This document shows positions 1 to 64,000 of a stretch of 64,000 nucleotides of DNA, piece by piece. The position numbers were made by a program, and so were the translations under genes. Each line of letters opens with the position of its first letter. Position 1 is the stretch's first letter. Location of the stretch: NCBI GenBank assembly GCA_025403435.1, contig CM046347.1, positions 19,673,507-19,737,506 of the forward strand, given 5' to 3'. Below the pieces are notes generated by a model, which made no database searches, was not told where the DNA came from, and saw only the letters and a list, made by a program, of their open reading frames with translations. The stretch comes from Artocarpus heterophyllus (Eukaryota; Streptophyta; Magnoliopsida; Rosales; Moraceae).

Positions 1-715
1 TACTGATGCTCTTCCTGCCACTCCTCTGCGGTCCTCCTGAAGCCTTGGCTCGATCTTCACAATACTGCACGTAATCATTCTCCACGGAGATCGCCGACGA
101 CACAAGTTCTCCGAAACTCCTAAGCCGTAGAGCAACCAACTGCCGCCGAATAGGAGCCTTGAGTCCCTCCTGAAACTTGATGCATTTCTCGCGCTCCGAT
201 GCCACAGCTGATGGAGCAAACCTAGCCAACTCGTTAAACCTTGCCTCATACTCCCGAACTGACATATCACCCTGCTGCAATCTATAAAACTCAGCTGCTT
301 TCTGGTCTCTATATCCCTGCGGAAAATACCGATCATAGAACAGATCCTCGAACTTGTCCCAACTGATATTGCCACCGCGCTCCAGACGCTTAGTTTGTTT
401 CCACCAGGTGTTAGCGCCACCCTCGAGCTTATACGCCGCAAACTCTACACGATACTCCTCAGGCACACCAAGGGTATCAAGATGCTTCAAAATCGAATCC
501 AACCAATACTCTGCTAACTGCGGATCCCCATTGCCATCAAAAGTCGGAATAGACGCCCGCCGAAATTCCTTAAAGAAGGCATGCCGACTACCAACACTGG
601 AGTCTTCCGGTCTAGCCCTGGCTGCCATCTGCCGGAAAGCCGCCATCATAGACCTCATCAGGCCCTCATCATTTCCGAACTCGGCGTCAGCTGTCGAATG
701 ACGTCTAGGTGCCAT
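1..715 (-). CDS. Ty3/gypsy Gag polyprotein, N-terminal part (runs off left edge)
   Basis: Capsid (Gag) protein of a Ty3/gypsy retrotransposon, which packages the element RNA in cytoplasmic particles. Read from an ATG at 715 towards position 1, the frame is open for 238 codons and leaves the window without a stop. It begins MAPRRHSTADAEF. The retrotransposon-gag core is clear: 'ANTWWKQTKR' near residues 117-126, 'FEDLFYDRYFPQGYRDQKA' shortly after, then 'FYRLQQGDMSVREYEARFN' and 'LARFAP'. This resembles plant chromovirus Gag; the lineage is inferred. The start follows the primer-binding site by about 90 bases on the minus strand, as expected for the first ORF after the 5' LTR. No stop or frameshift is visible, unlike every other retroelement coding region in the window, so the copy may be young. 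Protease and pol would lie outside the window to the left. Confidence 0.9.
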   Translation of the reverse strand, partial: MAPRRHSTADAEFGNDEGLMRSMMAAFRQMAARARPEDSSVGSRHAFFKEFRRASIPTFDGNGDPQLAEYWLDSILKHLDTLGVPEEYRVEFAAYKLEGGANTWWKQTKRLERGGNISWDKFEDLFYDRYFPQGYRDQKAAEFYRLQQGDMSVREYEARFNELARFAPSAVASEREKCIKFQEGLKAPIRRQLVALRLRSFGELVSSAISVENDYVQYCEDRAKASGGPQRSGRKSIS

Positions 716-805
716 TCTCTCACTTCTGAAAACAAAATTTGGACTGTCAGAGGTATTTCATTGTCAAACCTATGTGTGCACAATTCCCAAGGTTCATAAC
801 CTTGA

Positions 806-817
806 GCTCTGATACCA
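806..817 (-). other. Primer-binding site of gypsy element G1
   Basis: On the minus strand the sequence is TGGTATCAGAGC, complementary to the 3' end of plant initiator methionine tRNA, the usual minus-strand DNA primer of plant LTR elements. It lies three bases after the LTR end at 821, which fixes element orientation and LTR boundary. Confidence 0.88.
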
Positions 818-1967
818 TTCTGTCACGCCCCGGAGTACGGGAGGTGACGTGGCGGAATATTTAGATTAATTAAAAGAGAATTTAATCGAAATTAAGGGTT
901 TAAAAATCCCATTAAGCAAGAAATAAAGAAGATTTTTCCACCACATTTTTATAAAGGAATTTAAAATCATTAATCAAATAACAATAATTGAATAAAAACC
1001 GCGAATATGGGTTCCACAACCCACAACTTGTGCACACACATGGATCTGACAATATCACAAATACAATTACAGTCCAAGTACAAATAAAGTTGAGCCTTAC
1101 ATGCCTTGATTAATAATACTGAATATAAATAAATTCTCCTAGTGCTCCTGAGTCCGGTCTGAAGAATCTCCTCCAAACCTATATGGAAAACCACCTAGAA
1201 GGGGGGGAAATTTAAAACAATAAAACGTGAGCGAAAGGCTCAGTAGGACTAGGTTTTATAAAATAATTCGATGCAAAGAAACAAAACATTATCAGGAGTA
1301 TACAGAAATAAAACGTTAGATAAATAAATAAATAAATTAGGTAGAACCGTTCTGACACAGAACAGTCTACTCGTCAAATCAAAACACCAATTTACTTTTA
1401 CCTAGGCAAACCATGATATCACCACCGTAGTGGCCCAGCTGGGTTTCGGGACCTGCCCCCAAGGTCGTTCGTCACACAACCCGATCTCTGATATGGCATC
1501 ATGCCTTAGTGTTTGTTATCATTATCATTCAAACCCAATTACCGAGTATTGTCAATTACATTCATTATGAAATTCATTTCATAATCACGGTGTATTAAAA
1601 TACTACCGATAAAACCATTTCCAAACAACCGTTGAAAACATTTTGATAGAAATCATTTTCAAAGCCAAATCATTTCAAAACCAGGCTACCAAAGGAATAG
1701 GATAGAAGTCCTACCTCAGTACTCGTGCCGGTACCCCACACCGTAATCCCGGTCCGCTATACGTTAGCTCCACGGAACCACGAACAGTCCTAGATACAAA
1801 CTAAGCCGATCAATATCTAGTTCGAGACATTCTATGTTACTAAATCATTTCATGATGTCCTAGTGTGCCATTTGTATCATTAAAATCATCCTATAAGGTT
1901 GGGATTTAAATTAGGGTTCAAAACGATGAAATCGGGTAAAAATCACAAAATTTTCCATGCCTCGGTC

Positions 1968-2131
1968 GGCCTGCCGGACGCCCTGCTTCGGCCTGCCGAA
2001 CTGTACAGTTCGGCCTGCCGGAAGCAAAGTTCAGCCTGCCGAACATGTCCCCAGATTCGGCCTGCCGGTCGGAAGAACACCGGCCTGCCGATCATCACTC
2101 CGGCCTGCCGAACATGAACTTCGGCCTGCCG
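1968..2131. repeat. Array of eight palindromic GGCCTGCCG boxes in the G1 LTR
   Basis: Nine-base cores (GGCCTGCCG or one mismatch) begin at 1968, 1990, 2012, 2033, 2059, 2082, 2102 and 2123, so steps are 20-26 bp and mostly 21-22. The better copies extend to TTCGGCCTGCCGAA, a perfect six-base inverted repeat around a CT centre. Spacers are mostly unrelated, so the box and not a long unit is conserved. First-to-last distance is 155 bp. Function unknown. Confidence 0.9.
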
Positions 2132-2614
2132 AACTGGGAAAATCCAGAAATCCCAGCCACGGGTTTCTCGATCCCCAAAATCCAAATCTGAATTCCAACC
2201 TGTTTTTCTCAAATCCCAGGCATGAAAAACAATCATAGTTGATAGAAAAACATTCTAAAACATATTTGGAATCATTTAAACAACATTTGAACTCAAAATC
2301 TTCAAAAATCCGAAAATGAGAAAAAGAGGAGAAAAATGAAAATCTTGAATCCAATCCGTTTTTCTTCAATCTAGGTTTAGATTCTAGTTGTTCTAAGCTC
2401 ATTTAACACAATTCCACGGTTTTCTAAGCTTAAACAAGCTTAGATTTCAAAAACACACAAAATCGAAAATTTTGAAAAAAGTTTAGAAATTTCGAATCTA
2501 ACCTCGAATCGAAGCTTCAATCCACGTTCTCGGTCGCCGAATCACGTCCCCGAGCTTCCTCCGTGCTGTTCCGAAGCTTGGATTCGAATGGAAATCAAAA
2601 TTTTTTGAAGAAAT

Positions 2615-2705
2615 TAGAGAGAGAGAGAGGCTGCCGAGTGAGAGAGAGGGAAGAGAGAGAGAGAGCCCGTGAGAATGAAGAGGGAGAGAGAGAAGAGAGA
2701 AATAA
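2615..2705. repeat. GA-rich simple repeat in the G1 LTR
   Basis: Purine-rich runs of GAGAGA, read as CT-rich on the element strand. The related LTR at 2982..4566 has a similar GA-rich tract near 4280..4380, so it was present in their common ancestor. CT-rich tracts are frequent near plant transcription starts; a promoter role is only inferred. Confidence 0.7.
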
Positions 2706-2981
2706 ATAGAGAAAATCGGTGGGCGGTTTTACTGTGCGAAAACCATGTGCCGCCCACGGTTTTGTAAAACAGAGTATTTTTAACATTTTACAAATTGTTG
2801 TGTTTTAAAACTCAAAACATCATTTTAAAACAAATGAGAAATCATTTGAATACATCAGTTTAACAAAACAACCAAAATTCAAATCCAACCAAATAATCTA
2901 ATTAAAGTTAAAACTTTAATTATGGCACACTAATTCATCATTTACATTACATTAATGTTAAATAAATTTCGGGACGTTACA

Positions 2982-4566
2982 CAGTTCAAAGGAAAATATC
3001 ATTTCAACCCAAAGAGCCAAGTTTCAATCCTAGGACCTTTCTTCCTCTTTAAACCTAGAAGGATGATTTAAAAAAAAAAAAAAAAAGCAGGAAAATGTAA
3101 GCGGAAGGCTCAGTAGAATAATTAGTTAAAACAAATTATTTAAAAATAACAGTTATAGATAAAAATATCATTCATAAACTAATCTCAAGATCTTAACAAA
3201 CATTAATAATTACTTACTTGAATGAAACTTGATAAAATATCACCATACGGGTTTTGAAAATCAGAAAGGCTATCAAAATACAATTCTTCCAAAAATATCA
3301 AAGACTGAAATCATTCTTAAAAGAAAACATTTAAGAAATAAACTTTGGCCAAAATAAATTAAAAAAGGCTGCCAAAGAAAGGGATATGAATATCTTACCT
3401 TAATTCAAATCTAATAACATAGCTCCAAATAAAATTTAACATATGCTTTATATACGTTCAAAACCTTAAAAACTGTATTTAAAATTAAAAATCACATTTA
3501 ACAAACATCATTATGTCAATTTAATTATTAATGTGCCATTTGCTCAAAATAATCATAACACAAAATCTTAATTCTTTTAAAACATTTCTAACTCATTAAA
3601 CATTGAAAATCGAAGAAAAATACAATTCTCCAAGTTCATAGTCGGCCTGTTGAACATCTTGGTTCGGCCTACCGAACCTGTACAGTTGGGCCTACCAAAC
3701 TCTAGAACCGGCCTGCTAAACTGTTACAGTTTAGCTTGTTGAAGATATGAATCTGGCCTGCCAAACTTCTTGAATCCCGCATGCCGAAGATCAAGTTCGG
3801 CCTTCCAAACTGGGAAAATCTAGGGACCTGAGACTTTAAGTCTCGACCTTCTCAAGCTCAAAAATTCAAATTAAAACCTGTTTTCTTAATCCCAGAGCAT
3901 AAAAATCATATAGAAAGCTTAGAAAATCATACTAGAACAGATTTAAATAATTTTCTCCAAGCTTAAACTCAATTTTACCTTTGATTTGAAAATCAAAGAA
4001 AAATGCAAAAACTTGATTAAGTTGATTTTTGTTCAAATAAAGCTTAAATCCATGATAAAACAAATCCTATAAGCTTAGATTAAACATTATCTAAGCTCAC
4101 CAAAGTTCAGATTCAACAAGCAAAGAAGGATTAAAAATTTGAAAATAAAACTTTGAAATTTTAAAGAAAAAGAAAAAGCTAACATTTAATGGCATTTTTG
4201 GATAAAAAACTTGGTGGATTGAACTCATTTCCATCTCTAACTTGGCGGAAATAAAACATTGAAATCAAAATTTTCAGAAAGAAAGAGAGAGAGGGAGAGC
4301 TAAGTGTGAGAGAAAGAGAAAGAAAAAGAGAGAGCATGAAAGAAAAGAAAAAGGAAAGGGAAAAGAAAAAGAAAAGGCCCAAGGGTGTTTTCATAACTAT
4401 GGAAAAATGTAGGATAAAAAAGTTATTTGGTATTTTAAAAACTAAAAATCAAATTTTTAAATGTAGCAAACAAAATAAAATCTTCAATGACCAAAATTAA
4501 CACTTGACACACTTAATAATTAAACTTAACATAATTAATCCCACTTTAAAATTCAAGGGTGTTACA
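2982..4566 (-). repeat. Diverged LTR related to G1 (G2), probably the target of the G1 insertion
   Basis: The minus strand starts TGTAACACCCTTG at 4566, like the start of the G1 LTR. It shares landmarks in the same order: a GA tract, an eight-box array (3644..3807), and a segment near 3090..3110 matching 1225..1245 of G1 (AAGGCTCAGTAG). It stops abruptly where the G1 LTR begins at 2981. The simplest reading is that G1 inserted into this older relative, with the rest of G2 outside the window to the left. A 19-base A run lies near 3069..3087. Confidence 0.7.
3644..3807. repeat. Array of eight palindromic boxes in the G2 LTR
   Basis: Degenerate copies of the GGCCTGCCG core begin at 3644, 3666, 3689, 3710, 3733, 3755, 3778 and 3799. 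Number (eight) and first-to-last distance (155 bp) equal those in the G1 LTR, while the boxes themselves have more substitutions, mostly C-to-T or G-to-A changes such as GGCCTACCA and GGCCTGTTG. Confidence 0.85.
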
Positions 4567-5010
4567 ACTTTTATGTAATTTTGGTGCATAAATTTTAAAT
4601 TTACAATTATAAAATGTCGCAGGTATAATTTCGGGTTGTGGATGGATTAAAGGATGCATGTCAAATAGATCTCGTATTAGGGTGGGTCGTGTTAGTATTG
4701 GTATTTCCCAACATGTTTATGTTACGGGTCATGCTAGTATTGAGCCTAATCTCGACACATATATGACTCACTAATAAGAATTGCTACCCGTGCATGTTGT
4801 ATTCTAAAAAAAAAAAAAAAATTGCATGTTGACCATAAAGAAATTAGGGGAAATATTGAGTCCCCAAAATACGTTCAAAGCCCTATTTCTAAACATAATT
4901 AAGAGATTTATGATGGCCATAATTCTAGACACACACACACCTAGACTTCAATTGTGATGAAATCTATAACTTATAAAAGTGAGAATAAGTTTTGTACTTC
5001 AACCAAAAGG

Positions 5011-5075
5011 TTAGAGTAGTCTAGTGGTTAAAATTCACTCTTCTTCACTTAGTTTAAATCTAATCATTTAAGCAT
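5011..5075 (+). repeat. Possible tRNA-derived SINE relic
   Basis: TAGTCTAGTGG at 5017..5027 fits the RNA polymerase III A box, and AGTTTAAATCT at 5051..5061 looks like a decayed B box (GGTTCGAATCC) at plausible spacing. No clear 3' tail or target duplication was found. It may be coincidental. Confidence 0.25.
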
Positions 5076-6199
5076 GACTTTAAACATTTTGTCACACCTA
5101 ACACTTAAAGTTGGACATTTTTTCTATAAGTTTTTTTCTCTTTTGTCACCTTCTTGAATCAAACTTAAACTTTTTCTATTAATATTGCCCTCTTTAAAAT
5201 TCATAATATTGATTAGGACATAGTTAGCTATTTAGGTGGACTACATTTCATTATTTAAAATTTATTTGGAACAATTATATATAGAAAAGCATTTGAAAAA
5301 TTGCTAACAGTTTTTTGCTTTTTTATTATTTGTTTACAAAGTTTATTTATTTGTTCTAGTGCTAAAATAAATCTTGAATTTGTCACTGGCCATACATCAA
5401 TCTTAAATATTTCTAAATTAATTGCTTTATAAATAATAAAATGTTTGGAAAGTGTGGTTAGAATTGAAAATTATGGTTTGTGAAAACTTTACATTGTAGC
5501 TCATTTTTTCTGATTACTGTCGCATATAAGAGCTTTACATTATATTACCATAATGTAAAAAGTATATAAAATGTTTATTATATATGTTTTAATTTTGATA
5601 TAATCTCATACTTAAAAAATCGCTTTATTTACAGTAAAATAATTTATAAAGACTTTTTCACTTTGCTTCCAAACTTCTAGTTTTTTAATTTCTAATTTAT
5701 AGTACTCATTACATATTACACTACATAATTCCTTAAAAAATAAAAAATAAACTAAAACTTTGATGGTTGAGGCTTTGATTTTTTCAAATAATTGGTTGAT
5801 GTTTGAGGAGGAGCCTATAAAGCTTGGAAAAATCTGAAGAAGTCGCTCCAGTTAATGTATTTATCATATCTTGTTTTATAAGATATCTACTTTTCATTAA
5901 TTATTTGAAAAGTTATTATATTTTATGCTAGATAATGAATCTTGCATTATGAATATAGAGAGTCTTTAAGTGGAGATGCTTGGAGTTAGAGATTGGCAAT
6001 TGTGCAACATGTTGGTTGTGGTTAATGTTTATTACTTAAAAGATATTTATTTTCTTAGTTTTTATTATGTTTGTTTGTTAGGTATGACTTATGTATATAA
6101 GTATTATTAGACATCCAATATGTGATTAAATTTTAATTTTTTTCTTCATATATTTCTTATTTTAGTAAATTGTTAGTTTGAAATTTTTTTCCTCTTTAT

Positions 6200-6365
6200 A
6201 TAGTGCTTAATTCAACCTACCTAATCTACCCAAACTTTAATTGGGTGGATTGATTTCAAATTTGGTTCCTTAGGTGGATTAGATTTAAAATCAACCAATC
6301 TAAACTTTGATTGAGTGGGTTAAAAATCCTTAAATCTACCTAATCCACCCGATATTCACCCCTAA
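6200..6365 (-). repeat. Fragment of a dispersed repeat, inverted copy at 26237
   Basis: The reverse complement of the right end reads AGGGGTGAATATCGGGT, then a series of GGGTGGATT / AATCCACC motifs. The same order occurs on the plus strand from 26237 (AAGGGTGAACATCGGGT). The terminal GGGGTGAA-type start resembles hAT-derived plant repeats, but no target duplication was established. Confidence 0.4.
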
Positions 6366-6839
6366 TTAAACTGGGTCTAACCTTTTTGTTTTAGGTGCAA
6401 AAGGCTGAAACCAACTAATATATGTTAAAACCCTCCTCATGTGGTGTGCACATGACCTCTTTAGTAAAGGCATTTTAGTGAAATTTTATTATTTTTTTAA
6501 AAATAATACAATTAAAACTTAAAAAGAATGAAAAAATAAAAAAGAATACTAATCCCAAATTAGTAAAAACAACAAAAAAAATGATCCTCTCTATTCTTCT
6601 TCGTGAACCCCTTTTTTTTTTTTTTTCCCTTTTTCTTGGCTTATGGTCTCTACCCACAATGGCTTTCGGCCTCCACCCACCACCCACAACCTGGAGGCTA
6701 GACCCTCCCTCCTTAACCTAGACCCCTTGCAATGGATCTTAGCCTACCCATTTTAGCCTAACTTGTGCCGCCTTACTCCCTTTTTCTTTCTTTCTCTATC
6801 TTTCTCTCTCATTTGAGCTGAGCCTTAAAAGTGTCAAAA

Positions 6840-7440
6840 AGGCTGTGTCGTGTTGGCCTAGCGCTTTTTACCCTACGCCCATGACGGGCTTGTGTCATGT
6901 CAGGCCTGGTCCTCTATAGTAGAGGGCCGTGCCTAAGAAGAAAACCTTAGGCATAGCCCTGGCCTAAGTCCTAGCCCTTGCCATGCCGATCCTGAGCCCA
7001 GGCCCTATAGAAATTATTATATAGAGTATTGAAGAATAGACATTATTATTCTTTTTCAATGTAAGATTTAAGCAAGCTTATATTTAAATTTGTAATATGT
7101 TTTATAAACATGGTAAATATAGTTAGAAATAAAAAATCACACAAATAACTGTCTAATTAAGTGGTTGATAGGCTCTTATTTTTTTAAAAGTTTAAGGTTA
7201 AAACCTCAAGGAGCTCAAAATAGGGGTATTTTCTTGAACACCTAAAGGTCCAAGCTTGAAGGGCCTTTGGCGTGCCATGGCTGGGCAAGGTCCATCGTGT
7301 GGCTGGGCCAAGGCCATGCTGGCCCTATGGGCCTAGATGGTCAAGCCTAGCCTTATCCCATCAGGCGTGCCATGCTAGCCCGACCCTTTATAGTATAGGG
7401 CTAAGCTAGATCATGCCTTACACTATTGTGGGCTAGGTCG
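6840..7440. repeat. GC-rich block of short GGCC/GGGCC motifs
   Basis: Two GC-rich islands (about 6840..7010 and 7255..7440) contain many short near-repeats such as GGCCTAG, GGGCTAG and GCCATGC, and both include a CCCT..TATAGTA..AGGG motif (near 6912 and 7384). This looks like a decayed repeat rather than a gene; no long open frame spans it. Confidence 0.35.
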
Positions 7441-8732
7441 TGTCATCCATGGACGACCCAGCTCATTAATACCTTTTTGCTTAATGAGAATGCCACCAGC
7501 GCCAGTAGAGATAAGAGTTTCATGAACGTCAGGGTTGTAATAGACTTTGTCCGATGCAATGATCCTCCCCCATCAAATTCATCCAACGTGACCAATCTTG
7601 GACAATAAGATTTCCTAGCTCTAGCTAAGACCTCTTAATATTGTCACCCCATCGATCCACAACTGTCGCGACTACATTTGGATTTGCACCTCTAATTCGA
7701 CGTTGTACCCCCCTTAATTCATTATGTGTAAATGAAGAATGATATAAAATGTTTACATGCAAAAGAATTTTTTCTTTGTGGCCAATTATGTTTGTTTAAT
7801 ATTTGGTTTTTTATTGTTGCTAATTTTGGTAATTGGAATAATATAAAATCAAAAGGGGTTGGTTGGATTTTGTTTGGGTAAATTGAGTCATAGGATAAAT
7901 GGCAATAAGGTAGGATTTTGGTCACAGAAGTAGGAGAAGAAGCAAATGGGGAAGTAATTTTCTTTTTTTTCTTTTTGGGCCCACTAACCATGTGGCGGCT
8001 TCTTATTGGTTGTTATGGGGGAGATTTTTTATTTAATAAAATTCCTCCAAATGAGGGCAATTTCATATTTTCATCAAAAAGTATGTGTGTCGTGACCTCC
8101 TATTTAATAGATGTTAATTAGTTTTGTCATTTTGCACTTAAACTGAAAAAGGATGAAACCACACCTTTTTAAAAAGGCTGGGGACCTCCTAAGCTATTTA
8201 CCCTAATTAAAATATTTTCATATTTTTTCCCCACATTCTTAATCTTATTGGCCTTGGTGTGTGAGTTTAATGTTTAAGAGGGTAAATTGTCCAGTAATCC
8301 CTTAACCTTTCACAAAAGTATGACTTTGATTCCCAACCTTTTTTATTAATTAGTCTTCAGTCTTTCATTTTAGTTGTTAATAAGTTTGATCTTTAAAAAT
8401 TACTAGATATTAATTTTTAATTAAAGTTACTAGATATTAATTTTTAATTAAAATTACTAATTTACCTTTTAAATAATTAATACATAAGAAAATTAAGGGT
8501 AAATCATAGCCATTGATTCAAGAACACCAAATCATAACCATTGGTTTGGTTTTTATCCAAAAATAATTCAAAATAAAAAAATAAACAAAACAAAATCATA
8601 AAATGGGCATGAAAAACAAGGAAAGAAAAAAAACCAAAACCCAACAAAGAATCAGCCCTTTCCCTATTGCCCACCCTTGCCACCGCCTCCCTCTCACGCC
8701 AATAACCCCACCTCCATGCCCAGCCACCCTAT

Positions 8733-9207
8733 TGATGGTCAACACCACGTGCAGTTGGGCAACGTGCTCAGACTACCTTGCCTTGCCCTTCTCGACTTCA
8801 CTATTTAGTCCTGCAATAAGACAGAATGTCTTGAAGGTCAAAGGGGGACACAGTGTGGTGCTAGCCAAGGACTCTCCAATGCTCAAGTCAGGTATCCATT
8901 AGGTTAAGAGAGAGGCTAAGGGTAGGTTAGAGAGAGTCCACTTACCTTGGGGGTAGAGTAAATGCTTTTATTTATAGCTCACCAATTGGATCAGGTGTAA
9001 AGCAGGTTCGACTCTTGACCTGAGTGCTTTGAATGGTGGTGTCAAGGGGGGTTGGTGACAGGCGTCGTGATTCCTATGGCAGAGGGACTAGTCCCATCCG
9101 GGGCTATAGTGATGCCATGTGGGCCTATGGACAGTTTGGCGGCCGCCACACCTAGTTAGGACGTGCCTCGATGCCGAGAATAGGGCATGTGTCATGCTCG
9201 GTTTGCG
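8733..9207 (-). repeat. Left part of the Tat-type 3' LTR (R/U5 side)
   Basis: On the minus strand a TATA box (GAGCTATAAATAAAAGC, near 8961..8977) is followed downstream by CTTGAGCATTGGAGAGTCC and TTGCAGGACT, an arrangement familiar from Ty3/gypsy Tat LTRs. The sequence is cut at 9207 by copia A and appears to resume at 18949. The outer end is uncertain. Confidence 0.5.
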
Positions 9208-10535
9208 TGTTAGACGTGTATGCCCTAAGGAGTAAAAATGTAACATATTTTTGAAGACATTTTTATCAATAAAGAATATATTTATTATTCATATACCAAA
9301 TATTGTCCTCTTTATGTTTATATTTGTTAAATGTGTGATAAACAAACAAAAGTCTGAGACTATCAGTCTAAACCTTTAAGAATTGGGCATATGATAGATA
9401 GATTATGCGAAAGACATCATTCTGAAGGTGACAGTCTAAATTATAAGATCTACAATCAAGATAATAAAGTTGGGCCCTTTATTCATGCAAATATTATTAT
9501 GCTATCTATATCCCTAATGTGCGATGGTTTGTCTTACCCATCGAAGGTAGACTCTATGAATAAAAACATTGGTGCATTGTTATAGGTGATGATGCATTAG
9601 ATTGGGACATAAAGTGAATTGATTTGGATTAATAATTTTGTCTCGACAAATCGATTCACTTTAGACAATCATGTGTTGTATCTTAATCTTGAGATTTATG
9701 GAGACATGGCTCTTGATAGCGTAGACCTGCTATGCATAGATATGGAAGAATCGTTGATATCCTCTTATATGCATTATCTTGTAATTGAAAAACTAGAGCG
9801 CTCGACCATTTAGATACATAGGTGTAACCAAATGGTATACTGTCTTTGGATGGTAAGTTTTTCGATGGTGAGATAATGGAATGGAAGATAAAAATAATCA
9901 GGAATGTAAGATAGAATTTGTTCTTAAGCCAATTATAGATAATCCTATGAGGGTACGACACATTATGATATGTCATGGAGACTTAGCTGTATGGGCTTCG
10001 TAATTCTATATAGTTCTAGAGTGTAGCTTTAAGCTTTTAATGGAATAGCGTTAGAGTTGATAGTTGTGAAATGTATATATAGGATATAGGTTTCATAATT
10101 ATTAGAAGCATAAACCATATAAGTCCATTAGGTCCTCTTTGCTAGCTTATAAAATTCTATAATGATACAATATGCTTTTCCAATAATTGGTAACTTATTT
10201 CATATTATTAGATTGGCTAAGATTTGGTAGGATTAGATAATTCAAGTGTATTTGTTGGTTGAATTAATTTTGTAGAAAATTAATTCAAGATAAATTTGTT
10301 GAATTATCGGGATCAGATAATTCATGTTTGTTTATCGATTTGATTAATTTTGAATAAATTAATTCAAGATAAACTTGTTGAATTATCAAGAAAATTTATT
10401 TTCCTAGAGATTATCTATATATGATTGTTTTAATTAAATAACTTTTCTATTGTGTTATTTGAATTAAAACTGAGGCTCTATCCCAAGAATCTTGGGTGGG
10501 AAATAAAGATTCACAGGGATCAAAAATCGCAAGTT

Positions 10536-10609
10536 TGATAGGCCAATCTTCAAGTTCAGCCTGCTGATGGACTAAGTTCGGCAGGCCGATCTACCAGTTC
10601 GGCCTGCCG
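10536..10609. repeat. Four palindromic boxes in the copia A 5' LTR
   Basis: Cores begin at 10536 (TGATAGGCC), 10558 (AGCCTGCTG), 10579 (CGGCAGGCC) and 10601 (GGCCTGCCG), steps of 22, 21 and 22 bp. Box orientation differs, as expected if the palindrome itself is what matters. The array ends 110 bp before the TATA box, so it is in the U3 enhancer position. Confidence 0.88.
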
Positions 10610-10718
10610 ACCGAGCGATAAATGGATCACGTGTTTTTAAGTAGATTTTATCAGATATTGACCCTGATTCAAATTTTTGAAGTCTTATCTGATAAGGACT
10701 GACCCTGGACCCAACCTC

Positions 10719-10726
10719 TATAAATA
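10719..10726 (+). promoter_or_regulatory. TATA box of the copia A 5' LTR
   Basis: TATAAATA followed by GGGAGTGAGTC. The same TATAAATAGGGAG context occurs in the LTRs of A (3'), B and C, marking the U3/R promoter of the family; F has a changed form (TATATAAA). Confidence 0.8.
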
Positions 10727-11098
10727 GGGAGTGAGTCTCATAAGTTATTGAGATCAGTTGAGAGATTAAGAATGAGACTTTGCCAGTGAGACTCTAAAAG
10801 CTCCCCTGAGAGCTATTGTTCACACATCACGAACTATAGCTTTGGTTTTCTCAATTGATTGGAAGGAGGGTCACCGAGTCCACATACACTCCGATCGTGG
10901 ATAAAGAATAGCAAAGAATGCCAATTGGTTGAGGTCTTTCTGGAACGTTATACTCTTCACAGATTGCAGGAGCTTTTCGGCAAACAATGCTAGTAAGATC
11001 TTGTTAATTTATGCATATAGTGTGTCAAACTTGTGTTTTAAAAAATGCTTTGATATTAAAAATTTTAAAATTTTGCTGCGTACTATTTTTTCAACAAT

Positions 11099-11110
11099 TG
11101 GTATCAGAGA
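11099..11110 (+). other. Primer-binding site of copia A
   Basis: TGGTATCAGAGA, complementary to the 3' end of initiator Met tRNA except for its last base, two bases after the LTR. Sibling copies read TGGTATCGGAGC (B) and, with two changes, TGGTATCAAAGC (C). Confidence 0.85.
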
Positions 11111-11618
11111 CAGGTTTTTACATAAATTTGTAAGTTTGTGATCATGCTATATGTATAAAGTATATGATCTTAATCTCTCATATGCTTGAATTTAATCTTA
11201 TAAAGAGTTGGCACTCTAGGTTTCTATATATTTTTATGTTATTATGGATTACATGGTGAATGTTATTAATTAATTATAGTTGATTAAATTATTATGTAAT
11301 TATTTATTTATTAATTAATTTATACCAGTTATGGTTCCTTAGAAGTTAGAATGTGTATCTAGGTTTTTTGTGTAATTAGATGGCAGACTATCATTTCCGT
11401 CTAGGAATTATTATTTAATTTCAAATTTGTAAGAATTTTGTAATTGAATAATCATTTAGAGAAGATAGATCTAAGAGGCCAATCTAGAAGATAGATGATA
11501 GCATCATCAGGTATTTTCTGAGTCTCTTATTTTATGTTTTTGAATTGTTGAAAATAAAATTAATAAATTGCATTAAAAACTGTTTTTTTTTTCTAAAAAG
11601 CATGGTTTGTGCTCGGTC

Positions 11619-11818
11619 GGCATGCCGAACCTTTAAGTTTGGCAGGCCGATAGTCACAGATTGGTAGGCCAGACTTCAGGTTTGATAGGCCGTCGGTGGG
11701 GCAGAAATCTGATGGCTCTGGTAGCAGGCCAAACTTTCTATTTCGACAGGCTGATATGTCATGACCAACAAGTCGACCTGAAAAGATCTGTAGGCCAAAG
11801 GGTTATGATCGACAGGCC
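11619..11818. repeat. Leader array of palindromic boxes in copia A
   Basis: Cores begin at 11619, 11640, 11662 and 11683, then after a 39-bp gap at 11722, 11744, (a decayed site at 11766), 11788 and 11810. The same four-gap-five layout occurs in the leader of B, and four-gap-four in C. The array lies between the primer site and the gag start, in transcribed untranslated RNA. The remaining leader (11111..11618, 11819..12789) is AT-rich and noncoding. Confidence 0.85.
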
Positions 11819-12789
11819 GATCACATAGATCGATAAAACCGCAGAGAACTGGAAATTTTTCTAGAAAAGGTGTAGTTTTCTGATGTAGTTTTGATTTTAT
11901 TTTTGGGATAATTCTGAGAAACATTAAATTTGGTTATAGCTGAAAATATAGAGTATTCGATCTATGCGAGATTGAAGACTTGAAGATGGATATTGCACAA
12001 AGAAGGATACAACTTGAAGATTCAAGGATGAAGGGTCGATAATATGTTTCGATTTATCTCTTGTAATCTTTATTTTCTATTCTCTAGGGTGGAACTATAA
12101 TATTACAGTTAGTTACTATTATTTTGCTTTGCTTGTCTGCATTATAATATGATTTGCCATGTATATTGATAACATGTCATATAAAATAGGGAGTGCCGCT
12201 CATTAAAATTGTTCATGCGTGTTCTTAAAATAAAACCTTGATTTCAAAAGAATGAGTAGGAGAAAGTTTTTGAAGAGAGGACCTACAGCCTCCATCGTTG
12301 GTCTATAGGTAACACATGGTGGTTTCAACCCCTAGGAAGAGACTTTATCATGTACCAGGTTAAATCTCCTAGAGGATAAAGTATTTTAGCATGATTTATC
12401 ATTGCACACCCCTAGGTGGTGATTATAAATCATCGATAAAATGTTAAAACAATGGTTATACACTCTTGTTAATTTTATTATTAATCTCTCCTAGGAGCTC
12501 TGTTGATAACATTAATGGCCAAAGAAGCGATTATTAATATATGCTAGATCATACGGTTCCTGGATGGCATATATTAATCAGGAAGGGATCTATATTCCTG
12601 ATTAAATTTGGCAAGACTCCCTTAAGAGCTTGTTGAATTCTGAGTTGGGAATTATCGTTGTAAGGTTATGATATTTTTAAGGTTTTGACACATAAACACA
12701 TTTATGCTATACATGATTGTGTTATCTTACTAAATTATTATGATATGTTTGTTTATATTTGGTATATGATTCTTTATTGTAGATTAAAA

Positions 12790-15700
12790 ATGTCTAAAAA
12801 TGCTTTATCATCGATACTTTACAAAAAACAATTAACCGATGAGAACTATAATAATTGGAAACAGAACCTAAACATCGTCTTTTCTTTTGAGAAACTGAAA
12901 TTTGTGTTGACAACACCTTGTCCTCTAGAGCCTATGGGAGATTCCACTGACGATCAAATCCAAGCATATGATCATTGGAAAGATATCGATGATCAGGCCC
13001 GTTGCTATGTTTTGGCCAGCATGAATAAGGTGCTGCAGGCTCCACATGAGGATTATGAGATTGCTAGGCAGATCTTGGATAATCTGGAAGACATGTTTAG
13101 AAGCCAGGCCTTAACAAAGTGGCAATGGGTGCTTCGAAAACTCTTGAACTACAAACAAAGGCCGAGGATGTCTGTGAAGGAACATATGATGTTTGTCATG
13201 GGTTACCTTGCTGAGGGTTAGATCAATGGAGTTGACATCGATGTTGAAACTCAGATGACTATGGTCATTGAGACTCTATCTAAGGAATTCATTTCGTTTA
13301 AAGCTACATTTAATTTGAGAAATAGATAGGATATGACTTTAACATAGTTGATGAAATAGTTATAGGATTTTGAACTTCTGATCAAAGAGTCTCCTACTAG
13401 TGGCGAGGCCAACTTGGCAGCTGCTTCTGGTTCCAATCCTAACCCTGGGAATGGAAAGAAACAATGAGCCAAGAACGGGAAGTCTTCTATTCTTGTGAAT
13501 AGCAAGAACAAGAAGCACAAGAAAAAGAACCCAAAGAAGCTCTAGTGCTTCTTCTACGGGAAGGTCAGGCACATAAAGAAGAATTGCAAGGACTTCCTTT
13601 CAGAAGGAGGTAGGTGTGACTTTTGTATTTTGAAACTTGTTTAATTGAGGAATCCAGTAACATTTGGGTCATACATTTCGGAGCAACTAATCATGTTTGT
13701 GTTTCTCTGTAAGGGTTCAAAGAAACGAGAAGTTTGCTGCATGAAGACTTCACACTTTGGATGGGCGATGGATCATTGGTCTTAGCTGAAGCAGTGGGAG
13801 ACGTCCATCTCTATTTTGATAATTATAGGAATTTAATTTTGCAAGATTGTATTTATGTTCCTAAATTTAAAAGGAATTTGATTTATGTAGCTTGTTTATT
13901 TAAAGACTCATATTTTGTTTCTTTTAATAATAAAGTGGTGATTCATAAAAATAAATCTTTTATATGTTCTAGATAGATGCAAAATAATTTATATTTTATT
14001 AAACCTAAGATAGACTTACTGCTTAATGTTGAGATGAATGATAATAACTCCAAAAGACTTAAAATTTCTTAAGACTTATCTTTGGCATTTGCGACTTGGT
14101 CATATTAACTGGAATATGATTCAAAGGTTGGTAAGGGATGGACTTTTAAGTCACTTAAAGGTGGAATCTATACCACAATGTGAATCTTGTTTAGAGGGTA
14201 AAATGACAAAAAGACCATTTGGGTCTAGGGCAATAGGGCTAAAGGGGTTCTAGGACTTATGCATAGTAATGTTTGTGGACCTATGAACATCCGGGCACAA
14301 AGAGGGTATGAGTATTTCATTACTTTTATTGATGATTACTCAAGGCATAGGTATGTGTAACTAATATATCACAAAAGCAAAACTTATGACAAGTTCATGG
14401 AGTTTTAGGCTGAAGTTGAAAGGCAATTGGGTAGACCCATGAAGGCACTTCGATTCGATCAAGGTAGTGAATACCTTTCTGATGAGTTTTTAGGACACTT
14501 ATTAGAAAATGAGATTTTATCCCATTTGACTACGCTGGGCACTTTGCAGCAGAATGGCATGGCAAAGAGAAGGAATAGGACTTTGTTGGACATGGTTAGG
14601 TCTATGATGAGTTATTCATCATTGCCTTTATCCTTTTGAGGATATGCATTACAAACCGCATGTTATCTTTTGAACAATGTGCCTTCAAAATCGGTTCCTG
14701 AAACTCCTCATAAGTTATGCATAGGGAAGAAGACATCCTTAAACCATATTCGCATATGGGGATGTCTAGCTCATATCTTGTTTAGGGATGTGAATAAGTT
14801 GGAAGCATGTTCGAAAGTTTACGTGTTTGTAGGACATCCAAAAGGGACTAAAAGGAGTTATTTCTATAACCCAAAGGAAAATAAAGTCGTGGTTTCAACT
14901 AATACAACTTTCCTTGAGGAAAGTTACATAAACAACTTTAAGCCTCGTAGCAAAGTGGTGCTCGAGGAGTTGGTGAGTGATCCGATCACTCCAGGGGTTT
15001 CGGTGGAAATCACTCCAATCAGTGTAGAAAAATCAAATGAACCTGAACAACAACCTAAGGGACTTCGGCGTAATGAGAGGATTAGGAGTCAACCCGAAAG
15101 GTATATATTCAATGGTGATGTCTTCTTGGCTGAACTAGATGAACATGATAGGGATCCTTATACTTATGTAGAGGCTATAGAGGATGTTGATTCAAAACTT
15201 TGGACAGAGGCCATAAACATAGAAATGAAGTCTATTGAGACTAATTGGGTCTGAGAACTTGTGGATCTTCCCGAAGGGGTTAAACCTATCGAGTGTGAAT
15301 GGATCTACAAGAGAAAGAGAGGAGTGGATGGAAAGGTCGAAACCTTTAAGGCTAGACTGGTAGCTAAGATATACACGCAAAAGGAAGGAATAAATTATGA
15401 GAAAACTTTTTTACCTACAGCCATGCTTAGGTCTATCTGGATTCTCTTGTCCATAGCTGCCGTTCTCGACTAAGAGATTTGGCAGATGGATGTCAAGACT
15501 GCTTTTCAAAATGGCTATCTTGATGAGTCCATTTATATAGAACAACCTGATGGGTTCAAGGCTAAGGGTCAGGAGGGTAAGGTTTGTTAGCTGCTAAAGT
15601 CAATTTATGGACTTAAACAGGCTTCTTGTTCTTGGAACATAAGATTTGATCAAGTAATCAAGACTTATGGGTTTGCATAAAATGTGGACTAACCATGTGT

Positions 15701-16849
15701 TTACAAACACATTAAGGATGAGAAGGTGGTTTTTCTATTGCTCTATCTAGATGACATTTTGCTACTTAGCAACGAGGTTGGGGCATTATCATCAGTCAAA
15801 TTATGGTTGACCAAGCAGTTTGACATGAAGGACTTAGGCGAGGCTAATTTTGTTCTCGATATCTAAATCATTCGAGATAGGAAGAACAAAATAATAGCTT
15901 TGTCCCAGGCCAGCTGCATAGATAAGATTCTCAGGAGGTTTGCAATGTAGGATTCAAAGAAAGGTGGGCAACCATCTAGGTCTGAAATTACTTTTTCTAA
16001 GAAAGACTCTCCAAAGTCTGAAGAAGCAAGAGAATACATGAAGATTCTTAGGAGGTTTGCAATGTAGGATTCAAAGAAAGGTGGGCAACCATCTAGGTCT
16101 GAAATTACTTTTTTCTAAGAAAGACTCTCCAAAGTCTGAAGAAGCAAGAGAATATATGAAGAAGGTGCCTTATGCTTTGGCAGTGGGTAGTCTCAAATAT
16201 GCCATGCTTTGTACACGACCGGATACTTGTTATGTGGTCGAGATTGTAAATCGATTTCAGGTGGATCTAGGATAGAACCGTTGGGTTACGGTCAAGCATA
16301 TTTTCAAGTATTTGAGAACGACTCGAGGGTATATGTTTGTGTATTTGGGTGAGGATTTGACTCCTCTAGGATACACTGACTCAGATTTTAATCCTGTTTG
16401 GATTTGAGGAGATTGACTTCAGGTTTTATGTTTACTCTAGTCGATGGTGCCATCAGTTGGAGAAGTGTGAAGCAAGATTGCAGTTTGGATTCAACAATGG
16501 AGGCTGTGTATGTGGTAGCTAGTGATGCTTCAAAAGAAGCAGTGTGGCTCTACAAGTTCCTTGGGGATCTTGAGGTACTTCCGAGTATGATAAGGCGGTA
16601 TCGCTGTACTGTGATAACCGTGCAACGGTAGCTAATGCTAAGGAACCAAGATTTCACATAAAGAGTAAACATATTGATCGGAAGTATCATGTGATAAAGG
16701 ACTTCGTAGAGGGCGGGCATGTCACTGTTTACAAAATCACATCCGAGGACAATTTAGTTGATCCATTCATGAAGACACTAACTGCAAGAGTTTTCGATAG
16801 GCATATGGAAGCTATGGGGATGCGGCATTTGTCATATTTACTCATTTAG
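12790..16849 (+). pseudogene. Copia A gag-pol polyprotein, broken
   Basis: Decayed Gag-Pol polyprotein. The start chosen is MSKNALSS at 12790, shared with B and C; an upstream in-frame ATG lies in leader sequence. Order: UBN2-type Gag (12790..about 13600) with a basic stretch and zinc knuckle; protease (the expected D-S-G-A reads H-F-G-A); GAG-pre-integrase with an H-H-C-C pattern ('LWHLRLGHI' and 'CESCLEGK'); integrase core about 14260..14640; RT with YLDD at 15744..15755; RNase H ending at 16849. Stops and frameshifts occur throughout, several of them TAG or TAA where sibling copies have CAG or CAA (for example 13357, 13363, 15864). A 117-bp tandem duplication lies in the RT/RNase H junction. 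It is not functional as it stands. Confidence 0.9.
15926..16160 (+). repeat. 117-bp tandem duplication in the copia A pol
   Basis: The segment starting AAGATTCTCAGGAGG near 15924 repeats from 16041, with period 117 (39 codons) and near identity. The second copy has one extra T in a T run (near 16108), which shifts the frame. B and C have a single copy, so the duplication is specific to A. Confidence 0.85.
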
Positions 16850-16863
16850 TGCAAGTGAGAGAT

Positions 16864-18948
16864 TGTTGGACGTGTATACCTTAAGGAGTAAAAATGTAAT
16901 ATGTTTTTGGAGACTTTTTTTTATCAATAAAGAACATATTTATTTTTTATATACCAAATATTGTCTCCTTTACGTTTATATTTGTTGAATGTATGTAAGC
17001 AAACAAAAGTCTAAGACTGTCGATCTAAACCTTTAAGAATTGGGCATATGTAGATCATTTATATTTGTCTCCTTTACGTTTATATTTGTTGAATGGACAG
17101 ATTATGCGGAAGATATGATTCTTAAGGTGATGGCCTAAATTATATGATCCGCAATCGAGAGAATAAAGTTGGGTGCTTTATTCATACAAAGATTATTATA
17201 TTGTCTATATCCTTAATGGGAGATGGTTTGTCTTGGCCATCGAAGGTGGACTCCACGAATATAAACATTGATGCATTGTCATAGGTGAAGATGTATTAGA
17301 TCGAGACATAAAGTGAATTGATTTGGATAATAATTTTGTCTCGGCAAATCGATTCACTTTAGACAATCATATATTTGTGTCTTAATCCTAAGATGAATAG
17401 TGGGCCCGTTGTATTGACTTATGTCTTGACTTACGTTGGAGACATGACTCTTGATAGTGTAGACTTTTTATTCATAGATATAGAATCCATAGCTCCTCTT
17501 TAGGAGTCATTGATATTCTCTTATAAGCGTTATCCTGTAATTAGAAAACTAGAGCGCTTAGCCATTTGGATACATAAGTATAACGGAATGGTATACCATC
17601 GTTGGATGGTAAGTTTTTCAATGGTGAGATAATGGAACATAAGATAAAATTAATTAAGAAGGTAAGACAGAATTTGTCTTTAAGCCGATTATGGATAATC
17701 CTATGGGGGTACGACACATTATGATATGTCATGGAAACTTAGCTATACGGGCGTCGAAATTCTATATAGTTCAAGAGTATAGCTCTAAGCTTTTAGTGGA
17801 GTTGCATTGGAGTTGATAATTATGAATTGTATATCTAGGATATTGGGTTTCATAATTATCGGGTGCTTGAACGATAAAGGTCCATTAGGTCCCCTTTACT
17901 AGCTCATAAAAATCCTATAACGATACGGCATGCTTTTCTAATAATTGGTGACTTATATCATATTATCAGATTGGTTGAAATTTGATAGGATCAAATAATT
18001 CAAGTGTGTTTGTCAGTTGAATTAATTTTGTAGATTGGTTGAAATTTGATAGGATCAAATAATTCAAGTGTGTTTGTCAGTTGAATTAATTTTGTAGAAA
18101 ATTAATTCAAGATAAATTTGTTGAATTATCGGGATCAGATAATTCATGTCTGTTTATCGGTTGGATTAATTTTGAATAAATTAATTCAAGATAAACTTGT
18201 TGAATTATCAGGAATATTTATTTTTCTAGAGATTATCTAGATATGACTCTTTTAATCAGATAACTTTTCTATTGGGTTATTTAAATTAAAACTGAGGCTC
18301 TATCCCAAGAATCTCGGGTAGGAAATAAAGATTCACAAGGATTAAAAATCATAAGTTTGGTAGACTGGTCTTCAAGTTTGGCCTGCCGAAAGACTAAGCT
18401 TGGCAGGCCGATTTGCCAGTTCAGCCTGCCGACCAAGTGATAAATGGATCACATGTTTTCATGTGGGATTTATTAGATATTGATCTTGATTTGATTCTGA
18501 TTTGAATTTTTAAAGTCTTATCTAATAAGGACTGACCCTGGACCCGAACCTCTATAAATAGGGAGTGAGTCTCATAAGTTATTGAGATCAATTGAGAGAT
18601 TAAGAGTGAGACTCTGCCAATGAGACTTTGAAACTCTCCGGAGAGCTATTGTTCACACATTATAAACTATAGCTTTGGTTTTCTCAATTGATTGGAAGGA
18701 GAGTCATCGGGAAAAGCTATACGACATGCGCCCACACGTACACCAATCGTGGATAGAGAATAACAAAGAATGCCAATTGGTTGAGGTCCTTTTGGAACAT
18801 TATACTCTTCACAGATTGCAGGAGCTTTTTGGCAAATAAGGTTAGTAAGATCTAGTTAATTTATGCATATAGTATGTCAAACTTGTGTTTTGAAAAATAC
18901 TCTAATATTAAAAATTTTAAAATTTCACTGCATACTATTTTTCCAACA
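16864..18948 (+). repeat. 3' LTR of copia A (2085 bp)
   Basis: Begins TGTTGGACGTGTATACC just after the purine tract GTGAGAGAT and ends TTTTTCCAACA. It is longer than its partner, chiefly because of a 64-bp tandem duplication (17969..18096) and a partial duplication near 17063..17095. Four boxes begin at 18358, 18380, 18401 and 18423 (22, 21, 22 bp steps), and the TATA box lies near 18551. Confidence 0.9.
17969..18096 (+). repeat. 64-bp tandem duplication in the copia A 3' LTR
   Basis: GATTGGTTGAAATTTGATAG begins at 17969 and again at 18033, with the whole 64-bp unit repeated essentially without change. The 5' LTR at the matching place has one unit, so it arose after insertion. Confidence 0.85.
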
Positions 18949-19350
18949 ATACGCTGAGGTTGGATTCTTCTCGTAGCCTGGTCGGTGATGGTTGGGCTTT
19001 GAGAGCACGTTCTTTCGACCAGATGATGGGTTGTAAAGGGATATTAGGGCAACTTTTTCGATCGGCTTGGTTGGTGCATCCTGACCTATTGTTCCAAGGG
19101 TGCTTATCGAGCACACCCCCAATAGTAGCCCCTGGTGGACCTGGTCGTGTGATCAGCCAAGATGCACTATCGGACAAAGTCTCCTCGGTATGTTACATGT
19201 GCTCGTCTTGAAGGGGTAGCTTGCTTGGAGCCTTATCGTGTTTTCTTCTCTGAATGCCCAACGCCTCCGACATGTGTTGCCTTGTGATTATCGCTTTCCT
19301 TAACAGATGTAAGCATTACACCTCTTCGTACACTGTGTCAATAGCTGCCC
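18949..19350 (-). repeat. Right part of the Tat-type LTR beyond copia A
   Basis: GC-richer sequence continuing the LTR interrupted at 9207 (U3 side on the minus strand). Its outer edge could not be fixed. Overlapping open frames on both strands have no recognisable domain. Confidence 0.4.
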
Positions 19351-19473
19351 ATAAATAAGAGGGGTGTCCCCACTGCATTTACTTTGCTTTTGAATTTGAA
19401 TGTGTGTTTAGGACTTGGAATAAGCATTTCCCAACCACATCATCACTATTTTCTAAATAGGTAACTTCCAAAT

Positions 19474-21262
19474 ATGAGTGACTTGTCTGACTCCTAAAAC
19501 CGATTTAACGACAACTTGGAGATCTCAATTACATCTAGTAGTTTCGAGTTTATTGATCAGTCAAGCCTTGTGAGGGCCCTGACTTAGACTAGAGCAGCAC
19601 GACTGGAGAGAATACTTGAAGGCTAAGGGTCTGCCCTTGATCAGAACTTTTTCAAACTCTTGGACAGTATACCCTCCATCCATCCTTGCCAAAGGGAGGT
19701 ATACTTCCTCGGTCACATCCAGGCTAGCAGCGAACCATGCTCGACTGGTTGCTACCCTTTAGACCAATGATGGGACATTCTGCTAGGGCGATATAGGGCG
19801 AGCTGAAATTTTTAACAAGCTTAATAAGGAGTTGATAGTTTTGGCCGAGGAGAGGCAACAAACTAACGAAGTTGAGTAGGCTGAGCAAGGAGCCGAGGAA
19901 GAGGATGAGCCTTCTCCGGTTAGGATGATGGTTTAAGGATAGTATGTAAGAGTAACAAGTAATAGACCTATAAGTCCGTGGGCCCGAAAGGGGGCCTAAT
20001 AGAGGGTTATGGCGTTACACGGTAGGAGTGCCATTGGTGTCTAGTTCTAAGGACTCAACTGATAATACCTCTAACCTAAGGCCGTTGGTTGCAAACAAAG
20101 ACCTTGAGGACGTGATCTTGCTCCTCTACTTACAAGGTCATTCTAGATTAGAGGTCTTGCCTGAAGACCCGTCTTTTTATTTATCTTTTTGGGTGTCCCA
20201 ATCAACTTTTAACCTTGTTGTTGTCCTTCTATAGACACGTCTTCTCGCCAGCTAACAAAGGAGGACTGCATAGAGATGATGGTGTCCCTATAGGACAAAG
20301 GCAAGGGGAAGGTGACTAGAAAGTGAAGGAGTTTCAATGCTTTCGCCCCAGCATCTCAACTTAGTTCCTAATAGCTCGGGAGCACTTTTGAATGAAGGGG
20401 GCCTTCCGAACAAGCATGTTCACCTCCGCCTTCACCCCCAGTAGTCCAATCTGATCAGGGGCAGAGATTGACTTGGCAACCGTTACGCCCCTCTGTGGTC
20501 AACAACGTCTAAAGCGCAGTTCCCAATGAGGCCTTTTTTTAGCGAAGTTTGTTGCAGGCCTTATTAGGAAAACTTTAAGGCTACATTTAAGCACATGGTC
20601 TGAGTAAGTGTGCACTTGCCCATTGAGTTTGAATCCCCAAGCTATTCCTTCTTTTTTTTTTTCTCCTTTTTCTTGTTTTTTTTCCTAACATCATCTTTAA
20701 TAGGTTTATGCAGCACTAAAGATCATCAATCTACAGGCCGAGTAGCAAGTTTTGTAGCAGAAAGAGAGGACCATCGAGGCACACAGCCCCAGATAAAGTC
20801 AAGGAAGGCCAAGCTAAATTAGAGGAGGACTAACCCAAGTGAAGGTGGCTCTCAAAGGAGTGAAGGCAGATACTATTTCGACCTGTGAGGAGGTTGAAGG
20901 GGCCTAAGAGGCAACGAGAATCACAACGGTCGAGCATGATCGATACCTTCTAGAGGTAATTCTGGGCTTACTTACTGATTGTGCGAACTAGGTAATAGAG
21001 AACTTCAAAAGCACTAGGGAGTTCTCTAACAACTACTTCATGGGCATGAGGGACCTTCATGAGGATATCGTCACTAAGGATCCTGAGGCCGCAGTCTTTG
21101 ATTGGTCCGTGATCAACGATTCTGAGGAAGATGTCAAGGACGATGATGAAGAAGAGGGTGACCAAGTGGCTGCTTGGGCCGAAGCTGGGCAGGCGACGAT
21201 GGGGAAGAGTAATTAGGCTATTGTGGACCTCAAAGGCGAGGAAGCCAACAACAATGCCTGAC
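19474..21262 (+). pseudogene. Opposite-strand reading frame of the Tat-type element (aORF-like), broken
   Basis: A protein-like frame on the plus strand, opposite to the element's pol. It starts near MSDLSDS (19474), with 'FEFIDQSSLVRAL' soon after, then an acidic Glu-rich part near 19850..19920. The end is best preserved: 'VIENFKSTREFSNNYF' followed by an acidic tail (EDVKDDDEEEGD) and a final stop near 21260. Several in-frame stops and shifts interrupt it. Codon-like composition and the acidic C-terminus support past coding. Plant Tat-lineage elements are known to carry extra ORFs, often antisense, between pol and the 3' LTR, and the position here fits. A CATAAATAAG motif near 19350 could be its TATA region (inference). 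It could instead be captured host sequence. Confidence 0.5.
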
Positions 21263-21501
21263 TGGATAATTAAGACCCTGATCATTGCACTTTTGTACTT
21301 CTGTTTGAGCTTAGGAGGTGCTCGATTATTGTATCTCCCCCTTATCAACTACAATAAATTTATTTCTTTTTTAAGCGTTGAGTCATTTGGACTAGTGGTT
21401 CTTATCATTTATTTTTATTTACTTACTATTATGTTTTGCATGCGTATTTTTTCCTCGAGCAGCTTGTCGCACTTGAAGTTTCACTTTTTATGTGCGTGTG
21501 C

Positions 21502-21523
21502 ATATATATATATATATATATAT
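21502..21523. repeat. (AT)n microsatellite
   Basis: About eleven AT units next to a short GTGTG stretch. Likely polymorphic. Confidence 0.9.
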
Positions 21524-22044
21524 CTGTTGTTAAGCTATTATGCTCGGGGGATCAAATTATCGATCAATAGTAGCCCTCCAGACTTGGCAAAACCTTTTGT
21601 CTAAGTTTAGTTATAATTGAGTTATACCCTTTAACCAGGCAATCCTCAAATTTAGGTGCTGGCCCGACTAGTCCTTTGGTTTTTGTGGTGGGCTATATAG
21701 TCAAGCGCACTCGATATAATACCATTTTGAGTTACGAGCAGTTTGTTCTTGTTTAGATGTAATATCCCTCCACCCTTTAGTAGCCCCCTAAACGAGCAAG
21801 CACGGGTAGCTCGCCATTTGGCGGAGGTGGATCTACTATTTTTTCTGTGGTTAATGGTCAGCTTACATGCTGACCTGCTCTTCCTGAAGTGTTTAGGCTT
21901 ATGTAGTTGGCGTTGCAGCCGAGCAAGTTAGACCTGTCCAAAAGGTGTCGTTTTCATTGACGTATATTTTTACAATTTTCAAGAGTTGTACAACAAGTTG
22001 TAGAAGTATATCGAACCAAAGGTCAAAAAAGGAGTACTAGTTTT

Positions 22045-25000
22045 TGGATTAGCAGTAAAAGCGCTTCAAATGCTCGATGTTCCATGGAGGAGCAAGTATG
22101 TTGCCTTCATTGTTGGCAACTTTATATGTCCCCGTCGGACGATGCCGACCACCTGAAATGGTCCATCCCATTTTGGTCCAAAAGATCCAAGGCCTAGCTA
22201 GGGCATGGGGACTTTCTCGAAAACTAAGTTCCCAACCTTGAAGATTCTTGATTGAACTCGCTTGTTGTAATAACGAGCCACGACTTTAGTTCTAAGCAAT
22301 TATTCAGACACAAGCCATGTTCCTTTTCTCTTCTATTAGGTCGAGACTTGCCATCATCTGCTCGGTGTTCTCCTGCTCATTATTGTGTTCCAGCCAATAG
22401 CTTGGTAACCCAACCTTTGTTAGGATAACTACCTCAACACCATAAACAAGGGAGAAATATGTTTGTCTAGTCATTGTCTAGGCAGTTTTTCATTAGGCCT
22501 AAAGAACTTTTGGCAGCTTTTCAATCCAAGCACCCTTAAAACCTTCTAACACTTTTTTTTTCAGGTTGTCTTTGATAGCTTTGTTAACAGCTTCAACTTG
22601 TTCGTTGCTTTGGGGGTGCCCAAGTGACGAGTAGACCTTCCTGATGCCAAGCGAATCATACATGCTTTTTAGACCAGCGGCTTCAAATTGCTTGGCATTT
22701 TTTATGACGATGGTGTAGGGATACCATATCAGTAGATTATGTTTTTCCAGATAAAGTTAGTGCACTTGGCCTCAGTAATCTCTGTGCAAGGTTCTACCTT
22801 TATCCACTTTTGTGAGTAATCTATAGTTACAATGCAATACTTGAATTATAATTGAACCATAATAAAAGGTCATATAGGGTCAATGGCCCATTTGGCAAAG
22901 GCTCAAGTGCACATGATGGAAATGAGCAGCTTAGGGTGGTGGCTGATTGCCCAGACATATTGCTGCATTTGAGGCACTTTCACGCATAGTCCTTGCAGTC
23001 TTGATTCATAGTCAGCTAATAATATCCCTGATGAAGGCACTTAAGGGACAAAGGTCAGCTACTAGCATAGTTACCGCACAGGCCGTTGTGAATTTCTTCC
23101 ATAAGATACTTCGCTTCTGCTGGTCCCACATATCTTTGGTATGGTATTAAGTGACCTGGTTAGTAGAGTTTTCTCCCGATTATCGTGTACCAAGCAGAGC
23201 TATCACGAATTCATCGGGTTTCTTTTGGATCTCTAGGTAGTTCAGCTATCGTCAAGTATTGGATGATTGAGTCCATCTACAAACTAGTTTAGGCGGTGAC
23301 TTCGGTTACCAACTTGGGCCTTGAGATGCTCGACTCAGTTGATCTTTCAATTAGAACCAATATTAGATCGAGGTCCTTGAGTCCAAAAGCCAACCTGGTG
23401 AGCATGTCAGCCTTTGCGTTCTCGAACCGAGGGATTTGGATAATTGTGAAACTCCTGAACTAACCAAGCAATGATTTGACCTTCCTCATATATTTACATT
23501 TGACCTTCCTCATATATTTACCATTCTTTCTCCTCGGGCCTAAAACCTATCAGTTACCTACTAGACAATAAGCATGGAATCACTATGGATGCAGATGTGG
23601 TCTGCTTCCAGCTCTCGCCTAATCTCTAAGCCGACGATCAATTCTTCATACTCAACTTCGTTGTTGGAAGCCTTACATTCGAAGCATAGAGCATAACAAG
23701 TCCTGTAGCCATCTAGGCTATTCATGCTCAAGGATTTGTTTGCGTATAGTTTCCATTTGGGGCAATTAGATTCACCCATGCTGTTACTTGCTTGATCGAG
23801 CTCTTCCATCAGGGCTTTACCATCTAAAGATGTCACCTAGCTAGATTTTTTGAATTTTGTGATGAAATCTGCAAGGGCTTGTGCCTTTATCGTCGTCCAG
23901 GGAATAAGTTGGACCTCAAACTCTCTTGGTTCGACTGAGCACTTGACGGTCCAACCAGAAATTTTTGGATTTTGAAGGACCTGCTGTAAATGGTACTTGG
24001 TCAATACTCTGATAAGGTGTTCCTTAAAAGTATGGTAGTAGCTTCTGAGCAGAGTAATCAAGGCAAGCTTTAGCTTCTCTAGTAGGGGTATCTCTCTTTC
24101 GCATCTTGGAAAGCTTTACTAGTGTAGCAGTTTTTGGATTTTGCCCTTTTTTTGGACTAGGACTGAATCGATTACCTTCTCGGATACTGCCAAATAGGCA
24201 TAGAGTGTTTCACGTGGTAGAGGTTTGGATAGGAGCAGAGGCATCACTAGATACCTTTTAAGGTTTTGAAAAGCTTCCTTACCTTCTTTGTTCTACTTAG
24301 ACCTCTTATTAAGTGCCTAAAAAAAGGGTCGGCACTTATCGGTGGATCGGGAAACAAATCGTGAAAGTTCAATGACTTCTGATGAGCCTTTGGACCTTCT
24401 TAACTATCTAAGGCGAATGTATGTCTATTACAGCTTAGGCCTTAGCGAAATTAACCCCAATCCCTTAGTGATTAACCATGAATCTGAGGAACTTCTTGGA
24501 TTCCACCCCGAATGTGCACTTGGCTAGGTTGAGCTTCATCCTATATTCTAAGATATGTTAAAACAGTCTTGGAGGTCTACGACATGGTTACCTACTCGCG
24601 TAGATTTTACGAGTATATCATCCATGTACACCTCCATTGTCTTACTAATCTGTTGGGCAAACATTTTTTAACCAAGCATTGATAGATGGCCTCTATATTC
24701 TTCAATCTGGATGACATGACAACATAACAAAATAGGCCTTAGTTGGTGATGAAAGTAGTCTTAACCTAGTCTTCCTCGGCCATTCGGATCTAATTGTGTC
24801 TGAAATACACGTCCATGAAACTTAATAGCTCATGGCCGACCATTGCATTAAATAGATGATCTATCCGTGGCAGAGGAAAGCAGTCCTTTGGGCAAGTTTT
24901 GTTTCGGTTTGGAAAGTCGATACAGACCTGCTACTTCCCATTGACCGTCTTGACCAAGACCATGTTTTCCAACCACTCAGGATAGGTGACTTTGTGAATA

Positions 25001-25830
25001 ACGCTAGCCTTGAGCAGCTTCTATACCTCCTCATTGATGGCCACGTACCTTTCTGGGTTGAAGGCTCTCCTTTTCTAGATAGCTAGTTTGCATTTGGAAT
25101 TGGCATTCAGGCAATGGCCGATGATGCCCAGATCGATTCCGGGCATGTCCTCGTGAGACTAGGTGAATACATCCTGATATTCTATTAAGAATTTCGTTAA
25201 GCATGCTCAAACATCATGCTTTAGTCAGGAACCGATCATGAATGTTTGGTCAGGTTGTTTGGGGTCCAGTTTGAATAGGACAAGGTCTTCCATTGGTGAA
25301 TCTTTGACTTCCTGCTTGGGAAGCCCCGGGTCTAGGTCGGATAGCATTTTCGTCCTTCGCTTGACAGAAAACTCTATCTCATCCACTTTATAGACTGCTA
25401 AGATATTAATATGTCGGGCTGTCGCATCTTTGATGGCCCTGATGTAGCAGTCCCTCAAGTCTTTTTGTCTTGTTCTAACCACACTTACCTCATCACTAGT
25501 TGGGAACTTCATGGGCAAGTGGTACATAGATTCCACAGCTTTTAGGGCATTGGTCGGTCTTCCTATGATGGTGTTGTGTTGAGACGGTTTGTCCACCACC
25601 AATAACTCAACCAAACAGGTGGTTCGGGCACGATCTCTCCAAAAGTGATAGGCAGATAGATTTTTTGACTACTCAGACAGTCTCTTATGAAACCGTTCAT
25701 GGGGGTTTGGACTAGGACAAAGACAGCATTGTTGATTCTCAACTTGTCATGGGCCTACCTGAACAGGATGTCTGCAGAACTCCCATTGTCGATCAAGACT
25801 GGCCGAATGGTATTGTTTGCGATTTGAAGC
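22045..25830 (-). pseudogene. Tat-type Ty3/gypsy pol (protease, RT, RNase H, integrase), broken
   Basis: Read on the minus strand from right to left. Aspartic protease with 'VLIDNGSSADIL' at 25764..25800; the post-protease segment 'IIGRPTNALKAVESMYHLPM' (25225..25614); RT with YMDD at 24617..24628 inside 'MEVYMDDILVK'; the RT-RNase H connection ('QALADFITKF' near 23840); RNase H ('ECKASNNEVEYEELI' near 23640); a zinc-finger remnant (CLKC near 22970); and the integrase C-terminus with 'LGHPQSNEQVEAVNKAI', 'GAWIEKLPKVL' and near its end 'PWNIEHLKR'. Many stops and frameshifts separate these pieces. A 36-38 bp direct repeat near 23470..23525 is another lesion. The protein would be reverse transcriptase/integrase but cannot be made from this copy. 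Confidence 0.88.
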
Positions 25831-26236
25831 TTGTAGTGGATCAACCAATCGGTTTCTCTTTCTGTGAAGGTGCTGACTATGTATTATTGCTAGCACACCT
25901 TATTGATATGCTCGAATATGTTCATGTAGTCTCCTCTCTCGACCAATCGAGCCTCCTAGGCATAGCTTGCCGGCTGCTGGTGGCATCACTAGTGACTGGC
26001 CCATCAAAAATCACATCTATTATTGTCACCATAATTTGTAAGGAGAATGATGAAATTGAAACCAAAGCTTAAATGTGAGGGGTATGTGTATAGTTTCCAT
26101 GAATATAGGATACTAAACTGTAAAAACAAAATAAATTATGTTAATTTTTCCATAAATTTATACCCAAAGCTTTTTTTTTTCCTTTTTTGGGAAGAACAAA
26201 ACTTTTCTTTCTGGGAAAATTTTATATATAAACTAA

Positions 26237-27170
26237 TCTAAGGGTGAACATCGGGTAGTTTTTTTTTTGTTTTTTTTTAAATCTCAACCCACCCAATAAA
26301 AGTTTAGATGGGTTGATTTTAAATTAACCCATCCAATCAACCCAAAGTTCAAAACGAACCCACCCAATTAAAGTTTGGGTGGGCTGGGTAAGTTGGTTGG
26401 GTTGAGTAATATAAAAAGGAAAAAAATCAAAACTAACAATTTAACCCAAAATGAATAAAAAAGCTGAAATTTATAAAATAAATTCATAAGATATTGGTCT
26501 TATAAAGGTCTAAAACTGTCTCACTACGTTAAAACTAACAAAAAGACAAAGGCTCTGTGACACAAATCCAAATCATATAGATTAAGTCATAAGCTAACAA
26601 ATAAACCATATTAGAAATTAATACAACAAAAACACAAAATATCAAAATAGTGCATAGTTGCTAATCTCTAATTTTAAGCATCTTCACTCAAACAGTCACT
26701 ATATTGTAACTCAAGATCCATCACTTGACGTAAAATACAATAAGCTTCCATTTATGAATGTAGATACAAAACAAATAATATACATATACTTTTTATCAAA
26801 ATGCATTTGTCAACTTTTTAGGAATTCAAGTAAGTTCATTTATAAAAAATAAAAATAAAAAGTAAGAAGAACCAAAATAATTTAAGGATGCTAGAATTGA
26901 TACACGTCAGAATGCATTTTTTAACTCTGTTTATGTGTAATATGTATATTAAAATTAGAAGTATATACTATAAATACTTTATATATGTGTGTATATATAT
27001 AAATAGATTGGGTGGATTTAGGTTAGGATGAGTTGAGAAATCCTTAACCTAAACCCACCAAATGAAACTTCGGGTTGGTTGGGTTAGGTTGAATTACTCA
27101 TCGAGTTTGTCAGGTTCAGGTTATCTCCAGTTGGATTTGTTGTGTTAATTGAGTTCGTTAGGTTGTAGGG
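26237..27170 (+). repeat. AT-rich dispersed repeat (possible nonautonomous hAT-like element)
   Basis: Starts AAGGGTGAACATCGGGT and contains many GGGTGG/CCACCC motifs at both ends (26280..26420 and 27000..27130), giving inverted subterminal structure. The outer right end TACCTCTA is the complement of TAGAGGTA, loosely mirroring the left end. A partial inverted copy lies at 6200..6365. No clear 8-bp target duplication was seen. Confidence 0.4.
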
Positions 27171-28281
27171 TCTTTTATTTACCTCTACAATCTATAAAAG
27201 GAAAAAAATTATATCAAAAACTTAGAAAAACAAAATATTTATATTTTTAAAGTAACATTTAGGGAAAAAAGCTACAATGGTACGCCTCTAAACGGTCTCA
27301 TGAGCGAGAGAATCTCATGGTTGTGGTTAATTAGATTTATTAGTTGTGGATCCTAGTATATAGTATTTGGGAGGCAAGGCTTTGGGCACGCAATTGTAGT
27401 TCTGGACGTTAAGAAATCGATGTCGTTTACATTTTAATTTGACAACGTTATTCTATTGGGTTGCTTTTCCTTTTCTCTTTTTTTTTTTTTTTTTGGCTGA
27501 TATCAAAGTGACAACGTGGCTTGCAGCAAGTATTTTGTTTTCTTTTTCTATTTTTCCTTTTTTTTTTGTTTTGTTCTCTATTGGCTGGAATTATAGCCAT
27601 TCGTTCAACGATTTTCCTAGTTCATATTCTCGGAGACGTGGTGGTTTGCTTTGTGCTCATTTTGGGGAAGAATTCCTTATTTCCATTTTTCACTCTAAGC
27701 AGCAACACCTTTTGTACTTATAACACTATTACATACATACATATATATATATATATTTATATATATATATATGTAACTTTTTCTTCTTCCCCTTCCTCGA
27801 ACAATGAGCGATTTCACCACACACCACCACAATGGTGCGATCTTCCCACGCCCACCAAGGCGGTGCTATCTTGGCGGGTCTTCCCTCACAGCACTCTGCC
27901 TTCTTCAACGTTTTGTAATTTCTTGGAGCTAGGGTTGCTTGGCCTTGGCGATGGCTTTCGACTTGGCTTAATTGTTACCCTTGTCCTTGCCGGCATTGTT
28001 GGCATGGAGAAGACTCGCCAACTCAACTCCTAAGACGACGAAGACGAGAACACTGTTGTTTTCTTCAGGGTTATAATTGAATGTGGGTTTTTGTTGTCGA
28101 AAGAAACCCAGATGGAAAAATTTTGTGATGGCCGAAACTTGATAGGGTTTCAAAAAACTAGATTTATCCGTGGCTGCGTATGAATTGAAAATGGCATGAT
28201 GTAATGATACCTAGTTAAAAATCCTTTCATTTCATTTCATGAGGAGTGTAAACATAGCATTTATTATTGACTTTTTCTTGT
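27171..28281. other. Intergenic stretch with simple repeats
   Basis: Contains T-rich runs near 27475 and 27555 and an (AT)n tract at 27735..27773. A GC-richer part at 27810..28050 has an open frame, but much of that frame is encoded by the AT tract and shows no known domain. No gene can be supported. Confidence 0.5.
27735..27773. repeat. (AT)n / (CATA)n microsatellite
   Basis: CATACATA followed by two AT runs split by TTT. Confidence 0.9.
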
Positions 28282-29013
28282 TTATAACAATAATTCCCAA
28301 CTCATAATTCAAAAAGCTCATAGGGGAGTCATGCCAAATTCAATCAGGAACACGGATCCCTCCTGATTAATATATGTCATTCAGGACCCGTATGATCCAA
28401 TATATATTAATAATCGTTTCTTTGGCCATTAATTTTATTAACAGAGCTCCCAGGGAAAGTTAATAATAAAATTAACGTAAGTGTATAACCATCATTTCAA
28501 TATTTTATCCATGATTTATAATCACTACATAGGGGTGTGTAACCATAAATCATACTAAAATACCTTATCCTCTCAGAGATCTAATCTGGTACATGATAGA
28601 AATCCCTTCCTAGGGGTCGAGACCACCATGTTCTGCCTATGGACTAACGAGAGAGGCCTTAGGTTCTCTCTTCGAAAACCTTCTCCCACTCAATTTTTTT
28701 TGAAATCAAGGTTTTATTTTAAGAATATGCATGATCAATTTTAATTTGAGCAGCACTCTCTATTCTATATGACATGTTATCAATATACATGACAAATCAT
28801 ATTATAATAGCAAAGCAATCAAGCAAATCTACAAACAAAATAATAATAACCGTAATATTATGGCTCCACCCTAGAGAATAGAAAACTAAGATTACAAGAG
28901 AATAATCAAGACATATTATCGATTCTTCATAATTGAATCCTCAAGCTGTATCCTTCTTCATGTAATACTCATCTTCAAGTCTTCAATCTCGTATGAATCG
29001 CATACTTCATATT
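28282..29013 (-). repeat. Orphan leader fragment of the copia A/B/C family
   Basis: Near-copy of the segment between gag and the box array in B (about 41690..42430), in the same orientation: TAATTCCCAACTCATAATTC, the repeated CCATAAATCAT and CTCAGAGAT landmarks, and CTTCAAGTCTTCAATC at the end. Neither gag nor LTR flanks it, so this is an isolated fragment about 1.8 kb from Lhca3. It stops before the box array. Confidence 0.85.
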
Positions 29014-29815
29014 TCCAGTAAAATTTGTTTATCCTATAATTTGGGGGCATCCTAAAGAATTGGTGAGGTCTTTGAGGTGGATTTCTTTTGATGGAAGGAA
29101 GAAGACGACGAAGTAGAGGAAGTGGAGTTGATGTCTCCCTTCTTTTTCTTTCATCCTCTAAGAGTGCTCTCATTGTATGCTAAATAGAACTCTCTTATAA
29201 TCACCACTAGATATAATCCAATGGTTTCAAATGCGTACATCATCAATGAGAATTTTTGATGTCTTTCACCACATTCACTCCCAATAATTTTGTAAAAAAC
29301 TATATATTTTAAAACAATGTGAAAAAATTAGTGATTTGTATTGTAATGAAAGACCTCAACCCAAATAAAAATTGATGCACAAGCAAGACATTGGTTTTTT
29401 TTTTTTTTTTTAATTCAAAATCAAATGGTCATTTTAATTTGACTCGATTTACTGCTAAATTAGAAGACTCAAGAACAAAATTATTAAAATTAAAATATTT
29501 AGAACCAATTTGTTGCTTTCTTAGATGTTCGTAAACGAACAACGCCGGTTACTAATTCTAATAATTTGTTTAGAGTTCCAAATGTTAGCTTACACCTTAA
29601 CATCAACGTCATTTTCCAATTGTTGTAGCGTCACCCTTTCTTTTTTTCTTTTTTTTATACAAGGGGAGAGAAAAATGCCACCACTTTCGAGTAAGGCCAA
29701 GCGTGACTCGAACCCTTAAAGTATTGTTGGGATAGAAGGACTTACAACCAATTATGGTTGAATATATGATAAATATAGTATTTATTAGTAACAAATTGAC
29801 ATTAAATATGCTTAT
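29014..29815. other. Intergenic stretch downstream of Lhca3
   Basis: AT-rich. A short minus-strand open frame at 28958..29173 bridges the copia fragment edge and is not supported as a gene. Near 29690..29720 the minus strand has GGTTCGAGTCA, a good pol III B-box match, next to a T-rich tract; a SINE relic is possible but no A box was found. Confidence 0.45.
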
Positions 29816-29973
29816 ACGTTATATTCTATTGTCAATCACATGTTTACTTGGTGTCGCCACGTTGGATTCTGATTGGGACCATGCATATGCTGATACGTTA
29901 TATTCTATTGTCAATCACATGTTTACTTGGTGTCGCCACGTTGGATTCTGATTAGGACCATGCATGTCCTTGG
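29816..29973. repeat. 79-bp tandem duplication
   Basis: ACGTTATATTCTATTGTCAA starts at 29816 and again at 29895; the 79-bp unit is nearly identical in both copies (GATTGGGACC against GATTAGGACC). It lies about 0.9 kb beyond the Lhca3 stop codon. No function visible. Confidence 0.9.
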
Positions 29974-30852
29974 AGGGGGAAAATTTATGTGGACAGAAAA
30001 TAGATGAAGTTGATTTCCACAGGCCACATGCCAGTGATTTTATCCTTAAATTTTAATTGTCTCTATCTTATTAAAATTATAATTATGGCTAGTATAACGA
30101 TAATTTTACCTCTAATTTTATTTTATAGTGTAGAGTTCAATTTCTCCACTATATATATACACACATATATAATTGTGTTGGTCTAAGACCTATAACATGT
30201 GAAAATTTTATTGTATAATATGTGAGAGTTTTATACTATTTACAGTTGTAATTGATGATTCTAACTATGCTTCTAAACAGCTTATTATCAAATGAAAGAT
30301 ATAACTATCTTGATTCTCCTTTATTTTTTTTTTCATGGTATCCCATTAGAAAGAATTTCTGACCGCCACATATGGTGTTCTATATTGTATGATAATGTTA
30401 AATTAGGCAGATATTCGTTATTATGATCACAACTAATAATAAATAGTTCCATAGGACGTTTGAAAATGAGTTTAAACAAAAAAATATTGATCCAAATTTA
30501 TTTTGTTACAATATTTTTTCTTATAAAAAATTGCTATATAATGAGGTCATATTTTTTTTATTCAACTCATTTTTCAAACAGTATATTAATCTCCCCCTCT
30601 TTTTTTTTTTTTTTTTTTGCCTCCTCAATTAAAGCCTAAGACTAGCAAAAGAGTACTAGCATCATTAGCATGTCTGTATTCATGAGTTCTTTTATCAAGT
30701 CATTTCGTACGGAGTTATAAAAAAAAGGATAACAATAAAGATTATGACATAATGTGACAATCAGAGGAAGAGGAGAAAGGAAACAGACATTAAAGGTTTC
30801 GTCCCAAGCAACAAAGGGCACATCACTATATATTATAAATCCTCCCTTTTCT
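29974..30852. other. 3' flank of Lhca3
   Basis: AT-rich, with a 19-base T run near 30600 and two decayed copies of a GTGAGAGTTTTAT motif also found in Lhca3 intron 2. The part next to 30853 must hold the Lhca3 3' UTR, but its end cannot be placed. Confidence 0.5.
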
Positions 30853-32530
30853 TTAATGGAACTTGAGGCTAGTCAAGACGTTGTTGTGGACCGGGTCGGC
30901 TAAATGGTCCAGCAAGTTCTGGTAAGGCCCAACACCTGTCACGAGGGCCTGTACAAAGTAGCCCAAGATTGCCAACATAGCCAATCTCCCATTTTTCATC
31001 TCCTTGAGCTTCAAATCCTTCATGGACTTCTCATCCTTCCCTAACCCAAGTGGGTTAAACAAGGGCCCACCAGGGTAAGCTGGGTCTCCGGACCCACCAA
31101 GGTATTTCTCAAGGCCCAAGAAATACTGCTTGCCCATGGACCCAGGATTGGCCCAATCTTGGAACCTCCTGTGCTCCGCGAAGCCCACTAGTGCCATCTC
31201 GAATACGAATAGGGTGTATGGGTCAGCCCAATAATTGTATGTCCCGGCCGGTGGGATGACTCCAGTCTTGAACCATGGGAGAGCGGTTTCTGGTGGGATG
31301 AGGCCAAGACTGCCCAAAATCTCAGGTGCGATGGCACCCACGGCTCCAAACATGGCGCACCGCCCGTTGAAGACCTCACCATATGCTAACCATCTAGGCT
31401 CAATGAACCCACCTGTGCCTTCTGGGTCCGATAATCCCAAAGGATCGAATCCGTAGTCGCCAGGTAAGCTGATAAATAGAATACAATTTTTGAGTGTATT
31501 TAGAAACAAAGTTGAAACTTAAAAATTGTAGCATATAAGAGTTTTATAATGTAACAAACCTTTACTTTTCACTGTAGCATGTGAGAGCTTTATATTATAG
31601 CAATTGAAACTTTTTAGCTGCGACTAATTTCCAAAGCCTTCAGTTGTTAGAATTTTATTATATTCCATTAAATTACCATATTGTTCTAAAATTAATATGA
31701 AATTTTTAAAGCTGTATTTTCATTGAAAGAGTATAACCATATAACTTTTTTTAATCAACCATGTTTAGCTCAGTCATAGCAACACTAAAACGGTGTTTAG
31801 CTAATGGTGGAAACTATTAGTGGGAACCGTTTTTACTGTAGCATGTGAGAGGTTTACACTTTTTTTTTTTCTGTAATATGTGAGAGCTTTTATTGTTCAT
31901 AATTAAGTTTGTGATGGAAACCACCTTTAGCCCAACAGGGGTAATTTGACTTTGAGTATTGGTATTATAGTTAATTGTTTTATTCCAAAATGATTTAATT
32001 ACTTATTAATTTTTTAGTCCATGCAACCTTTCTGACTCGTGTAACGAGTGCTTGTGATATAATGTGGCGGTGATTGGTGGACCTAGCTTACACTTTCAAT
32101 ACATAGAGGTTGAGAACTTTATATATATAATATATATATATTGTGTGCGAAAGATTGGAAGCCAAGCTGCATGCGTGAATTACCTGCCATCCAAGTACGA
32201 AAGGCTCTGTTTGGATGCAAACCACAAAGGTCTGTCTGCTCCTTGCTGAATTAAAAAAAAAAAAAAAAAGGGGGGGTTATCACTTATTTACTACTTTATA
32301 TCACCTAATTGAACTCCATCGATAACTAACTCATAAATTATTATGTTGATCACAAAAAGTGTTAAAAGGTGAAAACTAAAACAGACCTTGACAGGAGGAG
32401 TTGCAGAAGCCCTGATCACAAAAGAAGCTGATCTCCTTGCGGTTTGGGTCGGTCGGCTTCCCAAAATCTGCCTTGCAGCTTCCACTGAGGATGTTAGAGA
32501 CGATGAAGACACCAACGCTTGTGTCGCCAT
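30853..32530 (-). CDS. LHCA3: Photosystem I light-harvesting chlorophyll a/b protein Lhca3, three exons
   Basis: Chloroplast thylakoid antenna protein that binds chlorophylls and passes excitation to photosystem I. Exons on the minus strand: 32530..32387 (48 codons), 32245..32184 (62 bp) and 31468..30853. Introns start GT and end AG (donors GTCTGT and GTAATT; acceptors AATTCAG and TTATCAG). The product is 273 residues, the same as I recall for Arabidopsis Lhca3. Residues 1 to about 41 form a Ser/Arg-rich transit peptide ending near VIRA. Helix B has E100-x-x-N103-G-R105; Asn103 instead of His is the chlorophyll-603 ligand linked to red-shifted chlorophyll in Lhca3 and Lhca4. Helix A has E225-x-x-N228-G-R230. 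The start codon sits in AAAAAATGGCG, a good plant context. Oddities: helix B reads GRCAMFGA, where GRFAMLGA or GRYAMLGA is usual. The frame is intact, so it is probably functional, perhaps one of several paralogues. Confidence 0.95.
31791..31940. repeat. MITE-like insertion in Lhca3 intron 2
   Basis: Ends CGGTGTTTAGCTAATGGTGG and, as reverse complement of the other end, CCCTGTTGGGCTAAAGGTGG match at 15 of 20 positions, enclosing about 110 bp with two copies of a GTGAGAG(G/C)TTT motif. Size and ends resemble hAT-type MITEs. No clear target duplication, so old. Confidence 0.55.
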
Positions 32531-32540
32531 TTTTTCTACT

Positions 32541-32790
32541 CTTTTGGCTCTCTCTTTGGTCTCTGCCTAGCTAGCTATAGTATTACAATTCAGGAACCAA
32601 AGATTTGGACACGGTTAAGAATGATGTCCACCCACATAAGGATAACAATAGGCGTAGAGATGGGCCCATCGTTGGAGGTGAAGTCTTGGTGGATATTGGA
32701 GATGGCCCGGGTTTGGGATTAGGTCAGGATCTCATTGTCCAATTGGGAATCTACACGTGGTTTCACTACTTCCTTTAGGTGGATAAGGGA
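32541..32790 (-). promoter_or_regulatory. Lhca3 promoter region with G-box and I-box
   Basis: Upstream of the start codon on the minus strand. A G-box (CCACGTGT on the gene strand) lies at 32753..32760, about 225 bp upstream, with a CCAATTGG motif close by. An I-box core (GATAA, inside AAGGATAAC on the plus strand) lies at 32638..32646. Both are classic light-response motifs of photosynthesis genes. No good TATA box is seen; a CT-rich patch (CTTTGGTCTCT, read on the plus strand) precedes the ATG, fitting the TATA-less type common in photosystem genes. Roles are inferred from motifs only. Confidence 0.5.
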
Positions 32791-33108
32791 GAGATATTGT
32801 TTTGTGTTTTGCGTGCCCGTGGAACTGGAGCATGATATTTCATTTCGAATTCTCGCTTCCTCGTGGCAGTTGTGAGTGGGATTCGTCATGGCTAGATGCT
32901 ACACAACACTATTCCACTATTTCTATTGAGAATTCTACCCTAGCTAAGAAAAAAAATACCTTATCGATAAGATTATTAATTTTTCATATATTTGTATTAA
33001 ATTTTGTCCATATTGTGTTTATATATATTCTTTAGTTCGATGTATTTTAGAAAAGATCTAGTATTTATGCAATGCTAAAAAGGATGCCCTATGATAAAAA
33101 GCTATTGG

Positions 33109-33865
33109 TGTATTTTGTGAGAATAGAGAGAATAAAGGCTAGATTTTTTGGAAATAAGAATGCGTTTGAGGCGAGTATAAAACACTTTTCTTAAAGGTTT
33201 TATTTGCCCTCACTTATTTTAGTTTGCTAGAGAGTTTTTTTTTTGGACAAATTACTCACAAGATGCAACAAACATTTGAACATAATATTTAGCAACAATA
33301 TGGTGTTCTAGAAGATATAAATTCTTTTATAATTCTAAAGTTTATGAAAAGATAGGAGTGCTATTTAAAGAATGGTCACAATCAAATCAATCCATGCAAT
33401 CTTTACAAAAGGTTCCTCATCAAATGTAAATGTATTTCTTCATTCGTAAATGTGTCCATTCACATATGTATACATCTATTATAACGGATGTGTCCATTGC
33501 TAATTGATGTTCATGTTTGGATAGAAGTATATAACCACTGAATACACTGGCTAAGAACAACTCAAAAGATACAAAATATCATCACATATCAACTCAAGAA
33601 GGCACCATGGCGCCAACTTATCAACATCGCGGTGCTAGATGCATGTCACCAAAATTGCTCATAAGAGCTACTGGTCACTATGGTACCATAGCGCTAGGCT
33701 CTCTGTCTTTTTTGTGTACCGATTGCCTGTTTCAGCACCACGGCCTTAATTTTTGAGCTTTGTAGCGTCTCATGATGACTGAAAAACACATTAAAGGTTT
33801 TACTCATTCTAATGTGTTTTTTTTTTATCTTAAACATATTAGAGAGATATATTACAATCTCTCCA
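33109..33865 (-). repeat. 3' LTR of copia D
   Basis: Plus-strand ends TGTATTTTGTGAG and TAATCTCTCCA-like (ACAATCTCTCCA). Adjacent on the right is the polypyrimidine ATAACCCCCACTAGA, the complement of the polypurine tract. It matches 57523..58225 along most of its length, for example TTTAGCAACAATAT and CACTTTTCTTAAAGG. Confidence 0.82.
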
Positions 33866-33875
33866 ATAACCCCCA

Positions 33876-35622
33876 CTAGATTGTAATATTTTCTCCAAAT
33901 TCAAACAATGATAAACTCATTTACATAAGAAAGAATCTTTTGATTTTAGTCTTTAATTAGTGAATATACTTTAAAGTATTCACAAGACAATTGTGTGCTT
34001 TGTATTGAACTTTATCTCTTAAATAAATATCAAAAATACATCACATATGAGATATGCTAGAATTCAAATTATGTTCTAATTATTTTGCACTATTCCAACC
34101 TTGTGCGCTCTCTTGGGTTCATGAACATTTATAAGACTAAACCACAATCATGTTAGAAACGGCACCATTCTTTATGTTCACTTAGGTGAAGTTTCAAATC
34201 ATGTCTCTAGCTACTTTGAGACTTGAACTTCATTAAGAGTAAATACTCAACCTCAAACATGTAGCTACTTACACCAAACATGTTGGAAGGAATAAATAAA
34301 TTTTTGATGCTTACCCTATCACATAACGGAGACTTATTCTTGCCACATTTAACTATGGAATAGTGGTACAACTATTACATAGTTGGGTTACCATCACCGA
34401 TGACTCTTACATAAAAGGTCTCAATCCCATTCTACTAGATGTGTCCTTGACTAAGTATCTCGAAAGACCTTTTGTCAAAGGGTTTGCTAGGTTCTTGTTG
34501 GTCCTAACATAAACAACATTAATAAAACCATCGGTTATTAGTTGTTTTACATATTCATGTCTTAAGCTAATATGGGCAAGGGTGGTTGTAGATCAGGTTA
34601 ATAATGACCGTATGGAGCAATCTGCCAAAGATTCGATACAAAAGCCACAAGTAAAAGAGTCAGATCAAGACTTTCTATAATAAACTTTGTTATAAGCTCT
34701 AGACAATGTAGCTTCACTATCACAGTCGGTTGTGGCCACAACTCAATATCAAACAATAAATTTCTCAATAATTTCACTTCTTTGCCCACAGCCACAAGTG
34801 CTATAAACTCATTTTTCATCGTTGAGTAAGTTATGCACGTTTGTTTCTTAGAAGTTCAAGACACGGCTTCTTCTGCAATTATGAAAATCCAACTAGAAGT
34901 GGATTTATTATCACTTGCATTAGTTATCCAACTAGTGTCTAAGTACCCTTCTTGTACCGTGTGATAGTCATTATATTAAAAAAAAAAAACGCACAAATTA
35001 ATTGTCCTTTTAAGATAACCAAATATCCTATCAATTGCATTTCAATGAACAACACTTGGGTTACTCGTAAATCTTGACATTTTGCATATCGCAAATATAA
35101 TGTCCGACCTAGTACAATGCATAGCATACATTAAGCTACCAATTGCACTAGCATACTCAAGCTGTGCTACCACTCTAGCCATCATTTTCTAGTAATGTAA
35201 TACTAGAATCATATGGGATATTTGCTTCTTTAAACTTTAAATGATTGAATTTAAGAAGCACCTTCTCAATATAATGAGATTGACATAATGAGTAACCCCT
35301 ACTATGCTTCCTCACTTTCACACCTAAGATAGTATCTACCTTACCAAGATCTTTCATCTTAAATTGTGAAGTTAGATACTTCTTAGTATCATTCACTCCT
35401 TGCATGTTTGTTCCAAAAATAAGCAAGTAATCAATATGCAAACATATAATTACACCAAAATTATTTGTAAACCTAAAATATTTGAATTTATCTGCATTTT
35501 TATGCTTAAAACCAAGAGACAAGATGATCAAATCAAATTTCTCATGTCATTATTTTGGTGCTTGCTTTAATGCATAAAGCGACTTGACTAACTTGTAAAC
35601 CTTAATTTCATTTCTAGGCGAT
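33876..35622 (-). pseudogene. Copia D pol, RT C-terminal part and RNase H (fragment)
   Basis: Minus-strand remnant. RT sequence includes 'ICLHIDYLLIFGTNMQG', where the catalytic Y-x-D-D region has decayed to HIDY, followed by 'SQFKMKDLGKVDTILGVKV' and 'GYSLCQSHYIEKVLLKF'. Further left, 'NEFIALVAVGKEVKLLRNLL' (34740..34819) is the RNase H A/V-x-x-E-A-E-Y-type segment, altered. Stops and frameshifts are frequent. The upstream half continues at 45283. Confidence 0.85.
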
Positions 35623-35627
35623 ATAAT

Positions 35628-37641
35628 GTTGGAAAAATAGTACGCAGCAGAATTTTAAAAATTTTATATCAGAGTATCTTTCAAAATACAAGTTTAACAT
35701 GCTATATACATAAATTAACCAAATCTTACTAACCTTTGATTGCTGAAGAACCCTAGCAAAACGTAAAGAGAAGTAACGTTCCAAAAGAGCCTCAACCAAC
35801 TGGTCTTCTTTGCTATTCTTTATCCACGGCCAGAGTGAGTGTGGGCTCACACGTACAACTCTTCCACCAAGTGATTCTCTTTCCAACCAATCGAGAGAAC
35901 CTAAAGCTAGTGTTCGTGATTTATGAACAAGAGCTCTCAAGGAGTCTCCATATTCTCACCAGCAGAGTATCACTCTTAATCTCTTAATTAATCTAAATAA
36001 CTTATGTGACTTACTCCCTATTTATAGAAGTTGGGTTTAGGTTCAGTCCTTATCAAATTAGGTCTCAAAAATTCGAATCAAAATCAAATTTGGATCAATA
36101 TCTAATAAGATCCGCGTAAAAATACGTGATCTTATCCTTCGTTCATCGGTAGGCCAAACTCGCCCATCGGCAGGCTAAACACGTGGATCGGTATGCTGAG
36201 CTGTCGATTAAAATCTCAGCAAATCTTTTATTTTTCACCCGAGATTCTATAGGATAAACTCTCAGTTCTAATTCAAATAACCCAATAGAAAAGTTATCTG
36301 ATTAAAACAACTTTATCTAGATAATCTCTAGGAAAATAAATGAATTCCCAATAATTCTACAAGTTTATCTTGATCTAATTTATCTAAAAATTAAATCAAC
36401 CGATAAACAGACAAGAATTATCCGATCCCAATAATTCAACAAGTTTATCTTGAATCAATTTTATCACAAAATTAATTCAACTGATAAACAAACATAAATT
36501 ATCTGATTCTTCCAAATTTCAACCAATCTAATTAAATCTGACACAAGTCACCAATTATTGGAAAAGCACGCCGTATCGTTACAGGATTTTGTGAGCTAGC
36601 AAAGGGGACCAAATGGACCTATATAGTTTAAGCTCCCGATAATTATGAAACCCAATATCCCAAATATACATTTCATAATTATCAACTCCAATGCTACTCC
36701 ACTAAAAGCTTGGAGCTACACTCTCGAACTACATAGAATTACAAAGCCCATATAGCTAAGTCTCCATGACATATCATATTATATCATATCCCTATATGAT
36801 TATCCATAATCGGCTTAAGGACAAGTTCTGTCTTACCTTCCCGATTATTTTTTATCTTACATTCTATTATCTCACCATCAAAAAACTTACCATCCAAAGA
36901 CAGTATATCATTCGGTTATACCTATATATCCAAATGGTTGAGCGCTACAGTTTTTTAATTACAGGATAAATGCATATAAGAGGATATCACTACTCTTAAA
37001 GAGGAGCTATAGATTCCATATCTATGAATAACAAGTCTACGTTATCAAAAGTTATGCCTCCAACGTACCGACATGCATACTACTATTAAGATGTGGGCGT
37101 CACCCTTTGGTAAATCAAAAGACACAAGTCAAGACAACAGGCCCATTATTCATCTTAGGATTAAGATACAATACAAATGATTGTCTAAAGTGAATCGATT
37201 TGCCAAGATAAAATTATTAATCCAAATCAATTCACTTTATATTCCGATCCAACACATCATCACCTATGACAACATGCCAATGTTTCTATTCATGGAGTCC
37301 ACCTTCGATAGTCAAGACAAACCATCTCCCAAAAGGGATATAGACAACATAACAATCTTTACATGAATAAAGCGCCCAACTTTATTCCCTCGATTGCGGA
37401 TCTTATGATTTAGACCATCACCTTAAGAATCATGTCTTCTGCATAATCTATCCATCATATGCCCAATTCTTAAAGGTTTAGACCGACAGTCTTAGACTAA
37501 TGTTTGCTTAACATACATTCAACAAATATGAACGTAAAGAGGACAAGATTTGGTATATAAATAATGAATAAATTCTTTATTGATAAAAATGTCTCCAAAA
37601 ACTTATTACATTTTTACTCATTAGGGCATACAAGTCTAACA
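35628..37641 (-). repeat. 3' LTR of copia B (2014 bp)
   Basis: Plus-strand ends TGTTGGAAAAATAGTACGC and AAGTCTAACA; next to it AATCTCCCACTTGCAC is the complement of the polypurine tract. Three boxes begin at 36147, 36168 and 36189, and the TATA box (36019..36026) is about 120 bp away. The partner LTR has four boxes. Confidence 0.93.
36147..36197. repeat. Three palindromic boxes in the copia B 3' LTR
   Basis: CGGTAGGCC, CGGCAGGCT and CGGTATGCT, 21 bp apart. Compared with the 5' LTR exactly one 21-bp unit (the one containing TGGCAAGCC) is absent. Confidence 0.88.
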
Positions 37642-37655
37642 ATCTCCCACTTGCA

Positions 37656-40600
37656 CTAAGTGAGTAAATATGACAAATCTTGCATCCCTATAGCTTCCAC
37701 ATGCCTCTCAAAGACTCTCCCAGTAAGTGTCTTTGTGAATGGATAGCTAAATTATCCTCCGACGCGATCTTGCACACCGTGACATGCCCGCCCTTCACGA
37801 AGTCCTTTATCACATGATACTTCCGATCAATATGCTTACTCTTCTTGTGAAATCTTGGTTCCTTAGCATTAGCTACTGCTGCACTGTTATCACATTATAG
37901 TGATACCGCCTTATCCATACCAGGAACTACCTCAAGATCCTTAAGGAACTTGTGGAGCTACAATGCTTCTTTCGAAGCATCACTAGCTGTCACATACTCG
38001 GCCTCTATCGTTGAATCCGAAGTGCAATCTTGCTTCATACTTCTCCAACTGATGGCACCGCCGCACAGAGTAAACACAAAACCCGAAGTCGATTTCCTAG
38101 AATCCAGACAAGATTGAAAATCTAAGTCAGTATATCCTAGAGGAGTCAAGTTCTCACCCAAATATACAAGCATATACCCTCGAGTCCTTCTTAGGTACTT
38201 GAAAATATGCTTTACGGCAACCCAATGGTTCGATCCTGGATCCGCTTGAAATCGACTTACAATTCTGACTGCATAACTAACATCTGGTTGAGTGCAAAGC
38301 ATGGCATACATGAGATTACCCACTGTCGAAGCATAAGGCACCTTCTTCATGTATTCTCTTTCTTCATAAGACTTTGGAGAGTCTTTCTTAGAAAGAGTAG
38401 TTCTAGACCTAGATGGTTGCCCACCTTTCTTGGAATCCTACATTGCAAACCTCCTGAGAATTTTATCTATGTAGCTGGCCTAGGACAAAGCTATTACTTT
38501 GTTCTTCCTATCCTGAAAGATCTGGATACCGAGAACAAAATTAGCCTCACCCAAGTCCTTCATGTCAAACTGCTTGGTCAACCATAATTTGACCGATGAC
38601 AACGCCCCAATGTCATTGCCAATTAACAGAATGTCATCTATATAGAGTAGTAGAAAAAACACCTTCCCATTCTTAATGTGTTTGTAAACACATGGCTCAT
38701 CCACATTTTGTGAGAACCCATAAGTCTTGATCATCTGATCAAATCTTATGTTCTAGGAACGAGAAGCCTGCTTAAGTCTATAAATTGACTTTAGCAACTT
38801 ACAAACCTTTACCGTCTGGTTGTACCATATAAATGGACTCATCAAGATAGTAATTTAGAAAAGCCATCTTGACATCCATCTACCAAATCTTGTAGTCGAG
38901 AGCGACAACTATGGACAAGAGAATCCGGATGGACTTAAGCATGGCTATAGGCGAAAAGGTTTCCTCATAATCGATTCCTTCCTTTTGCATATAACCCTTA
39001 GCTATTAGTCTAGCCATAAAGGTTTTGACCTTTCCATCCACTCCTCTTTTCCTCTTGTAGATCCACTTACACCCTATGGGTTTTACCATTTCGGGAAGAT
39101 CTACAAGCTCCCAGACGTCTCCATAGACTTCATCTCTATGTTCATGGCCTTTGTCCAGAGTTTTGAATCAACATCCTCCATAGCTTCTGCTTAAGTATAA
39201 GGATCCCGATCATGTTTATCCAATTCAGCCAAGAAGACCTCCCCATCGAACATATACTTCTCAAGTTAATGCCCGATCTTCCCACTATGTCGAAGCCCCT
39301 CAGGTTTGTTTCATTTTTCTACACTAATCGAAATGGTTTCATTCGGAACCTCTGGAGTGATCGGATCACTCCTTAACTCCTCAAGCACCACTTTGCTTCG
39401 AGGTTTAAAGTCGTCCATTTAACTCTCATCAAGGAAAGTTGCATTAGTTGAAACCATGACTTTATTTTCCTTTGGGTTATAAAAATAACCCCCTTTAGTC
39501 CCTTTTGGATATCCTATAAACACGTAAACTTTTGAATGTGCTTCCAACTTATTCAGATCCTTAAACAGGACATGAGCCAGATATCCCCATATGCGAATAT
39601 GGTTTAAGGATGTCTTTCTACCCATCCACAACTCGTGAAGAGTTTTAGGGACCGATTTTGAAGGCACATTATTCAAAAGATAACATGCGGTTTGTAGTGC
39701 ATATCCCCAAAAGGATAAGGCAATGATGAATAACTCATCATGGACCTAATCATGTCTAATAAAGTCCTATTTCTTCTCTCCACCATACCATTCTGCTGCG
39801 GACTGCCCGGCGTAGTCAAATGGGATAAAATCTCATTCCCTAATAAGTGTCCCAAGAACTCATCAGAAAGGTATTCACCACCTCGATTAGATCAAAGTGC
39901 CTTTATGAGTCTACCCAATTGCTTTTCCACTTCAGCCCAAAACTCTCTGAACTTGTCAAAAGTTTTGCTTTTATGATGCATCAGGTACACATACCCATAC
40001 CTTGAGTAATCATCAATAAAAGTGACAAAGTACTCATACCCTCCTCGTACCTGGATGTTCATCGGTCCGCATACATCACTATGCACAAGTTCTAGAACCC
40101 CTTTGGCCTTATTGCCCTTAGACCCGAATAGTCTTTTGGTCATTTTACCCTCCAAACAAGATTCACATTGAGGTATAGATTCCACCTTTAAGTGACTTAA
40201 AGGTCCATCCCTTACCAACCTTTGAATCCAATTCAGGTTAATATGACCAAGGCGCAAATGCCAAAGATGAGTCTTATTAGAGTGAGAAGTTTTAAGTCTT
40301 TTAGAGTTATTATCATTCATCTCAGCATTAAGCAATAAGTCCATCTTAGGTTTGATAAAATATTGATTATTTTGCATCCGTCCAGAACAGATAAAAGATT
40401 TGTTTTTACGAATCACCACTTTATCATTAAAAGAAACCAAATAGGAGTCTTTAAATAAACGAGCTATAGAAATTAAATTCCTTTTAAATTTAGGAACATA
40501 AAAACAATCTTGCAAAATTAAATTCCTATAATTATCAAAATAAAGATGGACATCTCCCACTGCTTCCGTTGAGATTAAGGATCCATCGCTTATCCGGAGC

Positions 40601-41578
40601 GTAAAGTCTTCATGCAACAGACTTCTCGTTTCTTTGAACCCCTATAGAGAAACACAAACATGATTAGTTGCACCGAAATCTATGACCCAAATGTCACTGG
40701 ATTCCCCAACCAAACAAGTTTCTAAGTACAGAAGATCACACCTACCTCATTTGGAAAGGAAGTCCTTGCAATGCTTCTTTATGTGCTCGACCTTCCCATA
40801 GAAGAAGCACTTAAGCTTCTTTGAGTTCTTCTTTTTCTTCTTCTTCTTGCGCTTGGTGCTAGCAGGAATAGAAGACTTCTCGTTCTTGGCCCGTTGCTTC
40901 TTTCCATTCCCAGAGTTGAGATTGGAACCAAAAGTAGCTACCATGTTGGTCTCTCCACCCGTAGGAGACTCCTTGATCAGTAGTTCAAACTCTTGTAACT
41001 GTTTCATTAATGTCATCAAGGTCATATCTCGTCTATTGCTTAAATTAAATGTAGCTCTAAGTGGAATAAATTCCTTTGACAGAGTCTCAAAGACCATAGT
41101 CATCTGAGTTTCAGCATCGATGTCAGCTCCATTGGTTTGAGCCTCAGCGAGTTAACCCATGACCAACACCATGAGCTCCTTTACAGATGTCCCCGGTCTC
41201 TGCTTATAGTTTAAGAGTTTTCGAAGCGCCCCTTGCCGCTTTGTTATGGCCTAGCCTCCAAACATATCCTCAAGATTATCCAAGATCTGCTTCGTAGTCT
41301 CATAATCCTTATGTTGAGCCTGCAGCACATTATTCATGCTAGCCATAACATAGCAACGGGCCTAATCATTAGCATATTTCCAGCGATCATACGCTTGGAA
41401 TTGCTCATTAGTTGAGTCTCCCAGAGGTTCGGGAGGACAAGGGGTTGTCAGTACATATTTCAGTTTCACAAAGGACAGGACGATATCCAGGTTCTGTTTC
41501 CAATCATTATAATTCTCTCCGGTTAATAGGTTTTTGTTAAGTATTGATGATAAAGCATTTTTAGACATTTTTAATCTA
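37656..41578 (-). pseudogene. Copia B gag-pol polyprotein, broken
   Basis: Start MSKNALSS at 41578, stop at 37656. UBN2-type Gag with a lysine-rich stretch and zinc knuckle (about 40747..41578), protease (D-F-G-A in place of D-S-G-A), GAG-pre-integrase and integrase start (39892..40617, including 'LWHLRLGHINLNWIQRLV' and 'VCGPMNIQ'), integrase C-terminus and hinge (39419..39855), RT (38480..39089, with 'YIDDILLIGND'), RNase H (37958..38350, including 'SDSTIEAEYVTASDASKEA'). It is the best preserved of the three family members, but still has several stops; those at 41362 and 41251 are TAG where copy A has CAG. Confidence 0.9.
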
Positions 41579-42538
41579 CAATAAAGAATTATATACCAAA
41601 CATATAATAACAATTTAGTAAGATAACACAATCATGTAAAAATACAGATGTGTTTATGTGTCAAAACCTTGAAAATATCACAACCTTACAACGATAATTC
41701 CCAACTCATAATTCAACAAGCTCCTAGGAGAGTCATGCTAAATTCAATCAGGAACATGGATCCCCTCCTGATTAACATATGTCATCCAGGACCCGTATGA
41801 TCCAGTATATATTAATAATCATTTTTTTGGCCATTAATTTTATTAACAGAGCTCCTAGGCGAGGTTAATAATAAAATTAATGTGAGTGTATAACCATCGT
41901 TTCAATATTTTATCTATGATTTATAATCACCACCTAGGGGTGTGCAACCATAAATCATGCTAAAATACCTTATCCTCTCAGAGATCCAATCTGGTACATG
42001 ATAGAAATCCTTCTTAGGGGTCGGGACTACCATGTTCTGCCTATGGACCAACGATGAAGGCCTTAGGTTCTCTCTTCAAAAACCTTCTCCCACACAATCT
42101 TTTGAAATCAAGGTTTTATTTTAAGAATATGCATGAACAATTTTAATATGAGTGGCACTCCCTATTCTATATGACATGTTATCAATATACATGGAAAATC
42201 ATATTATAATGCAGACAAGCAAAGCAATCAAGCAAAGCTACAAGCAAAATAATAATAACCGTAATGTTATGGTTCCACCCTAGAGAATAGAAAACTAAGA
42301 TTACAAGAGAATAATTGAGACATATTATCGATTCTTCATCCTTGAATCCTCAAGCTGTATCATTCTTCATGTAATGCCCATCTTCAAGTCTTCAATCTTG
42401 TATGAATCGAATACTTCATATTTTCGATCATATCCAAATTTAATGTTTCTCAGAATTGTCCAAAAAAAAAAAAATTAAAACTGCATTGAAAACTGCACCT
42501 TTTTTGAAAAATTTTCAGCTCTCGGTTAGCAGGTGATC

Positions 42539-42737
42539 GGCCTACCAATTATGCTCCATCAGCCTACCAATTAGGAAGATCAGCCTGCCGATTCATGAAA
42601 GTTTGGCTTGCCGAACTGGAAGTTTGGCCTGCTACCAGAGCCTCCTGATTTCTGTCCCGCTGATGGCCTACCGAACCACACATCTGGCCGCTGATCTACG
42701 ACCATCAGCCTACTGAACTGTGAGGTTTGGCATGCTG
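42539..42737. repeat. Leader array of nine palindromic boxes in copia B
   Basis: Cores begin at 42539, 42561, 42582, 42605, 42626, then after a 39-bp gap at 42665, 42686, 42707 and 42729. Five-gap-four is the mirror of the layout in A, which is on the opposite strand. Forms include GGCCTACCA, AGCCTGCCG and GGCATGCTG. Confidence 0.87.
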
Positions 42738-43230
42738 ACCGAGCAGAAATATTCCATTCTAGAAAATACAATTTTTAATGCAATTCATCAATTTTTTTTT
42801 CAATAATTCAAAAACATAAAATTAGAGACTTAGGAAATACCTGGGAGTGCCATCATCATTCTTCTAGATCCGTCTTCGCCGAATAATTATTTAATTTCAA
42901 AATTCTTACAAATTTAAAATTAAATAATAATTTCTGGACGAAGATGATAGTCCATCATCTAATTACGTGAAAAACCTATATACACATTCTAACCTTTAAG
43001 GAACCATAACCGGCATTAATTAATTAATTAATTAATAATTAAATAACGATTTAATCAACCATATTTAATTAATGAACATTCACCACATAATCCATGAATA
43101 CATATAAAATATATAGAAACCTAGAGTGCCAACTCTCTATAAAATTAAATTCAAGCATATGAGAGATTAAAATCACAAAATTTATACATATAGCACGATC
43201 ACAAACTCGTAAATTTATGTAAAAACCATG

Positions 43231-43242
43231 GCTCCGATACCA
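43231..43242 (-). other. Primer-binding site of copia B
   Basis: On the minus strand TGGTATCGGAGC, one mismatch to the initiator Met tRNA complement, two bases from the LTR edge. Confidence 0.85.
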
Positions 43243-43244
43243 AT

Positions 43245-45277
43245 TGTTGGACAAAAAGTACGCGGTGGAATTTTAAAATTTTTATATTAGAGTATTTTCC
43301 AAAACACAAGTTTGACATGCTATATGAATAAATTAACCAGATCTTACTAACCTTTGACTGTTGAAGAACCCTCGCAAAACGTGAAGAGAAGTAACATTCC
43401 AAAGAGCTTCAATCAATTGGTCTTCTTTGCTATTCTCTATCCATGATCGGAGTGAGTGTGGGCTCACACATACAGCTTTTCCACCAGGTGACTCTCCTTC
43501 CAACCAATCGAGAGAACCCAAAGCTAATGTTCGTGATTTATGAACAAGAGCTCTCAAGGAGTTTCCAGATTCTCACCAGCAGAGTATCACTCTTAATCTC
43601 TCAATTGATCTAAATAACTTATGTGACTTACTCCCTATTTATAGAGGTTGGGTCTAGGGTCAGTCCTTATCAGATTAGGTCTCAAAGATTCGAATCAGAA
43701 TCAAATTTGGATCAATATTTGATAAGATCCGCGTAAAAATGTGTGATCTTATCCTTTGCTCATCGGCAGGCCGAACTGCATAATTGGCAAGCCAAACTCG
43801 CCCATCGATAGGCCAAACACGTGGATTGGCATGCCAAACTGTCGATTAAAATCTCAGCAAATCTTTTATTTTCCATCCGAGATTCTATAAGATAAAGTCT
43901 TAGTTTTAATTCAAATAACTCAATAGAAAAGTTCTTTGATTAAAACAACTTTATCTAGATAATCCCTAGGAAAATAAATGAATTCCCAATAATTCTACAA
44001 GTTTATCTTGATCTAATTTATCTACAAATTAAGTCAACCGATAAATAAACAAGAATTATCTGATCCCAATAATTCAACAAGTTTATCTTGAATCAATTTT
44101 ATCACAAAATTAATTCAACCGATAAAAAAACATGAATGATCTGATTCTTCCAAATTTCAACCAATCTAATTAAATCTGACATAAGTAACCAATTATTGAA
44201 AAAGCACGCCGTATCGTTACAGAATTTTGTGAGCTAGCAAAGGGGACCAAATGAACCTATATAGTTCAAGCTCCCGATAATTATGAAACCTAATATTCCA
44301 GATATACATTTCATAATTATCAACTCCAACGCTACTCCACTAAAAGCTTGGAGCTGCACTCTTGAACTACATAGAATTACAAAGCTCGTATAGCTAAGTC
44401 TCCATGACATATCATAGTATATCGTATCCCCATATGATTATCCATAATCGGCTTTAGGACAAGTTCTGTCTTACCTTTTCGATTATTTTTATCTTACGTT
44501 TCATTATCTCACGATCAAAAAACTTACCATCCAAAGACAGTATATCATTCGGTTACACTTATGTATCTAAATGGTTGAGCTCTCCAGTTTTCCAATTATA
44601 AGATAACGCATATAAGAGGATATCACTACTCCTAAAGAGGAGCTATGGATTCTATATCTATGAATAACAAGTCTACGCTATCAAGAGTCATGTCTCCAAC
44701 ATACTGGCCTGCATACCACTATTAAGATGTGGGTGTCACCCTTTGGTACATCAAAAGACACAAGTCAAGACAACGAGCCCACTATTCATTTTAGGATTAA
44801 GATACAATACAAATGATTGTCTAAAGTGAATCGATTTGCGAAGATAGAATTATTAATCCAAATCGATTCACTTTATGTTTCGATCCAACACATCATCACC
44901 TATGACAACGTGCCAATGTTTCTATTCATGGAGTCCACTTCCGATGGTCAAGACAAACCATCTCCCAAAAGGGATATAGATAACATAACAACCTTTACAT
45001 GAACAAAGCGCCTAACTTTATTCCCTCGATTGCGGATCTTATAATTTTGACTATCACCTTAAGAATCGTGTCTTCCGCATAATCTGTCCATCATATGCCC
45101 AATTCTTAAAGGTTTAGACCGACAATCTCAAACTATTGTTTACTTAACTTACATTCAACAAATATGAACGCAAAGAGGACAAGATTTGGTATATAAATAA
45201 TGAATAAATTCTTTATTGATAAAAATGTCTCCAAAAACATATTACATTTTTACTCCTTAGGGCATACATGTCTATCA
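43245..45277 (-). repeat. 5' LTR of copia B (2033 bp)
   Basis: Plus-strand ends TGTTGGACAAAAAGTACGC and GTCTATCA. Boxes begin at 43764, 43785, 43806 and 43827, exactly 21 bp apart; the TATA box (minus-strand TATAAATA) is at 43636..43643, 121 bp away. It aligns with 35628..37641 over its whole length. Confidence 0.93.
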
Positions 45278-45282
45278 TATAA

Positions 45283-46454
45283 GCCCGTTGGGTTGTTCCA
45301 TATAGATTTCCTTATCAAGATCACAATTTAGAAAAGTTGTTTTAACATCCATTTGGTACACATACAAATTGTCTTTGTAAATAGTGCTCTACTAGATGTC
45401 AATCTAGCTACCGGAGCATATGTATCGAAGTAATCTATATCACGCTTTTGTTTAAAGCCCTTAGCTACCAATCTAGCCTTGAACTTTTGTATAGACCCAT
45501 CGGTGTTGTAATTTCTTCAAAATACCCACTTGTTACTTATTGGTTTCGATATTGAAGGAAGATCAATCAAAATCCAAGTCCGTTAGACATTATCGAATCC
45601 ATTTTATCATTTATAGCCTCTCTCCAAAAAGAAGCATCTTTAGATGACATGGCTTCACTAAATGTCTTTCCACATGGCTTCACTAAATGTCTTTGGATCA
45701 TCCTTAACATTTGGCAACAATGGTATTTTATTAAGTACATCATTTCTATCTCCTTTAACCAAGAAGGCCAAGGCTTGAGATGAAATAAAATCTACTGCTA
45801 AAAACTTTTTCTTTTCTTTCACGTTGACTTCTCCTCAGTTTGAAAGATGTCATAGACACTTTCCTTTTAATTGTGGAGGTCCTGGGAGTATAGTCACATT
45901 GTAGCTCAACATTAGATTCTATTTTAGTGGTAGAATAATAAATAAATTTATTTTCAATGAATTCAACATCTCTTGATTCTACTATTACATTAGAAACTAG
46001 ATTTAACAATCTATATGCCTTGGAATTTTTATGATATCCAATAAAAACTCTTTTAATACCTCTTGTACTTAATTTTGATGATTTAAGGTCATGCAATCTA
46101 TAGAAAGCTAAAAAGCTTCAAACCCTTAAATACATCAAGTTTGGCTTCCTTTCTTTCCATATTTCATATAGAGACGCATGTGTTCTCATGGATGTAATTC
46201 TATTATGAACATGACATGCAATAAATAAAGTTTCCCCCATAAATTATTAGGCAATTTTGTATTAAGAAGCATAGAACCAATCATATCGATGAATGTCCAA
46301 TTCTTTCCTTCAACCAAACCATTTTGTTGGGGAGTAAAGGGGGCTGACTTTTGTTAAATAATACCATGCTTTTCACAAAAGGCATCAAAATCATTAAAAA
46401 AAATATTCACTATCTCTATTACTTTGAACCATTTTGATTTTGTTATCTTTTTAG
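45283..46454 (-). pseudogene. Copia D pol, integrase C-terminus to RT start (fragment)
   Basis: Middle piece of D between insertions B and C. At 45755..46096 the minus strand encodes the integrase-RT hinge: 'RGIKRVFIGYHKNSKAYRLL' then a segment ending in RRSQRERK, typical of the copia linker before RT. 45283..45560 encodes the RT start, read through several stops. A 25-bp direct duplication lies at about 45651..45700. Confidence 0.82.
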
Positions 46455-48381
46455 TGTTGGAAAACAAGAACGCAATAGAATTTTAAAAAATTTTAAAATC
46501 AGAGTATTTTCCAAAACACAAGTTTGACATGCTATATACATAAATGATTTAGATGTTATAAACCTTTGTATGCCAAAGAGCTCCTGCAATCAATGATGAG
46601 AAGAACATTCTAAAAGGGCCTCAACTAATTGATCTTCTTTGCTATTCTCTATCTATGATCGGAGTATGTGTGGGCACACGTCATACAGCTCTTCCCGATG
46701 ACTCATTTTCCAACCAATTGAGAAGACCTAGAGCCAAGGTTCATGATTGTGAACAACAGTCCTTAGGGAGTTTTAGAGTTTCTCACAATGGAGTACTCAC
46801 TTTTAACTTCTCAACTGATCTGAATAACTGAGAAAACTCACTCCCTATTTATAGAGGTCAGACTCAGGGTTAGTTATTATCAGATAAGACCTCAAAAATT
46901 TGAATATGGATTAACTTCTGATAAAATCGTGTCAAAAATGCTTAATTAGATAATCACTAGATCGGCAGGCTGAATTGGCAGATTAGCCTATAGAACTTAC
47001 TCCATCGGTAGGCCAAACTGGCAGATCAGCCTGCCGAACTCGCGATAATCTAATCCTTGAGAATCTTTTATTTTCCACTCGAGATTCTTAGATAAAGCCT
47101 CAGTTTTAATTCAAATAACCTAATAGAGATGTTGTTTGATCAAAACAACCATATCTGGATAATCTCAAAGAAAATAAAATATTCCTAATAATTCAACAAG
47201 TTTATCTTGAATTAATTTACAAAATTAATTCAGTTGATAAATAGACATAAATTATCTGATCCTATCGAATTTCAGCCAATCTAATAAATTAACATAATTT
47301 ACTAATTTATTAGAACAGCACACGTATCGTTACAGGATTTATTATAAGCTAGCAAAGGGGACCTGATGGACCTATATAATTTAAGCTTCGATAGTTACAA
47401 AATACAATATCCAAGATACATATTTTATAATTTTCAACTCTAACGCTACTTTACTAAAAACTTAGAGCTGCATTAAAATTATGAAGCTCCAAATTAACTA
47501 AGTGTCCATAACAAATCATGATGTGTTGTATCCCTATAGGAAATTCATAATCGGCTTAAGGATAAATTTTATCTTACTTTCCCAATTATTTTTATCTCAC
47601 ATTCCATTATCTCACTATTAGAAAACTTACTCTCTAAAGACAGTATACTATTTGGTTATACCTATATATCCAAACAATTGAGCACTCCAGTCTTCTAATT
47701 ACAAGATAATGCATATAATAGAATATCATTGACTCCACCAATGGAGTTATGGATTCCATATCTATGAATAATAGGTCTATGCTTTCAAGAGTCAAATCTC
47801 CAATATATCGGTATACGTACCATCGTAAAGTTAGGATGTCACCCCTTGGTACATCAAAAGACATAAGTCAAGTTAACAAGCCCATTAATCGTTTGAGGAT
47901 TAAGATACAACACATATGATTGTCTAAAGTGAATTGATTTGCACAGAAAGAATTATTAATCCAAATCAATCCCACTTTATGTCCCCATCCAATACATTGT
48001 CTCTTGTGACAATGAACCAATATTTCTACTCATGGAGTCCATTCTAATGGCCAAGACAAGCCATCTCCTGTTAGGGATATAGACAACATAACAATCTTAG
48101 CAAGAATAAAGTGCCCAACTTTATTCCCTCGATTGTGGATCTTATGATTTAGACCGTCACCTTTAAAATCATGTCTTTCACATAATCTGTCTATTATATG
48201 TCTGATTCTTAAAGGTTTAGACTGACAGTCTCAAACTTTTGTTTGCTTATCATACATTCAAGAAATATGAATATAAAGAGGACAACATTTGGTATATGAA
48301 AAATAAGTGAACTCTTTATTGATAAAATGTCTCCAAACATATATTACAACATTTTACTCTTTACGGCATACATGTTTAACA
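46455..48381 (-). repeat. 3' LTR of copia C (1927 bp)
   Basis: Plus-strand ends TGTTGGAAAACAAGAACGC and CATGTTTAACA, with the complement of the polypurine tract (AATCTCCCACTTGCAC) on its right. Boxes begin at 46973, about 46985, 47006 and 47028; the TATA box is at 46846..46853. Confidence 0.92.
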
Positions 48382-48395
48382 ATCTCCCACTTGCA

Positions 48396-51300
48396 CTAAG
48401 TAAGTAAATATGACATATCACGCATCCTCATAGCTTCCACATGCCTTTCAAAAACCCTCGCAATTCGTGTCTTCATGAATGGATCATCTAAATTGTACTC
48501 AGATGTGATTTTGCATACAACAACATGTCTGCCCTTGACAAAGTCCTTTATTACATGATACCTCCGATGAATATGCTTATTCTTCTTGTGAAATCTTGGT
48601 TCCTTAGCATTAGCTATCACTGCAGTATTATCACAATATAGCGATACGCCTTATCCATGCAAGGAACTGCCTTAAGATCCTAAGGAAGTTGCGAAGTCAC
48701 ACTTCTTCTTTCGAAGCATCACTAGCTGCCACATACTCGGCTTCCATTGTTGAATCCGAAGTACAATCTTACTTGACACTTCTCCAAACAATGACACCAT
48801 TGCCTAGAGTAAAACAAAACCAGAAGTCGATTTCCTCGAATCCAAACAGGATTGGAAACCCAAATCAGTATATCCTAGAGGTGTTACATCCTCACCTGAA
48901 TACACAAGCATATACCCTTGAGTCCTTCTCAGGTATTTGAAAATATGCTTGACTACAACCCAGTGGTTTGATCTCGGATCCCACTAAAACCGACTTACTA
49001 TCCTGACCGTATAACAAATATCCAGTCATGTGTAAAGCATGGCATACATAAGACTACCCACTGTCGAAGCATAAGGCACCTTTTTCATGTATTCTCTTTT
49101 TTCATTAAACTTTAGTGAGTCTTTCTTAGAAAGAGTAATTCCAGACGTAGATGGTTGCCCACCTCTTTTGGAATCCTACATTGCAAACCTCTTGAGAATT
49201 TTATCTATGTAGGCCACTTGGGACAAGGCTTTCATTTTGTTCTTACTATCTTGAAGGATTTGGATACCGAGAACATAATTAGCATCACCCAAGTCTTTCA
49301 TGTAAAACTACTTGGTCAACCATAATTTGACCGATGACAACGCCCTAACATCATTGCTAATCAGCCGAATGTCATCTATATAGAGCAGTAGAAAAACCAC
49401 ATTCCCATCCTTAATGTGTTTGTAAACACATAGTTCGTCCACATTTTGTTCAAACCCATAAGCCTTGATCACCATATCAAATCTTATGTTCTAAGAATGA
49501 GAAGCCTACTAAAGTCCATAAATTGACTTTAGCAGCTTACAAACCTTAGCCTCCTGACCTTTAGCCTTGAACCCGTCTAGCTATACCATGTATATGGACT
49601 CATCAAGATAGCCATTTAGAAAGGCCGTCTTGACATCCATCTGCCAAATCTCATAGTTGAGAGCGGCTGTTATGGACAAGAGAATACGGATAGACTTAAG
49701 CATGGCGATAGGTAAAAAGGTTTCCTTATAACCGATTCCTTTCTTTTGCGTGTAACCCTTTGCTACTAGTCTAGTCTTATAGGTTTTGACTTTTCCATCT
49801 ACTCCTCTATTTCTCTTGTAGATCCACTTATACCTTATGAGTTTTACCCTTTTGGGAAGATCCACAAGTTCCCAGACCTGATTAGTCCTCATAGACTTTA
49901 TCTCAGTTTCATGCCTTCTGTCTAGAGTTTTGAATTAACATCCTCCATAGCCTCTTCGTAAGTGTAAGGATCCTTGTAATGTTTATCCAGTTCAGCCAAA
50001 AAGGCCTCACCATTGAACATATACCTCTTGGGTTGATGCCTGATCCTCCCACTATGTCGAAACCTCTTAGGTTGCTGTTTGGTTGGTTTTTCTACATTGA
50101 TTAGACTGGTTTCTACTGAAACCCCCGAAGCGACTAAATCACTCCTTAACTCCTTAAGTACTACTTTACTTCGAAGCTTAAAATCGTTCATGTAACTTTT
50201 CTCAAGGAATGTTGCATTTATAGAAACCACGACTTTATTTTCCTTTGGGTTATAGAAATAATCCCCTTTAGTTCTTTTTCAATATCCTACAAACACACAA
50301 ACTTTCGAATGTGCTTCCAACTTATTTGCTTCCTTATATAGGACATGAGCCAGACATCCCCATATGTGAATATGGTTTAAGGATGTCTTCTTCCCTATCC
50401 ACAACTCGTGAGGAGTTTTAGGAATTGATTTTAAAGGTACATTGTTTAAAAGATAACATGCGGTTTGTAGTGCATATCTCCAAAAGGATAAAGGTATGAT
50501 GAATAACTCATCATGGACCTAACAATGTCTAACAAAGTGCTATTCCTTCTCTCAACTACGCCATTCTGCTACAGAGTGCCCGGCATAGTCAAATGGGATA
50601 AAATCCCATTCTCTAATAAGTGTTCCAAGAACTCATCGGAGAGGTATTCACCACCTCGATCAGATCGAAGTGCCTTTATGGGTTTACCTAATTGCTTTTT
50701 TGCTTTAGCCTGAAGCTCCCTAAACTTGTCAAAAGTTTTGCTTTTATTATGCATTAGGTAGACATACCCTTATCTTGAGTAATCATCAATAAAAGTGATC
50801 CTCCTCATGCATGGATGTTCATGGGACTACAAACATCACTATGCACAAGTTCTAAAGCCCGTTCGGCCCTATTGCCCTTAGACCCAAATGGTCTTTTGGT
50901 CATTTTGCCCTCCAAACAAAATTCACATTGTGGTATAGATTCCACCTTTAAATGACTTAAAGGTCCATCCCTTACCAACCTTTGAATCCTATTCAAGCTA
51001 ATATGACCTAATCGCAAATGCCAAAGATAGATCTTATTAGAGTGAGAAGTCTTAAGTCTTTTAGAGTTATTATTATTAACCTCACTGTTAAGCAGAATAT
51101 CCACATTAGGTTTGATAAAATATAGATTGTTTTGCCTCCATCTATCACAGATAAAAGATTTGTTTTTACGAATCACTACTTTATTATTGAAAGAAACTAA
51201 ATAAGAATATTTCAATAAACAAGCTACAGATATTAAATTCCTTTTAAGTTTAGGAATATAAAAATAATCTCACAAAACTAAAATCCTATAATTATCAAAA

Positions 51301-52324
51301 TAAAGATAGACGTCTCCTGCTGCTTTAGCCAACACCAAGAATCCATCGCCCATCTGAAATGTGAAGTTCTCATGCAGCAAACTTCTTATTTCTTTGAACC
51401 CCTGTAAAGAAACACAAACATGATAAGTTGCTCCAGAATCTATGACCCAAGTGTCACTTGATTCCTCAACTAAACAAGTTTCAATAACTAGAAGATCACA
51501 CTTATCTCTTCGAGAAAGGAAGTCCTTACAATTCTTCTTGATGTGCCCAACCTTCCCATAGTAAATGCACTTAAGCTTCTTTGGGTTCTTCTTTTTCTTC
51601 TTTTTATTCTTGCCATTTGTATAAATAGAAGATTTTTCATTCTTAGCCTTCTGTTTTCTTCCATTCCTAGGGTTAGGATTGGAACTAGATGCAGTAGCCA
51701 AGTTGGCCTCACCACTGCAGGAGTGTCATTGAACAAATTTTTGAACTCTTGTTACTGGTTCATCAGCTCCGTTAAGGTCATATCCTGTCTATTACTCAAA
51801 TTGTATAAAGCTCTAAACGAGATGAACTCCTTTGATAGAGTCTCAAAAACCATAGTCATCTATGACTCGGCATCGATATCAGCTGCATGGGCTTGAGCCT
51901 CAGCAAAGTAACCCATGATTAACATCATATGCTCCTTCACAAGAGTCCTCGGTTTTTGTTTGCAGTTTAAAAGTTTCTGAAGTACCCCTTGCCATTTTGT
52001 TATGGCTTGGCCTCCAAACATGTCTTCAAGATTATCCATGATATGCTTCGTAGTCTCATAATCTTCATGTTGAGCCTGCAACGTGTTATTCATGCCAGCC
52101 TTAACATAACAGCGAGCCTAATTGTTAGCATCTTTCCAACAATCATACACTTGGATTTGCTTATTAGTAGATTCCCTGGTAGGTTCAGTAGGACACAGTG
52201 TTGTCAAGCTAAATTTTAGTTTCTCAAAGGATAGGACAATGTTTAGGTTCCTTTTCCAATCATTGTATTTCTCACTAGTTAATTAGTTTTTATCAAGTAT
52301 CAAAGATAAAGCATTTTTAGACAT
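48396..52324 (-). pseudogene. Copia C gag-pol polyprotein, broken
   Basis: Start MSKNALSL at 52324 and stop at 48396. Gag (about 51500..52324) with a zinc-knuckle region; protease that keeps the canonical motif as WVIDSGATYHVC (near 51430..51465); GAG-pre-integrase (50805..51215, 'LWHLRLGHISLNRIQRLV'); integrase with 'DRGGEYLSDEFLEHLLENG' (50569..50754); hinge (49922..50230); RT N-terminal part (49581..49892, 'MDVKTAFLNGYLDESIYM'); RNase H end (48396..48620). Multiple stops and shifts. Of the three family members only this copy keeps the protease D-S-G-A. Confidence 0.9.
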
Positions 52325-53976
52325 TTTAACTACAATAAAGATCATATACCAAATATAAGCAAACATTCTATAATAGTTCAGTAAGATAACACAATCAAGT
52401 GGACAAGCAATTGTGTTTATATGTCAAAACCTTGAAAAAATTACAACCTTACAACGATAATTCTTAACTCAAAATTCAACAAGCTGCCTTGGGGAGACTT
52501 GCCAAATTCAATTAGAAACATGCATCCCCTTCGATTAATATATGCCATCCAGGACCCGTCTAATCCAGCATATATTAATAATTATTTTCTTTGGCTATTA
52601 ATTTTATTAATAAAGCTCCTAGGGGAGGTTAATAATAAAATTAACTTGAATGTATAACTGTCATTTGAACTATTTTATCCATGATCTATGATCACCACCT
52701 AGGGGTACACAACAATAAATCATGCTAAAATAAATTATCCTTTTAGAGATCCAACCCAATACATGATGAAATTCCTTCCCAGGGATCAGGATCACCATGT
52801 ACTACCTATGGACCAACAATGGAGGCCGTAGGTCCTCTCTTCGAAAACCTTTTCTCACTCAATGTTTTTAAACAAAGGTTTTGTTTTAAAACATGCACGA
52901 ACAATTTTTAATGAATGGCACTCCTTATTCTATATAACATGTTAACAACATACATGGCAAATCATATTATAATGCACACAAGTATAGCAATCATGCAAAG
53001 CCACAAGCAAAATAATAATAAACATCCATAATATTATGGTTCCATCCTAGAGAAAAGAAATTAAAGATTACAAGAGATCAACCGAAACATATTATCAATT
53101 CTTCATCTTGTATCTTTAAGTTGTATCCATCTTCATGTAGAATCCATCTTCAAGTCTTCAATCCTGCATAGATCTAGTACTTTATTTTTCCGGTCATCAC
53201 AAAATTTCATGTTTCTCATAAGTATCTCAAAAATAAGATCAAAATTGATTGGAAAACGTACATTTTCTGAAACCATAGCTCTTTGCTGGCCTGTCGATTT
53301 TTGTGATTGGCATGTCGGTCATAACCTATTGGCCTGCCAAACTAGACTGTTTGGCTTGCCGCTAAAGCTGGCTAAATCCTGCCCCACGGATGGCCTGTTG
53401 AACTGAAAGTTGGGCCTACCAGTCTACGACCATCGGCCTGCCAAGCCTGAGGGTTCAACTTACCAATCGAGCTAAATTCACGTTTTCTAGAAAAAATAGT
53501 TTTTACTCAGTTTTTCAATCTTATTTTTAACAATTTAAAACAATAAAAATTTAGAGACTCAAGAAAAACGGTGGAGCCGCTGTCATCTGTCTTCTAGATC
53601 CATCTTCACTCCGAATGATTATTTAATTACAAAATTTTTACAAATTTAAAATTAAATAATAATTCCTAGACGGTGATGATAGACCGTCATAAATTACATA
53701 AAAAACCTAGATACATATTATAACCTCTAAAGAACCATAATCAGCATAAATTAATTAATTAACAAATAATTAAATAATAATTTAATCAACTATAATTAAT
53801 TAATGAACATTCACTATATAATCTCAGGACAACATATAAAGATATAGAAACTCTAGAGTGTTAACTCTCTAAAAAATTAAATTCAAGCATAGAAAAGATT
53901 AAGATCACATAATTTATATATATATCATGGTCACAAGCTCATAAATTTACATAAAAACCATGGCTTTGATACCAGT
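52325..53976 (-). other. Untranslated leader of copia C
   Basis: Noncoding leader like that of B, with a box array (53288..53465) and the primer site TGGTATCAAAGC on the minus strand at 53963..53974, which differs from the tRNA complement at one position. Confidence 0.8.
53288..53465. repeat. Leader array of eight palindromic boxes in copia C
   Basis: Cores begin at 53288, 53309, 53331, 53353, then after a 39-bp gap at 53392, 53413, 53435 and 53457. The 39-bp gap is at the same place as in A and B; the outermost box of B is not recognisable here. Confidence 0.86.
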
Positions 53977-55830
53977 TGTTGGAAAATGAGAAGCAGGGGA
54001 ATTTTAAAAAATTTTAAAATCATAGTATTTTTCTAAAACACAAGTTTGACATGCTATATACATAAATCAATTAGATCTTACTATCCTTTGTATGCCGAAG
54101 AGCTCCTACAATTAGTGATGAGAAGAACGTTTCAGAAAGGCCTCAACCAACTGGCCTTTATTGCTATTCTCTATCTACGATTGGAGTATGTATGGGCACA
54201 CGTCATATAGCTCTTCCCCGATGATTCACTTTTCAACCAATTGAGAAGACCTAGAGCCAAGGTTCATGATTGTGAATAATAGCCCTCAAAGAGTTTTAGA
54301 GTTTCTCATGATAGAGTACTCACTCTTAACTTCTCTATTGATTTGAATAATTGAGAAAACTCACTCCCTATTTATAGAGGTCAGACCTAGGGTTAGTTAT
54401 TATCAGATAAGACCTTAAAAATTCGAATCTGGATAAAATCACATAAAAAATACATAATCATATAACCGCTGAATCAGCAGGCTGAACAGGTAGATCGGCC
54501 TGTCAAACTTGCAATAATTTGATCCTTGAGAATCTTTTATTTCCCACCCAAGATATCCAGATAAAGCCAAAGTTTAAATTCAAATAACCTAATAGAGAAG
54601 TTGTGTGATCAAAACAACCATATATGGATAATCTCAAAGAAAATAAAATATTCCCGATAATTCAACAAGTTTATCTTGAATTAATTTACAAAATTAATTC
54701 AACCGATAAACAAACCTGAATTACTTGAACCTATCGAATTTCAACCAATCTAATAATTTAACATAAGTCAACAATTTATTGGAAAAGCATACCATGTCAT
54801 TACAAGATTTATTATGAGCTAGCAAAGGGGACCTAATGGACCTATATAATTCAAGCTTCAATAATTATTAAATACAATATCCAAGATACATATTTTATAA
54901 TTATCAACTCTAACACTACTCCACTAAAAGCTTAAAGTTGTACTATTGAACTATATAAAATTACGAAGCTCCAAATTAGCTAAGTGTCCATGACATATCA
55001 TGATGTGTCGTATCCCCATAGGATATTCATAATCGGTTTAAGAATAAATTCCATGTTATCTTCCCAATTATTTTTAAAAACTTACCATCCAAAGACAGTA
55101 CACCATTCAGTTACACATATGTATCCAAATAGTCGAGCGCTCTAGTTTTCCAATTACAGGATAACGCATATAAGAGAATATCATTGACTCCACCAATGGA
55201 GCTGTGGATTATATATCTATGAATAATAGATCTACGCTATCAAGAGTCATGTCTACAATATACCAGTATGCGTACCATCGCAAAGTCAAGATGTCACCCT
55301 TTGCTACTTCAAAAGACATAAGTTAAGTTAATGGGCTTATTAGTCATTTCAAGATTAAGACATATGATTATCTAAAGTGAATTGATTTGCACAGATAGAA
55401 TTATTAATCCAAATCAATTCCACTTTATATCCCCATCCAATACATCATCACCTATGACAATGTACCAATGTTTCTACTCATGGAGTCCAACTCTGATGGC
55501 CAAGTCAAGCCATCTTTTGTTAGGGATATAGATAACATAACAATCTTAGCATGAATAAAGAGCCTAATTTTATTCCCTCGATTGTGGATCTTATGATTAA
55601 GACCATCATCCTTAGAATCATATCTTTCACATAATCTGTCCATCATATGCCTGATTCTTAAAGGTTTAGACCGACAATCTTAGAATTTTGTTTGCTTATC
55701 ATACATTCAAGAAATATAAACGTAAACAGGACAACATTTGGTATATGAACAATAAATGAACTCTTTATTGATAAAATGTCTCCAAAAGCCTATTACAACA
55801 TTTTACTTCTTACGGCATACATGTCTAACA
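53977..55830 (-). repeat. 5' LTR of copia C (1854 bp)
   Basis: Plus-strand ends TGTTGGAAAATGAGAAGC and CATGTCTAACA. Only two boxes (54475 and 54497, 22 bp apart) against about four in the partner LTR; the length difference at this point is about 43 bp, two box units. The TATA box is at 54369..54376. Confidence 0.92.
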
Positions 55831-57474
55831 TTTGGTTCTCAACTTCAACCTTAAAAAGCTTGAACTTATCTAAGGCTTCATTTTGTTCTAATTAAGTACA
55901 CATATGTGTTTTTAGAATAATAATTAATAAAAGTGATAAAGCATCTTCTTCCTCCTCTTGTTAAAATTCCATTAAACTCCCAAATATGGGTATGAATCAA
56001 ATCCAATATTTGAGTGTTTCTTTCAGCTTTAGGAAAGGGTTTCTTAGTCATTTTTGCTTGTATACAAATCTCACACTCATCATGTTTTTCATCTTTGCAA
56101 TTAATTAAACTATGTTTAGACATGTATTTCAAAAATTTAAAGTTTAAGTGTGTTAAACATGCATGCTAAACATCCACAGAATCAATCATATAAGCAAAAC
56201 TCATATTTTATTATTATTGATGCTAAGCATTTACAAACCATCACAAGAATATCCTTTTCATACAAACGACCCATTCTTAGATACAATACATGTATTGCCC
56301 TCAAATACAATCTTTAGACCATTCTTACACATAATACTGGTACATACAAGATTTTCCTAATATTCGTAACATGGAAGATATTTTTTAAGGTCACTTTCTT
56401 CCCGAAAGTAAAGTTGATCTTCACTATTCCTTTCCTGGCAACTATTGCTATAACATGATTCCCCATGAGAACTATTTGTCCTTCTTTCTACACTACATAT
56501 GATAAGAACATACTTTTATCATTGCAAACATGAATGGTGGCATCGGAATCGAGCCACCAATCACAGGACTTTGTTGTAGGCACATTGGTTTCAGTAATCA
56601 TGCAAATTTGCATCTCTAAGACCATGGCACAAATCTTTTTGGGTTTTTCTTCAATAACATTGGCTTTGTTGGAGTTCACTTATTCCCTTTTCTTCTTATA
56701 CCTACACTCACTTTGACGATGGTCTTTTTCCTACAAAAGAAACAATTTAAGGTAAACTTTTTCTAGTCATTATCGGATCTTTTACGCTTCTTGTCATTAT
56801 TATTCTTGAAGTTCTTTGAGAACTCGCTAGTCTCAGTGACATTAACTTTAGAAGAATCCATGATCATTCCCTTGGGATCACGATATTCTCTTCTTCGATC
56901 CTCAAGTGCTTTTGAAGTTCCTCCAAAGTTATGTCATCTCTTCGACGAAGGGGTTTCTTTCGATAATTATTCCAACTTTGGGGCAATTTACCAATAATAG
57001 CCCCCACTTGAAACGATTCAAAAATCTCTACCTTTAACTCTTTGAGTTTTGTAACAATGACTTGCGATTCATGAATTTGATCTAGAACGGACTTAGTGTA
57101 AACCATAACATATTCTAAAAATTTCAGGATGAGGAATTTGTTTGTACCTTCCTTTTCAGTTTTGTACTTGTATTCTAGAGAGTTCTATATCTCCATTGGA
57201 GACTCCTTGTTGTGGTAGAGATCATAGAGATGATCAGAAAGGGTGTTGAGAATGTGTCCCCGACACATGAATTCATCATCTTCACTTTTTTCCTAGCAAT
57301 CTTCACTTCACCAGAATTGTCCTCCTTTGGCTCTAGGAGTGGCTCCGTCTTTGGATCAAGGACATAAGCAATTTTGAGTACCGTGAGAAGAAAGAACAAT
57401 TTCCTCTTCCAATGAGTAAAGTTGGTACCATCGAAACAATCAAGTTGCACATTTGGATTGAGAAAAGATGGCAT
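55831..57474 (-). pseudogene. Copia D gag, protease and integrase start (fragment)
   Basis: Right piece of D on the minus strand. Gag begins MPSFLNPNVQLDCFDGTNF at 57474, continues to about 56864, then a zinc-knuckle remnant (CFFC near 56740), protease with D-S-D-A in place of D-S-G-A ('WWLDSDATIHVCNDKSMF', 56488..56679), and integrase start with the C-x-x-C half of the zinc finger ('CEICIQAKMTKKPF') and 'FITFINYYSKNTYVYL' (55878..56132). Frameshifts and stops separate them. The frame continues across element C into 46454. Confidence 0.86.
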
Positions 57475-57522
57475 ATTCTTTCAGCCTCCATCGTAGTAAA
57501 TTAAAACCTTTAAGAGAGTTAG

Positions 57523-58225
57523 CGTATTTTTTGAGAATAGAGAGAATGGAGGCTAGATTTTCTAGAAATAAGAATGTGTTTGAGACATATATAAAACACT
57601 TTCCTTAAAGGTTTTATTTACCCTCACTTGTCCAAGTTGCAAGAGAGTTTTTTTTAGCAAATTATCCCCAAGATACAACAAACACTTGAATGCAATATTT
57701 AGCAACAATATATTGTTCTAGAACAAGATATAAATTCTGTTATAATTTTAGAGTTTATAAAAGACAGGGGTACCATTTGAAGAATGGTCACAACTAAATC
57801 AATCCATACAACCTTTACAAAAGGTACCTCATCAAATGTAAAGGTATCTCTTTATTTTGTGTATGTATATGTCTATTACAATGGACGTGTTTGTTGCTAA
57901 TTGATGTTTAGGATACAAACCAATGAATATACTGGTTCAAAATAACTCAAAAGACACCAAATATCATCATATATTAGTTTGGAAGAGCGCCGCGGTGCCA
58001 ATTTATCGGAGTCGTGGCGTTAGGTACATGGCACCAAAATTTCTCATAAGAGCTACTGGACGCGGTGGGACCCAAAGGCCAATGTCACGTCACCACACCT
58101 AGGCAAGCTAGCACTAAGACTCTAGGCTCTCTGCCTTTTTCGTGCACTGATTGCATGTTTCGACACCATGGCCTCAACTTTTGAGTGCCACGGTGTCCCG
58201 TGCTGACTAAAAGACACCTTATAAA
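57523..58225 (-). repeat. 5' LTR of copia D
   Basis: Matches the 33109..33865 LTR from its start (GTATTTTTTGAGAATAGAG) to near TGCTGACTAAAAGACAC. The last part of the partner is missing because gypsy element E begins at 58226, so E probably truncated or landed in it. No clear primer-binding site is seen beside it. Confidence 0.78.
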
Positions 58226-58474
58226 TGTAACGCCCTCTTACAGATGTCACAGATATCGTTATATTCATCCTTTTTGCCATTATTTAAGATAAACTATTTA
58301 AATGAAAACATAATTTGGTAATATACCCCAAGATCCATGCATACTTATTATTTTTTTAACATTTAATAAATTACTTAATTATAAATATTCTTTAAATAGT
58401 TTCTCAACACCAAAACAATAAAGCCACAATTTAAATAAAAATTAATAAAACTTTTAAAATCTGCTTACACAGTT

Positions 58475-58658
58475 TGGTAGGCCAAACTTTGGACATCGGT
58501 AGGTCGAGCATGACCGGCAATCCAAACTTCAGCCATCAGCAGGCCATCTGAGGCTCTGCAAAATCAGGTTTTAAAATTTCTAAGTCGGCAGGTCGATACA
58601 GGGTAGTCGACAGGTCGATACAGGGTATTCGGCATGCTGATGCCAACATCGGCAGTCC
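58475..58658. repeat. Eight palindromic boxes in the gypsy E LTR, first array
   Basis: Cores begin at 58475, 58497, 58515, 58537, then 58586, 58608, 58630 and 58650. At 58586..58630 two neighbouring units are almost identical over 22 bp (CAGGTCGATACAGGGTA), showing recent duplication of one unit. Confidence 0.82.
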
Positions 58659-61121
58659 GATCTGAAATGGTCAAAAGGGTGATCTACTGTTAAAAACAAA
58701 TTTTTAATGTTAAACAAGTCTCAATATTTCAAAGTGTGGAAGGATAAATAATAACCATATAAAGTCATAGAGACATAGTTCAAAACTTAAAAACTCTTTA
58801 GATAAACATACTCAAAAATAAAACATAGTTTATATACTTTAGTCTTCTTTCTTGGCTTTCTTCCGTTTTTCAATTCATTGTTCCTTGCTCACACGCTTGT
58901 CTTTGCCCTCCGCCTGATCCATGGTCCTCTTACCTTTATCTACAACGTGATCATAACTAAGTAAGCAAAATGCTTAGTAAGTACATTTTCTATCTCACAA
59001 TGTAAAACATTTTATGAACATCTTTATGAAACATCATATCCATAATCATCATCATCATAATAGTGCACTACGCACAATGTTATATAGAACATATCTTTTG
59101 TTAACATTAACTGTATTAAAACTTTGGTCATTTTATCTTTAGGACCCAAGTGTTGCACCATTATCATCATTATAGGCGCACCGTCATGAGAGGAGAGGGG
59201 TAGCTAATCCTAAACCAAACATGACATCATAACATAAACATAACATAAGATAGGGTGTGCAACACTCACTTAGGTGATACATATCTATATACACACACAT
59301 ATATACTTGTGCACTTTGAAAAACATCATCATCAAAACATGCATAAAATTTTTTACATCAAATCTTTCATCACAAAACTATCATGAACATATATAAATTT
59401 CAAACTTTATAAATTTTATCATGTTGCAGGTGAGAATGTACTTACCTGTTTTGTATTACTAAACCTTAATTGAAGATGACGTCGCCGCTGTCTTGATGTG
59501 CTCATTCCTTGGTGTGTTCATGTCATACATTCATTTAAAATAAAATTAACATTTATCTATATTCAAGGAATCATCCAATACCATAATACATATACACCTC
59601 CATTTCAAGAAATACATGAACACAAATATATTTTACCATCTTATAAGTACTCATGCACAAACTGCAACACTAATATCTGCCTGACCCTTATGTATTCATA
59701 ATTCAATAACTCATAATTTGCACACAATTAGAGCATGAGACTCTAAAGGGACAAAGCTAACATATAAACATAATATCATGATTTTTTGTTGGTCATAAAA
59801 ATTCCATTTGATAACCAAAACAAGTCACAAACTTTATAGCATAAAATTTGCCAGCAATAGTTGGGCAGTGAACAACCTTAACTAAAGTCTATAAAATAAA
59901 TTATCTATAACATAAAATAATTCCATAAAAATATTACATATAATAGACACCTAAAACTGCATCATATCCAAAAATTCCCTTTAAATAAATTCAGAAAAAT
60001 CCATACCATGTATTAGAAGTTAGAGACATCAATAAGCTTCAAACATATCAAGTAGTGAGTTACTCGTGATCATCATTCTCAAACATATAAAATAAATTTA
60101 TTCAGACCCTAAATTTCTTATGACAACTTATTAACATATAAATATAGAAGCACAAAAAGTCTCATTGTCAAATAAATTCATTTAGTTATACAAAAACACC
60201 ACACAACAAGAAGTCTAGAATTTCACTTATTGACAGCCATAAAACCTAGCCTTAAAGACAATTCAATAACGCATAACATATTCATCATTCACCATGAGAC
60301 TTTCTAGTTCAACACTTAATATATACATGAGTATATTTGCCAAATTTTGTGCAAAATATCATTCATGTGCATTATGAACAAGGACTATATTTTTGTACAA
60401 CATAACCAATTAGCAGCAGTTCACTATGAGTGGTAAAGACTAAAAATTCAATATCTTAACTTAGAAAACTCCAAATGGCATGAAATGTTGAGGAACATAA
60501 CATATCACATATATGAACATCATACTAAAATTTCATTGCAAACGAAAACTCCTAGACAAAAATACAGTAGTGGGATTAAAGGGGAAAAATACATTTCAGA
60601 AATAAACCAAGAACAAATTCTTACCTCAAAACAATTCTTCTCAAATTTCCTTGAATCCGCCCAATATTTCTTTCAATTCTTTGCAGAAAAATTTGGGAAG
60701 GGAAAGGGGAAGAAAAACATGGAGAAAGAGAGAGTGTGTTTCTGAAGAGTTTTTGGAGAGAGAGAGAAAAAAACGATAGAGAGATAGTTTACATGAAAAT
60801 GAAAATAACGTAAAAGAGAAAACTCATCTTCTCTACAATTATTAGAATTTCCTGACATAAATCAAGGTGAATTTACGTGGGGAATGGAGAGAAATAGGGG
60901 AAAGTCAAAACAATTTGTTTCACTTACCATATTTCACAATTTCAAAAGAGGAAACCCTTATCAAATATCCAATCATCCACAAAAGTCAAATATTCTATTA
61001 CCTAAAACAAGGAAAAATACCAAAAATTATGCTAATCAATCAGAACTTATCATTCAATCAAAATCAATCATCCATGCCACAATTTTGGCGATTACCTATT
61101 AATTACTCGTCACCTATCTTC

Positions 61122-61243
61122 AGCTTACCGATGGTTTACTTTGGCCTGTCGAAGCGTGAGCTTCAGACTACTGATTAAATTCATCAGCTTTTCATTTCGT
61201 AAGGGACAATTCAGCCTGCCAAACTTGGAGGATTGGCTTGCCA
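61122..61243. repeat. Second box array in the gypsy E LTR
   Basis: Cores begin at 61122, 61143, 61165, 61186, 61213 and 61235, mostly 21-22 bp apart; some are degenerate (AGACTACTG, AGCTTTTCA). Clear forms are GGCCTGTCG and AGCCTGCCA. Confidence 0.7.
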
Positions 61244-61469
61244 AACTGCCGCATAGACTAAAATATAACAAAACATTAATTAATTGCTAAATAATTATCA
61301 AGCATACAACATAAATGACATGAACATCTGGAGCACATCAATTCCACGTGACTGTCACCTGTCATAATACTCAAAATAAAATAGTCAGTAACATTATTTC
61401 ATAAAAAAAATACTTAACGTCGTTATTTTTCTAACATTAACCGTTACATGAGAATTGACGGGTGTTACA

Positions 61470-61483
61470 ATTCTCCCCACCTT
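61470..61483 (-). other. Polypurine tract of gypsy E
   Basis: On the minus strand AAGGTGGGGAGAAT, directly before the 3' LTR; this primes plus-strand DNA synthesis in LTR elements. Confidence 0.75.
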
Positions 61484-61580
61484 ATAAGAGTTTCATCCTC
61501 AAAACTCAAAACAGTTGCAGATACTTAGTTCTTATGTCATCTTCGCATTCTTATATAGCTTCTTCCACTTGGTGACTTCG

Positions 61581-61780
61581 TCATAAAATTTTGACCAAAG
61601 GAATTTCTTTATTCCTTAAGATTTTAGTCTTCCGATCTAAAATCTCCACTGGCTTTTCTTCATAGCTAAGGTAATCTCGTATTTCAATCACCTGTGGCTT
61701 AATCACGTGCATAGGATCTGGGACATATTTCTTAAACATCGAAACACGGAGCACCTTATTAATGGATGACATTTTCAATG
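61581..61780 (-). pseudogene. Gypsy E integrase, C-terminal tail
   Basis: Reads '...LRVSMFKKYVPDPMHVI', 'DYLSYEEKPVEILDRKTK' and 'LRNKEIPLVKIL', then stops at 61581. This is the chromodomain-side tail of plant chromovirus integrase. The frame begins immediately next to the solo LTR F and is continued by 63786..64000, so the insertion disrupts it. Confidence 0.82.
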
Positions 61781-63785
61781 CGTTGGAAAAATAGTACGTA
61801 GTGGAATTTTAATTTGTTATATTAGAGTATTTTCTAAAACACAAGTTTGACACACTATATGCATAAATTAACCAGATCTTACTAACCTTTGAATGCCGAA
61901 AAGCTCCTACAATCAGTGAAAAGAAGTAACATTAGAAGGACCTCAACCAATTGGCTTTCTTTGCTATTCTTTATCCATGATTGAAGTGAGTGTCAGCTCA
62001 CACGTATAGCTCTTCCACCAGGTGATTCTCCTTCCAACAAGTAGAGAAATACACAAAGCTATAATTTATGATTTGTGAATGATAGCCTTCCAGGGAGTTT
62101 CAGAGTCTCACTCTAGATTTATCAACCGATCTCAATAATAAAGAGACTCACTCCCCTTTATATAGAGGTTGGGTCCAAGAGTCAGTCCCTATCAGATAAG
62201 GCCTTAAAAATTTGAATCAGAATTAAATCAGGATCAATATCTGATAAAATTTGCTTAGAAACACTTGATCTTTTTATCACTGGTCAGCAAGTTGAATTGG
62301 CAGATCAACTTGCCGAACGTCCTCAATTGGCCAGCCAAACTTAAAGATCGGCTTACCGAACCTCCGATGGAAGATCCGTACGAATCTTTATTTTCCACCC
62401 GAGATTCTTAGGATAGAGACTCAGTTTTAATTCAAATAATCCAATAGAAAAGTTATCTGATTAAAACAGTCATATCTAGGTAATCTCTAGGAAAATAAAT
62501 ACTCTTGATAATTCAACAAGTTTATTTTGAATTAATTCAAAATTAATCCAATCGATAAATAGATATGAATTATCTAATTCTGATAATTCAACAAGTTTAT
62601 CTTGAATTAATTTTATCACAAAATTAATTCAACCGGTAAACAAACATGAATTATCTGATTTTATCGAATTTTAGCTAATCTGATAAATCTAACATAGGTC
62701 ACCAATTATTGGAAAAACACGCCGTATCGTTACAGGATTTTTGTGAGCTAGCAAAGGGGACCTGATGGACCTAGTTCAAGCTCCCAATAATTATGAAACC
62801 TAATATCTCATATATACATTTCATAATTATCAACTCCAACGCTACTCCACTAAAAGCTTGGAGTTGCACTCTCGAACTATATAGAATTACAAAGCCCATA
62901 CAGCTAAGTGTCCATGACATATCATAATGTATCATATCTCCATGGGATTATCCATAATCGGCTTAAGGATAAGTTCTATCTTACCTTCCTGAATATTTTT
63001 ATCTTACGTTCTATTATCTCACCATCGAAAACTTACCATCTAAAGACGTTATACCATTCAGTTACACATTTGTATCCAAATGGTTGAGCGCTCTAGTTTT
63101 TCAATTATAGGATAACACTTATAAGAGGATATCACTACTCCTAAAAAGGAGTTATAGATTCCATATCTATAAATAACAGGTCTACGGTATTAAGAGTCAT
63201 GCCTCCAATGTACTGACATGTGTACCACTATTAAAATGTAGGTGTCACCCTTTGGTACATCAAAAGATGCAAGTCAAAACAACAGGACCACTATTCATCT
63301 TAGGATTAAGACACAATACAGATGATTGTCTACAATGAATCGATTTGTCGAGACAAAATTATTAATCCAAATCAATTCACTTTATGTCTTGATCCAATAC
63401 ATCGTCACCTATGACAATGCGCTAGTGTTTCTATTCACGGAGTCCACCTCCGATGGTCAAGACAAACCATCTCCCAATAGGGATATAGATAACATAACAA
63501 TCTTTACGTGAATAAAGTGCCCAACTTTATTTATTCGATTGCGGATCTTATGTTTAAACTGTCATCTTAAGAATCGTGTCTTCTGCATTATCTCTCTATC
63601 ATATGCTCAATTCTTAAAGGTTTAAACCGACAGTCTCAGACTTTTGTTTGCTTAACATACATTTAACAAATATGAACGTAAAGAGGATAATATTTGGTAT
63701 ATAAATAACAAATAAATTCTTTATTGATAAAAATATCTTCAAAAACATATTATATTTTTACTCCTTAGGGCACACACGTCTAACA
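61781..63785 (-). repeat. Solo LTR of the copia A/B/C family (F)
   Basis: 2005-bp LTR with ends CGTTGGAAAAATAGTACG (TG mutated to CG) and ACGTCTAACA. No gag-pol, primer site or polypurine tract adjoins it; gypsy E integrase continues on both sides. Flanking pentamers CAATG and CGATG match at four of five positions, indicating a target duplication. Four boxes begin at 62285, 62307, 62328 and 62350; a TATA-like TATATAAA (minus strand) is at 62157..62164. Confidence 0.9.
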
Positions 63786-64000
63786 CGATGGTAGTCTCAA
63801 CTGATAAGCTACTTTCCCTATCCGCTTCATGATTTCGTAGGGTCCAACAAACCTCGAGTTCAACTTGCCTTTCCTCCCGAACCTCATGACTCCTTTCATT
63901 GGTGCAACCTTTAAGAACACCGAGTCACCTACAGCGAATTCTTAGGGCCTTCTTCTTTTGTCAGCATAACTTTTTTGTAGGCTTTGAGCGATCTTTTTTC
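63786..64000 (-). pseudogene. Gypsy E integrase, segment upstream of the solo LTR
   Basis: On the minus strand from the window edge: 'QSLQKSYADKRRRP', a stop, then 'EFAVGDSVFLKVAPMKGVM' and 'GKLNSRFVGPYEIMKRIGKV', ending 'AYQLRLP' at the solo LTR. This is the chromovirus integrase C-terminal region (the GPY/F module). It continues out of the window to the right. Confidence 0.85.

Follow-up and report, generated by a model that had tools for sequence, protein, structure and literature searches.

Arrays of a palindromic box with 20–23 bp spacing in Copia and Gypsy LTR retrotransposons of Artocarpus heterophyllus: candidate platforms for a dimeric DNA-binding protein

The closest described counterparts of the arrays presented here are the RM boxes of Sireviruses, Copia elements whose LTR carries repeated palindromes with a CGG-CCG core ahead of a conserved TATA box (PMC2829016). 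The accessible part of that study treats these arrays as a Sirevirus speciality, absent from classic Ty1/copia elements, sets a criterion of at least eight copies per element, and reports no common binding site for one factor and no named binding factor (PMC2829016). In maize, the palindrome CACCGGACNNNGTCCGGTG occurs in Copia elements and Helitrons (PMC10760457). It resembles the present box in being one palindrome found in two transposon superfamilies, but its second carrier is a Helitron and its consensus and centre are different, as far as the extracts of that paper go. Arrays of tandem short motifs in non-coding transposon DNA, with gains and losses of repeats, are also known from VANDAL elements; the VANC21 motif (YAGTATTAY) is non-palindromic, lies in one orientation, is enriched in one transposon family and is bound by a protein encoded by the transposon (PMC5735166, PMC10398659; partial texts). 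The insulator of the Drosophila gypsy element consists of 12 Su(Hw) sites in the 5' UTR (PMC2374998), and is thus also a tight array in an untranslated region of an LTR element, bound in that case by a host protein. Unlike the present box, these are zinc-finger sites in an animal element, the printed consensus has no dyad and the available portion of the description names no U3 array.

The window, the whole stretch of 64,000 nucleotides of A. heterophyllus DNA that was analysed, contains a box of the form TTCGGC-NN-GCCGAA, a 6+2+6 dyad with two CpGs per copy, the consensus of which can also be read as CGG-N4-CCG. The sequence-only reading did not recognise this box from known LTR motifs, but CGG-CCG palindromes before the TATA box had already been described for Sirevirus Copia elements (partial text of PMC2829016). 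The 64-kb window has 56 sites that match TTCGGCNNGCCGAA in at least 9 of the 12 fixed positions, against a mean of 7.6 and a maximum of 16 in 20 first-order Markov shuffles; at 10 or more there were 24 (shuffle mean 0.7, maximum 3), and at 11 or more there were 12, versus none in the shuffles. The 10-position core TCGGCNNGCCGA was found at 57 sites in the window with at least 8/10 matches, and 53 of these lie inside LTRs or leaders (26,726 of the 64,000 bases, with boundaries set by the analyst), as the sequence-only reading had proposed; the other four (576, 6978, 20730 and 32453) are all isolated. Among the 38 distances of 150 bp or less between neighbouring cores at this threshold, 27 are 20–23 bp, the spacing given by the sequence-only reading, while none of 29 other arm permutations gave more than two such distances and none of 100 shuffled motifs more than three (mean 0.06). 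The array is therefore real by comparison with Markov shuffles, arm permutations and shuffled motifs. Two observations had been named in advance as speaking against it, equal frequency outside LTRs and the same spacing peak from shuffled motifs; within the window, 4 of 57 sites are outside and shuffled motifs reach at most 3 distances, versus 27, and both comparisons therefore favour the observation there.

At a threshold of at least 7/10, in windows drawn around the 14 arrays listed below, there are 68 core sites (41 in Copia, 12 in Gypsy E and 15 in Gypsy G); the earlier figure of about 80 would take in more decayed copies. The two central bases are AG or CT in 49 of these 68 sites; AG accounts for 14 of the 15 G boxes, whereas the Copia boxes are mixed (16 AG and 11 CT among 41). 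The palindrome proposed as ideal, GGCCTGCCG, is only one version of this 6+2+6 box. An AGT extension is present to the left of the box, on the sense strand in both superfamilies, in 17/41 Copia, 6/15 G and 4/12 E sites, and its mirror image to the right in only one Copia, four G and one E site, so that the box unit is not fully symmetric. CpG density is 2.6–10.3 per 100 bp in the 14 arrays, and 0.5–3.2 in the rest of the 10 LTRs. The elements and arrays are as follows, in window coordinates.

2–757: gag of Gypsy element G, the internal part of which, beyond gag, lies outside the window
817: primer binding site of G, 0/12 mismatches to the searched pattern, presumably of initiator-Met tRNA type
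820–2979, minus strand: 5' LTR of G (TGTAACGTCCCG...TGACA; start set by eye)
1965–2133, minus strand: array G1, 8 boxes with spacings of 20–23 bp and one of 26 bp, centre AG in all
2980–4564, minus strand: related Gypsy LTR that contains G2, either truncated or solo (limits drawn by eye)
3641–3809, minus strand: array G2, homologous to G1, 7 boxes at 7/10 or better, all 8 positions aligning to G1
9207–18951, plus strand: Copia element A, LTRs at about 9207–11098 and 16865–18951
10534–10611, plus strand: array in U3 of the A 5' LTR (A5), 4 boxes, the first decayed; TATA motif at 10717
11616–11821, plus strand: array in the leader of A
18355–18433, plus strand: array in U3 of the A 3' LTR
35619–45276, minus strand: Copia element B, LTRs at 43240–45276 and 35619–37641
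43762–43838, minus strand: array in U3 of the B 5' LTR (B5), 4 boxes at 21 bp
36145–36200, minus strand: array in U3 of the B 3' LTR (B3), 3 boxes, one whole unit fewer than in the 5' LTR
42530–42740, minus strand: array in the leader of B
46452–55831, minus strand: Copia element C, LTRs at 53974–55831 and 46452–48382
54473–54507, minus strand: array in U3 of the C 5' LTR (C5), 2 boxes left
46961–47038, minus strand: array in U3 of the C 3' LTR (C3), 4 box positions, 3 at 7/10 or better
53288–53445, minus strand: array in the leader of C
58225–61472, minus strand: 3' LTR of Gypsy element E (TGTAACACCC...GGGCGTTACA; boundaries set by eye)
61119–61245, minus strand: array E1, close to the 5' end of this LTR, in presumed U3
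58473–58661, minus strand: array E2, close to the 3' end of the same LTR, with 8 boxes of at least 7/10
61782–63800, minus strand: solo Copia LTR D, inside pol of E, with no adjoining primer binding site
62283–62360, minus strand: array in U3 of D, 4 boxes at 21–22 bp

Ten of the 14 arrays belong to one Copia family, two to the related Gypsy LTRs (G1 and G2) and two to the other Gypsy LTR (E), and Pfam places the carriers in both superfamilies, in agreement with the first description of the box. Thirteen clusters had been counted at first, one of which, F, is a real array that appears to be that of D, in the solo Copia LTR; this LTR splits the end of pol upstream of the E 3' LTR and, judged by eye, may be flanked by a 5-bp target duplication (CATCG/CATTG). 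Since A, B, C and D form a single family and G1 and G2 are homologous, the clusters cannot be counted separately; they amount to about five independent arrays from three families. Away from the arrays, the two superfamilies have only short, mostly AT-rich matches in common. In all seven Copia LTRs, a conserved TATA box lies 95–118 bp past the end of the proximal U3 box, and this distance is also held in B3 and C5, which have lost units.

As in Sirevirus RM boxes, the unit is a repeated, CpG-rich palindromic dyad with a CGG-CCG core, the Copia copies cluster shortly upstream of a conserved TATA box (the TATA position being known here for the Copia LTRs only), and further copies occupy a second non-coding region. 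That region is the leader here, whereas the accessible description of RM boxes places it before env; the U3 arrays are short here (2–4 boxes), and two Gypsy families share the same consensus. Counted in the leader and 3' LTR at 7/10 or better, the boxes number 8 in A, 12 in B and 8 in C. The polypurine octamer AGGGGGAG, of which Sireviruses have multiple copies before the 3' LTR, has no exact copy in A, B or C; the terminal polypurine tract is AGTGGGAG in B and C and AGTGAGAG in A, and G3>T is among the most common octamer changes in classic elements (PMC2829016, partial text). The Sirevirus junction between LTR and primer binding site, CA/ATTGG/TATCAGAGC, is present with one or two changes (CA-ATTGG-TATCAGAGA in A, CA-ATTGG-TATCGGAGC in B and CA-ACTGG-TATCAAAGC in C), and the same source also reports a semi-conserved junction motif in some classic elements. 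Sirevirus gag is large, at about 660 aa (PMC2829016, partial text); in C, a protease-like motif lies at 51429–51440, and 660 codons before it would begin inside the leader array. The Copia family thus lacks a gag of Sirevirus size, by an argument from position in a decayed element, and with it two Sirevirus marks, the octamer and the large gag. Here the same kind of array, with a single consensus, is present in a Copia family that lacks these two marks and in Gypsy elements; a limited literature search found no earlier report of such boxes in Gypsy elements.

The arms are selectively conserved in the Copia LTRs. One LTR per element was used for the column comparison (A5, B5, C3 and D, four of the seven aligned Copia LTRs), and transversions were found in 1/40 arm columns, 10/32 spacer columns, 4/8 centre columns and 42/262 flank columns (Fisher test, arm versus spacer 0.0017, arm versus flank 0.026; modest values, from only four elements). 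When the arm mask was slid from -10 to +10, the count, which is 1 in register, became 2 at +1 and 4–13 at the other offsets. Finding sites by core match favours conserved arms, a bias that is lessened but not removed in directed tests, with sites defined in one element only, which gave arm transversions of 1/90, 1/120, 0/90 and 1/120. The Copia leaders (arms 11/220, spacers 47/319, flanks 60/550) and the comparison of G1 with G2 (arms 3/80, spacers 18/73, flanks 50/210) go in the same direction, with no significance figure attached, and E is a single copy, so the comparison covers Copia and G. The centre is variable in the Copia LTRs, but its transversion rate in the leaders (4/42) is near the rate of the arms, and it differs at only 2 of 16 positions between G1 and G2. 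Of 119 mismatches in the arms, 95 are C>T (49) or G>A (46), a pattern that methylated DNA would be expected to show as dead copies decay.

Transversions that spare the arms and not the spacer or centre in the Copia LTRs are the mark of a protein target with two half sites, and the proposal of a binding array for a dimeric protein thereby gains support at the sequence level. The arrays are, on balance, probably cis-regulatory platforms for such a dimer. Each box would be a dyad of two half sites of 5–6 bp (TTCGGC/GCCGAA) around a 2-bp centre, and copies every 21–22 bp would place dimers on one face of the helix, where they could bind together. In Copia, one array lies about 95–181 bp upstream of the TATA box and the second in the leader, so that the two bracket the likely transcription start. 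The box is common to elements with almost no other LTR similarity, so the protein is most likely host-encoded, and its likeliest role would be to promote or protect element transcription; we infer the protein itself, its dimeric state, its host origin and the direction of its effect from this pattern. Several observations go against this reading: the near-constant AG centre of the G boxes, the low transversion rate of the centre in the Copia leaders, the incomplete symmetry of the AGT extension, and the location of G1, G2 and E2, which, unlike E1 near the 5' end of its LTR, seem from sequence alone to be downstream of the likely start, an unusual place for a plain promoter activator.

The arrays could instead be functionless minisatellites, spread by slippage and shared by transfer or coincidence. 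The LTRs of one element differ by whole units, the G arrays are near constant in spacing, orientation and centre, and a bacterial contig (L006) has an unrelated tandem repeat of 22 bp that includes a form of the core, which shows that repeats like this can have separate origins. However, a neutral repeat is not expected to keep its arms while losing spacer and centre in the Copia LTRs, to hold the TATA distance in 7/7 LTRs, or to recur in U3, in leaders and in two Gypsy lineages; this already disfavoured explanation is very unlikely. The gain and loss of whole units (four boxes in B5 and three in B3; four positions in C3 and two in C5) also resembles VANC targets (PMC5735166, partial text), and an anti-silencing platform, at which a protein from one element binds the array and removes silent marks, with other families having captured the target, would be of this kind. 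Tandem short motifs bear out in part the comparison with VANC made by the sequence-only reading, but the box is palindromic, with a centre that is nearly always AG in G and mixed in Copia, and is common to Copia and two Gypsy families, whereas the VANC21 motif, in the texts available, has one orientation and is strongly concentrated in one family and uncommon elsewhere. The probability of an anti-silencing platform of this kind is low.

A platform for silencing, with RNA hairpins rich in boxes feeding small RNAs and methylation, as proposed for maize Sirevirus palindromes, is only slightly less improbable. Small-RNA hot spots have been reported at Sirevirus palindromes (PMC5311732, PMC10760457; partial texts), the two CpGs per box and the decay by C>T and G>A fit such a platform, and the RNA of the three arrays folded, out of 14, is more stable than shuffles (z -5.78 for G1, -3.11 for the A leader and -2.90 for E2). 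Values of z in this range would be expected of self-complementary repeats anyway, and in the Copia U3 arrays neighbouring boxes covary no more than their shuffles do (73.4% versus 73.2% of cells paired; score 0.121 versus 0.133); their pairing does exceed slid versions (19.6–51.0% paired), as palindromes do by themselves. These figures neither strengthen nor counter the suggestion, made by the sequence-only reading, that the boxes are a source of phased small RNAs. A silencing platform would also be a liability, which elements would have little reason to keep unless the boxes were otherwise useful. A signal in the genomic transcript, for dimer formation or for 5'–3' contact of the leader array with the U3 array at the RNA 3' end, is the most doubtful of these explanations. 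The boxes can pair mutually, all the arrays lie in regions expected within the full-length RNA and, in Copia and Gypsy alike, the AGT to the left of the box is on the sense strand, but covariation among neighbouring boxes is no greater than in shuffles, and C>T and G>A decay is about equal, although this reflects decay after insertion. A search of Rfam gave no match within the window.

A cis-regulatory dimer site of this kind could extend beyond the three families, and it is suggested, tentatively and with the odds against it, that one conserved plant dimer specific for CGG-Nx-CCG dyads is a shared entry point for Sireviruses, other Copia elements and Gypsy elements. RM boxes and the present boxes would be target variants, and the arrays would be traces of elements that repeatedly converged on a single host control switch or exchanged it. 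We know of no supportable match between the box and the sites of DREB/ERF, LBD or Zn2Cys6 Ppr1 proteins, and papers that contain the letters of the box appear, among the titles listed, to concern other subjects. One consensus in Copia and Gypsy LTRs of a single genome provides a single testable probe for the binding protein, and would open a direct way to ask if a common host regulator is the point on which plant retrotransposons converge.

Searches were also made for relatives elsewhere. In viral contigs, five stretches matched the gag search pattern and none was confirmed, Copia pol gave no confirmed locus, and there was no box array. A collection of bacterial and archaeal genomes contained 14 stretches with two close boxes, all bacterial, which were set aside as unrelated to the plant elements after inspection of where the boxes lie, of a short piece of every stretch and, in more detail, of L006. 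The window also contains a light-harvesting gene, with plant matches of up to 93% among the matches listed (120 of 394). Eleven relatives of gag were found: eight in Morus notabilis (44–58% identity), one in Ananas and two on short contigs, at 93% and 85%.

The box comprises two arms, TTCGGC and GCCGAA, enclosing two centre bases, and 57 sites were counted at a threshold of at least eight of ten core positions. The sequence-only reading had proposed that one such palindrome, repeated every 21–22 bp, was common to Gypsy and Copia elements, and the arrays proved to be real: the count far exceeds shuffled expectation, 53 of the 57 sites lie in LTRs and leaders, and both sets of control motifs failed to reproduce the sharp 21–22 bp spacing. 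Of the 14 arrays, only about five count as independent (Copia U3, Copia leader, Gypsy G, and the proximal and distal arrays of Gypsy E), in a sample of one 64-kb window with four Copia elements and two Gypsy lineages.

The window is plant nuclear DNA, crowded with old LTR retrotransposons. The principal elements are as follows, the Pfam search having taken in 10 of the 25 frames of at least 110 residues:

9207–18951, forward strand, Copia element A (Pfam Retrotran_gag_2, SH3_retrovirus)
35619–45276, reverse strand, Copia element B (Pfam gag_pre-integrs, Pol_BBD)
46452–55831, reverse strand, Copia element C (Pfam gag_pre-integrs)
61782–63800, reverse strand, solo Copia LTR D (similarity to A, B and C)
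820–2979, LTR of Gypsy element G, adjoined by the related LTR G2

Mutual similarity places A, B, C and D in a single Copia family, with LTRs of about 1.86–2.09 kb, which would tentatively be placed near Angela/Tork. Element G has a Gypsy gag (Pfam Retrotrans_gag, Ty3_capsid) and a primer site at 817, and element E has a terminal domain of Gypsy type (Pfam SH3_Tf2-1, 1e-14) followed by a 3.2-kb LTR; the LTR limits of G, G2 and E were placed by eye. D sits within the pol gene of E, so array-bearing LTRs of the two superfamilies, Copia and Gypsy, lie about 0.3 kb apart. An isolated fragment (28282–29018) is 81–91% identical to the stretch from leader array to gag in A, B and C. Arrays are not a feature of every LTR element in the window: the surroundings of the Copia gag (about 57490) and of the Gypsy RT motif (YMDDILV, 24611) yielded none, both elements being fragments. 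The Gypsy-like fragments (22150–24628, reverse strand) lie in a GC-richer stretch.

In all seven Copia LTRs, the last box ends 95–118 bp upstream of TCTATAWAWA, and a second Copia array is found in the leader. The placement of the Gypsy arrays varies, their transcription starts being guesses from CT-rich sequence. Alignment showed one unit fewer in the 3' than in the 5' LTR of B, and two fewer in the 5' than in the 3' LTR of C, with the distance to the TATA motif unchanged despite the missing units. The differences consist of whole 21–22 bp units (36145–36200 versus 43762–43838; 46961–47038 versus 54473–54507), and the number of boxes in an array therefore appears to shift once an element has inserted. 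In five Copia LTRs out of seven, a segment of about 80 bp is duplicated in tandem upstream of the boxes (10230–10387, 18051–18213, 36346–36507, 43984–44145 and 62506–62660); no such duplication was reported for the two LTRs of C.

Transversion columns among the 5' LTRs of A and B, the 3' LTR of C, and D numbered 1/40 in arms, 4/8 in the centre, 10/32 in spacers and 42/262 in flanks; the all-pairs counts between elements for all seven Copia LTRs, in which pairs are non-independent, were 4/580, 23/116, 91/467 and 466/5131, respectively. The corresponding values were 11/220, 4/42, 47/319 and 60/550 for the three Copia leaders, and 3/80, 1/16, 18/73 and 50/210 between G1 and G2, the homologous arrays of the related Gypsy LTRs. 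The arms are, thus, better kept than the spacers in both superfamilies, a comparison covering Copia and G, E being a single copy. Copia LTRs alone show a clearly free centre, AG occupying that position in nearly all G boxes (14/15). Between the two LTRs of a single element, a measure of divergence since insertion, the transversion counts are too small to differ (arms 0/90, flanks 20/886), and arm transitions are high (23/90, versus 69/886 in flanks), as expected if methylated CpGs decay.

A dyad recurring every two helical turns beside a promoter is best read as an array bound by a putative dimeric protein, as the sequence-only reading had suggested; such a protein might activate, insulate or repress. 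RNA folding was stronger than in shuffled sequences in all three arrays folded, but neighbouring boxes displayed no RNA covariation exceeding that of shuffles, and the folding therefore looks like a by-product.

A sensitive comparison of the 5' LTRs and leaders of A, B and C with D, G, G2 and E yielded exact 13–15-mers of the box across superfamilies, the longest being AGTTCGGCAGGCCGA and CAGTTCGGCCTGCCG. The remaining cross-superfamily matches are short and mostly AT-rich, one 17-mer ranking first, and a single 103-column match (69%) falls where the B leader and G have their arrays. The shared box may reflect descent, exchange or convergence alike; a left AGT extension hints at a common origin or a longer binding site. 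The literature search found no report of such palindrome sharing between Copia and Gypsy, although one palindrome common to Copia elements and Helitrons is described in maize (PMC10760457), giving cross-superfamily sharing a precedent.

The closest parallel is with the repeated-motif (RM) boxes of Sireviruses, described in 13 elements (PMC2829016), which share with the boxes here a palindrome, a CGG-CCG core, a position before the TATA motif and CpG richness. That paper regards RM boxes as specific to Sireviruses and lacking in classic Ty1/copia elements, and identified no binding site for a single factor that was common to them. Against the marks given there, the Copia family here differs from Sireviruses in polypurine octamer and gag size (gag judged by position) and matches them at the primer junction with one to two changes; the box is also present in two Gypsy families. 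Given these two differences and the two Gypsy carriers, the arrays are of the RM-like kind but lie outside Sireviruses, and a single consensus is common to them.

Two minor observations concern other sequences. A light-harvesting chlorophyll a/b protein open frame (30856–31518, reverse strand) is flanked by retrotransposons, its named matches including photosystem I type III proteins, with at most 93% identity among the matches listed. A contig binned as a delta-proteobacterium (L006:4990–5243) contains a 22-bp tandem repeat of 12 boxes with the core TCGGCAGGCCGA, the spacers of which are nearly identical, unlike those of the plant arrays.
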